Origin: Psychromonas sp. L1A2 | Lineage (GTDB): Bacteria > Pseudomonadota > Gammaproteobacteria > Enterobacterales > Psychromonadaceae | Direction: 5' to 3' | Length of the DNA: 64,000 bases | Assembly (NCBI RefSeq): GCF_009828855.1 | Contig: NZ_WUAG01000002.1 | Location: forward strand, 868,001-932,000 | Shown here: positions 1 through 64,000 of the stretch, piece after piece | How the letters are laid out: each line of letters opens with the position of its first letter | How positions within the stretch are numbered: position 1 is the first letter of the stretch | The notes under the pieces: model-generated | The model's database searches: none | Seen by the model: only the letters and a program-made list of their open reading frames with translations | What the model was told of the DNA's origin: nothing | Translations under genes and position numbers: made by a program

Positions 1-1001
1 CCCAACATAATAGGAATAATCGCATGGTCAGCCCCTCCCATGGTAAACCCAGCAGCTTCCATACGGGTACGGAAGTGCGTTGAGTTTTCCCATAGTTTGG
101 TGCGTAAATGTCCAGATTCAGCGAGTAAATCAAGCACCCGAATAGACGCTGATACAATCGCAGGTGCTACCGAGTTAGAAAAAAGATAGGGCCGAGATCG
201 TTGACGTAACCAATCGATAACTTCTTTTTTGCCTGAGGTATAACCGCCCGAGGCACCGCCCATCGCTTTACCTAACGTACCAGTAATAATATCAATTCGG
301 TCAATCACGTCATGGTATTCATGGGTACCTGCTCCATTTTCACCCATGAACCCAACGGCATGAGAATCGTCAACCATCACCAATGCGTCATATTGTTCAG
401 CTAAATCGCAAATAGCCGGTAGGTTTGCCACTACGCCATCCATTGAGAACACACCATCAGTAACAATAAGGGTATGACGAGCACCCGCTTCTTTGGCAGC
501 AATCAATTGTTGTTCAAGCTCTGTCATGTCGTTGTTAGCATAACGAAAACGCATTGCTTTACATAAACGAACACCATCAATAATAGAAGCATGGTTTAAC
601 GCATCTGAAATAATCGCATCTTCTTTACCTAAAATAGTTTCAAATAAACCGGTATTGGCATCAAAACATGAGGTGTAAAGAATGGTGTCTTCTTTGCCTA
701 AAAAAGTAGATAGCTTTTGCTCTAATACTTTATGTGAATCTTGCGTACCACAAATGAAACGTACTGATGCCATCCCAAAACCATGTTCATCCATGCCGTC
801 TTTTGCCGCTTGAATAAGCGTTTCATGATTGGCTAAACCTAAATAGTTATTGGCACAAAAGTTTAATACTTCCTGCCCTGTAGAAATTGAAACAGCGGCT
901 TTTTGCGCAGAAGTAATAATACGTTCTGATTTATATAATCCTTCGCTCTTTACTGTTTCTATTTGTGTTTTGATTTGTGCATAAAATGTAGAAGACATCA
1001 T
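1..1001 (-). CDS. kbl: 2-amino-3-ketobutyrate CoA ligase (glycine C-acetyltransferase), C-terminus cut by window edge
   Basis: PLP-dependent enzyme that cleaves 2-amino-3-ketobutyrate with CoA to glycine and acetyl-CoA, the second step of threonine catabolism after threonine dehydrogenase. The reverse-strand translation begins [15 protein letters not shown] and contains the PLP-lysine segment [15 protein letters not shown] (around 240-290). It continues off the left edge, so about 65 C-terminal residues are missing compared with the usual 398. Two adjacent ATGs (1001 and 998) are possible starts; a GAAGGA ribosome site precedes them. It is divergent from the LysR gene at 1179, a typical regulator-target arrangement. 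In relatives tdh follows kbl, which would lie outside this window. Confidence 0.93.
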
Positions 1002-1178
1002 ATTTCCTTCTTTAAGTGGTTATCGTTTAGCTGTTATTTTTCTTTATAAAAAATCCTTTTATAAAGAATACGACATATAAATGTTGTTGATAAAAAGTAT
1101 AATAAAATCGAATAAACAGATTCTAATTGAAACCGATTACAACTATTAGCCTATAAAATGGAAAACCATTGGTGAATC

Positions 1179-2123
1179 ATGGTCACAAATAAACTAATTA
1201 CTTTATTACCCGATTTAGCCACTTTTATTGTTGTGGTGAATGAAGGAAGCTTTACAACGGCAGCCAAAAAGCTAGGGGTAACACCTTCCGCTTTAAGCAA
1301 ATTGATTACGCGTTTAGAAAGTGCACTATCGGTAAAGTTGTTTGAGCGAACCACGCGTCGCTTATTGATCACCGACGCGGGTAAAAAAATATACCAACAA
1401 TCAACGATCATTGTTGAAGCCGCTCAACAGGCCATTGATATCTCTAGTTTAGAACATACCGTGCCTTCTGGAACGTTAACCGTTGCCGCACCAAAAGCAT
1501 TTTTAACCATTGTATTGCAGCCACTAGTCACTCCTTTTTTAACTAAATACCCAAAAATTCAGTTAAAGCTAAGAGCATCAGACGGTGATATCGATATGAT
1601 AGCGCAAGGCATTGATGTGGTATTTCGCTTAACCGATAAACCCTCTGAAGGGTTGATAATGAAAGAAATCGGTAAGGTGCATTTAAAACTCTGTGCAAGC
1701 CCCAACTATATAAAAAACAGAGGTTGCCCGACTCATCCACAACAATTGTCAGAGCATGATTGTTTGTATTTAGGTGAAACCGCCATCGACCATATATGGG
1801 AGTTTATGAAAAAAGAGGAAAGGCATGTAATCCCTGTTTCTGGACGCTATGCCGTCAATCATTCTCAGATGCGTTTAAATGGTGTTAAAGATGGTTTTGG
1901 GATTGGCATCTTCCCTGACTTTGTGATTAAAAATGCACTACAAAAAAATGAAGTGGTTGACGTGCTTTCTGATTGGGAAATTAAAGGTAATTACGCGGGG
2001 GTGATAGCAATGCAATATGCACAAAATAAATACATGCCTTCTCGCTTAAAAGTGTTCACCGAGTTTGTAACAGCACACTTAATGCAAGGTACCTTCAATG
2101 AAGATGCAGTTAATACTGAATAA
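1179..2123 (+). CDS. LysR-family transcriptional regulator
   Basis: DNA-binding regulator of 314 residues, the usual LysR length. An N-terminal winged helix-turn-helix spans about residues 10-70 (GSFTTAAKKLGVTPSALSKL is the recognition region), followed by a periplasmic-binding-protein-like effector domain from about 95 to 300. It is transcribed divergently from kbl with 177 bp between the two starts, so autoregulation and control of threonine degradation are the natural inference. The effector is unknown. The closest broad class is the GcvA/DsdC/CrgA-like group, but I cannot assign a subgroup from sequence alone. Confidence 0.9.
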   Translation: MVTNKLITLLPDLATFIVVVNEGSFTTAAKKLGVTPSALSKLITRLESALSVKLFERTTRRLLITDAGKKIYQQSTIIVEAAQQAIDISSLEHTVPSGTLTVAAPKAFLTIVLQPLVTPFLTKYPKIQLKLRASDGDIDMIAQGIDVVFRLTDKPSEGLIMKEIGKVHLKLCASPNYIKNRGCPTHPQQLSEHDCLYLGETAIDHIWEFMKKEERHVIPVSGRYAVNHSQMRLNGVKDGFGIGIFPDFVIKNALQKNEVVDVLSDWEIKGNYAGVIAMQYAQNKYMPSRLKVFTEFVTAHLMQGTFNEDAVNTE

Positions 2124-2487
2124 CTGAACAATAAAAAACAAATCGCAGCCTGTTTAATGATCACCTTTTAATATTGATTATTGGGTTATTGGCTATTGGA
2201 GATTGATTGTAATGATTGATTATTGATTGTTAGTGATCGGTGATTGGTTATCCCTGCGACGTTAAAAATAAAGCTAAAGCTTATAAACTAATTTAACGCC
2301 GTAGACATAGATTAGTGATTTAGTGATTTAGTGATTTAATATTTTAATATTTTAATATTTTAATGAGTAAATGGCTTAATTAAAACACTGACAAGCCAAG
2401 TGAAATAAGCACCAAAAACGAATAACGCCATGAAACGGTAGCGACTAAACAGCGACACGGCTAAATAGCCGCTACTGAATACAACTG
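2124..2487. repeat. Intergenic AT-rich spacer with 8-bp tandem repeats
   Basis: There is no gene here. The segment 2163-2260 is a run of degenerate GATTGATTATTG-type words. Two clean microsatellites follow one another: TAGTGATT three times (2313-2336), then TAATATTT three times (2337-2364). They sit between the convergent LysR gene and ansA. No terminator hairpin with a clear T-tract is visible. Confidence 0.75.
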
Positions 2488-3507
2488 TTAAACAGCAATC
2501 GTTAATTCACCACGTAAATCAGTTGTTAGTAATTCTTTTACTACTTTATAGCTTAGGTCTTGGCTAAGGAGATAATGTAACTTAGCAATCACTGATTCTG
2601 TGGTCATATCTAACCCACTGATCACGCCCGCTTCGCTTAATGCATGCCCTGTTGCATAACCTTCCATGTTAACGCTGCCTTTTAAACATTGGCTACAGTT
2701 AACAATGAGAATACCGCGATCACTTGCCTCTTTTAAAGTACTTAATAATTGCGGATCTTGCTGAGCATTACCAACGCCATAAGTTAATAACACTAACGCT
2801 TGCAGTGGGCTTTTTAATAAGTTGTCCAACACTTGCCAGTCTAATCCTGGAAATAAATGCAAAATGGCAATCGATTGTTTTTCGATCGTGCCAATGGTTA
2901 AACGTGTATTAACGGTTTTCTGTTTTTTACCGGCAACATTTTTAATTTCTATTCCCGCTTCTAATAACACCGGGTAATTAGGCGAAACAAAAGCACTAAA
3001 ACCATCAGCATGTTGTTTAGTGGTACGGTTACCTCTAAACAACTGGTTATTAAAGAAAATACAGACTTCATTAATAGGATGATGAGCTGCAATATACAAA
3101 GAGTTTAATAAATTAGCTCGAGCATCTGAACGTAACTGTGAAAGTGGTATTTGTGAGCCAGTAATAATCACCGGCTTACTCAAACTTTCAAAAATAAATG
3201 ATAATGCAGATGCAGTATAAGACATGGTGTCTGTACCATGTAATATGATAAACCCGTCAAACTCTTGATACTTCTTCTGAATATCAGTTGCTAACACTTG
3301 CCAAGCTTGCGGTGAAATATCGGCTGAATCGATAAGCGGCTCATATTCATGTATTTCAAATTCAGGCATATCCTGGTGGTAAAACTCAGGCATATTCTTA
3401 ATCGTTTCAGACAAATAACCAGCAACGGGAATAAAGCCATTTTTAGAGGGTTTCATACCAATAGTGCCGCCAGTATAAGCGATATAAATACGTTTTTTCT
3501 CAACCAT
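2488..3507 (-). CDS. ansA: L-asparaginase I (cytoplasmic)
   Basis: Hydrolyses L-asparagine to aspartate and ammonia. At 339 residues it has the length of the cytoplasmic type I enzyme, and no signal peptide is present. The first catalytic threonine motif AYTGGTIGM lies at residues 10-18 and the second, LHGTDTMSYTASAL, near residue 90. Downstream SQIPLSQLRSDARANL matches the type I family. It stands alone: the next gene on this strand (DUF1971 protein at 3573) ends 65 bp upstream of its start. Confidence 0.95.
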   Translation of the reverse strand: MVEKKRIYIAYTGGTIGMKPSKNGFIPVAGYLSETIKNMPEFYHQDMPEFEIHEYEPLIDSADISPQAWQVLATDIQKKYQEFDGFIILHGTDTMSYTASALSFIFESLSKPVIITGSQIPLSQLRSDARANLLNSLYIAAHHPINEVCIFFNNQLFRGNRTTKQHADGFSAFVSPNYPVLLEAGIEIKNVAGKKQKTVNTRLTIGTIEKQSIAILHLFPGLDWQVLDNLLKSPLQALVLLTYGVGNAQQDPQLLSTLKEASDRGILIVNCSQCLKGSVNMEGYATGHALSEAGVISGLDMTTESVIAKLHYLLSQDLSYKVVKELLTTDLRGELTIAV

Positions 3508-3572
3508 TACATTCTCGTTTCAGTGTTGTTAAGCATAGCCACCTGTTATAGCAACTAGGTATAGCAATTAAA

Positions 3573-3908
3573 TTATTCGTTTCTTTCTGATAAATTTTGT
3601 TTAACGGTATCAGAGTCTTTATGTGCATAAAATTCTACTTTAAATTCAGTATCATCAGTTAAAAACTCTACTTTATGCCAGTATTCAGGTGGGGAAATAG
3701 CATGCTCACCAGCAGAGATGACAACCTCTTGTTCTATTGGGCCACGTCGTTCGCCAAAGCCATAAAACGTTAAGCGCCCGAAGGATACACATATTTTTCC
3801 AAACACGCCCGCCTTTGTATTATGTTCAAATAAGAATAATTTGGGGATATTGTTTTTAGTAAAAAGTGGCGTCGTTTTATAATGTACAAAGTCATCTGGA
3901 ATATTCAT
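3573..3908 (-). CDS. DUF1971 / YeaR-like cupin protein
   Basis: Small cytoplasmic protein of 111 residues with the TehB/YeaR-like domain: a single-domain cupin ending in the family signature AGEHAISPPEYWHKVEFL followed by DDTEFKVEFY. In E. coli yeaR is induced by nitrate and nitric oxide and is repressed by NsrR; the biochemical role is unknown. It is divergent from the alternative oxidase gene at 4395 with a 486-bp spacer, which suggests shared nitrosative or respiratory control. The family has been tied to tellurite resistance only through a domain found in some TehB proteins, so I do not assign that function. Confidence 0.8.
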   Translation of the reverse strand: MNIPDDFVHYKTTPLFTKNNIPKLFLFEHNTKAGVFGKICVSFGRLTFYGFGERRGPIEQEVVISAGEHAISPPEYWHKVEFLTDDTEFKVEFYAHKDSDTVKQNLSERNE

Positions 3909-4394
3909 CTGAATGGTTAACTCCCTTCTTAATTAAGAAATAGGTTTTTATTATAGTCGTCACCATGACACGGAACTTAAACCAATGCTATTACCGCCAC
4001 CTTATTTAACCTCATTTCATATTAGTAAATGTAAATATCATATTTTTATCGTATCGAATACCTTCCTTTAATAAGCTAAATACTTAATTTAAAATATAAA
4101 AATCTCTTTTTTAGCGATAAACCTAGACATATTAAGTCAAATTTACGTCAATAATTTTTATTTAAAAAAAAGTAACTTAATTACAAAACACTAACAAATA
4201 GCGATCAATAGAGCGTATTTCAATTAGTTAAAAGGCAAAATCATTCACAAATGTTAATGGACTATTTCTAAAGTTGTTAATGGTTGTTTACATGACAAAA
4301 ATCAGCTTTTTTTCAACCTGAACATGCATTGACCCAGATCACATTTAGTATTAATTTAGCAGTAGAATTACTTTAACTTACTGAGAGAGATACT
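3909..4394. other. Divergent promoter region between the DUF1971 gene and aox
   Basis: A 486-bp AT-rich spacer with no gene. The only structured sites noticed are the FNR-like palindrome at 4329-4342 and an NsrR-like half-site overlapping its left edge, both close to the aox start. The rest (3950-4250) shows no hairpin, repeat copy or small ORF with a ribosome site. Confidence 0.6.
4320..4342 (+). promoter_or_regulatory. FNR-like box overlapping an NsrR-like half-site upstream of aox
   Basis: TTGAC-CCAG-ATCAC at 4329-4342 matches 8 of the 10 defined bases of the FNR/Anr consensus TTGAT-N4-ATCAA. Immediately upstream, AACATGCATT (4321-4330) matches the NsrR half-site AAnATGCATT; no second half-site is in register. 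It lies 53-75 bp before the aox ATG, a reasonable operator position. In Vibrio fischeri aox is NO-induced through NsrR, which makes the half-site plausible. Assignment is by eye only. Confidence 0.4.
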
Positions 4395-5030
4395 ATGTCA
4401 AACTTTGAATTGCTGCACCAAAAGCCAAGTAAAATGTCTGAGTCTATCGCCTATAAAATCACTCAGGTATTGAAATTCACACTAAACCTTTTTTACGGCA
4501 CCAAGTACGCTAAACGTGCCGTCATCTTAGAAACAATTGCCGCTGTACCTGGTATGGTTGCAGGTATGCTCAACCACTTAAAAGCATTACGTCGTATGCG
4601 AGATGATGAAGGATGGGTGCGAGAATTATTAGATGAAGCTGAAAATGAACGCATGCATTTAATGATATTTTTAGACATTGCTAAACCGACATGGATTGAA
4701 CGTACATTAGTATTACTAGGGCAAGGCGCGTTCCTCTTTGTGTACACTTTTTTATATATTCTATCGTCTAAAACCGCACACAGAGTCGTCGGTTATTTTG
4801 AAGAAGAAGCCTGTAAAAGTTATACCGAATTTCTAGATAAAATAGATGAAGGTGTTGTTGAAAATGTCGCTGCGCCTAAAATTGCTAGAGACTATTATAA
4901 GTTGCCACAAGATGCATTGTTACGTGATGTTGTATTGCGTATTCGTGAAGATGAAGCACAGCACCGTGACCGTAACCACGAGTTTGCTGATTCATTTGAA
5001 AGTAATGACTTACCATCACATCAACAGTAA
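4395..5030 (+). CDS. aox: Alternative oxidase (ubiquinol:oxygen oxidoreductase)
   Basis: Di-iron membrane-associated quinol oxidase that reduces oxygen to water without pumping protons and resists cyanide and NO. At 211 residues it is the compact bacterial form. The four-helix di-iron ligands are all present: E46 (LETIAAVPG), E85 and H88 (AENERMHL), E137 (YFEEEA), and E187 with H190 (REDEAQHRDRNH). A hydrophobic helix at about 105-125 is the membrane-facing segment. The ribosome site GAGAGA precedes ATG at 4395. It is monocistronic and divergent from a DUF1971 gene. In marine gammaproteobacteria aox is typically induced by nitric oxide. Confidence 0.95.
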   Translation: MSNFELLHQKPSKMSESIAYKITQVLKFTLNLFYGTKYAKRAVILETIAAVPGMVAGMLNHLKALRRMRDDEGWVRELLDEAENERMHLMIFLDIAKPTWIERTLVLLGQGAFLFVYTFLYILSSKTAHRVVGYFEEEACKSYTEFLDKIDEGVVENVAAPKIARDYYKLPQDALLRDVVLRIREDEAQHRDRNHEFADSFESNDLPSHQQ

Positions 5031-5110
5031 GTATTATCAAATAACAAACTAAGCACTAACAAAATGAGATCAAGGGGGGTGATTAATATCATCCCTTTTA
5101 ATTCTACTTA

Positions 5111-5270
5111 TACCAATCACAATAAATAGCTTATCTATTTTACTTGTTAAAACAGCCCACTTCCTCGTTATAAATTTCGTAAAGGGAACAGCCATTTACA
5201 TCAATTTACGCCTTGAATTGAACTGTTTTTCCAGCGCAAAATTTAGATAACATATTTAATGTAATCGGTA
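5111..5270 (-). repeat. MITE-like element, type A, copy 1
   Basis: A 160-bp element with ends TACCAATCACA and TAATCGGTA (complementary to TACCGATTA), flanked on both sides by TTA (5108-5110 and 5271-5273). It is the same family as 6238-6468, 11611-11991, 27838-28267 and 41697-41855, here in reverse orientation. It has no coding capacity. It sits between aox and tapT and fills most of the 347-bp spacer. Confidence 0.85.
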
Positions 5271-5377
5271 TTATTTCTCCACTTCTTTCTCTCATGATCG
5301 CCAATTAATAGCTTTCATGTATTCTTTATAGTCATTTTTTTGCATATAATCCCCTCCTCTTAATAACAGAGTTAATT

Positions 5378-6124
5378 ATGCGAATTCATGCAGTTCATAC
5401 ACTATACGATTACCGTTTAAGCCAAAGTACGCGTCCTTTTTTAGCCCGAGGCGGTAGTATTCCACGCTGTAAGCATTGCATGTTATTACCCTACTTATGC
5501 ATTTGCTCAATCAAACAAACTGTCGATAGCCAAGGTGCATTTCTATTATTGATGTATGACGATGAGATCTTAAAACCAAGTAATACAGGACGTTTAATTG
5601 CGGATATCATTCCTGATACTCATGCCTATATTTGGTCTCGCACAAAGCCCAACTCAGATATGTTAGCGATATTAGCCGACCCAACATGGCAACCAATCGT
5701 TATATTTCCTGCTGAATATGCCACGGCAGAGAGAACGTTAATGTCATCACCTATTGTTACTTATTTAAATGAGGGTAAAAGACCTTTGTTTATTTTGTTG
5801 GATGGTACGTGGGCACAAGCTAAAAAAATGTTCCGTAAAAGCCCATATTTAGATGCATTTCCTGTCTTGTCTTTTTCACCAGAAAAACTATCGCAATACA
5901 TCATGCGTAAAGCGACTAAAGACAATCAATTAGCAACCGCTGAAGTAGCGAGTTTAGTATTAGACAGCTTAGGTGAAGTAGAGAATGCGCATCTCTTAAC
6001 GTTATTATTTTCAACCTTTAAAGAAAACTATTTGCTCGGAAAATCACGCCAACAATTGCCAGAAGAAAACTACCAACAACGCTTAATATCAGCTTTTTCT
6101 CAACGACAACCTCTAAAAACATAA
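5378..6124 (+). CDS. tapT: DTW-domain tRNA-uridine aminocarboxypropyltransferase (TapT/YfiP-like)
   Basis: Transfers the 3-amino-3-carboxypropyl group of SAM to uridine 47 of certain tRNAs (acp3U). The 248-residue protein carries the family's zinc-type cysteines near the N-terminus (CKHCMLLPYLCIC, residues 31-43), the PSNTGRLIAD segment (about 67-76), and the name-giving DTW region LLDGTWAQAKKMFRKSP (about 142-158). E. coli YfiP/TapT has the same order. It stands alone between two MITE-like elements. The assignment to the tRNA-modifying DTW branch is firm; which tRNAs are substrates cannot be read here. Confidence 0.88.
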   Translation: MRIHAVHTLYDYRLSQSTRPFLARGGSIPRCKHCMLLPYLCICSIKQTVDSQGAFLLLMYDDEILKPSNTGRLIADIIPDTHAYIWSRTKPNSDMLAILADPTWQPIVIFPAEYATAERTLMSSPIVTYLNEGKRPLFILLDGTWAQAKKMFRKSPYLDAFPVLSFSPEKLSQYIMRKATKDNQLATAEVASLVLDSLGEVENAHLLTLLFSTFKENYLLGKSRQQLPEENYQQRLISAFSQRQPLKT

Positions 6125-6237
6125 AAGCCTAAAAATAAACCAACCATTTATTCATTACTAATACCCTTTTTGGAAAATAACAGAAAACAGACAAATAACT
6201 CTGCTTTAAATCAATGACTTCTAAGTAACAGAACTTA

Positions 6238-6468
6238 TACCGATTACATTAAATAAGTAATCTAAATTTTGCGCAGGAAAAATGACTTAGTTCAAGGCGA
6301 AAATTGAGCCTTTCGAAGATTAACTTCGTTAATCGTCTATCGGAGCATTAACCAAAAGATATTAATGCTTTAATGGTTGTTCCCTTTACGAAATTTACAA
6401 CGAAGAAATAAGTTATTTTAACAAGTAAAATAGATAACTTATCACTTGAATTCAAGGTGTGATTGGTA
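6238..6468 (+). repeat. MITE-like element, type A, copy 2 (longest)
   Basis: A 231-bp element starting TACCGATTACATTAAATAAG and ending GGTGTGATTGGTA, in the spacer between convergent tapT and mobB. It contains the long central section (a hairpin around GATTAACTTCGTTAATC and CATTAA...TTAATG) that shorter copies lack. The flanks are TTA on the left and TGA on the right, so one side of the target duplication may have mutated. No ORF. Confidence 0.85.
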
Positions 6469-6497
6469 TGATCAAAGTACTTTATTAAAGAATGTTA

Positions 6498-7028
6498 TCA
6501 AAGCGCTGACACAATGCGCTTTAAGATAAATGTAACGAGCTGTTGTAGTTGCGTAAAATCAAATAGTGGTAAATCACCTGTATCAACAGGTTGATCACAA
6601 ACCAGAGCAATAATATTAGTATCCGTTGGGTACAAAAATGGCTTTTGTAAAACACTACGGTGTAGCTCTATTTTAGGAAAAGCTTGATCACGGTAACCTT
6701 CCACCAGCACGAGATCTAAACTCTGCGTATTTAATAAGGCGAGTTGTTCACTTAATTCACTATCATGTGCTTGCTCATGTTCATGAAAGCAAATAGAACG
6801 ATGTGTTCCCGCCAATACGACTTGTGATGCTCCCGCTTTACGTAAACGGTAGCTGTCCTTGCCAGGTTTATCCATTTCAATGTCATGGTGACTGTGTTTC
6901 ACCAAAGCGATACGTAAACCTTGTTCAATTAACAAAGGAATAAGTTGCTCTATTAGGGTTGTTTTACCGGTACCGCTAAAGGCGGCGAATCCTAGCAAAG
7001 GCACAGGAAATTGTGTCACAGAAGTCAT
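6498..7028 (-). CDS. mobB: Molybdopterin-guanine dinucleotide biosynthesis adapter protein MobB
   Basis: GTP-binding accessory protein that assists MobA in making the Mo-bis-MGD cofactor of DMSO-reductase-family enzymes. It has 176 residues, the usual length. A P-loop, GFAAFSGTGKTTL, lies at residues 13-25, and the MobB-typical VKHSHHDIEMDKPGKDSYRL segment follows at 43-62. ALVCDQPV near residue 143 is the family's C-terminal motif. No mobA or other molybdenum gene adjoins it in this window. Confidence 0.93.
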   Translation of the reverse strand: MTSVTQFPVPLLGFAAFSGTGKTTLIEQLIPLLIEQGLRIALVKHSHHDIEMDKPGKDSYRLRKAGASQVVLAGTHRSICFHEHEQAHDSELSEQLALLNTQSLDLVLVEGYRDQAFPKIELHRSVLQKPFLYPTDTNIIALVCDQPVDTGDLPLFDFTQLQQLVTFILKRIVSAL

Positions 7029-7111
7029 TATTTAACCTTATGAAAATAATTAAAGACACGTTATCATAATCGATTAAACGTCTCCTCACCAATTAGAGTT
7101 AAAAGTAAAAC

Positions 7112-7741
7112 ATGCCCTACTTTCAAGAATTTATTATGCTTACCATCATCCATCTCCTCGCCGTCATGAGCCCTGGGCCAGACTTTGCAATCGTACTTAG
7201 ACAAAGTATTAGCTTTGGCCGTAAAACGGCAATCATCACCAGCTTAGGGATAGGTGCAGGTATATCGGTACATGTGTTATACACGCTTCTAGGTGTGGGT
7301 ATTTTGATCTCACAATCAAATTCTTTAATGATGGTTGCTAAAATACTAGGTGCAGCTTATATCACCTATTTAGCTGTTAATTTACTACGTAGCAAAGCGA
7401 AACCAAATCAATCGTCATCAATTACGCTTGATAATAATAAAAAAAATCAGAAAAAAGCGTTTATGATTGGCTTTATGACTAATGTGTTAAACCCTAAAGC
7501 AACACTGTTTTTCTTAGCTATTTTCACAACAATCGTCAGTGCAAGTACACCCATTGCTGTGCAATCTCTTTATGGGCTATGGATCATCGTGACAACAGCG
7601 GCTTGGTTCTGCTTAGTGTCTTTTCTATTTTCACAGCAATCTGTGAGAAAAAAATTCTTAAACTATGGTCATTGGTTTGATCGAGTGATGGGATTAGTTT
7701 TATTACTGTTTGCCGCAAAACTAATAATTGAAATGATTTAA
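7112..7741 (+). CDS. LysE/RhtB-family amino-acid exporter
   Basis: Inner-membrane exporter of 209 residues with about six predicted helices. The N-terminal helix carries the family signature SPGPDFAIVLRQSISFGRKTA (residues 19-39), then GIGAGISVHVLYTLLGVG, and in the second half MIGFMTNVLNPKATLFFLAIF. Members export lysine, threonine, homoserine or other amino acids, and substrate cannot be assigned from sequence. It is divergent from mobB with an 83-bp spacer; no shared function is implied. Confidence 0.9.
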   Translation: MPYFQEFIMLTIIHLLAVMSPGPDFAIVLRQSISFGRKTAIITSLGIGAGISVHVLYTLLGVGILISQSNSLMMVAKILGAAYITYLAVNLLRSKAKPNQSSSITLDNNKKNQKKAFMIGFMTNVLNPKATLFFLAIFTTIVSASTPIAVQSLYGLWIIVTTAAWFCLVSFLFSQQSVRKKFLNYGHWFDRVMGLVLLLFAAKLIIEMI

Positions 7742-7858
7742 CTGATTATTCTGGTCTAGTCATTAACGCTCATCAGCTTAGCTGTCTTTTTTCAAAATAC
7801 TGATAAGACGCTTATTTATATTTAATAGCTTTGGAATAACAGCTTAATAAACAAAGAA

Positions 7859-8232
7859 GCCTTTAGAAGCAACCCAAATGCGATATCGTTATTAAGTTAG
7901 TATTCATCTTCAACTTGATTATAGGGCTAGGGACAAGACAGCCTTTAGAAGCAGCCCAAATGCAATGCCGTTATTAAGTTAGTGTTCATCTTCAATTCCA
8001 CTATTATGATAGGGCTACGGGACAGGACAGCCTTTAGAGGCAACCCAAATACGATATCGTTATTAAGTTAGTATTCATCTTCTATTCTACTATTAAGGTA
8101 GAACTACGGGACAAGACAGCCTTTAGAGGCAACCCAAATGCAATGCCGTTATTAAGTTAGTGTTCATCTTCAATTCTACTATCATGATAGGGCTACGGGA
8201 CAGGACAGCCTTTAGAGGCAACCCAAATACGA
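7859..8232 (-). repeat. Tandem array of aldo/keto-reductase 3'-end duplicates
   Basis: Units beginning GCCTTTAGARGC recur at 7859, 7941, 8030, 8119 and 8208 (spacing 82, 89, 89, 89 bp). The last lies inside the aldo/keto reductase CDS. On the reverse strand each unit repeats the gene's last codons (RIWVASKGCPVP, stop) plus downstream DNA. Units alternate between two variants, giving a 178-bp higher-order period: 7941 resembles 8119, and 8030 resembles 8208. Homology with the gene stops near 8231. There are no spacers, so this is not a CRISPR array. Confidence 0.9.
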
Positions 8233-9101
8233 TACCACTGCTCTGTCGTCATTTTTAATGTTAATGCTGCAACGACATTATGTACCCGAGTAATTTTACC
8301 TGAACCAATTAATGCAACCGGTTTTGATGGATGCTTAAGTACCCAAGCAAAGATAACCTGCGTAATAGAAGTCGCACCAGTCTCTTTAGCCACTTCTTTT
8401 AAGCAGCTACATAATCGTGAAATTTGCGGACTTTGCTCATTAAAAATAGCACCACCAGCTAAACATGACCATGCCATCGGACGTACGCGATATTCCTGCA
8501 ATTGATCTAATACGCCATTTTCAATGTTATGTGTATTGATTTGATTTATTTCAACTTGGTTAGTAATTAATGGTTTATCTAAGCGGGATTGTAAAAGAGA
8601 GAATTGAGAAGGTGTAAAATTTGAGACGCCAAAATGGTCGACTTTACCAGAACGCTTCAACTCATAAAAAGCCGCTGCAACTTGGTCTGCATTCATCAAA
8701 AAGTCAGGCCTATGCACTAACAATGCATCTAGTTTTTCAACGCCTAATCGACGTAATGAATTCTCTGTAGAAGTAATAATTGCTGCTTTGCTACTATCGT
8801 AATGCGATACACGCTTTTCGTTAGGTGAGGAAGCAATGCCATTAATACCAAACTTAGAAATAATTTCAATTTTGTCCCGCATGCTAGGATCTAGCTTTAA
8901 TGCTTCACCGAATAACATCTCACTATTGCCATAGATTGCCGCATTATCAACAGTACTAATACCAAGTTCTAGATGTTGTTTTAAAAAAGTGAGGCGAGCT
9001 TGAGGTGACATTCTCCAATCGTTTAATCGCCAATAGCCTTGTATTAATTTAGAAAAAGAAGGTCCTTCAGATGCCATTACCACTTTTTCAACAAAACTCA
9101 T
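8193..9101 (-). CDS. Aldo/keto reductase, YdhF-like
   Basis: NADPH-dependent oxidoreductase with a TIM-barrel fold; natural substrate unknown. I place the start at the ATG at 9101, preceded by TTTTGAGGTATTT (GAGG ribosome site), giving MSFVEKVVMASEGPSF and 302 residues, close to the about 298 of E. coli YdhF; a longer reading would add an unlikely hydrophobic extension. The catalytic tetrad is visible as D and Y in STVDNAAIYGNSE, K in IISKFGI and H in LLVHRPD. The last 13 codons and the stop are part of a tandem repeat array that continues downstream (7859-8192). Confidence 0.88.
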   Translation of the reverse strand: MSFVEKVVMASEGPSFSKLIQGYWRLNDWRMSPQARLTFLKQHLELGISTVDNAAIYGNSEMLFGEALKLDPSMRDKIEIISKFGINGIASSPNEKRVSHYDSSKAAIITSTENSLRRLGVEKLDALLVHRPDFLMNADQVAAAFYELKRSGKVDHFGVSNFTPSQFSLLQSRLDKPLITNQVEINQINTHNIENGVLDQLQEYRVRPMAWSCLAGGAIFNEQSPQISRLCSCLKEVAKETGATSITQVIFAWVLKHPSKPVALIGSGKITRVHNVVAALTLKMTTEQWYRIWVASKGCPVP

Positions 9102-9248
9102 AAATACCTCAAAAATCAAAAGAAAACTGGATAACCACAACAACATCAAAATAACATAAAAAATAAGCATTTACATTCTTTTTGAAAATGAAAAATATAT
9201 ATAATGAGGTATAGGTAACAATATAAAGAAAATCAGTTAAATAGATAA

Positions 9249-9407
9249 TACCAATGGAATTAAATAAGTGATCAGAGATTGCGCAGGAAAAATTAACACT
9301 AATAAGGCGTGAGTTGTAGGAGATAGTTGTTCTCACTTCCAAACTCACAACGCAGTTAGAGGTAATTTTAACCAGCAAGAATGATCACCTTATTAATTCT
9401 TTTGGTA
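9249..9407 (+). repeat. MITE-like element, type B, copy 1
   Basis: A 159-bp element with ends TACCAATGGAATTAAATAAG and CTTATTAATTCTTTTGGTA, flanked by TAA on both sides (9246-9248, 9408-9410). It is nearly identical to the nested copy at 11747-11905, which is also exactly 159 bp. The centre holds an inverted repeat around GTGAGTTGTAG and CTCACAAC. No coding capacity. Confidence 0.87.
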
Positions 9408-9651
9408 TAATGTTCAAACGGCAGAGAAAATGAAATAAAATGAGAAGTAATAAGAAAAAGTAAGCGAAAGAAAAATAGATAACAATATTAGATAAAGGTT
9501 TTCGATTTCTTAATGGTATATCGAGCTTTATCAGGAATAAGGCATTAAAGAAATATGTAGCTAAAAAAATATTTCGCCACATATGAAGCTTAATTAAATA
9601 CAGGACTAAATAACCAAAATCTGAATCATCACTGGCGACTTTAAGAGACTT

Positions 9652-10040
9652 TAATATAAGCAGTCATCGTCGATATTATAATATTCAGTTAAATCAAAAC
9701 GAACAAGCGTATTACTATCGATAGCACCATGATCATCTAATACGTAAACGTTACTGCCATAAACATTACCATAGTCGTTTTTATACTTTACAACTTCAAT
9801 TTAAACGGATCATATGTCGCTATATTATCTATGCTCGTCTCAAAAATACTACCATTGCTTAAATCATCACAAATAAAATATTATTTATGAAAAGTTAGTG
9901 TCTCTCAATTTACAGTTAAAAAATCTACATAACCTTTTCTACATTAGCATAACTTACTTCACCATCTGATTCAGTAGTAAATGCCATAACATCTATAACA
10001 GATAATTGTCCGACAACAACGTACACAGTTTTAACAAAAA
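9652..10040 (-). pseudogene. Decayed gene of unknown function
   Basis: Read on the reverse strand, this stretch gives protein-like segments interrupted by stops and a frame change. One runs VVGQLSVIDVMAFTTESDGE... to an in-frame stop; another runs CDDLSNGSIFETSIDNIA... to about 9800. After a frameshift it continues VYVLDDHGAIDSNTLVRFD... to a stop at about 9652-9654 (final residues NIDDDCLY). Acidic, Asp/Tyr/Ser-rich composition suggests a secreted or surface protein, but I recognise no family. The frame preservation between breaks argues for recent decay. Confidence 0.45.
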
Positions 10041-10087
10041 ATCAGCATCATCGAGTATTAAGACAAGATCTTAGTTTGTTTTAGTTA

Positions 10088-10246
10088 TACCAATCTGGAT
10101 AAATAAAGAGTCTATTTAGGCGTTAGGGAAAATGGATGTTAGCAAGGCGTTGATTGCAGTAACTAGTCTTCTCATTACAAAGTCAACAACGAAGCTAGCA
10201 TTCATTTTAACAAGCATAAATGACGAGATAATGACTTAGACTGATA
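10088..10246 (+). repeat. MITE-like element, divergent type B variant
   Basis: A 159-bp element, the same length as the type B copies, starting TACCAATCTGGATAAATAAA and ending GACTTAGACTGATA. It is flanked by TTA at both sides (10085-10087, 10247-10249). The inner sequence differs substantially from types A and B but keeps the order TACC, AAGGCGTTGA, AACAACGAAG, TTTTAACAAGCA. Right-end divergence (GATA instead of GGTA) suggests an older insertion. Confidence 0.65.
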
Positions 10247-10925
10247 TTAATTTGTATTGAACTTCAACATCACCGTATGAGGCTAATTTATAATAACTTT
10301 CATTTTGAACACAAATAACTTAAGTTTATTAATTCATGTTAATTTTTTAAAACTATTCTCAAAAATTAAATTTTAAATAATGATAAACGTAATTGAGATG
10401 CCAAAAAACTCTCCATCTTAAATACCACTTTAAAAATAAAAGTGGTACATGTAAAAAATATGAAATTTATAACTATACTCAACGGTCTTTAATAAACTAC
10501 CTTTAGTATTTTTTAAAGGTGTATAAAATTTATGAAGAATAATCAAACAATTCAAAACAGCCATTATGCTAAAGCAATCTGAATTGCACAGAGCTAATTG
10601 GACAGAAAGAATTAATTTTATGATAAAAATCAGTTGATTATTTAAGTAGAAAAAACATTGTGTAAGATCTCAGCAAATTATGCTTACAAATATGAGACTA
10701 CAATGACAAAGAAAAGCACGACTGCGTTATCTTAATAGCCAATATGCATATATATAAAACCTATTAATGCTTCTTATGCTTCAACAGGCTTTAGAAAAAT
10801 ACGATGCTTATAGAACAAAAAAGCATTAAAATTATAGGTAAGTAATTAAATTTCGACTAAGCTTTTTAGAAATAATACATTTCTATGTTTGATTTATAAA
10901 AAAACAAAGTTAAAAATGGAGAATA
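10247..10925. other. AT-rich intergenic region before the Tat-MsrB gene
   Basis: About 680 bp with no convincing gene. One perfect hairpin, TACCACTTT-aaaaata-AAAGTGGTA, lies at 10423-10447 without a T-tract on either strand. Scattered short frames lack ribosome sites. The region may hold promoter DNA for the gene at 10926. Confidence 0.5.
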
Positions 10926-11474
10926 ATGATGAAAATAAATATTACAAGACGAAAGTTTCTAACTAGCTCAGCAGTCGTCGCGGTCAGCCAAATAGCGACT
11001 AAAGCGTTTGCAGCAGAGCCCACAACTAAAGCGACGACTGACCAAGTCAGTACGAGTGAAGATTACACATATGAAGTTAATTATACAGATGCAGAATGGA
11101 AGGAACGCCTAACTGAAGCTGAATTTACCATCCTTCGAGAAGGTGAAACAGAAGAAGCAAAAAGTAGCCCACTTTGGAAAGAAAAACGTGAGGGTTTATA
11201 CCACTGTAAAGGCTGTGAATTAACTGTTTATGAATCAAAAGAGAAAACTGTTTTGGATAAAGGGTGGGTTTTCTTCAGACATAGCAAGCCTGATACAGTA
11301 CTCATGGGGATAGATTTGTTCACACATTACAGTCGTGGGGAGCCTAAAGAAGATAAAGTAATGGAATCTCATTGCCGACGTTGTGGTAGTCATTTAGGCC
11401 ATATACTTTATATAAATAAACAGATTCTTCACTGTATCAATGGTACGTCACTTATTTTCAAACCAACAGTTTAG
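10926..11474 (+). CDS. Tat-exported peptide-methionine (R)-S-oxide reductase (MsrB domain)
   Basis: Reduces methionine-R-sulfoxide in proteins, here probably in the periplasm. The N-terminus has a twin-arginine signal, TRRKFLTSS (residues 7-15), then a hydrophobic stretch and AFAA cleavage site near residue 30. The SelR/MsrB domain covers about 50-182: two zinc CxxC pairs (CKGC and CRRC), GSHLGHI, and the catalytic cysteine in LHCINGTSLIF. It has 182 residues. GGAG at 10918-10921 favours the second ATG (10929) slightly over the first by spacing. It is monocistronic and isolated by repeat-rich DNA. Confidence 0.85.
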   Translation: MMKINITRRKFLTSSAVVAVSQIATKAFAAEPTTKATTDQVSTSEDYTYEVNYTDAEWKERLTEAEFTILREGETEEAKSSPLWKEKREGLYHCKGCELTVYESKEKTVLDKGWVFFRHSKPDTVLMGIDLFTHYSRGEPKEDKVMESHCRRCGSHLGHILYINKQILHCINGTSLIFKPTV

Positions 11475-11610
11475 TTATTACAAACCATTAAATACGTATT
11501 CTAATAATTACATAGAAAAAATAAGCGTATACAGATCAAAAGTTTGATTGAGCCCTGAAATCTATGTAATTACCTATCATTAACTTAATGCTATTAAGGA
11601 TAGGTAATTA

Positions 11611-11991
11611 TACCAATCACAATAAATAACTTATCTATTTTGCTTGTTAAAATAGCCCACTTCCTCGTTGTAAATTTCGTAAAGGGAACAGCCATTAAAG
11701 AATTAACTTCTTTTGGTTAATTCTCCGATAGACGATTACGAAGTTATACCAATGGAATTAAATAAATGATCAGAGATTGCGCAGGAAAAATTAGCCCTAA
11801 TAAGGCGTGAGTTGTAGGAGATAGTTGTTCTCGCTTCAAAACTCACAACGCAGTTAGGCAGGATTTTAACCAGCAAGAATGATCACCTTATTAATTCTTT
11901 TGGTATTGATCTTCGACAGGCTCAATTTCCCCCTTGAATTGAACTGTTTTTCCTGCGCAAAATTTAGATAACATATTTAATGTAATCGGTA
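11611..11991 (-). repeat. MITE-like element, type A, copy 3, interrupted by a type B copy
   Basis: A type A element in reverse orientation, with ends TACCAATCACA and TAATCGGTA and TTA flanks on both sides (11608-11610, 11992-11994). It is split at 11746/11906 by a complete 159-bp type B element. Removing 11747-11905 and its target duplication restores GAAGTT(A/G)ATCTTCG, the palindromic centre seen in the intact copy at 6238-6468. Confidence 0.85.
11747..11905 (+). repeat. MITE-like element, type B, copy 2, nested inside a type A copy
   Basis: This 159-bp element is almost identical to 9249-9407: TACCAATGGAATTAAATAAA at the left end and TTAATTCTTTTGGTA at the right. Flanks are TTA and TTG, consistent with a 3-bp duplication carrying one later substitution. 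Its position inside a type A element shows that type B moved after type A had inserted here. Confidence 0.88.
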
Positions 11992-12223
11992 TTACGTAAA
12001 TTAAAAACATAAATGCATAACTTGAATAGGTCGAAAGACAGTACGTTGAATGTATGCTTATTGTTTTACCCAACAAAAGATATTGAGTCTTACGAAAGAA
12101 GTGTTTGATACGAATAGTAGACAAAAATAGCTTGTGAGATTACTTATATTTTAACAATTAGCTTTATATATGTTTCATATTAGCTAATAAGTAAAACCTT
12201 ATATTTTATATTTTTAAAAGCAT

Positions 12224-12257
12224 AAAAAAAATGCTTATCCATTTAAAATGAATAAGC
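12224..12257 (-). terminator. Rho-independent terminator of the porin gene
   Basis: Hairpin TGCTTAT-(C)CAT...ATG(A)-ATAAGCA at about 12232-12257, followed on the reverse strand by an eight-T run (A-run 12224-12231). It lies about 80 bp downstream of the porin stop codon. Confidence 0.75.
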
Positions 12258-12338
12258 AAATTTTATAATTTATTATGGTATCAGTTTTTAATTTTTAACT
12301 TATTAGATAAAAATAACCTGATTTATAATAAACTTATC

Positions 12339-13259
12339 TTAGAAAGAGATTGCCATACCAGCAACATAACCTAACTCAGTATCATCAGCATCAGTACCAC
12401 CAACTTCAAAGTAAGTGTTAACGTTACTGCTAAATGCGTAAGAAGCATTTGCGTAGTATTGGTTGTCATCGCCAGCATTATCTTCATCGATGTTTGCGTA
12501 ACCAACAGCAAGTTGTACTTTTGAGTTAACTTGGTAAGTAGCAGCAAGACCTAAAGAATCGACGTCATTAGCGCCGTCCATATCAGTCGTTGCATAAGCA
12601 GCGGCTAATGTTAATTTGTCAATTGTGTAACGTGCTTCTAAGTTTAAGTTTTTCGTTTCACCGCCACCAGCAAGGTCTGACTCGCCGTAGAATGCAGTTA
12701 AATCAACACCAGAAAAACGAACACCTAATTTACCATCTATAGCACGAAGACCATCGGAATCTTCACCGTTTACAATGTAAGCGATACCACCGTAGTAGTT
12801 ACCTTTATCAACAGTATATTTAATTACTTGTTCACTAGAGGTAGTTTGCTCGTAGAAATCGTTAAAACCAAACTGGTAATCACCACCGATGCCGGCATCA
12901 TCAAAGATAGTAACTTGCTTACCAACTGTTATTGTACCGTATTTACCAGAAGAGAAACCAACGTATGCATCATCAAGTGTTGCGCCGTTGTCATTGTCGT
13001 TACCTGTAATTGATTCAAACGAAATAACACCAATAGCTGCTACATCATCAGTAATGTCGTAAGCTGTTTTTACACCGAAGTTTGCTTCATCAAGCTGGAT
13101 TTTTTTACCTTCGTCTTCATCTAATGTGTTAATAGCTTGCACTTCAACATCACCGTATAGCTCAACAGTGATACCGTCAGCGTCATGCATCGTTGCACTA
13201 TGTGCAGCAGTTGCAGCGAATAAAGAAGTAAGCATTGTTGCTAATATTGTTTTTTTCAT
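12339..13259 (-). CDS. Major outer-membrane porin (gram-negative porin family, OmpU/OmpC-like)
   Basis: Trimeric 16-stranded beta-barrel porin for general diffusion across the outer membrane. It has 306 residues with a clear Sec signal peptide (MKKTILATMLTSLFAATAAHSA, cut after residue 22). ITVELYGDVEVQ is the first strand, KYGTITVGKQ the conserved loop-strand region near residue 105, and the C-terminus GYVAGMAISF ends in the phenylalanine needed for barrel assembly. The mature protein is very acidic (Asp/Glu-rich loops), as in marine porins. It has its own terminator downstream and an approximately 1.4-kb gene-free region upstream. Confidence 0.92.
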   Translation of the reverse strand: MKKTILATMLTSLFAATAAHSATMHDADGITVELYGDVEVQAINTLDEDEGKKIQLDEANFGVKTAYDITDDVAAIGVISFESITGNDNDNGATLDDAYVGFSSGKYGTITVGKQVTIFDDAGIGGDYQFGFNDFYEQTTSSEQVIKYTVDKGNYYGGIAYIVNGEDSDGLRAIDGKLGVRFSGVDLTAFYGESDLAGGGETKNLNLEARYTIDKLTLAAAYATTDMDGANDVDSLGLAATYQVNSKVQLAVGYANIDEDNAGDDNQYYANASYAFSSNVNTYFEVGGTDADDTELGYVAGMAISF

Positions 13260-14646
13260 TTTCCATCACCTTGTGGCTATTGATAATAATAATTGAGTCC
13301 TTAAATACTTAAATACTTTTAGCGTTAACAACGCGTCACAGTGTTTTAAGCGCAAAATAAAATTACCACACAAAACTGAAGGCGGAAATAGGAAACGCAG
13401 TTATATGACGAAACATCACATAAAAATCGACACTAAAGAAAAGCATTGTGATCTAGGTCCCAAAAAAAGATGGAATTAAATAAGGAATTAGGCGGTCAAT
13501 GCTGCATTTTTTTATTTTTTAGAGGAAAAATAGACTAAATATTGAACTTTATTAGTATTACTAATAGCTGTATGGACTAAGAAAAAAGAAAAAAAGCGTT
13601 GTTTACGTATAAAGCTCATAAAAAGATCAGTCGTTTAGCACTCATATTTACTCAAAAATCTTTATACAATCGCTTTTTTTAGTCGTTTTAATTAACGAGT
13701 TTAAGTAGAAATGAGATATCAAAGACTCCTTCTATTAACGATAAAAATTATTAGCGGAGGTATATTGCTAATTATTTTCTTCGATATACCCAGGCATTAA
13801 TTGTTCTTTTAAAATGTATGCATCACGAGAGGAACATTTCCAGACACTAAAATTATTTTAACTAAATTAATGAATAGTTAGCGTAAAACACTTTTTACTA
13901 TTCTTCCTGATACTTTTCTTCTCCTTCTTTACATATATCCGCTGCAAAACTCAGTAAAATGAACAGGTTCTAGGTAACAAGGGTTCGCTCAATTCATTTA
14001 CTCATGAGCCTAGACTTTAATCATGTAGTTAAAGAATAGACAGAACGACAAAAAACACCAACTTTGTATTTGTTCAGCCTTTTACACTAACCTTTCTGGT
14101 AGGCCCTCAAAATGAAACTTGGATTGACATCAGATAAACAACAGTAAAGCCAGCCAGCTATCTATGGTTACACAATGTGATTAAAGAGTTGATATAGGTT
14201 GTTGGTGATGTATTTTAGGTGTGATGGGGAGAAAGATTGCTCTACATTATTTTGAAATGTAATTTGACTACGCTCATCTTTTCATGTTGCCATATTGATA
14301 TTTATTAACAGCGTTTCTCCCTGGCAGCAACTCTACTTTTTCTTATCAGGAAAAAACATTTACCTACAACACGCAAAAAAGATTGAACAGGATACACAGA
14401 GCTTAATCCGCTCCTAGGGCGATGCTGTGGCATAATCACCACTGCCCCCAATCAATGCCTTCATTTTAAACAACTCGTTTCGAACGCTCATCAATGCAGT
14501 AGCCACATTGAGTTTCATTCAAGTGCAGATTTCATCTATAGACAAAAGGTAATCTCTCCCCCTAAGAGCCTTAATCGCTAAGCAAATAATCCCCTTTTAT
14601 CTTTTAGCATTAAGAGTTATCGCTCTCTTCGATTAAAGATGCTTTA
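13260..14646. other. Long intergenic region upstream of the porin; possible gene remnant at 14410-14590
   Basis: About 1.4 kb without an intact gene. Near the porin start (13380-13460) it holds the likely promoter. At 14410-14590 the reverse strand reads about 57 codons with one stop: LAIKALRGRDYLLSIDEICT, stop, then MKLNVATALMSVRNELFKMK and ALIGGSGDYATASP. This may be the trace of a decayed gene, possibly a transposase, but the match is too short to name. The remainder shows nothing I can support. Confidence 0.35.
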
Positions 14647-16363
14647 TTATTTTTTAATCTCAGCTTTATTTGCATACATATTATTGTCAGCCACCACCAA
14701 TAGTTGATCGATAGTGCTTCCATCTTCAGGGTAATTCGCGACGCCAATCGCACCACCGAAACTATCAGTAAAAACATCTGATGAATTAAGAGGCTCTGAT
14801 AATGTTTGTTTTACCCTAGACAAGACAGCTTCTAAGTCACCTTTATTATTAACATCATTAATGACAATAACAAACTCATCCCCAGCAAACCTAGCAGCAA
14901 GATCATCATGGCCAATAGCAGATCGCACCCTGTCAGCGAACTGAATTAAGACTTGATCACCAACATCGTGACCATAAACGTCATTTATTTTTTTAAAATC
15001 ATTTAAGTCGATAAAAAAGATGGCAAATGGGTTAGTATTTTTCTTCAGAATTATACTTTTCTATTTTTGTTTTTAAGTGTTGCTCAAAGGCATATCGATT
15101 AGGTAAACCAGTAAGGTAATCAGTATGTAATCTTCGTTGCATCGCTGAGAAGTTCTTTGCTAAATCCCCTATTTCATCATTTCTTTGAATATTAATAGGC
15201 TCTTCAATATCAATATATCCACTATTTACATTATTAACCGCATCTGACAACACTTTCAAATCCTTAGTCACCCATTGGAGTATGATGAAGCCAATTATCC
15301 CCGCTAACCCGGTTGCTAAAATACCAAGTAAAATCGTTTGTAAATTATTATTTTTAATGTCTCCCATAAAATCAGAACTGGGTATCGCCACGACATTAAT
15401 CCACTCTAATCCGGCACCATCTTCAAATTTATTATAGGCAACATATATTTCACGCTGTAAATCATCAGTAAAACTAAAGGTTTCTGGCTTATCATTGGCT
15501 ACCTTTTCTGAAATGAGAGGCACCATTTGTGAATAAATATCAGAGAGTAAGGTATTACCACTTTGGTCTGCTTTTACTCTTGTTTTGATTCCATCTTTGT
15601 TACGTTTAATATTCGGGCTCACTGAAGAGGCAATCAATTGGCCATCAGGCTCAATAATAAAGGCGATAGCATTCTCTGAAATATTAAGGTTACTGACAAA
15701 ATCATTTAATGACTTTAATGACATATCTGTCGCCACGACACCTTCAAACGTACCATCACGGCCTATTACCTGGCGCGCGCGCGTAGCAATTAAATCATGG
15801 GTTCTAAAATCAATATAAACCGAAGTCCAAGTATCATTATTATTACGAGAACCAGCATGGAACCAAGGTCTAACTCTTGGGTCAAAGTTTTTTTCTTCAA
15901 TAGATAAAAGTGTTGGAGTACTATTTATGCCATTAAGCTCATAGAATTTTCGATGCTCTTCAGGTGTATATTTAACTCTTAATTCACCTTTCTTAATGGA
16001 ATATCGATAAAGGCCTATTGCTTGACCAGCCTTGTTGCCATAATAGACATAATTATTGGGGTCTAAGTGAAGCGATGAGGCACTCCAAAAACGATCTCTT
16101 ATATTATTTAAATTGCTTTTAATATCAGCATCCATCAGCATGCCATCAGGAAAAGCAACTTCTAACGTTGCGACAGACCCAACAACATGCCTATCTATCG
16201 CCTGACTAATGCGGTTAACCGTTTCTTCAAGTAAATGTTTCGATACGGTTTGCACCGCATGATAGCCAGCACTATAGGAAAGAGAACCGATGGCAAGTGC
16301 TAAGCAAACAACAAGTACGACATAGGGAAAAATAAGCACAGAGCGGAGTGATAATTTAGTCAT
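14647..16363 (-). pseudogene. Membrane-bound diguanylate cyclase (dCACHE-HAMP-GGDEF), frameshifted
   Basis: Makes cyclic di-GMP from two GTP in response to a periplasmic ligand. From MTKLSLRSVLIFPY (ATG at 16363, preferred over a TTG 18 bp upstream) the order is TM helix, double-CACHE periplasmic domain (about residues 40-335), second TM (ILLGILATGLAGIIGFII), HAMP, and GGDEF. The frame breaks at a five-A run (15038-15042) after NSEEKY. One added A would rejoin NTNPFAIFFIDLNDFKKIND, then AGDEFVIVINDV with the active-site signature (AGDEF variant) and the C-terminal IGVANYPEDG. The restored protein would be about 573 residues. Either a real inactivation or a homopolymer error. Confidence 0.8.
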
Positions 16364-16381
16364 ATTAATTCGTTGCAACAA

Positions 16382-16924
16382 TAATAGTTAGGAAAGAAGA
16401 CAACACTGATTCACCATATATAAAGTATAATTATCAATCAATTATATAGGAAAAGTAGCAGTTGTTGTTTAACTTAATTTTATCCACCTATTATGACCTT
16501 CAAATTCTGTATTATAGGTCACAACAAGCCAACTTAAGATGCGACCTTACACAAAATAAACGTCTAAAAATGAAAATAATGACGTATTTATTATAGGTAA
16601 ACTATCAACCATAAAGCTATTGCACAGCCATCCATTGAATTCACTAGCGTCAACTAACCCAAACATCCTGTTTGGTTTTACTAAAATGAATCCATTTCTT
16701 GGGAAAGATCAACGGAGGGGAAATGTAGCCGCATTGAGGAAAGAAGCATCGTTAACTACCAGATACTATTGAATTAAAAAATGACAAGCCAATACTTTCA
16801 TTCGGTTTTTATAACCCTGATATATTTTAAAATAGAGATGATGATATGAGGGAAACAGAATATCTCCATCAAAATTTAATTATGATATTATTTAGACATT
16901 TAAATTAATTTAAGAGTCAAAGCC
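16382..16924. other. Intergenic region before the orphan 542-aa gene
   Basis: A 543-bp AT-rich spacer between two divergent genes. I see no repeat-family member, no RNA gene and no small ORF with a ribosome site. Presumably it carries both promoters. Confidence 0.5.
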
Positions 16925-18553
16925 ATGTTCAAATCTTCCAGTAAAGATAAAGAGCTTAAGGTCTACCAAGCGAATTCTTTTTATAACTATACCCTTGGTT
17001 TTGATTCTGCAAGTATCGACTTACTAAAAACAGCTGAAAAATTTCTTAAAGAAGGAATTTCCACATCGGTCTTCTTTTCTGATTTTAATTGCATCTATAT
17101 TGATAACTCTGGAACTAAGAAGTATGAATTACTTTCCCAAACTGGCAATGATTTTACCCCAAATGAAGGGATGCCAAAATCGGTAGTTTCAGATTTACAC
17201 TACGCTTCAAAAATGGCTTTCCATGAAAAGCAAATTAAAAATGAAGAGTCTTCATATTTCCGTACTTTTTTACCTCCTATACTTTTAGATAATGACGAAT
17301 ATAAACTTCCTATTTTTGCATCTTTAAAGGTATATTCAGATGGTATTGGAATACTTAGTTTTCAACTTGATGCGTCATGGGATGGATTAGGTGAAAGTGA
17401 GTTTTTATCTAAAATTGTAAATATATTTAAGTACTATTTTAAATCAATATGGATAGATTCTCGTTTACAAAAACTTGATGCAAAAGCCCTTTTACATAAT
17501 ATACACGAAGATAGTTTTTTAAATGGAAAAACATATTTAACTAAATGGAAAATTAAACAACTTATAAAGAAAAACAAACAAGAAACTGAGAAACTTCTTA
17601 CCGAATCTCTACAAAATAAAGGAAATATTTTTGAATTTGGTGATGACCATGGTAGTTGGGTATTACACCAAATTGTGGGGACTGAAAAAAATAAATTTGC
17701 AGAACTTACAATAGAGTTATGTCGATCCATATATTGTAATGCGATCTGTAGTTTAATAGTAAATGGGAAAAATGAAATAAATAGCCCATTCAAACAGCTT
17801 ATGTGGCAAGGCCGCCCATCAATAACATTGCTGCGTTTCAAAAATCAACCTGACAATAAAGAAGAATTATACGATAATTTTTCTCATTCCATATCAAAAA
17901 TTCTTTTTCGAGCAGATAAAATAACAAAACGACCAGAACGCCCCCGAGACCTAAGATTCATTGATGACTTCTGCTTACATGGCAATAGAGCAATACTATT
18001 ATCTACGTGGTTAAAGTCGAAGAATAGTCCTATAGATGCTTGGGAAGATCCTAATACTGCTTCTATGATTTTTGCAGGTCAAGCAAGAACAGAGTTAATA
18101 GAATACTATAATTTAAAGATTGCAAGAGCATGTGCTTGGGCTCAGAATCCACAAAGTAATGAACACTTACTTTATGCTTATAAGATTCTTGCAAGCTCTG
18201 ATAACATCATTCATCAAAGCAGTAATGCAGGAGAAATTGTAGATTCCTTGTCTTACCTTATGGGAAAATTCGGAACCACCGGATTAATTAACTCTGGTAA
18301 AGAGTCTGCAAAATATTACCTTGATGAATTAAAATACAACACTGATAAAATAAAAAATAAGAACGATAGAACTCTCACCTTCATTTTCGGATTAGTAGGT
18401 GCAGCAAGTCTTGCACAATTTGCCGTTCACCCTTTAGTTAAAGAGACTTGGCCATTATTAAATGATGTTGTTACGCCTTTCGTCTCTTTTGGAATTTCAG
18501 GTATAACACTAATTTTATTAACAAAAATCCTTTCATTTATAAATAATAAATAA
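16925..18553 (+). CDS. Uncharacterised 542-residue protein with a C-terminal membrane hairpin
   Basis: I do not recognise the family. About 480 mainly cytosolic residues are followed by two predicted TM helices: TLTFIFGLVGAASLAQFAVH (about 483-505) and FVSFGISGITLILLTKILSF (about 518-538). The cytosolic part is rich in Lys, Ser and Asn and has no obvious nucleotide-binding or nuclease motif. No signal peptide. It is a single gene without partners, adjacent to a tRNA cluster and flanked by repeat elements, and looks AT-richer than the core genes nearby, so horizontal acquisition is plausible. Large soluble domain plus membrane hairpin is an architecture seen in some abortive-infection effectors, but that is only an analogy. 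Confidence 0.75.
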   Translation: MFKSSSKDKELKVYQANSFYNYTLGFDSASIDLLKTAEKFLKEGISTSVFFSDFNCIYIDNSGTKKYELLSQTGNDFTPNEGMPKSVVSDLHYASKMAFHEKQIKNEESSYFRTFLPPILLDNDEYKLPIFASLKVYSDGIGILSFQLDASWDGLGESEFLSKIVNIFKYYFKSIWIDSRLQKLDAKALLHNIHEDSFLNGKTYLTKWKIKQLIKKNKQETEKLLTESLQNKGNIFEFGDDHGSWVLHQIVGTEKNKFAELTIELCRSIYCNAICSLIVNGKNEINSPFKQLMWQGRPSITLLRFKNQPDNKEELYDNFSHSISKILFRADKITKRPERPRDLRFIDDFCLHGNRAILLSTWLKSKNSPIDAWEDPNTASMIFAGQARTELIEYYNLKIARACAWAQNPQSNEHLLYAYKILASSDNIIHQSSNAGEIVDSLSYLMGKFGTTGLINSGKESAKYYLDELKYNTDKIKNKNDRTLTFIFGLVGAASLAQFAVHPLVKETWPLLNDVVTPFVSFGISGITLILLTKILSFINNK

Positions 18554-18578
18554 ATATTCCCAACAAATAACAAAAGCG

Positions 18579-18618
18579 AAACTCAATATGGCTACGATCT
18601 GCCTCCCGTTGAGTTTTT
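18579..18618 (+). terminator. Possible terminator of the 542-aa gene
   Basis: Inverted repeat GAAACTCAA (18579-18587) and TTGAGTTTTT (18609-18618) with a 21-nt loop, ending in five Ts, 25 bp after the stop codon. The long loop lowers confidence. Confidence 0.5.
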
Positions 18619-18731
18619 CTGAATCAATCACTGACTTCAGCAAGCAGAGGCATGGATGCCGTTGCTAGCTCAGTTCGAGACATGGATGTCGAGTCTGAGC
18701 GGTGTGTTAAGAAGACAGTGATTGATTCAGA
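18618..18731. repeat. 114-bp inverted-repeat element with CATGGATG hairpins
   Basis: Ends are a 21-bp inverted repeat with one mismatch (18618-18638 and 18711-18731, core CTGAATCAATCACTG / CAGTGATTGATTCAG). Inside are two perfect small palindromes, GGCATGGATGCC (18650-18661) and CGAGACATGGATGTCGAG. I believe similar CATGGATG elements are scattered in marine gammaproteobacterial intergenic DNA. Only one copy is present in this window. Confidence 0.65.
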
Positions 18732-18753
18732 TTAAAAAACGAATTGGGAGCCA

Positions 18754-18793
18754 GTCTTTTTGCCTACTTTATTCTTCTGGTAAGAAAAAGTAG
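18754..18793. repeat. Inverted repeat GCCTACTTT ... AAAAGTAGGTCGCC
   Basis: CCTACTTT and AAAGTAGG arms with about 14 bp between them, preceded by TTTTT. It lies between the 114-bp element and the degenerate tRNA-Pro array. Function unknown; it may be a stem-loop terminator for leftward tRNA-array transcripts, but the T-tract is on the expected side only weakly. Confidence 0.35.
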
Positions 18794-18884
18794 GTCGCCG
18801 ACATGGCGAAACACCAAGTAATGAAATATCAAACTGACAGGACGAGCGTAGACGAGCCAAAATATAGAGCGGATTATTCAAATG

Positions 18885-18980
18885 TAGTCGGAGATAGAAA
18901 ATTCGAACCTAAAAACCAACCCTCTGCTCCACTCTTTATAAAAACCATGGAGATGCGCTACCAAACTGCGCTAATCACCG
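18885..18980 (-). pseudogene. Degenerate tRNA-Pro copy (unit 4)
   Basis: A 96-nt reverse-strand sequence that keeps the tRNA-Pro 5' half (CGGTGATTAGCGCAG, D-arm) and the TTCGAAT T-loop. The anticodon arm is replaced by a longer arm with stem CTCCA/TGGAG and a loop of about 16 nt. Acceptor pairing is weakened (CGGTGAT against ATCTCCG) and the terminal CCA has become CTA. Removing the IS630 element, it lies 179 bp from unit 3. Confidence 0.75.
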
Positions 18981-19048
18981 AGTATTGTTATTCGTATTTT
19001 AGAATCAAGGGTCAGAAATGCAAAAAGCCGCAATATTTTTCAATATTA

Positions 19049-20158
19049 TACCATTCCGCCTAATTATGTGATCTAATGTATTTAATTATTAACTGATTAT
19101 ATTCTCTTGGTGACGTATGAAAAAACATGATTTTTCTGAATTGGCCAAAACACATAAAAGTGTTCGTATGAGACTGCGTTATTCTGCTCTAGCGCACTTT
19201 CAAGAAGGCAACTCTCGTACCGATATCGCTAAATTTCTTAAAGTGAGCCGTACTAGTGTTAATAAATGGATATCTCAATATCATCAAAATGGATTGGATG
19301 GATTAATTGATAAAAAGATAACTGGACGTCCCTTACGATTATCTGAAATCCAATCACTTCAACTAATTCAATATATTAATGAATATACAAAAAATGATAA
19401 GGGTGGCCGATTAGTAGGCACTGATATCCAGTTGTTTATTGCTGATAATTTTGGCCATCAATACCACCTTTCAAGTGTCTACAAATTACTTCACCGTTTA
19501 GGTTTTTCATGGATAACCTCTCGCTCTAAGCACCCAAAACAGTCCCTTGAAGTTCAAGAAGATTTTAAAAAAATTCCAAATAAAAATGATCCTTAAGATC
19601 CCTGGCCATATCTCATTAGATAGAGTCGATATCTGGTTACAAGATGAAGCACGTTTTGGACAACAAAATACAACAACAAAGCTATGGGCTAAAACAGGTA
19701 GCAGACCATTAGCTGTGAAACAGCAACAGTTTGAATATGCATATTTATTTGGCTCCGTTTGTGTCACTAATGGGCAATCACAAGCGATGGTAATGCCTTA
19801 TGTAAATAAAGACATTATGTATGCTCACCTGAAACAAATATCCATGAGTACCGCCGAAGATCGGCATGCAGTCATTATTATGGATGGGGCTGGTTGGCAT
19901 ACAGAAGATCTTGCGACAGACTTTAATAATGTTAGCGTAATTAAGCTTCCTCCGTACTCTCCAGAACTAAATCCGATAGAACAAGTGTGGAGCTGGTTGC
20001 GTCAACATCATTTAGCTAATCGTTGTTTTAATGGTTATGAGTCAATTGTGGATGCGGTTTGTTATGCATGGAATGACTTTGTAAGTGATAGTCAAAGAGT
20101 AATAAAAATGTGCACTAGGGATTGGATGAATCTGATCAACTAATTAGGCGGAATGGTA
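19049..20158 (+). mobile_element. IS630-family insertion sequence
   Basis: A 1110-bp element with 18-bp perfect terminal inverted repeats TACCATTCCGCCTAATTA (19049-19066) and its complement (20141-20158), with partial similarity continuing to about 30 bp (TGATC). TTA flanks both ends (19046-19048, 20159-20161). It interrupts the terminator hairpin (GCCGCAATATT...AATATTACGGC) behind degenerate tRNA-Pro unit 3; the intact hairpin is seen behind unit 2. It carries one transposase gene, split by a frame change. Confidence 0.93.
19117..20143 (+). pseudogene. IS630-family transposase, frame broken at an A7 run
   Basis: DDE transposase. The first frame (19117-19596) holds the helix-turn-helix DNA-binding part (FLKVSRTSVNKWISQYHQNG). 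The second (to 20143) holds the catalytic core: D in WLQDEARFG, D in IIMDGAGWH and E in LNPIEQVWSWL. At 19567-19573 there are seven As. Dropping one A joins EDFKK to FQIKMILKIPGH and gives a single 341-residue protein, the family's normal size. The copy is therefore either inactivated by a one-base insertion or rescued by polymerase or ribosome slippage on A7. Confidence 0.85.
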
Positions 20159-20175
20159 TTACGGCTTTTCAAATG

Positions 20176-20272
20176 TGGTCGGTGATAGAGGATTCGAACC
20201 TAAAAACCAACCCTCTGCTCCAACTCTTTATAAAAACCATGGAGATGCGCTACCAAACTGCGCTAATCACCG
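20176..20272 (-). pseudogene. Degenerate tRNA-Pro copy (unit 3)
   Basis: A 97-nt reverse-strand sequence with intact acceptor stem (CGGTGAT/ATCACCG), encoded ACCA end and D-arm. The anticodon arm is replaced by CTCCA...TGGAG enclosing about 18 nt, and the T-stem is partly lost (TTTTTAGG against CCTCT) while TTCGAAT remains. Its downstream terminator is split by the IS630 element. It is nearly identical to unit 4, including 60 bp of 3' flank. Confidence 0.8.
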
Positions 20273-20313
20273 AGTATTGTTATTCGTATTTTAGAATCAA
20301 GGGTCAGAAATGC

Positions 20314-20344
20314 AAAAAGCCGCAATACTTTTCAGTATTGCGGC
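20314..20344 (-). terminator. Terminator behind degenerate tRNA-Pro unit 2
   Basis: GCCGCAATACT-TTTC-AGTATTGCGGC (20319-20344) is a perfect 11-bp stem, with a five-A run at 20314-20318 giving U5 on the reverse-strand transcript. Confidence 0.8.
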
Positions 20345-20354
20345 TTTTCTAATG

Positions 20355-20450
20355 TGGTCGGTGATAGAAGATCCGAACCTAAAAAACCACCCTCTGGTCC
20401 AACTTTTTATGAAACAATGGAGATGCGCGACCAAACTGCGCTAATCACCG
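20355..20450 (-). pseudogene. Degenerate tRNA-Pro copy (unit 2)
   Basis: A 96-nt reverse-strand sequence starting 148 bp downstream of the true tRNA-Pro. Acceptor stem and ACCA end are intact. GGACCAGAGGG of the original anticodon 3' strand survives, but its 5' partner is replaced by CTCCATTGTTTCATAAAAAG. The T-arm has TTCGGAT instead of TTCGAAT. A proline anticodon loop can no longer form. Confidence 0.8.
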
Positions 20451-20476
20451 AGTATGAAAATCAGAGGTTCAGAAAC

Positions 20477-20512
20477 GAAAAAATCCGCTTAACTCTAAGA
20501 GCTAAGCGGATT
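20477..20512 (-). terminator. Terminator of the argX-hisR-proM tRNA operon
   Basis: Perfect 10-bp stem AATCCGCTTA / TAAGCGGATT (20482-20512) followed on the reverse strand by a U-run (A-run ending at 20481), 10 bp after tRNA-Pro. Confidence 0.85.
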
Positions 20513-20521
20513 ATTCAAATG

Positions 20522-20598
<77 letters not shown>

Positions 20599-20646
20599 AG
20601 ACGTATTTACAGTTTGTTTCTGCTTCAATTTAACATCGAGAAAAGA

Positions 20647-20723
20647 TGGGGCGAATGACGGGGTTTGAACCCGCGACAACCGGAATCACAATCCGGGGCT
20701 CTACCAACTGAGCTACATCCGCC
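20647..20723 (-). tRNA. hisR: tRNA-His (anticodon GTG)
   Basis: The anticodon stem-loop CCGGATTGTGATTCCGG contains GTG. The extra 5' G(-1) is encoded opposite discriminator C73, the hallmark of bacterial tRNA-His. Acceptor GCGGATG/CATTCGC with one G-T pair, T-loop TTTGAAC, and CCA encoded. Confidence 0.96.
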
Positions 20724-20792
20724 ACTATAACAACTAAAGAACTTCTACACATCCGTAATATTACTTTTTAAAACAATTGCTTCTCGAAGTAA

Positions 20793-20869
20793 TGGTGCAC
20801 CAGACAGGATTCGAACCTGTGGCCTTTGCCTCCGGAGGGCAACGCTCTATCCAGCTGAGCTACGGGTGC
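20793..20869 (-). tRNA. argX: tRNA-Arg (anticodon CCG)
   Basis: A 77-nt cloverleaf, first in the reverse-strand cluster. The anticodon arm TTGCC-CTCCGGA-GGCAA reads CCG; T-arm ACAGG-TTCGAAT-CCTGT; CCA encoded. The acceptor GCACCCG/CTGGTGC has a C-T mismatch at position 6-67. The order Arg-His-Pro matches the E. coli argX-hisR-(leuT)-proM operon without leuT. Confidence 0.95.
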
Positions 20870-21077
20870 TCACGTCTTTAGCGTGGCGCGGATAATACTG
20901 AACACTGCAAAAGCTGTCTAGTCTTTTCTGCATTTTTTTTGCTAAAATGGTTCTGCTTGCTTAATCAATAACCAATTTGCCTAAAAAATAAAAAAAACAG
21001 CCTTTTATTGATTAATCCAAAGCTTTGACTGATTTTCAGATATACTTTAACTAATTGCCTTATAAAGAGTTCCAAAT

Positions 21078-23621
21078 ATGACCCTAGATCCTACTGTAGA
21101 TCAAGAACCCAAAACTTATGAACACCCTGTACCTGACCGCGAGTTTATTCTAGCTTTCATTGAAAAACACGGTAAACCAATCACACGTGATGCGATGTTT
21201 AAAGCATTCTCATTGAGCAGCGAAGAAGAAGCTGAAGGCCTACGTCGTCGTTTAAAAGCGATGGAACGTGATGGTCAATTAATTTGGTGCCGCAATGCAA
21301 CGTATCAGATACCTGATAAACTTGACCTTGCAACGGGTAAAGTGATCGGCCATAAAGATGGTTTTGGTTTCTTAAAAACAGAAGATGATAGTAAAGACCT
21401 TTTCTTACCTAATCACCAAATGCGTTTCCTGTTTCACGGAGACACTATATTAGCGCAACCTGTTAAGGTTGATTCACGTGGCCGTACTGAAGCACGTTTT
21501 GTGCGTTTAGTAGAAGCACGTAAAGAAACGATTGTAGGTCGTTACTTTGTAGAAGATGGTGTTTCATCAGTAATACCTGACGATCCCCGACTCAATCAAG
21601 AAATTACTATTAGTAAAGAAAACAATGGCGGCGCTCGCCATGGACAAATAGTCGTAGTTGAAATACTACAACGACCTAAAGCCCGCTTTACTGCAACGGG
21701 TAAAATCACAGAAGTACTCGGTCAAGATATGGAACCGGGTATGGAAGTTGAAATTGCACTCCGCACACATGATATTCCACATGAATGGCCTGAGGGTTTA
21801 GATAAAGAACTTGAACCTTTCGGTGAATTCGTACCAGAAGAAGCTAAAAAAGGTCGTGTTGACCTACGTGATTTACCATTAGTAACGATTGATGGTGAAG
21901 ATGCACGTGACTTTGATGATGCTGTTTTCTGTCAAAAAGAACCGGATGGCGGTTGGCGCTTATGGGTAGCGATTGCCGATGTAAGTTCTTACGTTCGACC
22001 TGGTACTATTCTAGATAAAGAAGCGGTTAACCGTGGTAACTCTGTTTATTTCCCAGATCAAGTTATCCCGATGTTACCTGAAGTGTTATCAAACGGCTTA
22101 TGTTCACTGAACCCACAAGTTGACCGTTTATGTATGGTTAGCGAAATGGTGATTGGACAAGACGGTCATTTAAAAGATTACAAATTCTACGAAGCGGTAA
22201 TGAATTCTCACGCGCGTTTCACTTATACAAAAGTAGCGTCGATTTTAGCGGGCGACCAAGAATTACGTGAGCAATACAAACCATTAGTGCCACATTTAGA
22301 AGAGTTAGAGAACCTTTATAAAGCGTTCAAAAAAGCACGTAAAATCCGTGGTGGAATGGAATTTGAAACGTTAGAAGTACGTTTCTTATTTAATGAAGCA
22401 CGTAAAATTGATGCGATTGTGCCACTAGTACGTAACGATGCGCATAAGATCATTGAAGAATGTATGATTCAAGCGAATGTTGCTTCTGCACGTTTTATTG
22501 AGTCTGCAGGCGCCTCTGCATTATTCCGCGTACATGAAACACCAAGTGAAGAAAAACTCGCTAACTTCCGTTCTTTCTTAGGTGAATTAGGCTTGAGTCT
22601 TAATGGTGGTGAAAAACCTGCACCACGTGATTACGCTGATTTAGCCGAAACCTTTGCAGAACGTGATGATAAAGAGCTGTTACAAACCATGCTACTGCGC
22701 TCAATGAAGCAAGCGGTTTATCAAGATGAAAACCTAGGCCACTTTGGTTTAGCGTTAGAAGAATACGCTCACTTTACTTCACCGATTCGTCGTTATCCTG
22801 ATTTGATTTTACATCGTGCTATTAAATACTTGGTCGCACATCAAGCGAACAATCAATTAAAAGCGAAATGGACTGAAACAGGTGGTTACAACTATCAAAC
22901 TGAAGAAGTTAGCCAATTAGGCGAACATTGCTCAATGACCGAACGTCGTGCAGATGATGCAACACGTGATGTCGCTGACGCGCTTAAATGTGAATACATG
23001 CAAGATCATATTGGCGACACTATGGTCGGTACGATTGCCGCTGTTACCAACTTTGGTTTCTTTGTACGCCTGAATGACATTCATATTGATGGTTTGGTGC
23101 ATGTGACTGGCTTGATTTCTGATTACTATATCTTTGATGCAGGTAAGCAAACCCTAAAAGGTGAGCGTACAGGCCGCATTTATCGTATTGGTGATGTATT
23201 AGAAGTGAAAGTATTGTCAGTTAACTTAGATGATAAGAAGATTGACTTTGAACTAGCAGATGAAGCGGTGGCTGGACAACGTAAACGTGCTCGTAAGCCA
23301 GAAGGCCGTAAATCTGAAGGTAAAGGTTCAGATCGCCCTATCGACAAACGCTCACGTAATAAAGAAAAAGGCCAAGGCAACGCTAAAGCAAATACTAAAA
23401 CAAGTGATAAGGGCGATACAAAGCCTGTTGTAAAATTGACAGAAGAAGAGCTTTTAGCAAAAAGAAAAGCGGCCAATAAGCAAAAGAAAAAGCCTCAACG
23501 CAAAGTAGCGCAAGGTGAAAAGAATACCGCTTCTTCTAAAAAGAAAAAAACGACATCTAAAACAACGCGTCCAGGTCGTGCAGCTCGCTCTAAAGCAAAA
23601 GCGAATAACACTAAAGCATAA
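21078..23621 (+). CDS. rnr: Ribonuclease R
   Basis: Processive 3'-5' exoribonuclease that degrades structured RNA, matures rRNA and, with SmpB-tmRNA, clears broken mRNA; important at low temperature. Its 847 residues comprise an N-terminal winged helix (about 20-80), two cold-shock domains (about 80-240), the RNB catalytic domain with the Mg-binding cluster DGEDARDFDDAV (about 270-281), an S1 domain (about 650-735), and a long Lys/Arg-rich tail (about 740-847). It is followed by a terminator and then rlmB, the usual rnr-rlmB order. Confidence 0.97.
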   Translation: MTLDPTVDQEPKTYEHPVPDREFILAFIEKHGKPITRDAMFKAFSLSSEEEAEGLRRRLKAMERDGQLIWCRNATYQIPDKLDLATGKVIGHKDGFGFLKTEDDSKDLFLPNHQMRFLFHGDTILAQPVKVDSRGRTEARFVRLVEARKETIVGRYFVEDGVSSVIPDDPRLNQEITISKENNGGARHGQIVVVEILQRPKARFTATGKITEVLGQDMEPGMEVEIALRTHDIPHEWPEGLDKELEPFGEFVPEEAKKGRVDLRDLPLVTIDGEDARDFDDAVFCQKEPDGGWRLWVAIADVSSYVRPGTILDKEAVNRGNSVYFPDQVIPMLPEVLSNGLCSLNPQVDRLCMVSEMVIGQDGHLKDYKFYEAVMNSHARFTYTKVASILAGDQELREQYKPLVPHLEELENLYKAFKKARKIRGGMEFETLEVRFLFNEARKIDAIVPLVRNDAHKIIEECMIQANVASARFIESAGASALFRVHETPSEEKLANFRSFLGELGLSLNGGEKPAPRDYADLAETFAERDDKELLQTMLLRSMKQAVYQDENLGHFGLALEEYAHFTSPIRRYPDLILHRAIKYLVAHQANNQLKAKWTETGGYNYQTEEVSQLGEHCSMTERRADDATRDVADALKCEYMQDHIGDTMVGTIAAVTNFGFFVRLNDIHIDGLVHVTGLISDYYIFDAGKQTLKGERTGRIYRIGDVLEVKVLSVNLDDKKIDFELADEAVAGQRKRARKPEGRKSEGKGSDRPIDKRSRNKEKGQGNAKANTKTSDKGDTKPVVKLTEEELLAKRKAANKQKKKPQRKVAQGEKNTASSKKKKTTSKTTRPGRAARSKAKANNTKA

Positions 23622-23716
23622 AGCTGAACTATGGTACTGAGTACAGTAGTACTTAACCATATTACCTAGGCGCAACCTTTAGGCATAGACCTAAATAGCA
23701 ATAGAACAGTGATTAC

Positions 23717-23743
23717 AGGTGAAGCTTTTTGCTTCACCTTTTT
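23717..23743 (+). terminator. Terminator between rnr and rlmB
   Basis: AGGTGAAGC-TTTTT-GCTTCACCT followed by TTTTT, starting about 95 bp after the rnr stop and ending 18 bp before the rlmB start. It could attenuate rlmB rather than isolate it. Confidence 0.8.
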
Positions 23744-23761
23744 TATAAAGAGATAAGTGAC

Positions 23762-24502
23762 ATGAGTAAAAGTGAAATTATTTACGGTATGCACGCCGTT
23801 GATGCCCTATTAGAGAAGCAACCAGAACGTGTGATAGAAATTTACGCCCTAAAAGGCCGTGATGATGAACGTTTGAATGATGTGCTTAATAAAGCAAAAG
23901 AATGGGGTGTGTCAGTGCAATTCATGCAACGCAAAGCATTAGATGAAAAGTCTGATGGTGAGCAGCATCAAGGTATTATGGCGCGAGTAAAAACATTGAA
24001 AGTATTAACGGACAATGATTTAGAACCTATTTTAGCCGCATTAGATGTTCCACCATTCTTATTAATTTTAGATGGTGTTACTGACCCGCATAACTTAGGT
24101 GCTTGTTTACGAAGTGCAGAAGCCGCTGGTGTTCACGCTGTTATCATTCCTAAGGACAACTCAGCAAGTTTAACGCCTGTTGTACGTAAGGTAGCTTGTG
24201 GTGCAGCAGAATCAATCCCATTAATCCATGTGACTAACTTAGCACGTGCTATGCGTAGTTTGCAGGATAAAGGTATTTGGATTTATGGTACAGCCGGTGA
24301 AGCAGAACAAAGCCTTTATGATTGTAAATTAGAAAGCGGTATGGCATTAGCAATGGGTGCGGAAGGCAAAGGCTTACGTCGTTTAACTCGTGAGCATTGT
24401 GATGAGCTAATTAAATTACCAATGGCAGGTGCCGTTTCAAGTTTGAATGTATCTGTTGCAACGGGTATTTGTTTGTTTGAAGTGGTTCGTCAACGTCGAT
24501 AA
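23762..24502 (+). CDS. rlmB: 23S rRNA (guanosine-2'-O-)-methyltransferase RlmB
   Basis: SpoU/TrmD-type knotted methyltransferase that modifies G2251 of 23S rRNA using SAM. I place the start at the ATG at 23762 ([16 protein letters not shown]), aligned with E. coli RlmB and following AGAGATAAGTGAC; a longer frame reaches back into the terminator. 246 residues. SpoU motifs are visible: [19 protein letters not shown] (motif 1), [11 protein letters not shown] (motif 2), and IPMAG-type [18 protein letters not shown] (motif 3). Confidence 0.96.
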
Positions 24503-24574
24503 ATAACGGCATTAAGTAACGACAATTAAGTAACTGCCATTATAAAAACAAATAGGCGGTATTAAATTGACTAT

Positions 24575-24615
24575 AAAAAAGCCAGAAGGTAGATGAATTA
24601 CCTTCTGGCTTTTTT
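24575..24615. terminator. Bidirectional terminator between rlmB and the convergent beta-barrel gene
   Basis: A-run, GCCAGAAGGTA (24581-24591), loop, TACCTTCTGGC (24599-24609), T-run: an 11-bp stem with A/T tracts on both sides. It suits both converging genes. Confidence 0.85.
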
Positions 24616-24719
24616 TATCGATTTTAAAGGAAGATCAACCCCTTTAAAGTACAATTGAACAAAAGTCCCCAGACTTCCAACATTCAGTTAATATTCTATC
24701 TGTAATCTAAAAAATCAAA

Positions 24720-26054
24720 CTAAAATGCATACTGTAAATTAAAACCAGTAGAAAGTTCATCATTTTCACTTTCTTCTGGAACATTTTGATTGTATTTATA
24801 ATTGATATCAAAAATTAAATACAACTCCTGATATATTCTATTTTGAGCTTTGAACTCGACTTCATAAACACTATTTTTATGGCCTAATTCAAACACGCTA
24901 CCTAATGTAACCTGTAAGCTTTCTGTGACTATTCTTTCATAGTTTAGCTTCGTTCGTATAATGAACTCATTAAAAGAAACTTCATCTTCTCCATCATTAG
25001 GCTCTGCAAGCTTGTAACCTGGCCCAAATTCAGTATTAAATTTATGATTATTTTCATTAAAGAAAATATGACCATATCCTGTTGTAAATGTATCTTCTTT
25101 TCCATATGAAGCAGATTGACTGCGTTGAATATCACTACGCAGAAAAATTAAATTAACAGGATCTAAATTATAATTTCCTTGTAACTGCCAACGCCATTCG
25201 TTTTCCGTTTCTTCATCTTCTTCATCTTCAAACTCAAATTTAATATCATTATTAATATTATATTGATCAACAACGTTGTAATCTAAGATCAATCGCCCTT
25301 CTGCACTTTTAGTTAATTCATTTTCTTGTTCATAATTAAAGCCAAATTCAACAGCGCCGCTAAAATGTTTTTCTTCTAATATTGCTTCTTCATTGCCATC
25401 AACTACATCTGTCTGAATATTATTTGTTTGAACTGCCACATCAATAAACTCAGCATCAGAAATCCCATTTCTCCCTTGTGATGTTTTCTTTGTTTTTAAT
25501 AAATCAGATTTCTGATCGATGGAGGTTTTAATTTGATCAATGGGTGAGCTTAATAAGCTTGCATGTTTTAATAACTCTTTTTGTAATGCATCGTTAAGCT
25601 GCTTTTCACGCTTAAGGCTTTCGGCTAGATGAGATTCTTGAATGTTAACCTGATTATCTAAAGTCGATACTTTATCCGCCAGACGCTGATTTTCTTCTTC
25701 TAAAGTCGCCAGTTTGGCTTCTTGTAACTCTTGAGCTTGTTGTCTTTGAGTCGTTTTTTTAAGTTCTGCCTGTAGTTGTGCTTTTAACGTTTCTATCTTT
25801 TGTTGTGCATCTGTCTGAGATTTGATGACAGCAAGGGTTTCTTCTGCTGTTAAATTTAATAAAATATCGTCCATCGTAAGCGGCTTTTCATCTTCTAGAT
25901 CTTTATTATTAATCTCATTTTTATTAGTTTTTTCATCCTCAATTGTTACAGGACTTTCTTTTGCTATAGGCCCCTCAGGCTCCATAAAAAACCAGGCATT
26001 AGCACTAAAGACGACAAGATTAACCATTAAAATGTAAAAGAATGGAGAGTTCAA
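24720..26054 (-). CDS. Exported coiled-coil protein with DUF481-like beta-barrel
   Basis: 444 residues. An N-terminal signal peptide (hydrophobic 5-18, SANA cleavage site near 20) is followed by an acidic linker, a Gln/Glu/Lys-rich coiled coil (about 75-170), and from about 230 a series of amphipathic strands ending FNLQYAF, an outer-membrane barrel C-terminus. Barrel strands such as GAVEFGFNYEQENE and LILDYNV resemble DUF481 (YdiY-like, so-called salt-induced outer-membrane proteins). The long coiled coil before the barrel is not typical of that family. Function unknown. Monocistronic. Confidence 0.72.
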   Translation of the reverse strand: MNSPFFYILMVNLVVFSANAWFFMEPEGPIAKESPVTIEDEKTNKNEINNKDLEDEKPLTMDDILLNLTAEETLAVIKSQTDAQQKIETLKAQLQAELKKTTQRQQAQELQEAKLATLEEENQRLADKVSTLDNQVNIQESHLAESLKREKQLNDALQKELLKHASLLSSPIDQIKTSIDQKSDLLKTKKTSQGRNGISDAEFIDVAVQTNNIQTDVVDGNEEAILEEKHFSGAVEFGFNYEQENELTKSAEGRLILDYNVVDQYNINNDIKFEFEDEEDEETENEWRWQLQGNYNLDPVNLIFLRSDIQRSQSASYGKEDTFTTGYGHIFFNENNHKFNTEFGPGYKLAEPNDGEDEVSFNEFIIRTKLNYERIVTESLQVTLGSVFELGHKNSVYEVEFKAQNRIYQELYLIFDINYKYNQNVPEESENDELSTGFNLQYAF

Positions 26055-26312
26055 TAAAACCAGCTCATTTATATAATTTAAGAAAAGGGTATTTTATGTT
26101 GTTAAGCTATAGATGCAAACGATCAATAAAAGTTCCCAACAATTTACGCTCATATTATTTATTATCAGTTATATTACTTTTGTCACTTGCGTAAGTTGAC
26201 TCTAAATTGTACAATCTGCCGCCTTAAATCAGCCACCCTTTTTGTTCCTTGCTTCTATTGGTACGGCTGAGCCAAATTAAGAAGCTACTAACCCGTAAGG
26301 AGCGATTTTTAT

Positions 26313-26720
26313 ATGCGTCATTATGAAATCGTATTTATGGTTCACCCAGATCAGAGTGAACAAGTTAATGGTATGATCGAGCGTTACACTACTTCTATCA
26401 CAGAAGCTGGTGGTACTGTTCATCGTCTAGAAGACTGGGGCCGTCGTCAACTGGCTTACCCAATCAACAAACTACACAAAGCACACTATGTTCTTATGAA
26501 TATTGAAGCTGAGCAAAAAGTAATCGATGATTTGGAAACTGCTTTCCGTTTCAACGATGCTGTGATCCGTAACATGATCATGCGTACTAAATCTGCTGTA
26601 ACTGAAGCATCTGTAGTGGCTAAAGCAAAAGAAGAACGTGTTGAACGTGCTCCTCGTGCTCCACGTCCAGATTTTGATGCTGCACCAGCTGCGCCTGCTG
26701 CAACAGAAGCTGAAGCATAA
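26313..26720 (+). CDS. rpsF: 30S ribosomal protein S6
   Basis: Ribosomal protein of the central domain of the 30S subunit, binding S18. [18 protein letters not shown] and the motif [19 protein letters not shown] (residues 49-67) are diagnostic. 135 residues with an Ala/Pro-rich tail. Strong ribosome site TAAGGAG upstream. First gene of the rpsF-priB-rpsR-rplI operon. Confidence 0.98.
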
Positions 26721-26728
26721 GAAACTGA

Positions 26729-27034
26729 GTGACTGATAACTTTTTGCAACTTACAGGTATCGTAACTGAAAAGCCGATACATAAAACAAGCCCAAGTGGT
26801 ATTGAACACTGTAACCTGACGATAGAACATCGTTCAGTGCAAGAAGAAGCTGGATTACCACGCAATACATATTGTTATATGCCAATTGCAACAAGTGGAC
26901 CATTAGCAAGTCAGTTGAAAAATAAATTATCGAAAGGTATGCAAATTAAAGTAAGTGGTTTTATCACTTACCACCAAAGCAAGAGTAATCTTGGTAAATT
27001 GGTGTTACATGCTCAGTACATAGAACAAATTTAA
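26729..27034 (+). CDS. priB: Primosomal replication protein N (PriB)
   Basis: Small single-stranded-DNA-binding OB-fold protein that bridges PriA and DnaT in restart of stalled replication forks. 101 residues (MTDNFLQLTGIVTEKPI..., HCNLTIEHRS, LVLHAQYIEQI). The start codon is GTG at 26729, 8 bp after the rpsF stop. Its place between rpsF and rpsR is conserved in gammaproteobacteria. Confidence 0.95.
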   Translation: MTDNFLQLTGIVTEKPIHKTSPSGIEHCNLTIEHRSVQEEAGLPRNTYCYMPIATSGPLASQLKNKLSKGMQIKVSGFITYHQSKSNLGKLVLHAQYIEQI

Positions 27035-27271
<237 letters not shown>

Positions 27272-27287
27272 ATAGGAGCTATATATT

Positions 27288-27740
27288 ATGGAAATTATTC
27301 TACAAGATACAGTTGCTAACCTTGGTAAACTTGGCGATAAAGTTAATGTTAAAGCAGGTTACGCACGTAACTTTCTTTTCCCACAGCAAAAAGCTGTACC
27401 AGCAAACAAAGCAAACTTAGAAGCTTTTGAAGCACGTCGTGCTGAATTAGAAGCTAAGCAAGCTGCTAACCTAGCTGCTGCTCAAGCACGTGGTGAAGCT
27501 ATCTCTGCATTAGAAGCGGTAACAATCACTTCTAAAGCTGGTGATGCTGGTAAACTATTCGGTTCAATCGGTACGCGTGATATTGCTGATGCAATCACTG
27601 CTGCTGGTGTAGCTGTTGCTAAAAGTGAAGTTCGTCTTCCTGAAGGCGCTTTACGTTTAACTGGTTCTTACGAGATTACTGTTACAGTACACTCTGACGT
27701 AACTTCAGTTGTAAACCTTGAGGTTGTTGAAGCTGAGTAA
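27288..27740 (+). CDS. rplI: 50S ribosomal protein L9
   Basis: 150 residues: the N-terminal RNA-binding domain [20 protein letters not shown] with the conserved [11 protein letters not shown], a long connecting helix rich in Ala/Glu (about 40-75), and the C-terminal domain. Last gene of the operon, with a terminator 27 bp beyond the stop. Confidence 0.98.
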
Positions 27741-27767
27741 TCAGTGACAATATCTTAATGTTAAAAA

Positions 27768-27795
27768 ATACCTGCTTTCGAGCGGGTATTTTTTT
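27768..27795 (+). terminator. Terminator of the rpsF operon
   Basis: ATACCTGCT-TTCG-AGCGGGTAT with one G-T pair, followed by TTTTTT. The UUCG tetraloop makes it very stable. Confidence 0.9.
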
Positions 27796-27837
27796 GCCTA
27801 AAATTTAATAAAGACATATTTGATAAAGTGGTTTTAA

Positions 27838-28267
27838 TACCGATTACATTAAATAAGCGATCTAAATTTTTGCGCAGGAAAAATAATACCGATTTCATTA
27901 AATAAGTGATCTAAATTTTGCGCAGGAAAAATGAGTTAGTTCAAGGCGAAAATTGAGCTAAATGGTTGTTCCCTTTACGAAATTTACAACGAAGAAATAA
28001 GTTATTTTAACAAGTAAAATAGATAACTTAATTAGTGTGATTGGTATAACTTAATTTAAGGTATAAGTTGAGTTCTTTGGACGTTTAACTTCGTTAATCG
28101 TCTGTCGGAGAATTAATACCAAAAGAATTAAATACGTTATCTAAATTTTACGTTGGAAAAAACAGTTCCATTCAAGACGTAGATGGCTATTCCTTTTACG
28201 AAGCTTACAACGAAGAAATATATTATTTTAATAAGTAAAATAGATCTGTTAATTAGCGTGATTGGTA
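27838..28267 (+). repeat. Compound cluster of type A MITE-like elements
   Basis: Left ends (TACC...) occur at 27838, 27887 and 28117; right ends (GTGATTGGTA) at 28046 and 28267. Copy 27887-28046 is complete and flanked by TAA on both sides. It splits an older copy whose left piece is 27838-27886 and whose middle continues after 28046 (AACTTCGTTAATCGTCTGTCGG). A third copy, 28117-28267, also TAA-flanked, has a type B-like start (TACCAAAAGAATTAA) and a type A remainder. No coding capacity. Confidence 0.8.
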
Positions 28268-28329
28268 TAATAACGGCTTGTTTTAACCCTCTCATTGAAG
28301 CGATGTTAGTGCTAATACTATGACTATTT

Positions 28330-28998
28330 TTAAGCTAACACTAAACGGTAACCCGCACCGTAAACTGATTGAATTAAATCTTCACCTTCACTAATTATAA
28401 TTAACTTTTTTCTTAGTTTTTTAATATGACTATCGATAGTCCGGTTATTAACAATACGATCATCTGAATACATATTTTGCATCAATTGCTCTCGCGTGAA
28501 GATACGACCAGGTTTATTAGCTAACAGCTTAAGCAACTGGAACTCAATAGATGTAAATACAATAACATTACGCTTAAATGTAGCCGTTAAATGATTTTCA
28601 TTTAATAAAAAGTCATTGCTAAGAATATTAGAAGAGCCTGCTCTTCTTAATACTGCTTTCACTCTAGCCACCACTTCTCTCGGGCTAAAAGGCTTACAGA
28701 TATAATCATCAGCACCTAAATCTAATCCTAATAATCGATCTAATTCATCTACTTTTGCAGAGACCATTAAGATAGGGACATTTGAAAACTGACGGATCTC
28801 TTGACACAAGGTAATACCATCTTTACCGGGTAACATGATATCTAATAGAATAACATTTGGCTTGTGGCTTTTTACCCAAGCAATAACGTCATCACCGTTA
28901 TCTATTATATGAGGGGCATATTCTGTTAATTTAAAATAATCTGCTAACAAATTAGCGAGCTTAATTTCATCCTCTACAATTAATATAGAATTTAACAC
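28330..28998 (-). CDS. OmpR-family response regulator (BaeR-like)
   Basis: 222 residues: receiver domain (1-115) with acidic pocket E9/D10, phosphoacceptor D53 in ILLDIMLPGKDG, VSAK with the conserved lysine near 102, and a C-terminal winged helix (about 128-222, RTIDSHIKKLRKKL). The closest cytoplasmic class is BaeR. The partner kinase BaeS-like gene is upstream on the same strand but 559 bp away, separated by repeat elements. Confidence 0.9.
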   Translation of the reverse strand: MLNSILIVEDEIKLANLLADYFKLTEYAPHIIDNGDDVIAWVKSHKPNVILLDIMLPGKDGITLCQEIRQFSNVPILMVSAKVDELDRLLGLDLGADDYICKPFSPREVVARVKAVLRRAGSSNILSNDFLLNENHLTATFKRNVIVFTSIEFQLLKLLANKPGRIFTREQLMQNMYSDDRIVNNRTIDSHIKKLRKKLIIISEGEDLIQSVYGAGYRLVLA

Positions 28999-29019
28999 TG
29001 ATTGTTCCTTATCATATTA

Positions 29020-29190
29020 ATAGTAACCTAGTTAGGTAATGGTCTGAATTTTATGTAGAAAAATAGCTTAATTTCAAAGGAAAGTTAATTCTTTATCGCT
29101 ACATTAAAAACGTTTAATTTATTAATGGCTATTCTATTTACCAGATTTACAACTCCGTAATAAGTCACTTTAATTAGAGATTAGTTTTGA
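29020..29190 (+). repeat. Decayed MITE-like element, type A
   Basis: The order of type A landmarks is recognisable but degraded: GGTCTGAATTTTATGTAGAAAAATAGCTTAATTTCAAAG, then GGCTATTC, ATTTACAACTCCGTAATAAGTCACTTTAATTAG (shown here in short pieces). Terminal TACC and GGTA are lost. It lies between the response-regulator and kinase genes. Confidence 0.45.
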
Positions 29191-29225
29191 GAATTATTAA
29201 GGCTATACAATTCTACTTTAATATA

Positions 29226-29482
29226 TACCTGTTATCATTCAAGGTGGAAAACTCAGCAAGTAATGAAGTAAACAGATGCTAAGCAGAAAGAAGATCTAGC
29301 AGGTTAAATCGACACTTTCTAACAATGAAGAATTTGCTTCACGGTTTGCCCTCCGGGTCACTAGCTTTAAAACCAACACTGCGTTACAACCTTCGATAAG
29401 GACTCATCATTATCCTCATGTTGCTCCTTGATTTGAAAACCAAGCTAACGATTGAACAAAGCGCCTTGAACGATAACGGGTA
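29226..29482 (+). repeat. MITE-like element, type C, copy 1
   Basis: A 257-bp element with terminal inverted repeats TACCTGTTATCATTCAAGG and CCTTGAACGATAACGGGTA (about 16 of 19 matching), framed by TA dinucleotides. A second copy in the opposite orientation is at 42716-42968. The interior includes TAAATCGACACTTTCTAACA and CCCTCCGGGTC. It has no ORF and separates the kinase from its response regulator. Confidence 0.8.
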
Positions 29483-29557
29483 TAGTTTATTAAGTTGGCA
29501 GATTCTATTTTAATACTACATATAAGCAGTATTAAAGTACTTAACTGTTAGAAAATA

Positions 29558-31021
29558 TTATTGTTCTAACGGAAGTTCAATCTCGATTGCTAACCCACCT
29601 AATTCTGATGCTAACGCTTTAATGCTACCTTGATGTGCCGTCACTATATGTGCACAAATAGACAAACCAAGGCCTGCCCCACCTGTTTTCCGATTTCTTG
29701 AACTGTCAACACGGTATAAGTACTCAAAAAGACGCTGCAGGTGCTGTTCTTCAACACCAACGCCGTTATCTTCAACTTTAATACGTATCAAACCTCCTGT
29801 TATCGAAGTGTCTACTTCAAGTGAAATTTTAGCAACGCTAGCTCCTGAGTATTTAATACAATTATTAATTAGGTTTTCAAATAACTGACATAACCTTGTC
29901 GTGTCGGCAAATACATTCGCTTCTGTCTCATTATTATCTACAACTAAAGCTATATTAGCCGCCGCTAGAAAACCTGTATATTTATCAACTTCTGACTTAA
30001 ACCATGTACCAAGATTAACTGCTTTCTTTCGGTAATGCATACCACCTATATCCGCACTGCTAAGTTGGTCTAAATCATCAATAAGATGCTGTAAGTGTTT
30101 AACTTCATCATTAGCAGAGTCAATATTTTTTTCATTGATTGGCCTAACACCATCTAACATCGCTTCTAGCTCACCACGTAAGATCGCTACAGGGGTCCGC
30201 AATTCATGGGATATATTGGCTAGCCAACGTTTACGAGCACCTTCATTTTCATACAAGGTTAATGCTAACTCATTAAAGTCTCGACTAAGTTCACCTAATT
30301 CATCTTTTCTGTTCAGAGTTATATTCTGTTGATAATCACCTTGCGTTAATTTATGCATACCTAGAATAATTTTCTTAATTGGTTCTGCTATATGGCGTGC
30401 GATAGGAAAAGTAATCAAGACGACTAACACCATGGTAAAGATCGCTATGACCCATAAGTAACTTTGCAATTGTTCGATAAGATCAAGCTCGTAACCGTCT
30501 GTAATTTGCTTTTTTTTAGGGATCATTAACCAACCAACATTAACTTCATTGGCATTGATAGGGGTTTTATTATACTCAACATTTTCATCATAATAACCAG
30601 CGATCAATTTTTTATTATGATCAAATAAAGCAAAACTTGCTTGGCCTCTTGGTGGACGGTTACTTTCTATAGGATGACTATCTCTGTGCATAGGATCAGG
30701 CTGGGAAATACGATCTTGTCGATCTCTTGGTGGGCGATTAGGTCGTCCTGGCAATTCTGATACACTAAATTCACCTTGTAAGTGCAAAAAAAGTATATCT
30801 CCAAATCTTTTATGGTGACCTCTTAAATCTTGCCAGCTATTTTCTTTTTTATATTCTTTTTCAAGCTGAGTAACGAGAGGTTTTAATGCTTCTATATCTT
30901 TACTATTAACATAATCAATAACTCCCTTGTTAATACTCCATTGTATTAACAAGACTAAAGCACTCACTAATAACAAGCTAAAGCTAAAAAAAACAAAAAA
31001 TAATTTATTATGGATTTTCAT
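29558..31021 (-). CDS. Sensor histidine kinase (BaeS-like)
   Basis: 487 residues: TM1 (about 7-27), periplasmic domain (28-185) containing an unusual Pro/Arg/Asp-rich stretch (about 90-127, RPNRPPRDRQDRISQPDP), TM2 (about 187-208), HAMP (209-262), and a HisKA dimerisation domain with H272 in ANISHELRTPVAILRGELEA. The ATPase follows with N-box FENLINNCIKYS, VEDNGVGV and GGAGLGLSI. The SHELRTP context and RGELEAMLDGVRP match BaeS-type kinases. The signal is unknown. An EF-hand protein gene lies 690 bp upstream on the same strand. Confidence 0.9.
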   Translation of the reverse strand: MKIHNKLFFVFFSFSLLLVSALVLLIQWSINKGVIDYVNSKDIEALKPLVTQLEKEYKKENSWQDLRGHHKRFGDILFLHLQGEFSVSELPGRPNRPPRDRQDRISQPDPMHRDSHPIESNRPPRGQASFALFDHNKKLIAGYYDENVEYNKTPINANEVNVGWLMIPKKKQITDGYELDLIEQLQSYLWVIAIFTMVLVVLITFPIARHIAEPIKKIILGMHKLTQGDYQQNITLNRKDELGELSRDFNELALTLYENEGARKRWLANISHELRTPVAILRGELEAMLDGVRPINEKNIDSANDEVKHLQHLIDDLDQLSSADIGGMHYRKKAVNLGTWFKSEVDKYTGFLAAANIALVVDNNETEANVFADTTRLCQLFENLINNCIKYSGASVAKISLEVDTSITGGLIRIKVEDNGVGVEEQHLQRLFEYLYRVDSSRNRKTGGAGLGLSICAHIVTAHQGSIKALASELGGLAIEIELPLEQ

Positions 31022-31713
31022 ATGAGCAATCTCATGCTTGTATTACGGTTTTAATTTGTAAGAACCAGATAAACAATATTAACAGACCTTTTACTTCAAC
31101 AAGGTATTAACTAATAATGACACTAATTAACCGTTCTATTTTACTTATTAAAACAACTTATTTAATACCATTGGTATAACCATCGAAGCATTCCGAATAA
31201 GTTAAAAAATATTAAATAAGGCAATACAATATAAAAATAGAATGGTAATCAAGGTCTACTTAGCAGATTAAATAAGTAAATAATAAAAATAAACCCGTTA
31301 GCATTTAACAAAACTAACGGGCCTATCTCATTAAATATACTGTTACAATATTATGTAGCAGTATTGATAGTCGAATTACCCACTTCGATACCAATTTTCA
31401 CATCATCACATATCTAAAGTTATTTAAATTAATAAAACAGCTTAATTTAACAACAGAAATTCACCAATAATAATATATCCAAAACACGTTCAGATATATT
31501 AATGTCAGCTTGTTTCATGCATTGATATTATATGATGATAAATGTGGAGGAGATCTTACGCCTCCTTCCACACTTATTCAGTGATGACTTATTTCCGTTA
31601 AGGTCAATATGGAAAATACCTGTTTTTTCGTTTATAAAAATATCGAAAAAATATTTATACTATCTTAGGCAATGAGCTCAGTCGATATGATTACAATAAC
31701 AACAATCTATTTT
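31022..31713. other. Intergenic region between the EF-hand gene and the kinase
   Basis: 692 bp, AT-rich. It contains the EF-hand gene's terminator at 31294-31321 and, at about 31130-31180, a short scrap resembling a type A MITE end (CTATTTTACTTATTAAAACA). No gene or RNA is recognised in the rest. Confidence 0.5.
31294..31321 (-). terminator. Probable terminator downstream of the EF-hand gene
   Basis: CCCGTTAG-(12 nt)-CTAACGGG, followed on the reverse strand by TTTATTTTTATTATT. It lies about 390 bp downstream of the EF-hand stop codon, so the mRNA would have a long 3' untranslated region. Confidence 0.6.
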
Positions 31714-32001
31714 TTAATTTTCTCGACGAGGTGGTTTGTGGCTGCTAAATTCACTTTCAGTAATGACACCATCACCATCTGAATCTATTTCATCAAAGAC
31801 TGTTTGATGATCGCCATGTGGAATTTCTTTAGCAGAAAATTCTGTAAAACTAATTTCGCCGTTACCATCGGTATCGATCGATGAGAATGCAGGTGGACCA
31901 CCTTGAGGACGATCTCCTTGCTCAGAACCAGCTGCATAACTTTGACCGATAAAACCAACTGAAAGAGCGAAAGCAAGTAACATTTTTGAACATTGTTTCA
32001 T
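31714..32001 (-). CDS. Periplasmic EF-hand calcium-binding protein
   Basis: 95 residues: a signal peptide (1-23, cut after SYA) then two canonical 12-residue EF-hand loops, DTDGNGEISFTE and DSDGDGVITESE, with all acidic calcium ligands present. The intervening and terminal parts are Pro/His/Arg-rich (HGDH, KPPRREN). It lies upstream of a BaeS-like kinase on the same strand; a role as periplasmic Ca2+ buffer or partner of the sensor is inferred only from location. Confidence 0.82.
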   Translation of the reverse strand: MKQCSKMLLAFALSVGFIGQSYAAGSEQGDRPQGGPPAFSSIDTDGNGEISFTEFSAKEIPHGDHQTVFDEIDSDGDGVITESEFSSHKPPRREN

Positions 32002-32218
32002 TTAACAAACCTTATAAGACTAAAAACAAGATTCATACAATAACCATTGAATGTGCAAAAAATGTGCATAAAATAATAATTCTTTATAAAAAGTATTATT
32101 TTATTAAAGATTCTCTTTTATTTTCATCAATCGCCTCTACCGAGCTTAATTCTCTCTTGCGTTAACCATAAAAATATTTATTCTCTCTTGATATAATTAA
32201 TTAATAAGCAGGTAAAAA

Positions 32219-32686
32219 ATGAAAACATTAGCCGACTACCAATTACTCACAAAACAAGCTGTTGCTCTTATAGAAGATGAAAAAGATTTAATAGCTAATC
32301 TATCGAATATAAGTGCTCTGCTTAATATGAACTTATCGAATATAAACTGGGTAGGTTTTTATCTATTAAAACACGATCAACTTGTATTGGGCCCATTCCA
32401 AGGTAATGTTGCTTGTGTGCGTATCGACTTAGATAAAGGAGTTTGTGGTAAAGCGTTTAGCACTAATACAACGCAACGTATCGCCGACGTACATGAGTTT
32501 CCAGGGCATATTGCTTGTGATGCAGCAAGCCAATCAGAGATTGTTGTACCTATTAATTACAATGGGAAAACGGTAGCAGTATTAGATATTGATAGCCCAA
32601 TTACAGAGCGTTTTAACGAAGTAGATGAAGCCGGTTTAAATCACTTTATTGAGCAGTTACAAGATAAGCTTAACTTTTCTTACTAA
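32219..32686 (+). CDS. msrC: Free methionine-(R)-sulfoxide reductase (GAF domain)
   Basis: Reduces free L-methionine-R-sulfoxide in the cytoplasm, with thioredoxin as reductant. The 155-residue protein is a single GAF domain with the fRMsr signature: NWVGFYL, then three conserved cysteines in VACVRIDLDKGVCGKA and HIACDAASQSEIVVP, and IDSP near the end. E. coli YebR/MsrC has the same plan. It is divergent from the EF-hand gene and stands alone. Confidence 0.92.
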   Translation: MKTLADYQLLTKQAVALIEDEKDLIANLSNISALLNMNLSNINWVGFYLLKHDQLVLGPFQGNVACVRIDLDKGVCGKAFSTNTTQRIADVHEFPGHIACDAASQSEIVVPINYNGKTVAVLDIDSPITERFNEVDEAGLNHFIEQLQDKLNFSY

Positions 32687-32827
32687 GAATAAAAACTGAG
32701 CTAGGTGAAATTATTGCCTAGCTTATTCAACTCTATTCTTCGATAATCCAAAAATTCAATATCATTGATACCATTACGGTTATTTTCGATAATAAAATTT
32801 ACTAGGTATCGTTATTACTCGGCATTG

Positions 32828-33592
32828 TTAGTCGATGTTATGATTAAGCGTTTCAGCTTTCTCTGTCAATTGTAGTACCCACTCATCTATTGTTATAGAC
32901 AATGAGCCTGTCATATCTAATGAACGATCTTCTAATACATCAACTTCTGGGTTTGTTTTATGCATAAACTCAATCACTTTATCTCTATGCTCTAATAAGG
33001 CAACGATATGCGGTCTAAACAAAATAAACATCGCTGATAACCATTGATTTACCACCAAGTTAGGATAAGCATGATCAATGCAAAAGCTATCTAATAAGGC
33101 AATAGTATCTTTAGCTGAATACCATGTTTGCGCAGATACCCATCGGTTCACAGCAAAAAAGCCAACAGGGAAACCTTCATCGTCCATTGAAATACAAACA
33201 AAGTGTGCAACAGCCTTCTCACCTGAAGGCCACGGCTCTGAATGCATAAACCCTTCCATCGGTTTAATCGACTCAGGAATTGATGGTGAACGTAAAAAAG
33301 TATGAAAGTGGCCATGCTCAGACTCTATTCCACGATGATTATGGTAATAATATTGACTGTGTGTTTCATTGTCATAAACATCTTCTTCAGGGTAATGGTT
33401 TAATTGGTAAAATGTCCCCTCCCCTTTAAGTAATTCACTAACAATATTGATCCCCCCTCTCTCTAAAAGGCGATGGCACTCTTTCACTTTTTTAGCAGCG
33501 ACTAATAGAGCATCGATATTATCAATTGACTCTAACGAAGGAGCTTCAAGAGGAATATTCGCTTCACAAGCAGACCAAGAAATTTTATGCAT
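32828..33592 (-). CDS. Conserved hypothetical protein (DUF6969-like)
   Basis: 254 residues, soluble, without signal peptide. A His-rich central segment, YYYHNHRGIESEHGHFHTFLR (in parts around 80-103), together with SEPWPSGEKAVAHFV could bind a metal. I associate this pattern with DUF6969 but not with a known reaction. Convergent with msrC; isolated on both sides. Confidence 0.6.
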   Translation of the reverse strand: MHKISWSACEANIPLEAPSLESIDNIDALLVAAKKVKECHRLLERGGINIVSELLKGEGTFYQLNHYPEEDVYDNETHSQYYYHNHRGIESEHGHFHTFLRSPSIPESIKPMEGFMHSEPWPSGEKAVAHFVCISMDDEGFPVGFFAVNRWVSAQTWYSAKDTIALLDSFCIDHAYPNLVVNQWLSAMFILFRPHIVALLEHRDKVIEFMHKTNPEVDVLEDRSLDMTGSLSITIDEWVLQLTEKAETLNHNID

Positions 33593-33789
33593 AATATAAA
33601 ACTTAATATTAAAGGTTAAAAAGATAAAACAGCGTATTCTAGTAAAATGTTATAGCAAAAAACATGTGCTGATTTCGCCTAGAAGTCTCTAAAATTTGGT
33701 ATCAACTAAGTTACCTATTTTTTAATAAACATCTCTTAACGCTTATTAGAATACGTTGTTTACCAATAATTAACTAACTAACAAAGTGC

Positions 33790-34140
33790 TTATTTAGCAG
33801 CACATGGGTTTTTAGCAGCACATGGGTTTTTAGCAGCACATGGGTTTTTAGCAGCACATGGGTTTTTAGCAGCACATGGGTTTTTAGCAGCACACGGGTT
33901 TTTAGCAGCACATGGGTTTTTAGCAGCACACGGGTTTTTAGCAGCACATGGGTTTTTAGCAGCACACGGGTTTTTAGCAGCACACGGGTTAACCACTTTA
34001 GTCACCTTAGCTGAACAAGGCGAACAAAAATCATCGAAATCAGCACCACCACAGCTTGCATATGCTGGGTTAATAGTTAAAGCAGCAGTAAAGATACCAG
34101 CAGCGATAATAGCAGGTTTGTTTTTTAATATTTTTTTCAT
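33790..34140 (-). CDS. Exported low-complexity protein with 11 NPCAAK repeats
   Basis: 116 residues. Residues 1-28 form a signal peptide (TINPAYA cleavage site), then CGGADFDDFCSPCSAK adds three cysteines, and residues 51-116 are eleven perfect copies of NPCAAK encoded by an 18-bp tandem repeat (33793-33990). Copies differ only at the proline codon (CCA or CCG), so the repeat is being kept in frame or is very young. One cysteine every six residues suggests metal binding in the periplasm. I cannot name the family; no neighbours offer context. Confidence 0.75.
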   Translation of the reverse strand: MKKILKNKPAIIAAGIFTAALTINPAYASCGGADFDDFCSPCSAKVTKVVNPCAAKNPCAAKNPCAAKNPCAAKNPCAAKNPCAAKNPCAAKNPCAAKNPCAAKNPCAAKNPCAAK

Positions 34141-34680
34141 GATAATTGACCTTAATGTAATGGGTTAAGACGTAATGTTTTAAAACAAGTTATGAGTAAA
34201 AAAGCTGTAAACAATAACTCGTCATTAATTGAGTGTAAGTTACTGTCCCCTCAAAAGACCCACCCCATTTACTGAAAATTTCAAAATAAATGAGAATAAA
34301 GATAAGTTTGTTAAGTGCTTTTGATATTGTTTACAAAAAAATAAGTACTTAATACATAAAAAATATAACAAATAACTTAACATTCATTTATTAATACATT
34401 AAAAATCAATTGGTTAAAAAAACAATTTAAAGAAAATAAAAATCTAACATGAATATTTTACTTTAATACTCATTATTTTGATTAGGTAACTTAATTAAAA
34501 ATAAAAGAAATAAATAATAGTATTAACTGCTTTGTATAAGTGAATTCTTATTTATTTTGTTATTTTTATAATGGACTGAATGACTTTGACTGATTAAGTT
34601 ATTCTTTTAATTAAATACACTAAGCGTCAATTTTAATGATTATTAAATGCAATAAAAATACTTTCGTCATAAAAAACGGG
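34141..34680. other. AT-rich intergenic region
   Basis: About 540 bp, very AT-rich, between the Cys-repeat gene and the lysS terminator. I see no gene, repeat-family member or stable hairpin. Confidence 0.5.
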
Positions 34681-34681
34681 C

Positions 34682-34708
34682 AAAAAAAAGCCTCGAATAA
34701 CGAGGCTT
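34682..34708 (-). terminator. Terminator of prfB-lysS
   Basis: AGCCTCG-AATAA-CGAGGCT with an eight-A run on the left, giving U8 on the reverse-strand transcript, about 45 bp after the lysS stop. Confidence 0.85.
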
Positions 34709-34750
34709 AATATTGTGAAACAATATCGTTGAAATAATAAAGTGTGTTTA

Positions 34751-36268
34751 TTATTTAGCTTGTGGACGCATGTGTGGGAATAGTAATACGTCACGGATAG
34801 TATGACTGTCAGTAAACAACATCACTAAACGGTCGATACCAATACCTTCACCCGCTGTTGGTGGTAAACCATGCTCTAGGGCAGTAATGTAATCTGCATC
34901 GTAGAACATTGCTTCGTCATCACCAGATTCTTTCTGTGCTACTTGATCCATGAAACGTTGCGCTTGGTCTTGTGAGTCATTTAGCTCAGAGAAACCATTC
35001 GCTAACTCACGACCACCAACGAAGAATTCAAAACGATCTGTTACATCTGGGTTCTCATCATTACGACGTGCTAATGGTGATACTTCAGCTGGGTAAGCGG
35101 TAATGAACGTTGGTTGCATTAGTTTATGCTCAGCTGTTTCTTCAAAGATCTCAGTTAAGACTTTACCTTCGCCCCAGCTCTCTTTTAAGTGGATATCTAA
35201 ACGTTTTGCTAAGGCTTTTAATCCTTCCATGCTATCTAATTCAGATGCTTCAATGCCTTCATTGTATTCAAGAATTGATTCTTTCATTGTTAAGCGTATA
35301 AAAGGTTGGCCAAAATCAAACGTTTCTTCGCCATATTTAACAATGCTTGAACCTAATACGTTTTCAGTAATAGTACGTAACATATCTTCAGTTAAGTTCA
35401 TTAGGTCAATGTAATCAGCGTAAGCTTGGTAGAACTCAATCATAGTGAATTCTGGGTTATGACGCGTTGAAACACCTTCGTTACGGAAACTACGGTTAAT
35501 TTCGAATACTCGCTCAAAACCACCAACCACTAAACGCTTAAGGTTTAATTCTGGTGCAATACGTAAATACATTGGTAAATCTAATGCATTATGAAACGTT
35601 TCAAATGGACGAGCTGTTGCGCCACCTGGAATGGCTTGTAACATTGGCGTTTCTACTTCCATGAAATTACGTTCATTTAAGTAAGTACGAATAGCCGTTA
35701 CGATTTTGTTACGTAAAATAAATGTTTTACGTGATGATTCATTAGCAATTAAGTCAAGGTAACGTTGACGGTAACAAGCTTCAGTATCAGATAAACCGTG
35801 GAATTTATCAGGTAATGGACGTAATGCCTTAGTTAAGATACGAATTTCAGATACTTTAATGCTTAACTCGTCTGTTTTTGTTTTAAATAAAACACCCGTC
35901 GCACCAACGATATCGCCTAAATCCCATTTTTTGAATTCAGTATTGTAAAAACCTTCTGCTAGGTTATCACGTGCAACGTAGACTTGAACCTGACCGCCCA
36001 TATCTTGGATAGTCGCAAAGCTTGCTTTACCCATAATACGACGTGTCATCATGCGTCCAGCAACGCTCACTTCAACCGCTAATTCTTCTAGCTCTTCTTT
36101 GCTCTTTTCGTCATAAAGCTTATGCAGTTCATCTGAGATATTTTTACGACGGAAGTCATTCGGGAATGCTTGTCCCTTTTCACGCATAGCATCTAGTTTT
36201 TCTAGACGTGCGGTTAAAATATCGTTCAACTCTTCTTGTGGTGCTTCTGCTTTATTTTGCTCTGACAT
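34751..36268 (-). CDS. lysS: Lysyl-tRNA synthetase, class II
   Basis: Charges tRNA-Lys. 505 residues: N-terminal OB-fold anticodon-binding domain (about 60-150, [16 protein letters not shown]), then the class II core with motif 2 [20 protein letters not shown] (about 264-283) and motif 3 [14 protein letters not shown] near the C-terminus. It follows prfB by 92 bp on the same strand, the conserved prfB-lysS operon. Confidence 0.98.
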
Positions 36269-36360
36269 GATAGTTCCTATCGGTTTAGTGTCTTACATTA
36301 TTTTTCTAAATGAGCCTTACATAAAGTAAGTTAATATAAGGCTTATGCTGTTTATTTTAT

Positions 36361-37459
36361 TTACAATCCAGACTTTAGGCTTGCTTCAATAAATTTATTT
36401 AAATCGCCATCTAATACGACTTGAGTATTGCGATTTTCAACACCGGTACGTAAATCTTTAATACGCGAATCATCTAATACGTATGAACGAATTTGACTGC
36501 CCCAGCCAATATCCGACTTACCATCTTCATTAATCTGCTTTTCTACATTTTGCAATTGTACTTCATGCTCATAAAGTTTCGCGCGAAGTTGCTTCATCGC
36601 TTGATCTTTATTTTTATGCTGCGATCGATCATTTTGACATTGCACTACTATATTAGTTGGCACGTGGGTAATACGAACCGCTGACTCCGTTGTATTAACA
36701 TGTTGACCACCTGCCCCCGATGCACGATATACATCAATACGTAAATCTGCAGGATTAATTTGAATATCAATATTGTCATCAATTTCAGGGTAAATAAACG
36801 CAGAAGCAAAAGAGGTATGGCGTTTACCAGATGAATCGAATGGCGATTTACGCACTAAACGATGCACACCTGTTTCAGTACGCAACCAGCCATAAGCATA
36901 TTCACCACTAAAACGAATAGTAGCGCCTTTAATACCTGCGACATCGCCAGGCGTTGCTTCCATTAACTCGGTTTTATATCCATTGGCTTCACCCCAACGT
37001 AAATACATACGTAATAGCATGTTCGCCCAGTCTTGTGCTTCAGTCCCGCCAGAGCCAGATTGAATATCAAGGTAACAAGAGCAAGCATCTTGTTTACCCG
37101 AAAACATACGACGAAACTCTAAGACTTCTAATTGCTTTTCAAGATCATTGGCTTCTTTAATCGCTTCATCAAAACTGTCTTGATCGCTTTCTTCTACCGC
37201 CATTTCCACTAGCATTTCAACTTCGTCAGTACCTTCTGTTAAGGCATCAATAGTTTTCACTACTAATTCAAGGCTACTGCGCTCTTTTCCTAATGCTTGT
37301 GCATGTTCAGGATCGTTCCAAACTTCAGACGATTCAAGCTCACGGCTAACTTCTTCGAGTCGCTCTACTTTGGCGTCGTAGTCAAAGGTACCCCCTAAGC
37401 ATTTCAGCACGCTCAGTTAGGTCTTTAAGTTGATTAAGAATAGGATTTACTTCAAACAT
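36361..37459 (-). CDS. prfB: Peptide chain release factor 2, with programmed +1 frameshift
   Basis: Recognises UGA and UAA stop codons. The short first frame begins at ATG 37459 ([20 protein letters not shown], then LRGYL) and meets an in-frame TGA at 37382-37384. A +1 slip at CTT-TGA-C continues as [16 protein letters not shown]. The internal Shine-Dalgarno AGGGGG lies just upstream of the slip codon, as in E. coli. The main frame carries the GGQ motif in [18 protein letters not shown] and the RF2-type anticodon-like region. Total about 365 residues. Expression is autoregulated by RF2 level. Confidence 0.97.
37377..37397 (-). promoter_or_regulatory. prfB programmed +1 frameshift site
   Basis: Reverse strand reads AGGGGG-TAC-CTT-TGA-C: an internal ribosome-binding sequence, the slippery CUU codon, and the UGA stop followed by C, the weakest termination context. 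All elements of the classic RF2 autoregulatory site are present at the usual spacing. Confidence 0.97.
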
Positions 37460-37647
37460 TGATGCTCGCTATTAGTATATTCGTAAAAAGAGGCGAATTT
37501 TAACCAATTATCATCGAAATAAATAGAGAACAATTAAAATTAATAGCCGCTTAACGATGCTTTTATCAACTAAAGTAATAACGCAGTGCTCAGCCCAGCT
37601 AAGGAAATGGGGTTTATACTCTTAGATTAAAAGGAAGGACGGATAAA

Positions 37648-37686
37648 ATGATGCCTAAAAAGCATTTAAATAAGGCGCTTTTTTAG
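37648..37686 (+). CDS. Possible 12-codon leader ORF overlapping a terminator
   Basis: ATG ATG CCT AAA AAG CAT TTA AAT AAG GCG CTT TTT TAG (MMPKKHLNKALF) follows a strong ribosome site AAGGAAGGA at 37631-37639 region with suitable spacing. The second half lies in the stem of a T-tailed hairpin. It is 290 bp upstream of ilvI on the same strand. Only two leucine codons and no isoleucine or valine codons, so it does not fit a standard ilv attenuator. It may be a leader peptide, part of an sRNA, or chance. Confidence 0.3.
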   Translation: MMPKKHLNKALF

Positions 37687-37693
37687 GTTTTTT
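37654..37693 (+). terminator. T-tailed hairpin upstream of ilvI
   Basis: CCTAAAAAGC (37654-37663) pairs with GCTTTTTTAGG (37677-37687, one bulged T) and is followed by TTTTTT. No annotated gene upstream on this strand would use it, which points to a short leader transcript or attenuator before ilvIH. Confidence 0.6.
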
Positions 37694-37978
37694 CTCGACT
37701 ACCTTAAAAGATTATTATTAAAAAATTAGACTGTATTGAGAAAAACCAAAATAGCACGAAAAATGCTTCACTACATTGAAAAGCATAAAATGTTAATAAG
37801 CTTTACAAAAAAATCAGAAATACAGCAAATAAGTTAAAAAAAAGACAAGTTTTCAGTGTTTTTTAGATGCATTTTATTTTCATTAACGTAAAGTTAAAAA
37901 CTCATTTAAGCAAGGTTCGCTTCTATCCGATACAGATAGAAAACGACGCAATTAACCGATTGTATAAGGATACAAATT

Positions 37979-39703
37979 ATGGAAATGCTCTCTGGCGCAG
38001 AAATGGTTGTGCGCTCACTACAGGACGAAGGTATAGAACATATCTTTGGTTACCCTGGCGGTTCAGTGTTAGATATTTACGATGCGATTTTTCAATCTGA
38101 TAAAATTGAGCATTATTTAGTACGTCATGAGCAAGCCGCAGTACACATGGCAGATGCTTATTCACGTGCAACGGGCAAAGTAGGTTGTGTATTAGTAACA
38201 GCTGGCCCAGGTGCAACAAACTGTATTACAGGTATTGCAACGGCTTACATGGATTCGATTCCATTAGTTGTTTTAGCAGGTCAAGTACCAACTTTCTGGA
38301 TTGGCGACGATGCCTTCCAAGAAACGGATATGATTGGTGTTTCTCGCCCAGTCGTAAAACACAGTTTCTCATGTCGTACCGCAGAAGAAATACCAATTGC
38401 AATTAAAAAAGCATTCTATATTGCATCAACAGGCCGACCAGGCCCAGTGGTTATCGATCTTCCAAAAGATGTACAAAACCCACTGAATAAATTCCCTTAT
38501 GAATATCCTGAAACGGTTAGCTTACGCTCATATAACCCAACGCTAAGCGGACATAAAGGACAAATAAAACGTGCAGTTGCTGCGTTAACAAGTGCTAAAA
38601 AACCTGTTTTATACGTAGGTGGTGGCGCCATTATTGCCAATGCATCAAAACAAGTATTAGAGCTTGCTGAAAAATTAAACTTACCAGTAACCAATACCTT
38701 AATGGGTTTGGGTGCATTCCCTGGCGAGCACAAACAATTTATCGGTATGTTAGGTATGCACGGCACTTATGAAGCAAACAAATCAATGCATAATGCTGAT
38801 TTGATTTTTTCTTGTGGTGCACGCTTCGATGATCGCGTAACCAATAATGTTGATAAATTCTGTCCAAACGCAAAAATCATGCATATTGATATCGACCCAA
38901 CATCTATCTCAAAAAATATCCACGCAGATTTACCGATTGTAGGTAGTGTTGAAGTGGTGTTACAACAGATGTTAGATCTGATTGAAGAAACTAAAGCAAC
39001 CAATGACAGCGAAAGCATTAATCTTTGGTGGGATCAAATTAACGAATGGCGCGCTAAAGATTGTCTTGCTTACAAAACATCAGAAACGCATATCAAACCA
39101 CAGCAAGTCATCCAGTGTTTATATAAAGTAACAAAAGGCGATGCTATTGTTACTTCTGACGTTGGTCAACATCAAATGGTTGCCGCTCAATATTATCCAT
39201 TTAAAGAACCTCGTCAATGGATTAACTCAGGTGGCGCTGGAACAATGGGCTTTGGCTTACCAGCAGCAATGGGTTGTAAAATAGCATTCCCAGATCGTCC
39301 CGTTGTTTGTGTAACAGGCGATGGCTCTATTCAAATGAATATTCAAGAGCTATCAACTTGTATGCAATACAACATTCCAGTTGTTATCTTGTTATTAAAC
39401 AACCGCTCCCTAGGTATGGTAAAACAGTGGCAAAAAATGTTCTACGGTGGTCGTCAATCTCATTCTTATATGGATAGTGTGCCTGATTTTGTTAAATTAT
39501 CAGAAGCGTATAACCATATCGGTATTAAGGTAGACAAAATTGAAGAGCTTGAGCCTGCATTAGTACGCGCGTTTGAATTAAAAGATCGTGTTGTATTTGT
39601 TGACGTTGCGATTGATCCTGAAGAGCACGTTTACCCTATGCAAGTTAAATTTGGCAGTATGCAAGACATGTACCTAAGCAAAACGGAGCAAACTGATGCG
39701 TAG
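37979..39703 (+). CDS. ilvI: Acetolactate synthase large subunit
   Basis: TPP- and FAD-dependent enzyme that condenses pyruvate with pyruvate or 2-oxobutyrate, the first common step of valine, leucine and isoleucine synthesis. 574 residues: N-terminal PYR domain with the catalytic glutamate in [16 protein letters not shown], central FAD domain, C-terminal PP domain with TPP motif [19 protein letters not shown]. Ribosome site AAGGA precedes ATG 37979 (second ATG at 37985). It overlaps ilvH by 8 bp, so the two subunits are translationally coupled. Confidence 0.97.
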
Positions 39704-40196
39704 AATAATTTCTGTATTATTAGAAAATGAATCTGGTGCACTTGCACGTGTTGTTGGTTTATTTGCACAACGTGCTTATAACATCGAATCTTTAACCGTT
39801 TCACCAACGAATGATTTAACATTATCACGTATGACAATCACTACTGACGTAGTTGACAATGCAACACTTGAACAGATGATGAAGCAATTACACAAACTAG
39901 TTGATGTGTTACGTGTTTCTGAATTAACTCAAAGTGCACATGTAGAACGTGAGCTATTGTTAATAAAGGTACGTACAGTAGGTAGTGAAGCACGTGAAGA
40001 GGTTAAACGCACCTGTGATATTTACCGTGGTCAAATCGTTGATATTACTCAACACCTGTACACAATACAATTAACGGGTGTGGGTTCAAAATTAGATGCT
40101 TTTGTAGCAACTATTTGTGATGCAAGTGAAATTGTTGAAGTGGTAAGATCCGGTGTTTGTGGTATTGCTCGCGGTGATAAAGCACTGCGTGCGTAA
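39696..40196 (+). CDS. ilvH: Acetolactate synthase small (regulatory) subunit
   Basis: Confers valine feedback inhibition on the large subunit. 166 residues, with an N-terminal ACT domain ([20 protein letters not shown], about 2-75) and a C-terminal ACT-like domain. It overlaps ilvI by 8 bp and is followed by a terminator at 40226. Confidence 0.97.
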
Positions 40197-40225
40197 ACGC
40201 TAATCTAATTGTTAAAACTTTACTT

Positions 40226-40261
40226 ATGCAAAGTGCAGCTTCCTGTACTTTGCATTTTTTA
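40226..40261 (+). terminator. Terminator of ilvIH
   Basis: ATGCAAAGT-(12 nt)-ACTTTGCAT followed by TTTTTT, 30 bp after the ilvH stop. The loop contains GCAGCTTCCTGT, which allows extra pairing. Confidence 0.85.
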
Positions 40262-40277
40262 TTTATAGGAGAATGAA

Positions 40278-40484
40278 ATGTTCGAGTTGCTAGCGCTATT
40301 GATGTCCGCATTTGTACTTTTTATGTTTGGTATATCGGTACTTAGTCTTGGTGTTATCGCCTTCATAATGATCGCTTGCTTTATCTTTATTGGTGCTCTC
40401 TCCTTTATTTTTAAATTTGGTATTTGGTTCTTAATTGCTTATCTAATTTACTATTACTTCTTTCAATATAACAAGGACAAATAA
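40278..40484 (+). CDS. PspG-like small inner-membrane protein
   Basis: 68 residues, almost entirely hydrophobic with two to three helices (MFELLALLMSAFVLFMFGIS..., FIFKFGIWFLIAYLIYYYF). The pattern, including the opening M-x-E-L-L and the mid K-F-x-x-W-x-L, resembles phage-shock protein PspG of E. coli. No sigma-54 promoter is evident upstream; a TAGGAG ribosome site is present. Its stop overlaps the next start (TAATG), so it is coupled to the PCuAC gene. Identification is tentative. Confidence 0.5.
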   Translation: MFELLALLMSAFVLFMFGISVLSLGVIAFIMIACFIFIGALSFIFKFGIWFLIAYLIYYYFFQYNKDK

Positions 40485-40939
40485 TGAAAAAACTAACTCT
40501 TTTAATTTGTACATTACTCATTTCAATAAGTGGTTTTGCAAGTGAGATAGACATTAGCAAGCAACTTATACGTGCAACGCCTCCCCATACTAAAAGCAGT
40601 GCCGCTTTTTTTACTATCACTAATAATACCGATAAAAGCATCAACTTAGTTGCAGTAAATAGTGATATTGCAGAACAAGTTCAGATACATAATAATATTA
40701 ATAAAGATGGCATGATGAAAATGCGTCAAGTAGACACTATAATGATTAAAGCAAATAGTAGTACATCATTACAGCCAGGTGGTTATCATGTTATGTTTAT
40801 AGGCTTAAAAAATAGTTTAACAGAAGGACAAAGCGTCGATCTCATGCTTTATTTTGATAATGGTGAACAGATCAAAGTAAATACACCAGTACAAAAGATT
40901 AACGCTTCTCACAAAATGTCAGATCACAAACATCATTAA
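40484..40939 (+). CDS. Periplasmic copper chaperone, PCuAC family
   Basis: Binds Cu(I) in the periplasm; relatives deliver copper to the CuA site of cytochrome oxidase. 151 residues with a signal peptide (1-20, GFAS), one cupredoxin-like domain, and the metal motif HNNINKDGMMKMRQ ... GYHVMF (H-Mx-M ... HxM arrangement). The C-terminal tail HKMSDHKHH adds further ligands. Translationally coupled (TAATG) to the upstream membrane-protein gene. Confidence 0.85.
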   Translation: MKKLTLLICTLLISISGFASEIDISKQLIRATPPHTKSSAAFFTITNNTDKSINLVAVNSDIAEQVQIHNNINKDGMMKMRQVDTIMIKANSSTSLQPGGYHVMFIGLKNSLTEGQSVDLMLYFDNGEQIKVNTPVQKINASHKMSDHKHH

Positions 40940-40968
40940 ATAATTAAGCTCACAAAGGGATATCAATT

Positions 40969-41580
40969 ATGAAAAAACAAGTTTTAGCGGCTGCTATCGC
41001 AGCTACAATGAGCATGCCAGCAATGGCTGATTTCTTAGGTGTTTATGCTGGTCTTGATTACAGCACGAATGAAACAACGCTCGACAATGATTCAGACAGA
41101 TCAAATAATATTTCTGGTTATGTCGCTTTTGAACATTTCATTCCATTAATACCAAATATTAAAATTAAATATAATGACCTAACAAACCACCATTTTGATG
41201 AAGATAATAGCTCAACGACAAATGGTATCTTGTATTACGAAATCCTTGATAATGGATTAGTTGAACTCGATTTAGGTGCTGTTTATACGGATGCAGAAGG
41301 TTACAACGAAAGTGCATCAATAGTACAAGCTTATGGTGCAGCTAAAGTACATGTACCAGGGGTAAGTATGCATGCTTTTGCAGAAGTCATTGGTGGTTCA
41401 GTAACAGATGATGACGCATTAAGTGCTGAAATTGGATTAGCTTATACCTTTAACCCGGATTCAAGCTTATTAAATATCGCGGTTCGCACAGGTTACCGCG
41501 TACAAGAGCTGGATTTAGATCATACGGCTAACAAGCAAGAAATTGATGGTTTATTTGCAGGTGTAGAAGTTCATTTCTAA
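40969..41580 (+). CDS. TIGR04219-like outer-membrane beta-barrel protein
   Basis: 203 residues: signal peptide MKKQVLAAAIAATMSMPAMA (cut after 21), then DFLGVYAGLDYS and alternating amphipathic strands ending in LFAGVEVHF with terminal phenylalanine, typical of an 8- to 10-stranded barrel. The family is common in Vibrio and Shewanella and has no known function. 29 bp after the PCuAC gene, probably one transcript, with a terminator at 41609-41645. Confidence 0.75.
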   Translation: MKKQVLAAAIAATMSMPAMADFLGVYAGLDYSTNETTLDNDSDRSNNISGYVAFEHFIPLIPNIKIKYNDLTNHHFDEDNSSTTNGILYYEILDNGLVELDLGAVYTDAEGYNESASIVQAYGAAKVHVPGVSMHAFAEVIGGSVTDDDALSAEIGLAYTFNPDSSLLNIAVRTGYRVQELDLDHTANKQEIDGLFAGVEVHF

Positions 41581-41608
41581 GCCAGTCTAAAAATAGCACA
41601 TTAAATTT

Positions 41609-41645
41609 AAAGGCCACAAATAGTTATCTATTTGTGGCCTTTTTG
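41609..41645 (+). terminator. Terminator after the TIGR04219-like gene
   Basis: AAAGGCCACAAATAG and CTATTTGTGGCCTTT form a 15-bp perfect stem with a four-base loop, followed by TTTT. Confidence 0.92.
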
Positions 41646-41696
41646 ATTAAATAGATGTCGAGGACGGGTAAGTTGAGTGTTTTTAATTCTTTTTAA

Positions 41697-41855
41697 TACT
41701 GATTACATTAAATAAGTGATCTAAATTTTGCGCAGGAAAAATGAGTTAGTTCAAGGTGAAAATTTCGTAAATGGTTGTTCCATTTACGAAATTTACAATG
41801 AAGAAATAAGTTATTTTAACAAGTAAAATAGATAACTTAACTAGTGTGATTGGTA
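41697..41855 (+). repeat. MITE-like element, type A, copy 5
   Basis: 159 bp, TACTGATTACATTAAATAAG at the left end and CTAGTGTGATTGGTA at the right, TAA on both flanks (41694-41696, 41856-41858). Close to the complete copy at 27887-28046. Confidence 0.87.
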
Positions 41856-42034
41856 TAATAACTCATCAAAATAGTTAAAAGTTGATCTCGCAAACTAGTC
41901 TGTTAGCAGACTTATAAAAGTATTGCATAACATTATGATGTGTTTAAAGTGATAGATGGCAATGGAATGTAAAATAAAAGAGCTTTGATAAACTTGCTTA
42001 TACATTATCCATCATTATAAAAATTAGGAATATC

Positions 42035-42664
42035 ATGATCAAATTACATCATTTAAATAAATCACGTTCTAAACGCATTATTTGGTTATTAGAAGAACTT
42101 AATATTGACTATGAAATTATCCCATACCAACGTGATAGCGTTAGCTTCCTTGCCCCACCAGAGCTTAAATCGGTTCATCCGTTAGGCAAGTCACCTGTGA
42201 TTGAAGATAATGGTTTAGTAATCGCAGAATCAGGCGCTATTACTGAATACCTTATTGAGCAATACGACGCAGACGGTAAGTTATCACCAACACGTGGTAC
42301 AAAAGAGTATGTAGAATACTCTCAATGGCTACATTTTGCGGAGAGCTCTGCTATCTTACCTTTGTTATTAAAAATGTTTGTTGCAAAAGATGGCTGTAAA
42401 ACTAACTTTTTAGCTCAATATGCAGATATAGAAACCGAAAAAGTGATTAGCTTCTTCGACCAATCGTTACAAGGTAAACGTTATTTAGTCTCAGACCAAT
42501 TAACTGGTGCAGATATTATGATGTCGTTTATTGCAGAGTTAGTACAAAACAATGGCGAATTAGATAAATATAAAAACATAGCCACTTATATTCAACAACT
42601 AGCCAGCCACCCTGCTTTTACTCGCTCAAATGAAATCGAATTAGATGCAGAAACAACGATATAG
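42035..42664 (+). CDS. Glutathione S-transferase family protein
   Basis: 209 residues: thioredoxin-like N-terminal domain (1-80) starting MIKLHHLNKSRSKRIIWLLEEL, with the glutathione-site S/ES motif in VIAESGAITEYLIEQY, then an all-alpha C-terminal domain including LTGADIMMSFIAE. The LNKSRSKR opening suggests a yeast GTT1-like or beta-type GST. Substrate unknown. Monocistronic. Confidence 0.88.
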   Translation: MIKLHHLNKSRSKRIIWLLEELNIDYEIIPYQRDSVSFLAPPELKSVHPLGKSPVIEDNGLVIAESGAITEYLIEQYDADGKLSPTRGTKEYVEYSQWLHFAESSAILPLLLKMFVAKDGCKTNFLAQYADIETEKVISFFDQSLQGKRYLVSDQLTGADIMMSFIAELVQNNGELDKYKNIATYIQQLASHPAFTRSNEIELDAETTI

Positions 42665-42715
42665 CACTTTGAAAAAATTAATGGGGTGATTGCATCAAGC
42701 TTTTACCCCTTTATG

Positions 42716-42968
42716 TACTCGTTACCGTTTAAGGTACTTTTTTCAGTCGTTAGCTTGGACTCCAAATCAAAGCCAACATGATAATAATGGCGAGTCCTTA
42801 TTGAAGGTTGGAACGCAGAGTTGGTTTTCAAGCTAACGACCCAGAGGGCGAGCAGTGAAGTAAACACCTTCGTTGTTAGAAAGTGTCGATTTACCCCGTT
42901 AGATCTTGCTCTTTCTGCCTCGCATCTGTTCACTTCACCATTTGCTGAATCTTGAATGGCAACAGGTA
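42716..42968 (-). repeat. MITE-like element, type C, copy 2
   Basis: 253 bp in reverse orientation relative to 29226-29482. Ends TACTCGTTACCGTTTAAGG and its partner CTTGAATGGCAACAGGTA. The interior shares TAAATCGACACTTTCTAACA and the CCCTCTGGGTC block with copy 1. A spurious 96-codon frame covers it. Confidence 0.8.
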
Positions 42969-43198
42969 TATTAATAAAAAATGACTTGGTCATATTTTAA
43001 ATCGATTTATAATGTGACCAAGATTAAACATAACCAGTCTTAAATTTTCCTCTCTAAGAAACCGCCTAAATACGAATGATTATTACCCACACTTTTTTAA
43101 ATAGCATTTAGTTATAAAAGAGTAACTTTTATTCTTTTGTGTTAATTATAAGCTCGCGTAAACTGCATCTATCTTAATGTAATAGCGGAAATTACTTC

Positions 43199-44995
43199 AT
43201 GGCACTTAACAATTTATCGGCTTTAACATCGCCTTTATCAGAGTCTCAATTGACTCAATTGCAACAAGCAACAGCAGGCTTGGATGCAGTACAAACTGCA
43301 TGGGTTAGCGGTTATCTAGCAGGCGTAAGCCAAGGCCCAGTAACAGCAGCAGCTCCGACGCAAAGCGCAGGACAAAGCTTAACTATCTTAGTTGGTTCAC
43401 AAACGGGTAATGCAAAAGGCGTTGCACAAGAACTAGCTGAACAAGCGACAGCGAAGGGCATCCCTAATAAACTTGTTTCAATGGCTGATTACAAAGTTAA
43501 AGCGATTAAAGATGAGAGCCATGTCATTGTTGTTGCCAGCACTAACGGTGAAGGTGAAGCACCTGATGACGCCATTGATTTACATGCATTTTTAGCCTCT
43601 AAAAAAGCACCTAAATTAGATGGATTAAAATTTGCTGTCTTAGGTTTAGGTGATTCAAGCTATGAATTTTTCTGTCAAACAGGTAAAGATTTTGAACAAC
43701 GCTTACAAGCATTAGGCGGCGAAATAATATCAGACCGTTTAGATGCCGATGTTGATTATCAAGAAGTAACGCAAGCATGGTTCGACAAAGCATTAACAGC
43801 AGTTGAAGCGACACTTGAAAAAGCAGGCACATCAACAACAGCCGCTGTCGCAACAGGCACCATCGTAACGGAAAATAAATATAATAAACAAAATCCTTTC
43901 AGTGCAAGTTTATTAACAAGTCAAAAAATCACTGGCGACCGTTCAGCAAAAGACGTGCGACACATTGAAATTGACTTAGAAGGTTCAGACTTACATTACA
44001 CAGCGGGTGATGCACTAGGCGTTTGGTTTAAAAATAACCAAAACATGGTTGATGAACTGATTGAAAAGTTAGGCCTAGATGCGACTAAAGAAGTCACTGT
44101 AGGCGATAAAAAAATTGCATTAAAAGATGCATTAATTGAAGAATATGAATTAACTGGTACACACCCAGCTTTCATTGAAGGTTATGCTGCGTTAACAGAA
44201 AACGAAGCATTACAAAAACTAGCTGAAGATAAAAACGCTTGTCGTGACTTCGCTAATAATAACCAGATTGTTGATGTTGTAACCGCAACGGGTAATGACA
44301 AAGTAACAGAAGAAAACTTCGTTGCGCTATTACGCCGTAGTAGCCCTCGCCTATATTCAATTGCATCAAGCCAAACTGAAGTGGAAGATGAAGTTCACTT
44401 AACTGTCGGAGCGGTTGTATTTGAGAATGAAGCAGGTCAACAACGTGGTGGAAGTGCTTCTACTTTCTTATCTCATCGTTTAGAAGAAGGTGAAGAAGTT
44501 AAAGTATTTATTGAAGATAACCATAACTTCCGTTTACCAGCGAATCCAGATACACCGGTTATTATGGTCGGTCCTGGTACCGGTATCGCGCCTTTCCGTG
44601 CATTTATGCAAGAGCGTGAAGCAAGTGAAGCAACAGGTAAAAACTGGTTATTATTTGGTGACCAAACCTTTAACGAAGATTTCTTATATCAAGTTGAATG
44701 GCAAACACATTTGAAATCAGGCCTATTAACAAAATTAGACCTTGCTTTCTCACGTGACCAAGCTGAAAAAATATATGTACAAGATCGCTTAAAAGAAAAT
44801 GCTGCAGAAGTCTTTAAGTGGTTACAAGATGGAGCACACTTCTATGTGTGTGGCGATGCAAACCGCATGGCTAAAGATGTACAAACAGCATTAATCGATA
44901 TTATCAGCAAACAAGGAAAACTAAGCCTTGAAGATGCTGAAGAATACTTAACAGAATTACGCCAAGCAAAACGCTACCAAAGGGATGTTTACTAA
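43199..44995 (+). CDS. cysJ: NADPH-dependent sulfite reductase flavoprotein, alpha subunit
   Basis: Passes electrons from NADPH through FAD and FMN to the CysI hemoprotein for six-electron reduction of sulfite to sulfide. 598 residues: flavodoxin domain (about 62-200, [16 protein letters not shown]), FAD domain with [10 protein letters not shown] (about 380), NADPH domain with [14 protein letters not shown] (about 458), and terminal KRYQRDVY. First gene of cysJIH; its stop overlaps the cysI start (TAATG). Confidence 0.97.
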
Positions 44996-46686
44996 TGAGC
45001 CAGAAATTACACGACAACGAACGCATTAAAATTGAAAGTAATTATCTTCGCGGTAACTTAGTAGAAGGAATTAACGATACAACAACAGGCTCATTTCATC
45101 CTGATGAAGTACAGCTCGTTAAATTCCACGGTCTATACCAACAAGACCACCGTGATCTGCGTGCTGAACGTAAGCAACAAAAACTAGAACCGTTATATTC
45201 GTTCTTGTTACGAGCTCGTTTACCTGGTGGTGTTGTAACACCTGAACAATGGTTAGAGATCGATCGTATTGCTGAAGAATTAACTGATGCAGGTAGTATC
45301 CGTATTACCACACGTCAAACGTTCCAATACCACGGTATCTTTAAACGTAATTTAAAATCAGTATTCCAAGAATTGAAATTCAAAGCGAATATCGATTCTA
45401 TTTTTACGGCGGGTGATGTAAACCGTAATACTATTTGTACGTCTAACCCTGAGCAATCTGAATTGCACACAGAAGTGTATGAGCTTTCTAAAAAGTTAAG
45501 TGAACACTTCTTACCAAAATCAAATGCTTATGCAGAGATTTGGTTAGATGGCGAAAAAGTATTAGATACGGTAGAAGAAGAGCCTATCTACAAGAATATT
45601 TTCTTACCACGTAAATTTAAAATTGCTGTGGCATTACCGCCGTACAATGATGTTGATATTCATGCCAATGATCTTAACTTCATTGCCATCATTGAAGATG
45701 ACAAAATCACTGGTTATAACGTGGTTGTTGGTGCTGGTTTAGGTATGACACATGGCGATAAAACAACGTTCCCACGTCTAGGTGATGACTTTGGTTTTAT
45801 TACTGTAGATAAAGTAATGGAAGTAGCTGAAGCAGTAGTAACAACACAACGTGACCTAGGTGGTCGTGTTAGTCGTTCACATGCTCGTACTAAATATACG
45901 CTTGAAACACACGGTATCGAAACCTTCAAGAAAGAAGTTGAGAAACGTGCTGGTATTGCTTTTGCAGCACCCGGTGCTTACGAGTTCACAGAACGTGGCG
46001 ACCGTATCGGTTGGGTTAAAGGTATCGATAACAAATGGCACCTAACCGTGTTCATTGAGAATGGTCGTATCCTAGACTTTGATGGCAAACCATTAAAATC
46101 AGGTTTAGTAAAAATTGCAAAAGTACACCAAGGTACTTTCCGCATGACAGCGAACCAAAATCTAGTAATCGCAAGTGTGCCAGAATCTGAAAAAGACAAC
46201 ATTGAAAAATTAGCACGTGAGTGTGGGTTAATTGATGATGGTACAAGTGGTCAACGTCTTGATTCTATGGCATGTGTTTCTTTACCAACGTGTCCGCTAG
46301 CAATGGCAGAAGCTGAACGTTATTTACCAAGCTTAACCGACGATGTTGAAGGCTTATTAGCTAAGCACGGCATTGCAAAAGACCATATCATCCTGCGTAT
46401 TACAGGCTGTCCAAATGGTTGTGGTCGTGCGATGTTAGCGGAAGTTGGTTTAGTGGGTAAAGCGCCTGGTCGTTATAACCTGCATTTAGGTGGTAACCGT
46501 ATCGGTACGCGTATTCCTAAAATGTATGCTGAAAATATTGATGAAGCAACGATCGTCAGTACACTAGATGAATTAATCGGTCGCTGGGCAACAGAGCGTG
46601 ACCAAGATGAAGATTTTGGTGACTTTGTTATTCGCGCAGGCATTATTTCTGAAGTAGTTGTTGCGGCTAGGGATTTCTATGCCTAA
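44995..46686 (+). CDS. cysI: Sulfite reductase hemoprotein, beta subunit
   Basis: Siroheme-[4Fe-4S] enzyme that makes sulfide in the cytoplasm. 563 residues: two ferredoxin-like and siroheme-binding repeats, with the cluster cysteines in [16 protein letters not shown] (about 426-441) and [10 protein letters not shown] (about 471-480), and substrate arginines in the [10 protein letters not shown] region (about 103). It overlaps cysJ by 1 bp and cysH by 8 bp. Confidence 0.98.
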
Positions 46687-47443
46687 CACCTTAGTTCTAG
46701 ACCATCTATTAACACTTTCTAAAGCAGAGCAAAAAATCGCTCTCGCTGAAGTTAATACGTTATTAGAAACAAAGACAGCTCAAGAGCGTGTCCAATGGGC
46801 AGTCGAGAATTTAGAAAGTGAATTTGTTTTATCATCAAGCTTTGGAATACAAGCTGCTGTATGTTTGCATATGATCACAGCGGTCAAAGCTGATACACCT
46901 ATTATTTTGACGGATACAGGATACTTATTTCCTGAAACCTATCAATTTATTGATGATTTAACAAAGCAACTTAACTTAAACCTAAAAATTTACAGTGCAC
47001 AGCACAGTCCAGCATGGCAAGAAGCTCGTTATGGTAAATTATGGGATCAAGGCGTAGATGGTTTAACTAAGTACAATTTGATCAATAAAGTTGAGCCAAT
47101 GAAACGTGCATTGAAAGAATTAAATGCTAAAACATGGTTCTCTGGTTTACGTCGTTCACAATCATCAAGTCGTGAAGACTTGCCGGTTTTAAGCATTCAA
47201 AATAACTGCTTTAAATTTTTACCGATTATCGACTGGAGTAACAAAGAAGTACATTACTACCTAGAAGAAAACGGTTTAAGTTACCATCCATTATGGGAGC
47301 AAGGTTATGTCTCAGTAGGCGATGTACAAACATCACGCCCACTTGAATTAGGCATGAGTGAAGAAGAAACACGCTTCTTTGGCTTAAAACGTGAATGTGG
47401 ATTACACGAAGATCCAATTGAAGAACAAGGTAGTGGTATTTAA
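46679..47443 (+). CDS. cysH: Phosphoadenylyl-sulfate (PAPS) reductase
   Basis: Reduces PAPS to sulfite with thioredoxin. I take the ATG at 46679 ([10 protein letters not shown]), which overlaps the end of cysI; 254 residues. ATP-PPase-like [10 protein letters not shown] (P-loop), [21 protein letters not shown], and the catalytic cysteine in RECGLHEDP near the C-terminus. The lack of the second CC pair marks the PAPS-using, non-iron-sulfur form. Confidence 0.97.
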
Positions 47444-47480
47444 TTACTTTCAATATTGATTAAATAAAATTGCTATAAAC

Positions 47481-47510
47481 AGCCTCTAATAATATTAGGG
47501 GCTTTTTTTT
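47481..47510 (+). terminator. Terminator of cysJIH
   Basis: AGCCTCTAAT-AAT-ATTAGGGGCT (one G-T pair) followed by TTTTTTTT, about 38 bp after cysH. Confidence 0.9.
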
Positions 47511-47607
47511 GCCTGTTTTTTACTTAAGAAAAAAGGTGACTTGCCGATAACTTAATATCAATGACTATAATGAATATTTTGATAAAGCATCAAAGCCAAG
47601 GGTTTAT

Positions 47608-48231
47608 ATGAAAAAAATAATACAATCACTACTAATATTTAGTTTATTAAATAGCGTAACAGCGATTGCTGAAGATTATGAAGTGATACAGGTATATACC
47701 CAAGATGAACTCAATTCGCTGATTAAAAAAAATAAGCATTTACAAAGAGTAAAAGCAGATGATTGCCAATTAGTACAAGATATCAAAGCGCATGCACTGA
47801 AGATACAAGAACCCTCTTACGTATTTTTATGGGGTGATATGCTTGCTTGGGGCGTTTGTGTAGAGCGTGATGCAACGTTAGGCATGTATTATATAGATCA
47901 AGCTGCTAAACAAGGTTTATTGGCAGCGATAGAACAATTAGGGCGTTATTACAATAACGGTACTTTGGTTATTAAAGACAAAGATAAAGCCACAAGGTAT
48001 TTCAGAGAAGCCGCATTGCAAGGTTACTTACCTGCAAAAATTAGTTATATCAAATTACTAGATCAAGGTTACGGCAGTCCACTTGATTATGAAGATGCAT
48101 ACAGGGCTTTAAATAGCAGCGTCATTGTAAATCCAAAAACCAAAAAAGAAGCGGAAAGATTATTAGCTAAATTAGCTAAAAAAATGCCTGGCTACGCCAT
48201 TGCCAATGCACGAAAAAATTACAACGATTAA
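47608..48231 (+). CDS. motX: Sodium-type polar flagellar motor protein MotX
   Basis: Component of the T-ring beneath the outer-membrane collar of the Na+-driven polar flagellum; with MotY it helps recruit the PomA/PomB stator. 207 residues: signal peptide (1-21), VYTQDELNSLIKKNKHLQRVKADDCQL (in parts, 29-55), then Sel1-like repeats (about 75-160) and the distinctive DQGYGSPLDYEDAYRAL. This pattern closely fits Vibrio MotX. It lies apart from other flagellar genes, as is usual for motX. Ribosome site AAGGG. Confidence 0.9.
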   Translation: MKKIIQSLLIFSLLNSVTAIAEDYEVIQVYTQDELNSLIKKNKHLQRVKADDCQLVQDIKAHALKIQEPSYVFLWGDMLAWGVCVERDATLGMYYIDQAAKQGLLAAIEQLGRYYNNGTLVIKDKDKATRYFREAALQGYLPAKISYIKLLDQGYGSPLDYEDAYRALNSSVIVNPKTKKEAERLLAKLAKKMPGYAIANARKNYND

Positions 48232-48539
48232 CTTATCACTTGAATTCAAGCTTTATAAAATCGAGTCTTATTACCAGAAGAAGTTAAAACAATAGCAATA
48301 TAAATAAACAAAAATGCCCCTGTAAATAATCGCTATCTTTAACTCGTTATTATCATTTTTATTCATTTGACTTTATTTAATGTTTTAATGTCAAATCTAG
48401 AGTCCCTAAAAGCCTCTCTAATACAAAAGCAAGACACTACCCTGCACTTGACCATCTTCACACACAAAACCTACAAGAGTAGCTTTCTCTATTATTTTTA
48501 GTATTAAAATTCCATCATTTACAACGCCACTAACGAATC

Positions 48540-49870
48540 CCCTCCCCTTGACTGATATTTTTAGCTTGCAGTGTTTTGACTTTCAGGGCGCATGGCGAAT
48601 TAGGCACTGCCTAGTTTTATGAGCGGAGGAGCTCTGCGAGTCCTGTTTTCAGCTTGCAGATCTTTTTTGTGTTGATTGTTGGATAGATTATTCAATTAAT
48701 CATTCATGTTACAAAGATCAAAAAATAAACCCTAACACCAGAAACCCTGCAGGCTAAAGCCAGCGCCCCAAAGTCAAAAGTGGTTTACCACGAAGGTACG
48801 AAGGGTGAAGAAGGTTAGAGCAAAAGCGATTAATCATAAGTAATGAATTAGAGCTTTTCTTCGTGCCCTTCGTGTAGCGTAGCGCTTCGTGGTTATTTTG
48901 GTGCTTTCAAGTAAAAGATCGATAATCAAAACTATTGATTTAAATTATGTTGTTTAGGTGCGCATGGCGAATTAGGCGATAGCATAGTGTTATGAACGGA
49001 GGAGCTCTGCGAGTCCTGTTTTCAGCTTGCAGTATTTTAACTTTCGGGGCGCATGCTTCAGCTTGCAGATCTTTTTTGTGTTGATTGTTGGATAGATTAT
49101 TCGATTAATCATTCATGTTACAAAGATCAAAAAATAAACCCTAACACCAGAATCCCTGCAGGCTAAAGCCAGCGCCCAAGGTCACAAGCGGTTTACCACG
49201 AAGGTACAAAGGGTGAAGAAGGTTAGGCCAAAAGCAATTAATAACAAGTAATGGATTATAGCTTTTCTTTCGTGTCCTTCGTGTAGCGTAGCGCTTCGTG
49301 GTTATTTTGGTGTTTTCAAGTCAAAAGCTGACATTCGGAGCTAGGAAGCTGAATCGTGTTGATTGTTTGACAGATTATTCGATTGATCATTCGTGTTACA
49401 AAGATCAAAAAATAAACCCTAACACCAGAATCCCTACAGGCTAAAGCCAGCGCCCCAAAGTCACAAGCGGTTTACCACGAAGGTACGAAGGGTGAAGAAG
49501 GTTAGAGCAAAAGCGATTAATCATAAGTAATGAATTAGAGCTTTTCTTCGTGCCCTTCGTGTAGCGTAGCGCTTCGTGGTTATTTTGGTGCTTTCAAGTA
49601 AAAGATCGATAATCAAAACTATTGATTTAAATTATGTTGTTTAGGTGCGCATGGCGAATTAGGCGATAGCCTAGTGTTATGAACGGAGGAGCTCTGCGAG
49701 TCCTGTTTTCAGCTTGCAGTGTTTTAACTTTCGGGGCGCATGCTTCAGCTTGCAGATCTTTTTTGTGTTGATTGTTGGATAGATTATTCGATTCATCATT
49801 CATGTTAAAAGATCAAAAAATAAACCCTAACACCAGAATCCCTGCAGGCTAAAGCCAGCGCCCCAAGGTC
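48540..49870 (+). repeat. Left cluster of ACCACGAAGG-type repeats
   Basis: Three tandem-like units of roughly 280-450 bp. Each combines GCGCATGGCGAATTAGGC..., AGCTCTGCGAGTCCTGTTTT, AACACCAGAATCCCTGCAGG, GGCTAAAGCC palindromes, and the long inverted-repeat core from TTTACCACGAAGGTACGAAG to CTTCGTGTAGCGTAGCGCTTCGTGG. Cores start near 48788, 49193 and 49475. The same family occurs in reverse orientation at 56570-59460. No coding capacity; flanks of motX and tuf. Confidence 0.85.
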
Positions 49871-49883
49871 AAAAAATAAAAGA

Positions 49884-50367
49884 GTAGAAACAACACCAGC
49901 ACCTACATGCACTTGGTATAGCGCCACCTTCGCGGATTACGAAATGGAGACTTTCAACTTTTCTACAGGCATAAAAAAAGAGAGCCTAAGCTCTCTTTTT
50001 TTAATATTGTTTAACTAAAAACGTGTAATTATAAATTACGCGATGATAGTAGAAACAACACCAGCACCTACATGCACTTGCTATAGCGCCACCTTCGCGG
50101 ATTGCGAAATGAAGACTTTTAACTTTTCTTACAGGCATAAAAAAAGAGAGCCTAAGCTCTCTTTTTTGAATATTGTTTAACTAAAAACGTGTAATTATAA
50201 ATTACGCGATGATAGTAGAAACAACACCAGCACCTACATGCACTTGGTATAGTGCCACCTTCGCGGATTGCGAAATGGAGACTTTTAACTTTTCTTACAG
50301 GCATAAAAAAAGACAGCCTAAGCTGTCTTTTTTGAATATTGTTTAACTAAAAACGTGTAATTATAAA
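49884..50367 (-). repeat. Tandem array of tuf 3'-end plus terminator duplicates
   Basis: Units of about 166 bp anchored on TTACGCGATGATAGTAGAAA recur at 50368 (the real tuf stop), 50202, 50036, and a truncated one from 49884. Each copy holds the last 60-70 bp of tuf, in which CGTACTGTT is replaced by a segment able to form the small hairpin TGCACT...AGTGC(C)A, then a terminator (AGAGAGC...GCTCTCT or AGACAGC...GCTGTCT with A/T tails). All copies share the tuf reading direction. Confidence 0.92.
50304..50333 (-). terminator. Terminator of tuf (first of three repeated terminators)
   Basis: AGACAGC-CTAA-GCTGTCT (50311-50328) with a seven-A run on the left giving U7. Near-copies with stem AGAGAGC/GCTCTCT lie at about 50145-50162 and 49979-49996 in the repeat units. 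Confidence 0.88.
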
Positions 50368-51552
50368 TTACGCGATGATAGTAGAAACAACACCAGCACC
50401 AACAGTACGGCCACCTTCGCGGATTGCGAAACGTAGACCTTCATCCATAGCGATTGGACCAATTAGTTCAACAACGAACTTAAGGTTATCACCAGGCATT
50501 ACCATTTCAACACCTTCTGGAAGCTCAACAGCACCAGTGATGTCAGTTGTACGGAAGTAGAACTGTGGACGGTAACCTTTGAAGAATGGAGTATGACGAC
50601 CACCTTCATCTTTACTTAGTACGTATACTTCAGATTCGAACTTAGTATGCGGCTTGATAGAACCAGGCTTAGCTAGAACTTGACCACGTTCAACGTCTTC
50701 ACGTTTAGTACCACGTAAAAGAACACCAACGTTCTCACCAGCACGACCTTCGTCAAGCAGTTTACGGAACATTTCAACACCAGTACAAGTAGTTGTAACT
50801 GTATCTTTAAGACCAACGATCTCAACAGATTCACCAACTTTGATGATACCACGTTCAACACGACCAGTAACAACAGTACCACGACCAGCAATTGAGAATA
50901 CATCTTCAATTGGTAGGATGAATGGTTTGTCGATATCACGCTCTGGAAGAGGAATGTAAGTATCTAGTGCATCAGCAAGTTCAAGGATTTTTTCTTCCCA
51001 TTCAGCTTCGCCTTCAAGAGCTTTAAGAGCTGAACCAAGGATAACTGGTAGGTCATCACCTGGGAAATCATATTCAGAAAGAAGTTCACGAACTTCCATT
51101 TCTACTAATTCTAGTAGCTCTTCATCATCAACCATGTCACATTTGTTTAAGAAAACAACTAAGTGTGGAACACCAACTTGACGAGAAAGTAGGATGTGCT
51201 CACGAGTTTGTGGCATAGGACCATCTGTAGCAGCAACAACTAAGATACCGCCATCCATTTGAGCAGCACCAGTGATCATATTTTTAACATAATCGGCATG
51301 TCCAGGACAGTCTACGTGTGCGTAGTGACGAGTTTCTGTATCGTATTCGATGTGAGAAGTATTGATTGTAATACCACGTTCACGCTCTTCTGGAGCATTA
51401 TCGATTGCAGAGAAATCACGGATGTCGCCACCGAATTTCTTAGTTAATACAGCAGAGATTGCAGCTGTTAAAGTAGTTTTACCATGGTCAACGTGGCCAA
51501 TTGTACCTACGTTTACATGTGGTTTATTACGTTCAAATTTTTCTTTAGACAC
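50368..51552 (-). CDS. tuf: Elongation factor Tu
   Basis: GTPase that delivers aminoacyl-tRNA to the ribosome. The start is GTG at 51552 ([20 protein letters not shown]), after GAAGG, giving the usual 394 residues; E. coli tufA also uses GTG. G1 [10 protein letters not shown]3 DCPGHADY, G4 NKCDMVDD; domain 2 and domain 3 are complete to [10 protein letters not shown]. Last gene of the str operon. Its 3' end is tandemly duplicated downstream. Confidence 0.98.
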
Positions 51553-51626
51553 AGTGTGTACCTTCTTTATCAGTAAATACCTCTCCACATGCCATCACAT
51601 GGAAAGGCGTTAGTTTAATTTATTTT

Positions 51627-53723
51627 TTATTTCGCTTCAATAATTGCGTTAGCAATTTTTTTAGGCGCATCGGCATATTCTAAAAACTCCATCGAATAAG
51701 ATGCACGACCTTGCGTTGCTGAACGAACTGCGGTTGCATAACCGAACATTTCAGACAGCGGTACTTTAGCATGTACGATCTTAACGCCACCAGGGCCATC
51801 GTCCATTCCATCTATAATACCACGACGACTATTAAGATCGCCAACAACAGTGCCCATCCAATCTTCTGGAGTAGTTACTTCCACTTTCATCACAGGTTCA
51901 AGAATTGTTGCATCAGCTTTTAATGCCCCATCTCTAAAACCCATCATACCAGCAATTTTAAATGCCATTTCGCTAGAGTCAACCTCATGGTAAGAACCAT
52001 TTAGTAAAGTGACTCGTACGTCAAGCATTGGGTACCCAGCAAGCACACCTTGGTTCATTTGTTCTTCACAGCCTTTGCTCACCGCTGGAATGTATTCTTT
52101 AGGGAAAACATTCGCAGCCATTTCATTCACAAATTCAAAACCAGCACCACTTTCCAGCGGTTCTAATCTTAGTTGGACATGGCCATAATGGCTAGGTCCT
52201 TCGCCTTGACGAATAAATTTACCTTCAACCTCAACCGTTTTACGGATGGTTTCACGGTATGCAACTTGAGGATTACCCACGTTACAGTTAACAGAAAACT
52301 CACGACGCATACGATCGACTATAATATCTAGGTGAAGTTCACCCATACCAGAGATCAGTATTTGTCCAGACTCTTCATTCGTTTCAACACGAAATGAAGG
52401 ATCTTCAGCAGATAGTTTTTCTAGTGCTAGCGCTAATTTATCTTGGTCGGCCTTGGTTTTAGGCTCAACCGCAATTTGAATAACCGGTTCAGGGAAATCC
52501 ATACGCTCAAGAATAATATTCTGTCCAGCAACACAAAGCGTATCCCCTGTAGTGACGTCTTTAAGACCGATCACGGCGGCGATGTCACCGGCGCGAACTT
52601 CTTTGACTTCCTTACGTTCGTTAGCATGCATCTGTACGATACGTCCTAAACGCTCTTTTTTGCCTTTAATAGGAATAAAAACTTGTTCACCAGCCTTAAC
52701 TACGCCGGAGTAAACTCGCATAAAGGTTAACGTACCCACGAATGGGTCAGTAGCAACTTTAAATGCAAGTGCAGCAAATGGTGCATCATCTGAAGCAGGA
52801 CATTCAATCTCTTGATCATTGTGTCCATTGATAGCTTTAATCGCTTCAACTTCCACTGGAGAAGGTAAATAATCGATTACCGCATCTAACACTGCTTGCA
52901 CACCTTTATTTTTAAAGGCGCTGCCACACGTTGCTAGGACGATCTCGTTATTTAACGTACGAATACGTAAACCTGCTTTGACTTCTTCTTCTGAAAGCTC
53001 ACCTTCTTCAAGGTATTTTTCCATTAGTTCATCATTTGCTTCTGCAGCTGCTTCTACTAGTTCTTCGTGCAAAACTTGCGCGTGTTCTAATAGTTCAGCA
53101 GGAATGTCATCATATTTAAATGTCATTCCTTGATCTGCATCGTTCCAATCAATCGCTTTCATTTTAATGAGGTCGATAACTCCGCGAAAGTTTTCTTCTG
53201 TTCCAATATTCAGATGAATAGGAACACAAGTAGCGCCTAAGCGAGTTCGAATTTGCTCAAGTACAGATTCAAAATCAGCGCCTGTTCTATCCATCTTGTT
53301 AACAAATACAATACGCGGAACGTGGTATTTATTAGCTTGACGCCAAACAGTTTCTGATTGAGGTTCTACACCTGACGAGCCACAAAATACAACTACAGCA
53401 CCATCTAACACACGTAATGAACGTTCAACTTCAATAGTGAAGTCTACATGTCCAGGGGTATCGATGATATTGATGCGGTGTTGCTCATACTGGTTTTGCA
53501 TGCCCTGCCAGAAAGTAGTAGTCGCAGCGGATGTGATAGTAATACCACGTTCCTGCTCCTGCTCCATCCAGTCCATTGTTGCTGCACCATCATGTACTTC
53601 ACCAATTCGGTGAGATACGCCAGTGTAGAACAATACACGCTCTGTAGTAGTAGTTTTACCTGCATCGACATGAGCGACAATACCGATATTACGGTAACGC
53701 TCAATGGGAGTTGTACGTGACAA
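51627..53723 (-). CDS. fusA: Elongation factor G with atypical domain IV loop; TTG start
   Basis: GTPase that drives tRNA-mRNA translocation and, with RRF, ribosome recycling. The best start is TTG at 53723 (read [12 protein letters not shown]), 7 bp after AGAAGGA, giving 698 residues (E. coli 704). G1 [10 protein letters not shown]3 DTPGHVDF, G4 NKMD are normal, and the domain IV tip [11 protein letters not shown] keeps the histidine. In domain IV loop I, about residues 501-509, the usual SGGRGQ(Y/F)GHV reads [10 protein letters not shown]. Position between rpsG and tuf is the normal str operon order. Confidence 0.95.
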
Positions 53724-53800
53724 TGCAATGTCCTTCTTAAATAAAGCTTTGTGCAAATAGAAACGAAAAAGCACAAGCAAAAGCCTGTGCTAATATTTTT

Positions 53801-54298
<498 letters not shown>

Positions 54299-54355
54299 TT
54301 ACCCAAAACATATTAAAATTAAATAGTGTTTGTTTGGCCTTACTTACGGAAAGTA

Positions 54356-54730
54356 TTAAGATTTAGGCTTTTTAGCACCGTACTTAGAACGACCGTTACG
54401 ACGTGCTGCAACACCTGAAGTATCAAGTGCACCACGAATTGTATGGTAACGAACACCCGGTAAATCTTTTACACGACCGCCGCGGATCAAGATTACACTA
54501 TGCTCTTGCAAGTTATGGCCTTCACCACCGATGTACGAAGTTACTTCGAAACCGTTAGTTAGACGTACACGAGCAACTTTACGCATTGCCGAGTTAGGTT
54601 TTTTTGGTGTAGTAGTATATACACGAGTACATACACCACGTTTTTGAGGACACGCTTCTAGCGCAGGAACGTTAGTTTTTTGAACTTTGTCCTTACGCGG
54701 TTTGCGTACCAATTGTGAAATTGTTGCCAT
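54356..54730 (-). CDS. rpsL: 30S ribosomal protein S12
   Basis: 124 residues from ATG 54730 ([15 protein letters not shown]). Decoding-centre protein; lysines in [13 protein letters not shown] (K43 region) and [13 protein letters not shown] (K88 region) are wild-type, that is, the streptomycin-sensitive form. First ribosomal gene of the str operon, with ribosome site TAGGAG. Confidence 0.98.
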
Positions 54731-54966
54731 TGTTAAATAGCTCCTAATGTGTGTGTGAAAAATCAAGCCCTAAAGATTAGGGTCGCAAGAGTTTACGCTT
54801 AATAGAAAGGCGAGTCAATAAATAGGCAATTGTGTTTTTGCTCACAAAACAACAAAGATAAAACGCAGGTATTTAGTTAACCACGTTAAAGAGATCAAGA
54901 TGTAAAGGTAATAGTATTCAAAGTGGCGAGATTTAAGGAAAACTAATATTAACTAAAAAGTGCTTA

Positions 54967-55257
54967 TTACCAAGCTAATTGGCTTTTACATTGAATCGTT
55001 AAATCCACAAAAGCAGGATAATCGATTATTTGACCTACATTAGCCATTAAGCCACGCGCCTCGAGATCATCTTGTAAAACAAACAAACGCTTACTCTCAT
55101 GCAGCTTTAGTAGAGTTGCTTTTTGTTCGATAGTCGCACTCGTTGCTATCACTGCATCGTTTATCAATAACAATATATCATTATCAGCGATTTGCTTTAA
55201 ACAATCATGTAGCGCAAAAGTACTTAATGGGGAGCTATTAACCGTATGTAATATCAT
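54967..55257 (-). CDS. tusB: Sulfur relay protein TusB
   Basis: 96 residues, DsrH-like (MILHTVNSSPLSTFALHDCL, LLINDAVIA). With TusC and TusD it forms the hexamer that passes sulfur from TusA to TusE-MnmA for 2-thiolation of U34 in tRNA Lys, Glu and Gln. The start follows the tusC stop directly (TAAATG). Confidence 0.93.
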   Translation of the reverse strand: MILHTVNSSPLSTFALHDCLKQIADNDILLLINDAVIATSATIEQKATLLKLHESKRLFVLQDDLEARGLMANVGQIIDYPAFVDLTIQCKSQLAW

Positions 55258-55623
55258 TTAAAAACTCAACAATTGATCTTGCATAGCAAGCTGTGAATTT
55301 ATTTCATCGGTACTTAGCAGTGTAGTTTTAATAACTAATTGTTCTACCGAAATATTTCTTATAGAAAGTGATTGCTGACAAACATAAATTTGTTCAACAT
55401 CATAAAGCTCAAGCATTTGTAACATAGGTTGAAAATCTTTTTGCAGAATCAAATCAGCTTGATGCTTGGCAAGCAATTGATAGACGCCATCACCAATAAA
55501 AAAAAGGCTTAAAGATTCATTAAACGCAGAAAGAGCCAAACTCAGATCTAACGCTTCACGTGCATGAGTAGTTCCATGCGGTGCACGTCGATTTACAATA
55601 CCAATCTTCTTTTCCATGCTCAT
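55258..55623 (-). CDS. tusC: Sulfur relay protein TusC
   Basis: 121 residues, DsrF-like: MSMEKKIGIVNRRAPHGTTHAREALDL opening (in parts) and YDVEQIYVCQQSL. Middle gene of tusDCB, 19 bp after tusD. A second ATG six bases in (MEKK) is an alternative start. Confidence 0.93.
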   Translation of the reverse strand: MSMEKKIGIVNRRAPHGTTHAREALDLSLALSAFNESLSLFFIGDGVYQLLAKHQADLILQKDFQPMLQMLELYDVEQIYVCQQSLSIRNISVEQLVIKTTLLSTDEINSQLAMQDQLLSF

Positions 55624-55642
55624 ATCCTAAAGTTTCACCAAC

Positions 55643-56047
55643 CTAAAATTGTACCAGACGGTCACAATTGGCTGACAACTCAGCTAACTGACCTAACCCA
55701 CTTAATACAAAAGGTGATTTAAGATTATAATTGGAAAGTGCTAATTGTTCAGCTTCCTGTTGATTAACAATCCCACGACGTAAAGAAGCAGAAACGCAAA
55801 CCTCTAATGGAAATTGATATTCTTTAGCTAAATCAGCCCATAAATCCGGTAAATTAACTTCATCGGTTGCTGGGCTAATCAGGTTACTTGCCGTCAATAC
55901 ACCATCAAGATAAAAAAATACGCCACTAACTTTGTGCCCTGCTTTTAACGCTGCAAAGCAAAATTGGTATGCACTAGAGGCACTTTGCTGACTTGCTGGG
56001 TTGCCAGTCACTAAGAGTGTAAATTTTGTTACTTGATGGTCAGACAT
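55643..56047 (-). CDS. tusD: Sulfur relay protein TusD
   Basis: 134 residues, DsrE-like, with FTLLVTGNPASQQSASSAYQ and the sulfur-carrying cysteine in LEVCVSASLRRGIV (about residue 79). First of tusDCB, which leads directly into rpsL-rpsG-fusA-tuf as in other gammaproteobacteria. Confidence 0.94.
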   Translation of the reverse strand: MSDHQVTKFTLLVTGNPASQQSASSAYQFCFAALKAGHKVSGVFFYLDGVLTASNLISPATDEVNLPDLWADLAKEYQFPLEVCVSASLRRGIVNQQEAEQLALSNYNLKSPFVLSGLGQLAELSANCDRLVQF

Positions 56048-56073
56048 TATTAACCTTATAGTCTAAATTGAAT

Positions 56074-56466
56074 TTATTTAGACGCTACAAATGCAACAGC
56101 TTCAACTTCAACTAATACATCTTTTGGTAAACGAGCAACTTCAACACATGAACGAGCAGGTGCTAATGTTGCAAAATATTTACCGTAAACTTCATTGAAA
56201 GCAACAAAGTCATTCATATCTTTAATAAAACAAGTTGTTTTCACTACTGTTTCGCCAGTTGCACCAGCTGCTTCTAGAACAGCAAATAAATTTTTCATTA
56301 CTTGCTCAGTTTGTTCTGCAACGCCACCTTCAACAATTTCCATTGTTTCTGGGTTTAATGGAATTTGGCCAGAAGTAAAAATCATATCACCGAATTGATT
56401 AGCTTGAGAATATGGACCAATTGCTGATGGCGATTGTTCTGTACTAATAATTTTTTTAGTTGTCAT
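56074..56466 (-). CDS. ridA: RidA family enamine/imine deaminase
   Basis: Hydrolyses reactive 2-aminoacrylate and other enamines released by PLP enzymes. 130 residues, with [16 protein letters not shown] near the start, [10 protein letters not shown], and the C-terminal signature [20 protein letters not shown] in which the conserved arginine binds substrate. 26 bp upstream of tusD on the same strand, so probably the first gene of that operon here; in E. coli ridA is elsewhere. Confidence 0.95.
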
Positions 56467-56569
56467 TTAAGGCTTATCCTAATCAGTTAAATTTGAGACT
56501 GTATATTGAAGTAGAAGCAAAATAAAAACAACGTGAAATAAGAAAAAACTTAGAAATCGACTCTAGTCT

Positions 56570-59460
56570 CTTGAACTTCGGCGCACTGGCTTTAGCCTGC
56601 AGGGATTTTGGGGTTAGGGTTTATTGTTTTGGTCTTTGCACAACAAATGATTAATTGATTGATTAACCCATACAACAATCAATACAATTTAACTTCATAG
56701 GTCCGATTATCGACCTTTTACTTGAAAACACCAAAATAACCACGAAGCGCTACGTTACACGAAGGACACGAAGAAAAGCTATAATCCATTATCTGTTATT
56801 AACCGCTTTTATTCTAACCTTTCTCACCCTTCGCGATAAACCGCTTTTGAATTTGGGGTGTTGACTTTAGTCTGCAGAGATTTTGGTGTTGTGGTTATTG
56901 TTTTAATCTTTGTATCTTTGTATCTTTGTATCACTAATGAAGAATTATGAATTGAGTACACCACCTAAAAATCAACACCAAAATAACCACAAAACGCTGC
57001 GCTACACGAAGGACACTAAGAAAAACTATAATCCATTACCTGTTATTAACCGCTTTTACTCTAACCTTCTTCACCCTTCGTACCTTCATGGTAAACCGCT
57101 TTTGAATTTGGGGCGCTGGCTTTAGCCTGCAGAGATTTTGGTGTTGTGGTTTATTCTTTTAATATTTGTATCTTTGTATCACTAATGAAGAATTATGAAT
57201 TGAGTACACCATCTAAAAATCAACACAAAAATAACCACGAAGCGCTGCGCTACACGAAGGACACGAAAGAAAAGCTATAAGCCATTAGCTGTTATTAATC
57301 GTTTTTACTCTAACCTTCTTCACCCTTCGTACCTTCATGGTAAACCGCTTTTGAATTTGGGGCGCTGGCTTTAGCCTGCAGAGATTTTGGTGTTGTGGTT
57401 TATTCTTTTAATATTTGTATCTTTGTATCTTTGTATCTTTGTATCACTAATGAAGAATTATGAATTGAGTACACCATCTAAAAATCAACACAAAAAAGAT
57501 CTGCAAGCTAAAGCATGCGCCCCGAGTAAATATAACCGCAAGCTAAAAACAGGACTCGCAGAGCTTCTCCGCTCATGACACTAGGCTGTCGGCTAATTGG
57601 CCATACGCCCCAAATAACAAAAGCGACAACCGACACAATTTAACTTCATAGTTCCGATTATCGATCTTTTACTTGAAAACACCAAAATAACCACGAAGCG
57701 CTACGCTACACGAAGGACACGAAAGAAAAACTATAAGCCATTATCTGTTATTAATCGTTTTTGCTCTAACCTTCTTCACCCTTCGTACCTTCGTACCTTC
57801 GTGGTAAACCGCTTTTGACTTTGGGGCGCTGGCTTTAGCTTGCAGAGGCTTTGGGGTTAGGGGTTGTTGTTTTTATTTTTGTATCTTTGTATCTTTGTAT
57901 CACTAATGAAGTATTATGAATTGAGCACACCACCTAAAAATCAACACAAAAAAGATCTGCAAGCTAAAGCATGCGCCCCGAGTAAATATAACCGCAAGCT
58001 AAAAACAGGACTCGCAGAGCTTCTCCGCTCATGACACTAGGCTGTCGGCTAATTGGCCATACGCCCCAAATAACAAAAGCGACAACCATACAATTTAACT
58101 TCATAGTTCCGATTATCGACCTTTGACTTGAAAACACCAAAATAACCACGAAGCGCTACGCTACACGAAGGGCACGAAGAAAAGCTCTAATTCATTACTT
58201 ATGATTAATCGCTTTTGCTCTAACCTTCTTCACCCTTCGTACCTTCGTGGTAAACCGCTTTTGACTTTGGGGCGCTGGCTTTAGCCTGCAGGGGTTCTGA
58301 GGTTAGGGGTTGTTGTTTGTATCTTTATACCACTAATGAAGAATTATGAATTATGAATTGAGTACACCATCTAAAAATCAACACAAAAAAGATCTGCAAG
58401 CTACAAACAGGACTCGCATAGCTTCTCCGCTCATGACACTAGGCTGTCGGCTAATTGGCCATACGCCCCAAATAACAAAAGCGACAACCGACACAATTTA
58501 ACTTCATAGTTCCGATTATCGACCTTTTACTTGAAAATACCAAAATAACCACGAAGCGCTACGCTACACGAAGAGCACGAAGAAAAGAGTAAAAGCTAAT
58601 CAAAAAGCACTTTATTCACTATTTTTTATTAAGTACTTTTGCTCTCCCCTTCTTCACCCTTCGTGGTAAACCGTCTTTGACTTTGGGGCGCTGGCTTTAG
58701 CCTGCAGGGGTTCTGGTGTTAGGGTTTATTGTTTGTATCTTTATACCACTAATAAAGAATTATGAATTATGAATTATGAATTGAGTACACCATCTAAAAA
58801 TCAACACAAAAAAGATCTGCAAGCTAAAAACAGGACTCGCAGAGCTCCTCCGCTCATGACACTAGGCTGTCGCCTAATTCGCCATGCGCACCTAAAACAA
58901 CATAATTTAAATCAATAGTTTTGATTATCGATCTTTTACTTGAAAACACCAAAATAACCACGAAGGGCACGAAGAAAAGCTCTAATTCATTACTTATGAT
59001 TAATCGCTTTTGCTCTAACCTTCTTCACCCTTCGTACCTTCGTGGTAAACTGCTTTTGACTTAGGGGCGCTGGCTTTAGCCTGCAGGGATTCTAGTGTTA
59101 GGGGTTACTTTTTTGATCTTTGTAACATGAATGATTAATTGAATAATCTATCCAACAATCAACACAAAAAAGATCTGCAAGCTGAAGCATGCGCCCCTAA
59201 TGACAAAAGCGACAAAATACCGCAAGCTGAAAACAGGACTCGAATAACAAAAGCGACAACCAACACAATTTAATTTCATAGTTCCGATTATCGACCTTTT
59301 ACTTGAAAATATCAAAATAACCACGAAGTTCTCCGCTACACGAAGAACATAAAGAAAAGACAATAAGCTAAGCAAAAAGCACTTTATTCACTATTTTTTA
59401 TTAAGTACTTTTACTTCGCCCTTCGTGTTCGTGGTAGACCGCTTTTGACTTTAAACAGCA
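56570..59460 (-). repeat. Right cluster of ACCACGAAGG-type repeats
   Basis: About 2.9 kb with at least seven units of the family at 48540-49870, in the opposite orientation. The landmark GGTAAACCGCTTTTGA (or variants) recurs near 56835, 57088, 57343, 57805, 58250, 58663, 59043 and 59430, alternating with AACCACGAAGCGCTACGCTA and GGGGCGCTGGCTTTAGCCTG. Short TTTGTATC microsatellites occur at 56903, 57170, 57417 and 57880. It separates ridA from rpoC and has no real ORF. Confidence 0.85.
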
Positions 59461-59501
59461 AATCACAAAGTACAAACTCGAATAAACTCAAATTTCAGGC
59501 A

Positions 59502-59529
59502 TAAAAAAAGGTGCCGAAGCACCTTTTTT
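59502..59529 (-). terminator. Terminator of rpoBC
   Basis: AGGTGC-CGAA-GCACCT (59509-59524) with a seven-A run on the left, U7 in the transcript, 33 bp after the rpoC stop. Confidence 0.88.
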
Positions 59530-59561
59530 CTAAAGCAAAATTAATTGCTTATATTCACTAC

Positions 59562-62500
59562 TTACTCACCAAAATCAACGGCGTTTAGTAAGTCAGCTAA
59601 GTTTTGCTCAGCTGCTTCTACGTCAATGATTGGTTGCTCAGTTACAGGTTCAAGCTCTTTCGCTTTAGCTGCAGCACGAGTACGGTGATGTGCAAAACCA
59701 GTACCAGCTGGAATCAAGCGACCAACGATTACATTCTCTTTCAAGCCATGTAATTGGTCACATTTACCTGCAACAGCAGCTTCCGTAAGAACACGTGTTG
59801 TTTCTTGGAAAGATGCAGCTGAAATAAATGATTCAGTTGCTAGCGATGCTTTAGTAATACCTAATAACTGGTATTCAAACTTAGCAACGTTTTTGCCTTC
59901 AGCTTCAAGACGACGGTTTTCAATGATAACGCGTACAACTTCAGCTTGCTCACCCACTAAGAACGACGTATCGCCGGCATCAGTAATGATACATTTACGC
60001 AGCATTTGGTTAACGATAACTTCAATGTGCTTATCATTAATTTTTACACCTTGTAAACGGTATACTTCTTGTACTTCGTTTGTGATGTAGTTAGCCACTG
60101 GGCTAATACCACGTAGACGAAGAATGTCATGAGGAGACTCAGGACCGTCAGAAATAACCTCACCTTTTTCAATCTTCTCACCTTCGAAGATGTTTAGATG
60201 ACGCCATTTTTGAATCATCTCTTCATGCACATCGCCATTAGCTTGTGTAATAAGAAGACGACGCTTACCTTTAGTCTCTTTACCGAATGCTAATGTACCT
60301 GAAACTTCTGCAAGGATCGCAGCGTCTTTAGGTGTACGAGCTTCAAATAAGTCGGCTACGCGAGGTAGACCACCCGTGATATCACGAGTTTTTGAGCTTT
60401 CTTGTGGAATACGGGCTACCGCATCACCAACTCGTACTTGCGCACCATCTTCTAGGCTTACGATTGCATTTGCAGCAAGCGCATACTGAGCGATAACTTG
60501 TGTACCTGGAATGAATACATCATTACCTTTAGCATCAACTAGTTTAGCCATTGGACGCATCTCTTTACCAGCAGATGGACGTTGAGCCGGATCGATAACA
60601 ACAATACTTGATAAACCAGTTAATTCATCAGTTTGTTTGTTAATCGTTACGCCTTCAATGAAGTCAACGAACTCGATCTTACCTTCCACTTCCGTAATGA
60701 TTGGATGTGTATGCGGGTCCCAGTTAGCGATGATTTCACCAGCAGTAATTGCTGCGCCATCTTGCTTATCAAGAACAGCACCATAAGGTAGACGGTGATT
60801 CTCTTTCGTACGGCCTAATTCATCGATAACGGTTAACTCAGTAGAACGAGAGATAACAACTACTTTTTGATCAGAGTTAATGACGAACTTAGCGTTATGT
60901 AATTTAACTTTACCCGTATTTTTAACTTGAATACTGTTTTCAGATGCAGAACGAGATGCTGCACCACCGATGTGGAACGTACGCATCGTTAACTGTGTAC
61001 CAGGTTCACCGATAGACTGAGCGGCCATAACACCAACTGCTTCGCCTTGACCAACCATGTGTCCACGAGCCAAATCACGACCGTAACATTGTGCACAAGC
61101 ACCAAAGTCTGTATTACAAGTAATTACTGAGCGAACCCATACTTGGTCAACTGACGCTTCTTCGATTAAGTCACAGTATTTTTCATCAAGTAATACGTTA
61201 CGTGCGATTAATACTTCGTTATCAGTACCTGGTTTAATGATGTCACGAGCAACAACACGACCTAGAACACGTTCACGAAGTGGTTCAACAACGTCACCAC
61301 CTTGAATCAATGGCGTAACTAATAGACCTTCAGTACTACCACAATCTTCTTCAGTAATAACTAAATCTTGAGCAATATCAACAAGACGACGAGTTAGGTA
61401 ACCCGAGTTTGCTGTTTTAAGTGCGGTATCGGCAAGACCTTTACGTGCACCATGCGTCGAGATAAAGTACTGAAGTACGTTTAGACCTTCACGGAAGTTA
61501 GCGACGATAGGTGTTTCGATGATTGAACCATCTGGTTTAGCCATCAGACCACGCATACCAGCAAGCTGACGAATCTGAGCGGCACTACCACGTGCACCCG
61601 AATCGGCCATCATATAAACGCTGTTAAACGAATCTTGTACTTCTTCTTCGCCTTTAGCGTTAATAACTGTCTCTTTAGACAGATTTTCCATCATCGCTTT
61701 AGCCACTTGCTCATTCGCACTTGCCCAAATATCGATAACTTTATTGTAACGCTCACCCGCAGTAACAAGACCAGCTTGGAATTGCTCTTGGATTTCTAGT
61801 ACTTCAGCTTCAGCTTCTTCAACTAATACTTTCTTAGCATCAGGAATAACCATATCGTCGATACCAACAGAAGCACCTGACAATGTAGCGTATTCAAAAC
61901 CTGTATACATTAATTGGTCAGCAAAAATAACCGTGTCTTTAATACCTAGTAAACGGTAACAAGCATTCAACACGTTAGAGATTGCTTTTTTGCCCATGTT
62001 CAAATCAACGTGCTCAAAAGGAAGACCTTCAGGCATGATTAACGATAAGATCGCACGACCAATTGTTGTTTCAACTAATTCAGTAGTCGATGTACGAGAT
62101 TTGTCTTCAGCAATATGAACTTGAGTCATACGTACTTTAACAATCGCTTGTAGATCAACAACACCAGCACGGTATGCTTTTTCAGCTTCTTTAGCACTTA
62201 GGAAGTACATACCTTCGCCACGCGCATTAATGCGAGTACGAGTCATGTAGTACAAACCTAATACAACGTCTTGTGACGGTACGATAATCGGCTCACCATT
62301 TGCAGGCGATAAGATATTATTCGTAGACATCATTAACGTACGAGCTTCAAGCTGCGCTTCAATTGTTAACGGTACGTGTACCGCCATTTGGTCACCATCG
62401 AAATCGGCGTTGTATGCCGCACAAACCAATGGATGTAATTGAATCGCTTTACCTTCGATTAATACAGGTTCAAATGCTTGGATACCTAGTCTGTGAAGTG

Positions 62501-63782
62501 TTGGTGCACGGTTAAGTAGCACTGGATGTTCACGGATAACACCTTCTAGGATGTCCCAAACTTCACCACCTTCACGGTCAACTAATTTCTTAGCCGCTTT
62601 AATAGTAGTCGCAAGACCTAATGCTTCTAACTTACCGTATACAAATGGTTTGAATAGCTCTAATGCCATCTTCTTCGGAAGACCACATTGATGTAAACGT
62701 AAAGTTGGACCTACTGTGATTACAGAACGACCAGAATAATCTACACGTTTACCTAGTAAGTTTTGACGGAAACGACCTTGCTTACCTTTGATCATATCTG
62801 CAAGCGATTTTAGAGGACGTTTGTTCGAACCAGTAATAGCTCGGCCACGACGACCATTATCTAATAACGCATCAACAGATTCTTGTAACATACGTTTTTC
62901 GTTACGTACGATGATATCTGGTGCAGCTAGCTCTAAAAGACGTTTTAGACGGTTATTACGGTTAATAACACGACGGTATAAGTCATTTAGGTCAGAAGTA
63001 GCAAAACGTCCGCCATCTAGTGGTACTAGAGGACGTAAATCAGGTGGTAGTACTGGAAGTACTGTTAAGATCATCCACTCTGGTTTGTTTGAAGACTGGT
63101 GGAAAGATTCCACTAACTTCAGACGCTTAGTCAATTTCTTACGGCGAGTTTCAGAATTAGTTGTTTCTAACTCTTCACGCATGCCTTTGATTTCGTGCTC
63201 TAAATCAAGTTGCTTAAGTAGTGCAAAAACGGCTTCAGCGCCCATCATTGCGTCAAACTCATCGCCCCATTGCTCTAGGTTGTCCAAGTATTCTTCTTCA
63301 AGAAGGATTTGGCCACGCTCAAGATCAGTCATACCTGGTTCAACAACCACGAATGATTCAAAATATAGGATACGTTCAATATCACGTAACGTCATATCTA
63401 GCATTAAGCCGATACGAGACGGAAGTGATTTAAGGAACCAAATGTGTGCAACAGGTGATGCTAATTCGATGTGTCCCATACGGTCACGACGAACTTTAGC
63501 TTGAGTTACCTCAACACCACATTTTTCACAAATAACACCACGATGTTTAAGGCGTTTGTATTTGCCACATAAACATTCGTAATCTTTGATTGGACCAAAG
63601 ATACGTGCACAGAATAAACCTTCACGTTCAGGTTTAAAGGTACGGTAGTTAATGGTTTCAGGTTTCTTAACTTCACCAAAAGACCATGAACGGATCATTT
63701 CAGGTGATGCTAAACCGATTTTAATACCATCGAATTCTTTGGTTTTATTTTGTTGCTTTAAAAACTTGAGTAAGTCTTTCAC
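59562..63782 (-). CDS. rpoC: DNA-directed RNA polymerase beta' subunit
   Basis: 1406 residues, the usual gammaproteobacterial length. GTG start at 63782 preceded by GGGAG. The N-terminal zinc-binding cysteines are in [21 protein letters not shown] (split here as C70, C72, C85, C88). The catalytic Mg2+-binding [12 protein letters not shown] is near residue 458, and the second zinc site, with [15 protein letters not shown], near 885. Downstream of rpoB with a 76-bp spacer containing a hairpin. Confidence 0.99.
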
Positions 63783-63809
63783 GCTACTCTCCCATAGGAG
63801 TTAAAACTA

Positions 63810-63833
63810 GGCGTCTCAATGGAACGAGACGCC
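63810..63833 (-). other. rpoB-rpoC intergenic hairpin
   Basis: Perfect 8-bp stem GGCGTCTC / GAGACGCC with an 8-nt loop, no U-tract, 28 bp upstream of rpoC. Too weakly tailed to terminate. It may be an mRNA processing site or stability element. Confidence 0.55.
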
Positions 63834-63858
63834 ACATATTTTTCAACTAAAACGAATT

Positions 63859-64000
63859 TTAGTTCGATTCATCTAGCTCGATATTGATGCTTAATGAACG
63901 GATCTCTTTCAACAATACGTTGAATGATTCAGGCATGCCTGGTTCCATTCTATGGTCACCGTCTACGATGTTTTTATACATCTTAGTACGACCATTAACA
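63859..64000 (-). CDS. rpoB: DNA-directed RNA polymerase beta subunit, C-terminal end only
   Basis: The last 46 codons, ending [18 protein letters not shown], the beta-subunit C-terminus. The rest lies beyond the right edge. It completes the rpoB-rpoC order. Confidence 0.97.

What the first reader, a model, noticed from the sequence alone, without database searches (positions are those of the whole stretch)
7859..50367. Same design at three loci: tandem duplication of a gene's 3' end
An oxidoreductase gene, a tRNA gene and tuf, otherwise unrelated, each have 3-4 extra downstream copies of their 3' end, unit 82-179 bp (178 bp twice), in gene orientation. In tRNA-Pro and tuf a short internal segment is replaced by a hairpin-forming one and every unit ends in a terminator. 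Three cases in 50 kb are unlikely by chance. A dedicated process may capture 3' ends, for example reverse transcription of terminated transcripts or a satellite-like element that needs a gene end as its left part. This is the best candidate here for an undescribed system.
Basis: inference. Interest (0 to 1): 0.75.

Follow-up and report, generated by a model that had tools for sequence, protein, structure and literature searches.

The report
tRNA-linked-repeat-type arrays, also behind tuf
In this bacterium the ends of several translation operons are followed by rows of defective copies of the last gene's end, often with their own stop signals for transcription; this matches an unexplained repeat type of E. 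coli, here seen in more operons and also behind the protein gene tuf.

Summary
The three arrays exist but are not one undescribed capture system. Two (tRNA-Pro, tuf) fit a wider pattern: 11 of 33 tRNA loci of this genome hold degenerate tRNA copies (35 downstream, 3 upstream, 6 between genes, 0 on the opposite strand). Three genus relatives, a Shewanella, a Marinobacterium and E. coli tyrT show the like, as do some 5S rRNA ends and tuf in 13 of 20 genus loci. This is the layout of E. coli's tRNA-linked repeats (TLRs: 22 at ten loci, no known function; PMC8144298), so the kind is known. New within my searches: a protein gene (tuf) as host, up to 13 units, and wider spread. Protein-gene ends in general show no excess (342 ORFs) and no RVT_1 reverse transcriptase was found in this genome, so the capture idea fails. 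The oxidoreductase array lacks terminators and looks separate. Terminators are kept in many tRNA copies (27 of 59 tested, against 17 of 600 random windows). I favour tandem duplication at strongly transcribed operon ends, kept partly as back-up terminators. Hairpin-forming inserts: not supported (2 of 42).

The parts
50368..51588 (-). tuf (EF-Tu), source of the tuf array
   Evidence: Pfam GTP_EFTU domains; that it ends the str operon is inferred from the neighbouring ORFs
50305..50334 (-). terminator of tuf itself
   Evidence: hairpin plus T-run
50202..50288 (-). tuf 3'-end copy 1, replaced segment about 50235-50254; own terminator at about 50139-50169
50036..50122 (-). tuf 3'-end copy 2; own terminator at about 49975-50003
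49883..49956 (-). tuf 3'-end copy 3, truncated before its terminator
20522..20598 (-). tRNA-Pro (TGG), last gene of an Arg-His-Pro tRNA cluster
   Evidence: ARAGORN and Rfam
20477..20511 (-). terminator after tRNA-Pro
20355..20450 (-). degenerate tRNA-Pro copy 1 (7 nt of the anticodon arm replaced by 21 nt); own terminator at about 20314-20346 with a different stem
20176..20272 (-). degenerate tRNA-Pro copy 2; its terminator stem is split by the IS630-type element
19050..20158 (+). IS630-type element (HTH and DDE_3 ORFs 19117-19596 and 19547-20143) inserted in the array; ends approximate
18885..18980 (-). degenerate tRNA-Pro copy 3, beyond the IS element, without an intact terminator
8193..9170 (-). 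aldo/keto reductase gene, source of the AKR array
   Evidence: Pfam PF00248
7859..8237 (-). AKR array: 4.4 tandem units of about 89 bp holding the last 45 nt of the gene plus about 45 nt of 3' flank; no terminator seen; judged a separate case

Best explanation
The tRNA-Pro and tuf arrays are repeats of the tRNA-linked-repeat (TLR) type. The end of a strongly transcribed translation operon (last gene or its 3' part, trailer and terminator) was duplicated in tandem; units were then gained and lost by recombination. One loop of the gene-derived part is altered in the copies, which presumably stops them from acting as tRNA. Many copies stay because each adds a terminator in series, which stops polymerases that run past the first one. 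Shown here: layout, direction, recurrence in the genus, differing copy number between species, terminator retention and unlike but paired terminator stems. Inferred: the duplication mechanism, that read-through reaches the copies, that the altered loop is inactivating, and that back-up termination is what is selected. The oxidoreductase array is a separate, lineage-specific tandem duplication.
For: 11 of 33 tRNA loci of this genome have degenerate copies (35 downstream, 3 upstream, 6 between genes, 0 opposite strand); 9 of the 33 have downstream ones. Relatives: G005 7 of 15 sampled loci, G008 2 of 16, G022 3 of 16. Shewanella xiamenensis 5 of 20 sampled, Marinobacterium stanieri 3 of 20. tuf copies at 13 of 20 genus loci, eight in G008. 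Terminator-like hairpins score 22 or more in 27 of 59 downstream copies against 17 of 600 random AT-rich windows. Neighbouring units carry unlike but well-paired stems in window tRNA-Pro, tRNA-Phe of G000 and of G005, and tRNA-Pro of G005. E. coli TLRs lie in tRNA and rRNA operons, share 18-19 bp with the gene end, and three lie between dual terminators and are transcribed by read-through (PMC8144298: abstract, introduction, passages).
Against: Units of one array are not independent (13 of the 59 come from one array, 8 each from two others), and the random-window control is not matched to operon ends. Six of 16 arrays have no copy at 22 or more (G000 Gly, Ser and one Pro locus, G005 Asp and Gly, G008 fMet), though that Pro locus has strong ones at other anchors; five of the eight G000 Phe copies have none nearby. 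In Shewanella copies are not mainly downstream (3 down, 2 up, 3 between), and some G000 copies are 5' parts only (Lys, Asn/Gly loci). Some 5S ends carry inverted copies. Back-up termination does not explain why the gene-like part stays recognisable, nor why fMet inserts look alike in distant genera. No transcript data.
Confidence: 0.5

Rival explanations
1. The units are small-RNA genes: read-through transcripts are cut at the gene-like end and yield short RNAs whose level follows growth rate.
For: E. coli RrA/RrB/RrF are transcribed between dual terminators and bind Hfq and CsrA in vitro (PMC8144298, abstract and introduction). The internal segment is alike across species at tuf and the fMet insert across genera.
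Against: That paper reports only modest effects of deletion or overexpression. No covariation test of unit structure was done here. Of six usable copies folded, one (window tRNA-Pro copy 2) is clearly more stable than shuffles (z -2.9), one Gly copy less so (z -1.8) and four are not (its seventh input was a wrong chimera). Rfam RtT hits only the E. coli control among 9 sources.
Confidence: 0.2
2. Neutral decay: tRNA operons expand by tandem duplication, and extra partial copies simply rot.
For: Many tandem tRNA genes in the same loci; last units often look the most degraded; copy number differs between species; copies also occur upstream and between genes.
Against: Terminators are kept well above background, with unlike but paired stems; internal segments are alike between species.
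Confidence: 0.25
3. A dedicated capture process (reverse transcription of ended transcripts, or a satellite element needing a gene end).
For: Some inserts are shared between loci: 5S-linked and tRNA-Pro T-arm segments match dispersed intergenic repeats of the window (0 to 2 of 500 shuffles against the better of two reference stretches), and the tRNA-Pro anticodon insert resembles the fMet insert in reverse (0 of 1000 shuffles for three of six Pro inserts).
Against: No RVT_1 match in this genome; ORF ends in general show no excess; units hold sequence past the terminator; no viral contig holds the pseudo-fMet pattern; the fMet/Pro likeness rests on a palindromic core and was tested after it was seen.
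Confidence: 0.04

Closest known systems
E. coli tRNA-linked repeats (TLRs), including the tyrT/tyrV repeats (RtT, Rfam RF00391; rttR)
   Same: Downstream of tRNA or rRNA genes, same strand, unit ends in a copy of the gene's 3' end; in tyrT the T-loop holds a long insert (my reading); found by the same scan (3 downstream copies, 1 between).
   Different: Here up to 13 units, partly full-length tRNA copies, also behind tuf; different inserts; no Rfam RtT match in 8 sources.
E. coli RrA, RrB, RrF (TLRs between the dual terminators of rrnA, rrnB, rrnD)
   Same: 5S 3'-end copy beyond a first terminator; rrn ends of relatives G005 and G008 have repeat units with 5S-like ends.
   Different: Several units of about 200-270 bp, inverted 5S copies as well, inserts of a local dispersed repeat family. 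In this genome BLAST found no direct copy behind the 3 rrn ends read; by eye L264 has one degenerate copy.
tRNA fragments left by integrating elements (attR)
   Same: A tRNA 3' part lies downstream of the intact tRNA.
   Different: 5' and 3' halves are often both present, in tandem, with units too close for element genes between.

Membership tests
tRNA-linked repeats (TLR) | Lies directly downstream of a tRNA or rRNA gene, same strand | tested here: met
   Met by the window tRNA-Pro array and by 7 more of the 33 tRNA loci (first copy within about 180 bp); a ninth locus, L069, has its copy 1.6 kb away. Not met by tuf and AKR, whose host gene codes for protein.
tRNA-linked repeats (TLR) | 18-19 bp of the unit's 3' end identical to the 3' end of the upstream gene | tested here: met
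   Checked in the window only: tRNA-Pro copy 1 shares 18 contiguous bp spanning the gene end (14 in the tRNA, 4 beyond), copy 2 shares 34; copy 3 fails; tuf copies 1 and 2 share over 60 bp.
tRNA-linked repeats (TLR) | Match to the E. coli RtT model RF00391 | tested here: not met
   Only E. coli tyrT matched (4 units); none of the other 8 sources given did, nor the window. RF00391 covers one TLR type only.
tRNA-linked repeats (TLR) | Transcribed by read-through and processed (shown for three E. coli rrn TLRs) | not testable with these tools
   No transcript data.
Reverse-transcription-based capture | Reverse transcriptase in the genome or linked to the arrays | tested here: not met
   0 RVT_1 matches in G000; no association in 20 genomes. 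Only PF00078 was searched.
Integrative-element attachment remnants | Mobile-element attP carrying the same tRNA segment | tested here: inconclusive
   0 viral contigs with the pseudo-fMet pattern; only this pattern was tried.

The most novel reading that the evidence does not exclude
TLR-type units are a general, selected device at the ends of translation operons (tRNA, 5S rRNA, tuf) in Gammaproteobacteria: growth-rate-coupled transcripts in which gene-end mimics with altered loops act in trans, for instance as decoys for tRNA- or mRNA-processing factors, with stacked terminators setting the dose. The recurrent CTCTT-N-ATAAA-type insert of fMet copies would be its working part.
Probability: 0.15. 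Interest if true: 0.75.

Novelty: new variant of a known kind. Interest (0 to 1): 0.42.

Why it matters
The paper I read says TLRs, first described in 1978, have no known function (PMC8144298, introduction). A genome with such copies at 11 of 33 tRNA loci and behind tuf, in a genus where presence and copy number differ between species, gives natural replicates for testing what they do, and the tuf case suggests that a tRNA or rRNA host is not needed. It also shows that tandem repeats behind translation genes are not placed at random here.

Tried and rejected
Reverse transcription and viral carriage: see rivals. A general excess of 3'-end copies at protein genes: absent. Inserts as self-contained hairpins: 2 of 42. 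A single insert motif for all loci: fMet and Pro anticodon inserts resemble each other in opposite orientation, but the core is palindromic and most other inserts (Gly, Ser, tuf of G000 and G003, E. coli Tyr) do not match; the test was made after the likeness was seen, on inserts I picked. The E. coli Tyr inserts did not match the Psychromonas dispersed repeat either. The strict pseudo-fMet pattern as a common trait: 2 of 369 class genomes, one being this genome. Of the 43 stretches of the genome-contig scan, seven are titled as archaeal and their inserts look like ordinary tRNA introns (my reading), two (L152, L161) are anticodon-arm duplications, Microbulbifer, Saccharospirillum and two unnamed bacteria (L146, L166) do not fit the motif, and L169 was not shown by my script. 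Literature: in searches I saw no title on the point and read none of the papers; 68, 74 and 75 led to PMC8144298 (74 also lists an editorial that I did not read).
Full report
What was claimed. Three gene ends in the window (an oxidoreductase, tRNA-Pro, tuf) were said to carry 3-4 tandem copies of their 3' end, and a dedicated capture process was suggested.

What is there. Tandem Repeats Finder gives an 89/178-bp array at 7854-8236 and a 166-bp array at 49883-50404; it does not list the more divergent tRNA-Pro copies, which are plain on reading. The oxidoreductase is an aldo/keto reductase; the third gene is EF-Tu. The tRNA-Pro array has three copies, the third separated by an IS630-type element that sits in the stem of the second copy's terminator. 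The tuf array has three copies, the last truncated.

Is it more than chance, and is it about 3' ends? In the window plus 20 random 20-kb bins, the last 70 nt of 342 ORFs were compared with 250 bp downstream: only tuf and the reductase stand out; at the loosest cut-off 8 were seen against 6.0 expected, and 5' ends gave 10 against 8.7. An earlier version with 329 ORFs and 790 bp gave 6 hits: these two, one dispersed intergenic repeat (L080) and three matches of 18-20 bp; the 5' control gave 3 and the opposite strand 1. Outside the window the 400 kb hold tandem repeats of period 40 or more in two bins only: four places (five rows) in L080, which look like the dispersed family, and one in L086. 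So the ends of protein genes are not captured in general.

tRNA operons are different. All 33 tRNA loci found in this genome were read (and the window). Eleven hold degenerate tRNA copies: 35 downstream of the last tRNA (9 loci), 3 upstream, 6 between genes, none on the opposite strand. Arrays include at least nine fMet copies, eight Phe, three Leu, three Gly. Not every copy is a 3' end: in the Lys locus and partly in the Asn/Gly locus only 5' parts are matched. In genus relatives: G005 7 of 15 sampled loci (13 downstream), G008 2 of 16 (16 downstream, 13 of them Pro copies at about 117 bp), G022 3 of 16 (4 downstream, 1 upstream, 2 between). In other genera: Marinobacterium stanieri 3 of 20 (7 downstream, 3 between), Shewanella xiamenensis 5 of 20 (3 downstream, 2 upstream, 3 between), so the downstream rule is weaker there. 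The genus of the window is probably Psychromonas: I recognise the length of G005 as that of P. ingrahamii from memory; no call states it.

tuf in the genus. Of 20 tuf loci fetched (of 24 genomes), 13 have copies at E<=1e-4 and 7 have none; three loci hold under 450 bp of flank, and the G001 case is a 39-nt match. As far as I could read them, 11 of the 13 share a recognisable replaced segment, G001 was not seen, and G008 has eight copies without it, so that array is likely of separate origin.

Terminators. With a simple score, 27 of 59 downstream tRNA copies reach 22 or more, against 17 of 600 random AT-rich windows; at 26 it is 18 against 5. The 59 (of 68; nine left out) lie in 16 arrays and are not independent; ten arrays have at least one such copy, six have none at these anchors. 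The random windows are not matched to operon ends. Neighbouring units often have unlike but paired stems: window tRNA-Pro, tRNA-Phe of G000 and G005, tRNA-Pro of G005. I take this as a sign that pairing matters; paired change by replication error at palindromes is not excluded. Five of the eight G000 Phe copies have no terminator nearby.

Inserts. In fMet copies of Psychromonas, Shewanella, Parashewanella, Vibrio, Acinetobacter, Marinobacterium, Neptuniibacter, Osedax symbionts, Catenovulum, Motilimonas and Paraferrimonas the segment after CTCA reads roughly RCTCTT-N-ATAAA (consensus by eye). The tRNA-Pro T-arm segment and the 5S-linked segments match dispersed intergenic repeats of the window at about 48.96-49.03 and 58.82-58.90 kb (0 to 2 of 500 shuffles). 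The E. coli tyrT unit and the segment behind rrfB share a GTTGC-containing core in a local alignment, without a shuffle control. Inserts alone do not fold better than shuffles.

5S rRNA ends. Seven were read (G000 three, G005 three, G008 one). BLAST found a direct copy in one (L269) and inverted copies in two (L269, L270), besides a 16-nt inverted match in L265; repeat analysis of L267, L269 and L270 shows units of about 200-270 bp with 5S-like ends and repeated terminators. By eye L264 of this genome has one degenerate copy with an insert.

The oxidoreductase array. Twenty of 24 genus genomes match the gene, and no other genome matched the array part of the query; in the closest two (G009, G023) I see by eye what may be one degenerate copy after the stop. 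It shows no terminator and belongs to no translation operon as far as I can tell. I treat it as a local tandem duplication.

What is known. A 2021 paper on E. coli (PMC8144298; I saw abstract, introduction and passages) describes tRNA-linked repeats: 22 at ten loci in tRNA and rRNA operons, each with 18-19 bp of its 3' end identical to the upstream gene's end, first described in 1978, no known function; three lie between dual terminators and give short RNAs that bind Hfq and CsrA in vitro. My scan finds the E. coli tyrT case as a control. The window's tRNA-Pro array meets the two layout features; tuf meets the second but not the first, hence 'new variant'. That tuf-linked or Psychromonas TLRs are unreported rests only on searches in an open-licence library.

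Verdict. A known but unexplained repeat type, here unusually rich and extended to tuf. Mechanism most likely tandem duplication at strongly transcribed operon ends with back-up termination as the benefit (0.5); neutral decay (0.25) and sRNA genes (0.2) remain; a capture machine is unlikely (0.04).

Noticed in passing
48560-49880 and 56550-58960: Long intergenic arrays of a dispersed repeat (GGCGCTGGCTTTAGCCTGCAGG and GAGCGGAGGAGCTCTGCGAGTCCTG parts); a short core counts 4 in the window and 2 in 400 kb of random bins, and the second part recurs inside repeats behind 5S rRNA and tRNA-Pro.
   Followed up: partly
L267, L269, L270 (rrn ends of G005 and G008): Behind 5S rRNA, repeat units of about 200-270 bp with inverted and 5S-like ends and repeated terminators.
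   Followed up: partly
18604-18747, + strand: TwoAYGGAY RNA motif (73.3 bits) just beyond the last tRNA-Pro copy, next to a 542-aa ORF (16925-18553) without a Pfam match.
   Followed up: no
33793-33990: Eleven nearly identical copies of an 18-bp unit inside a 116-aa ORF on the minus strand (33790-34140).
   Followed up: no
L045 6113-6285, L105 5523-5601 (coordinates in the strand of the tRNA genes): Distant second copies of a tRNA cluster end (Leu-Pro, His-Pro) 2.5-3.5 kb downstream, with other sequence between.
   Followed up: no
26232-26313, + strand: RpsF leader RNA, 43.4 bits against a gathering score of 37.
   Followed up: no
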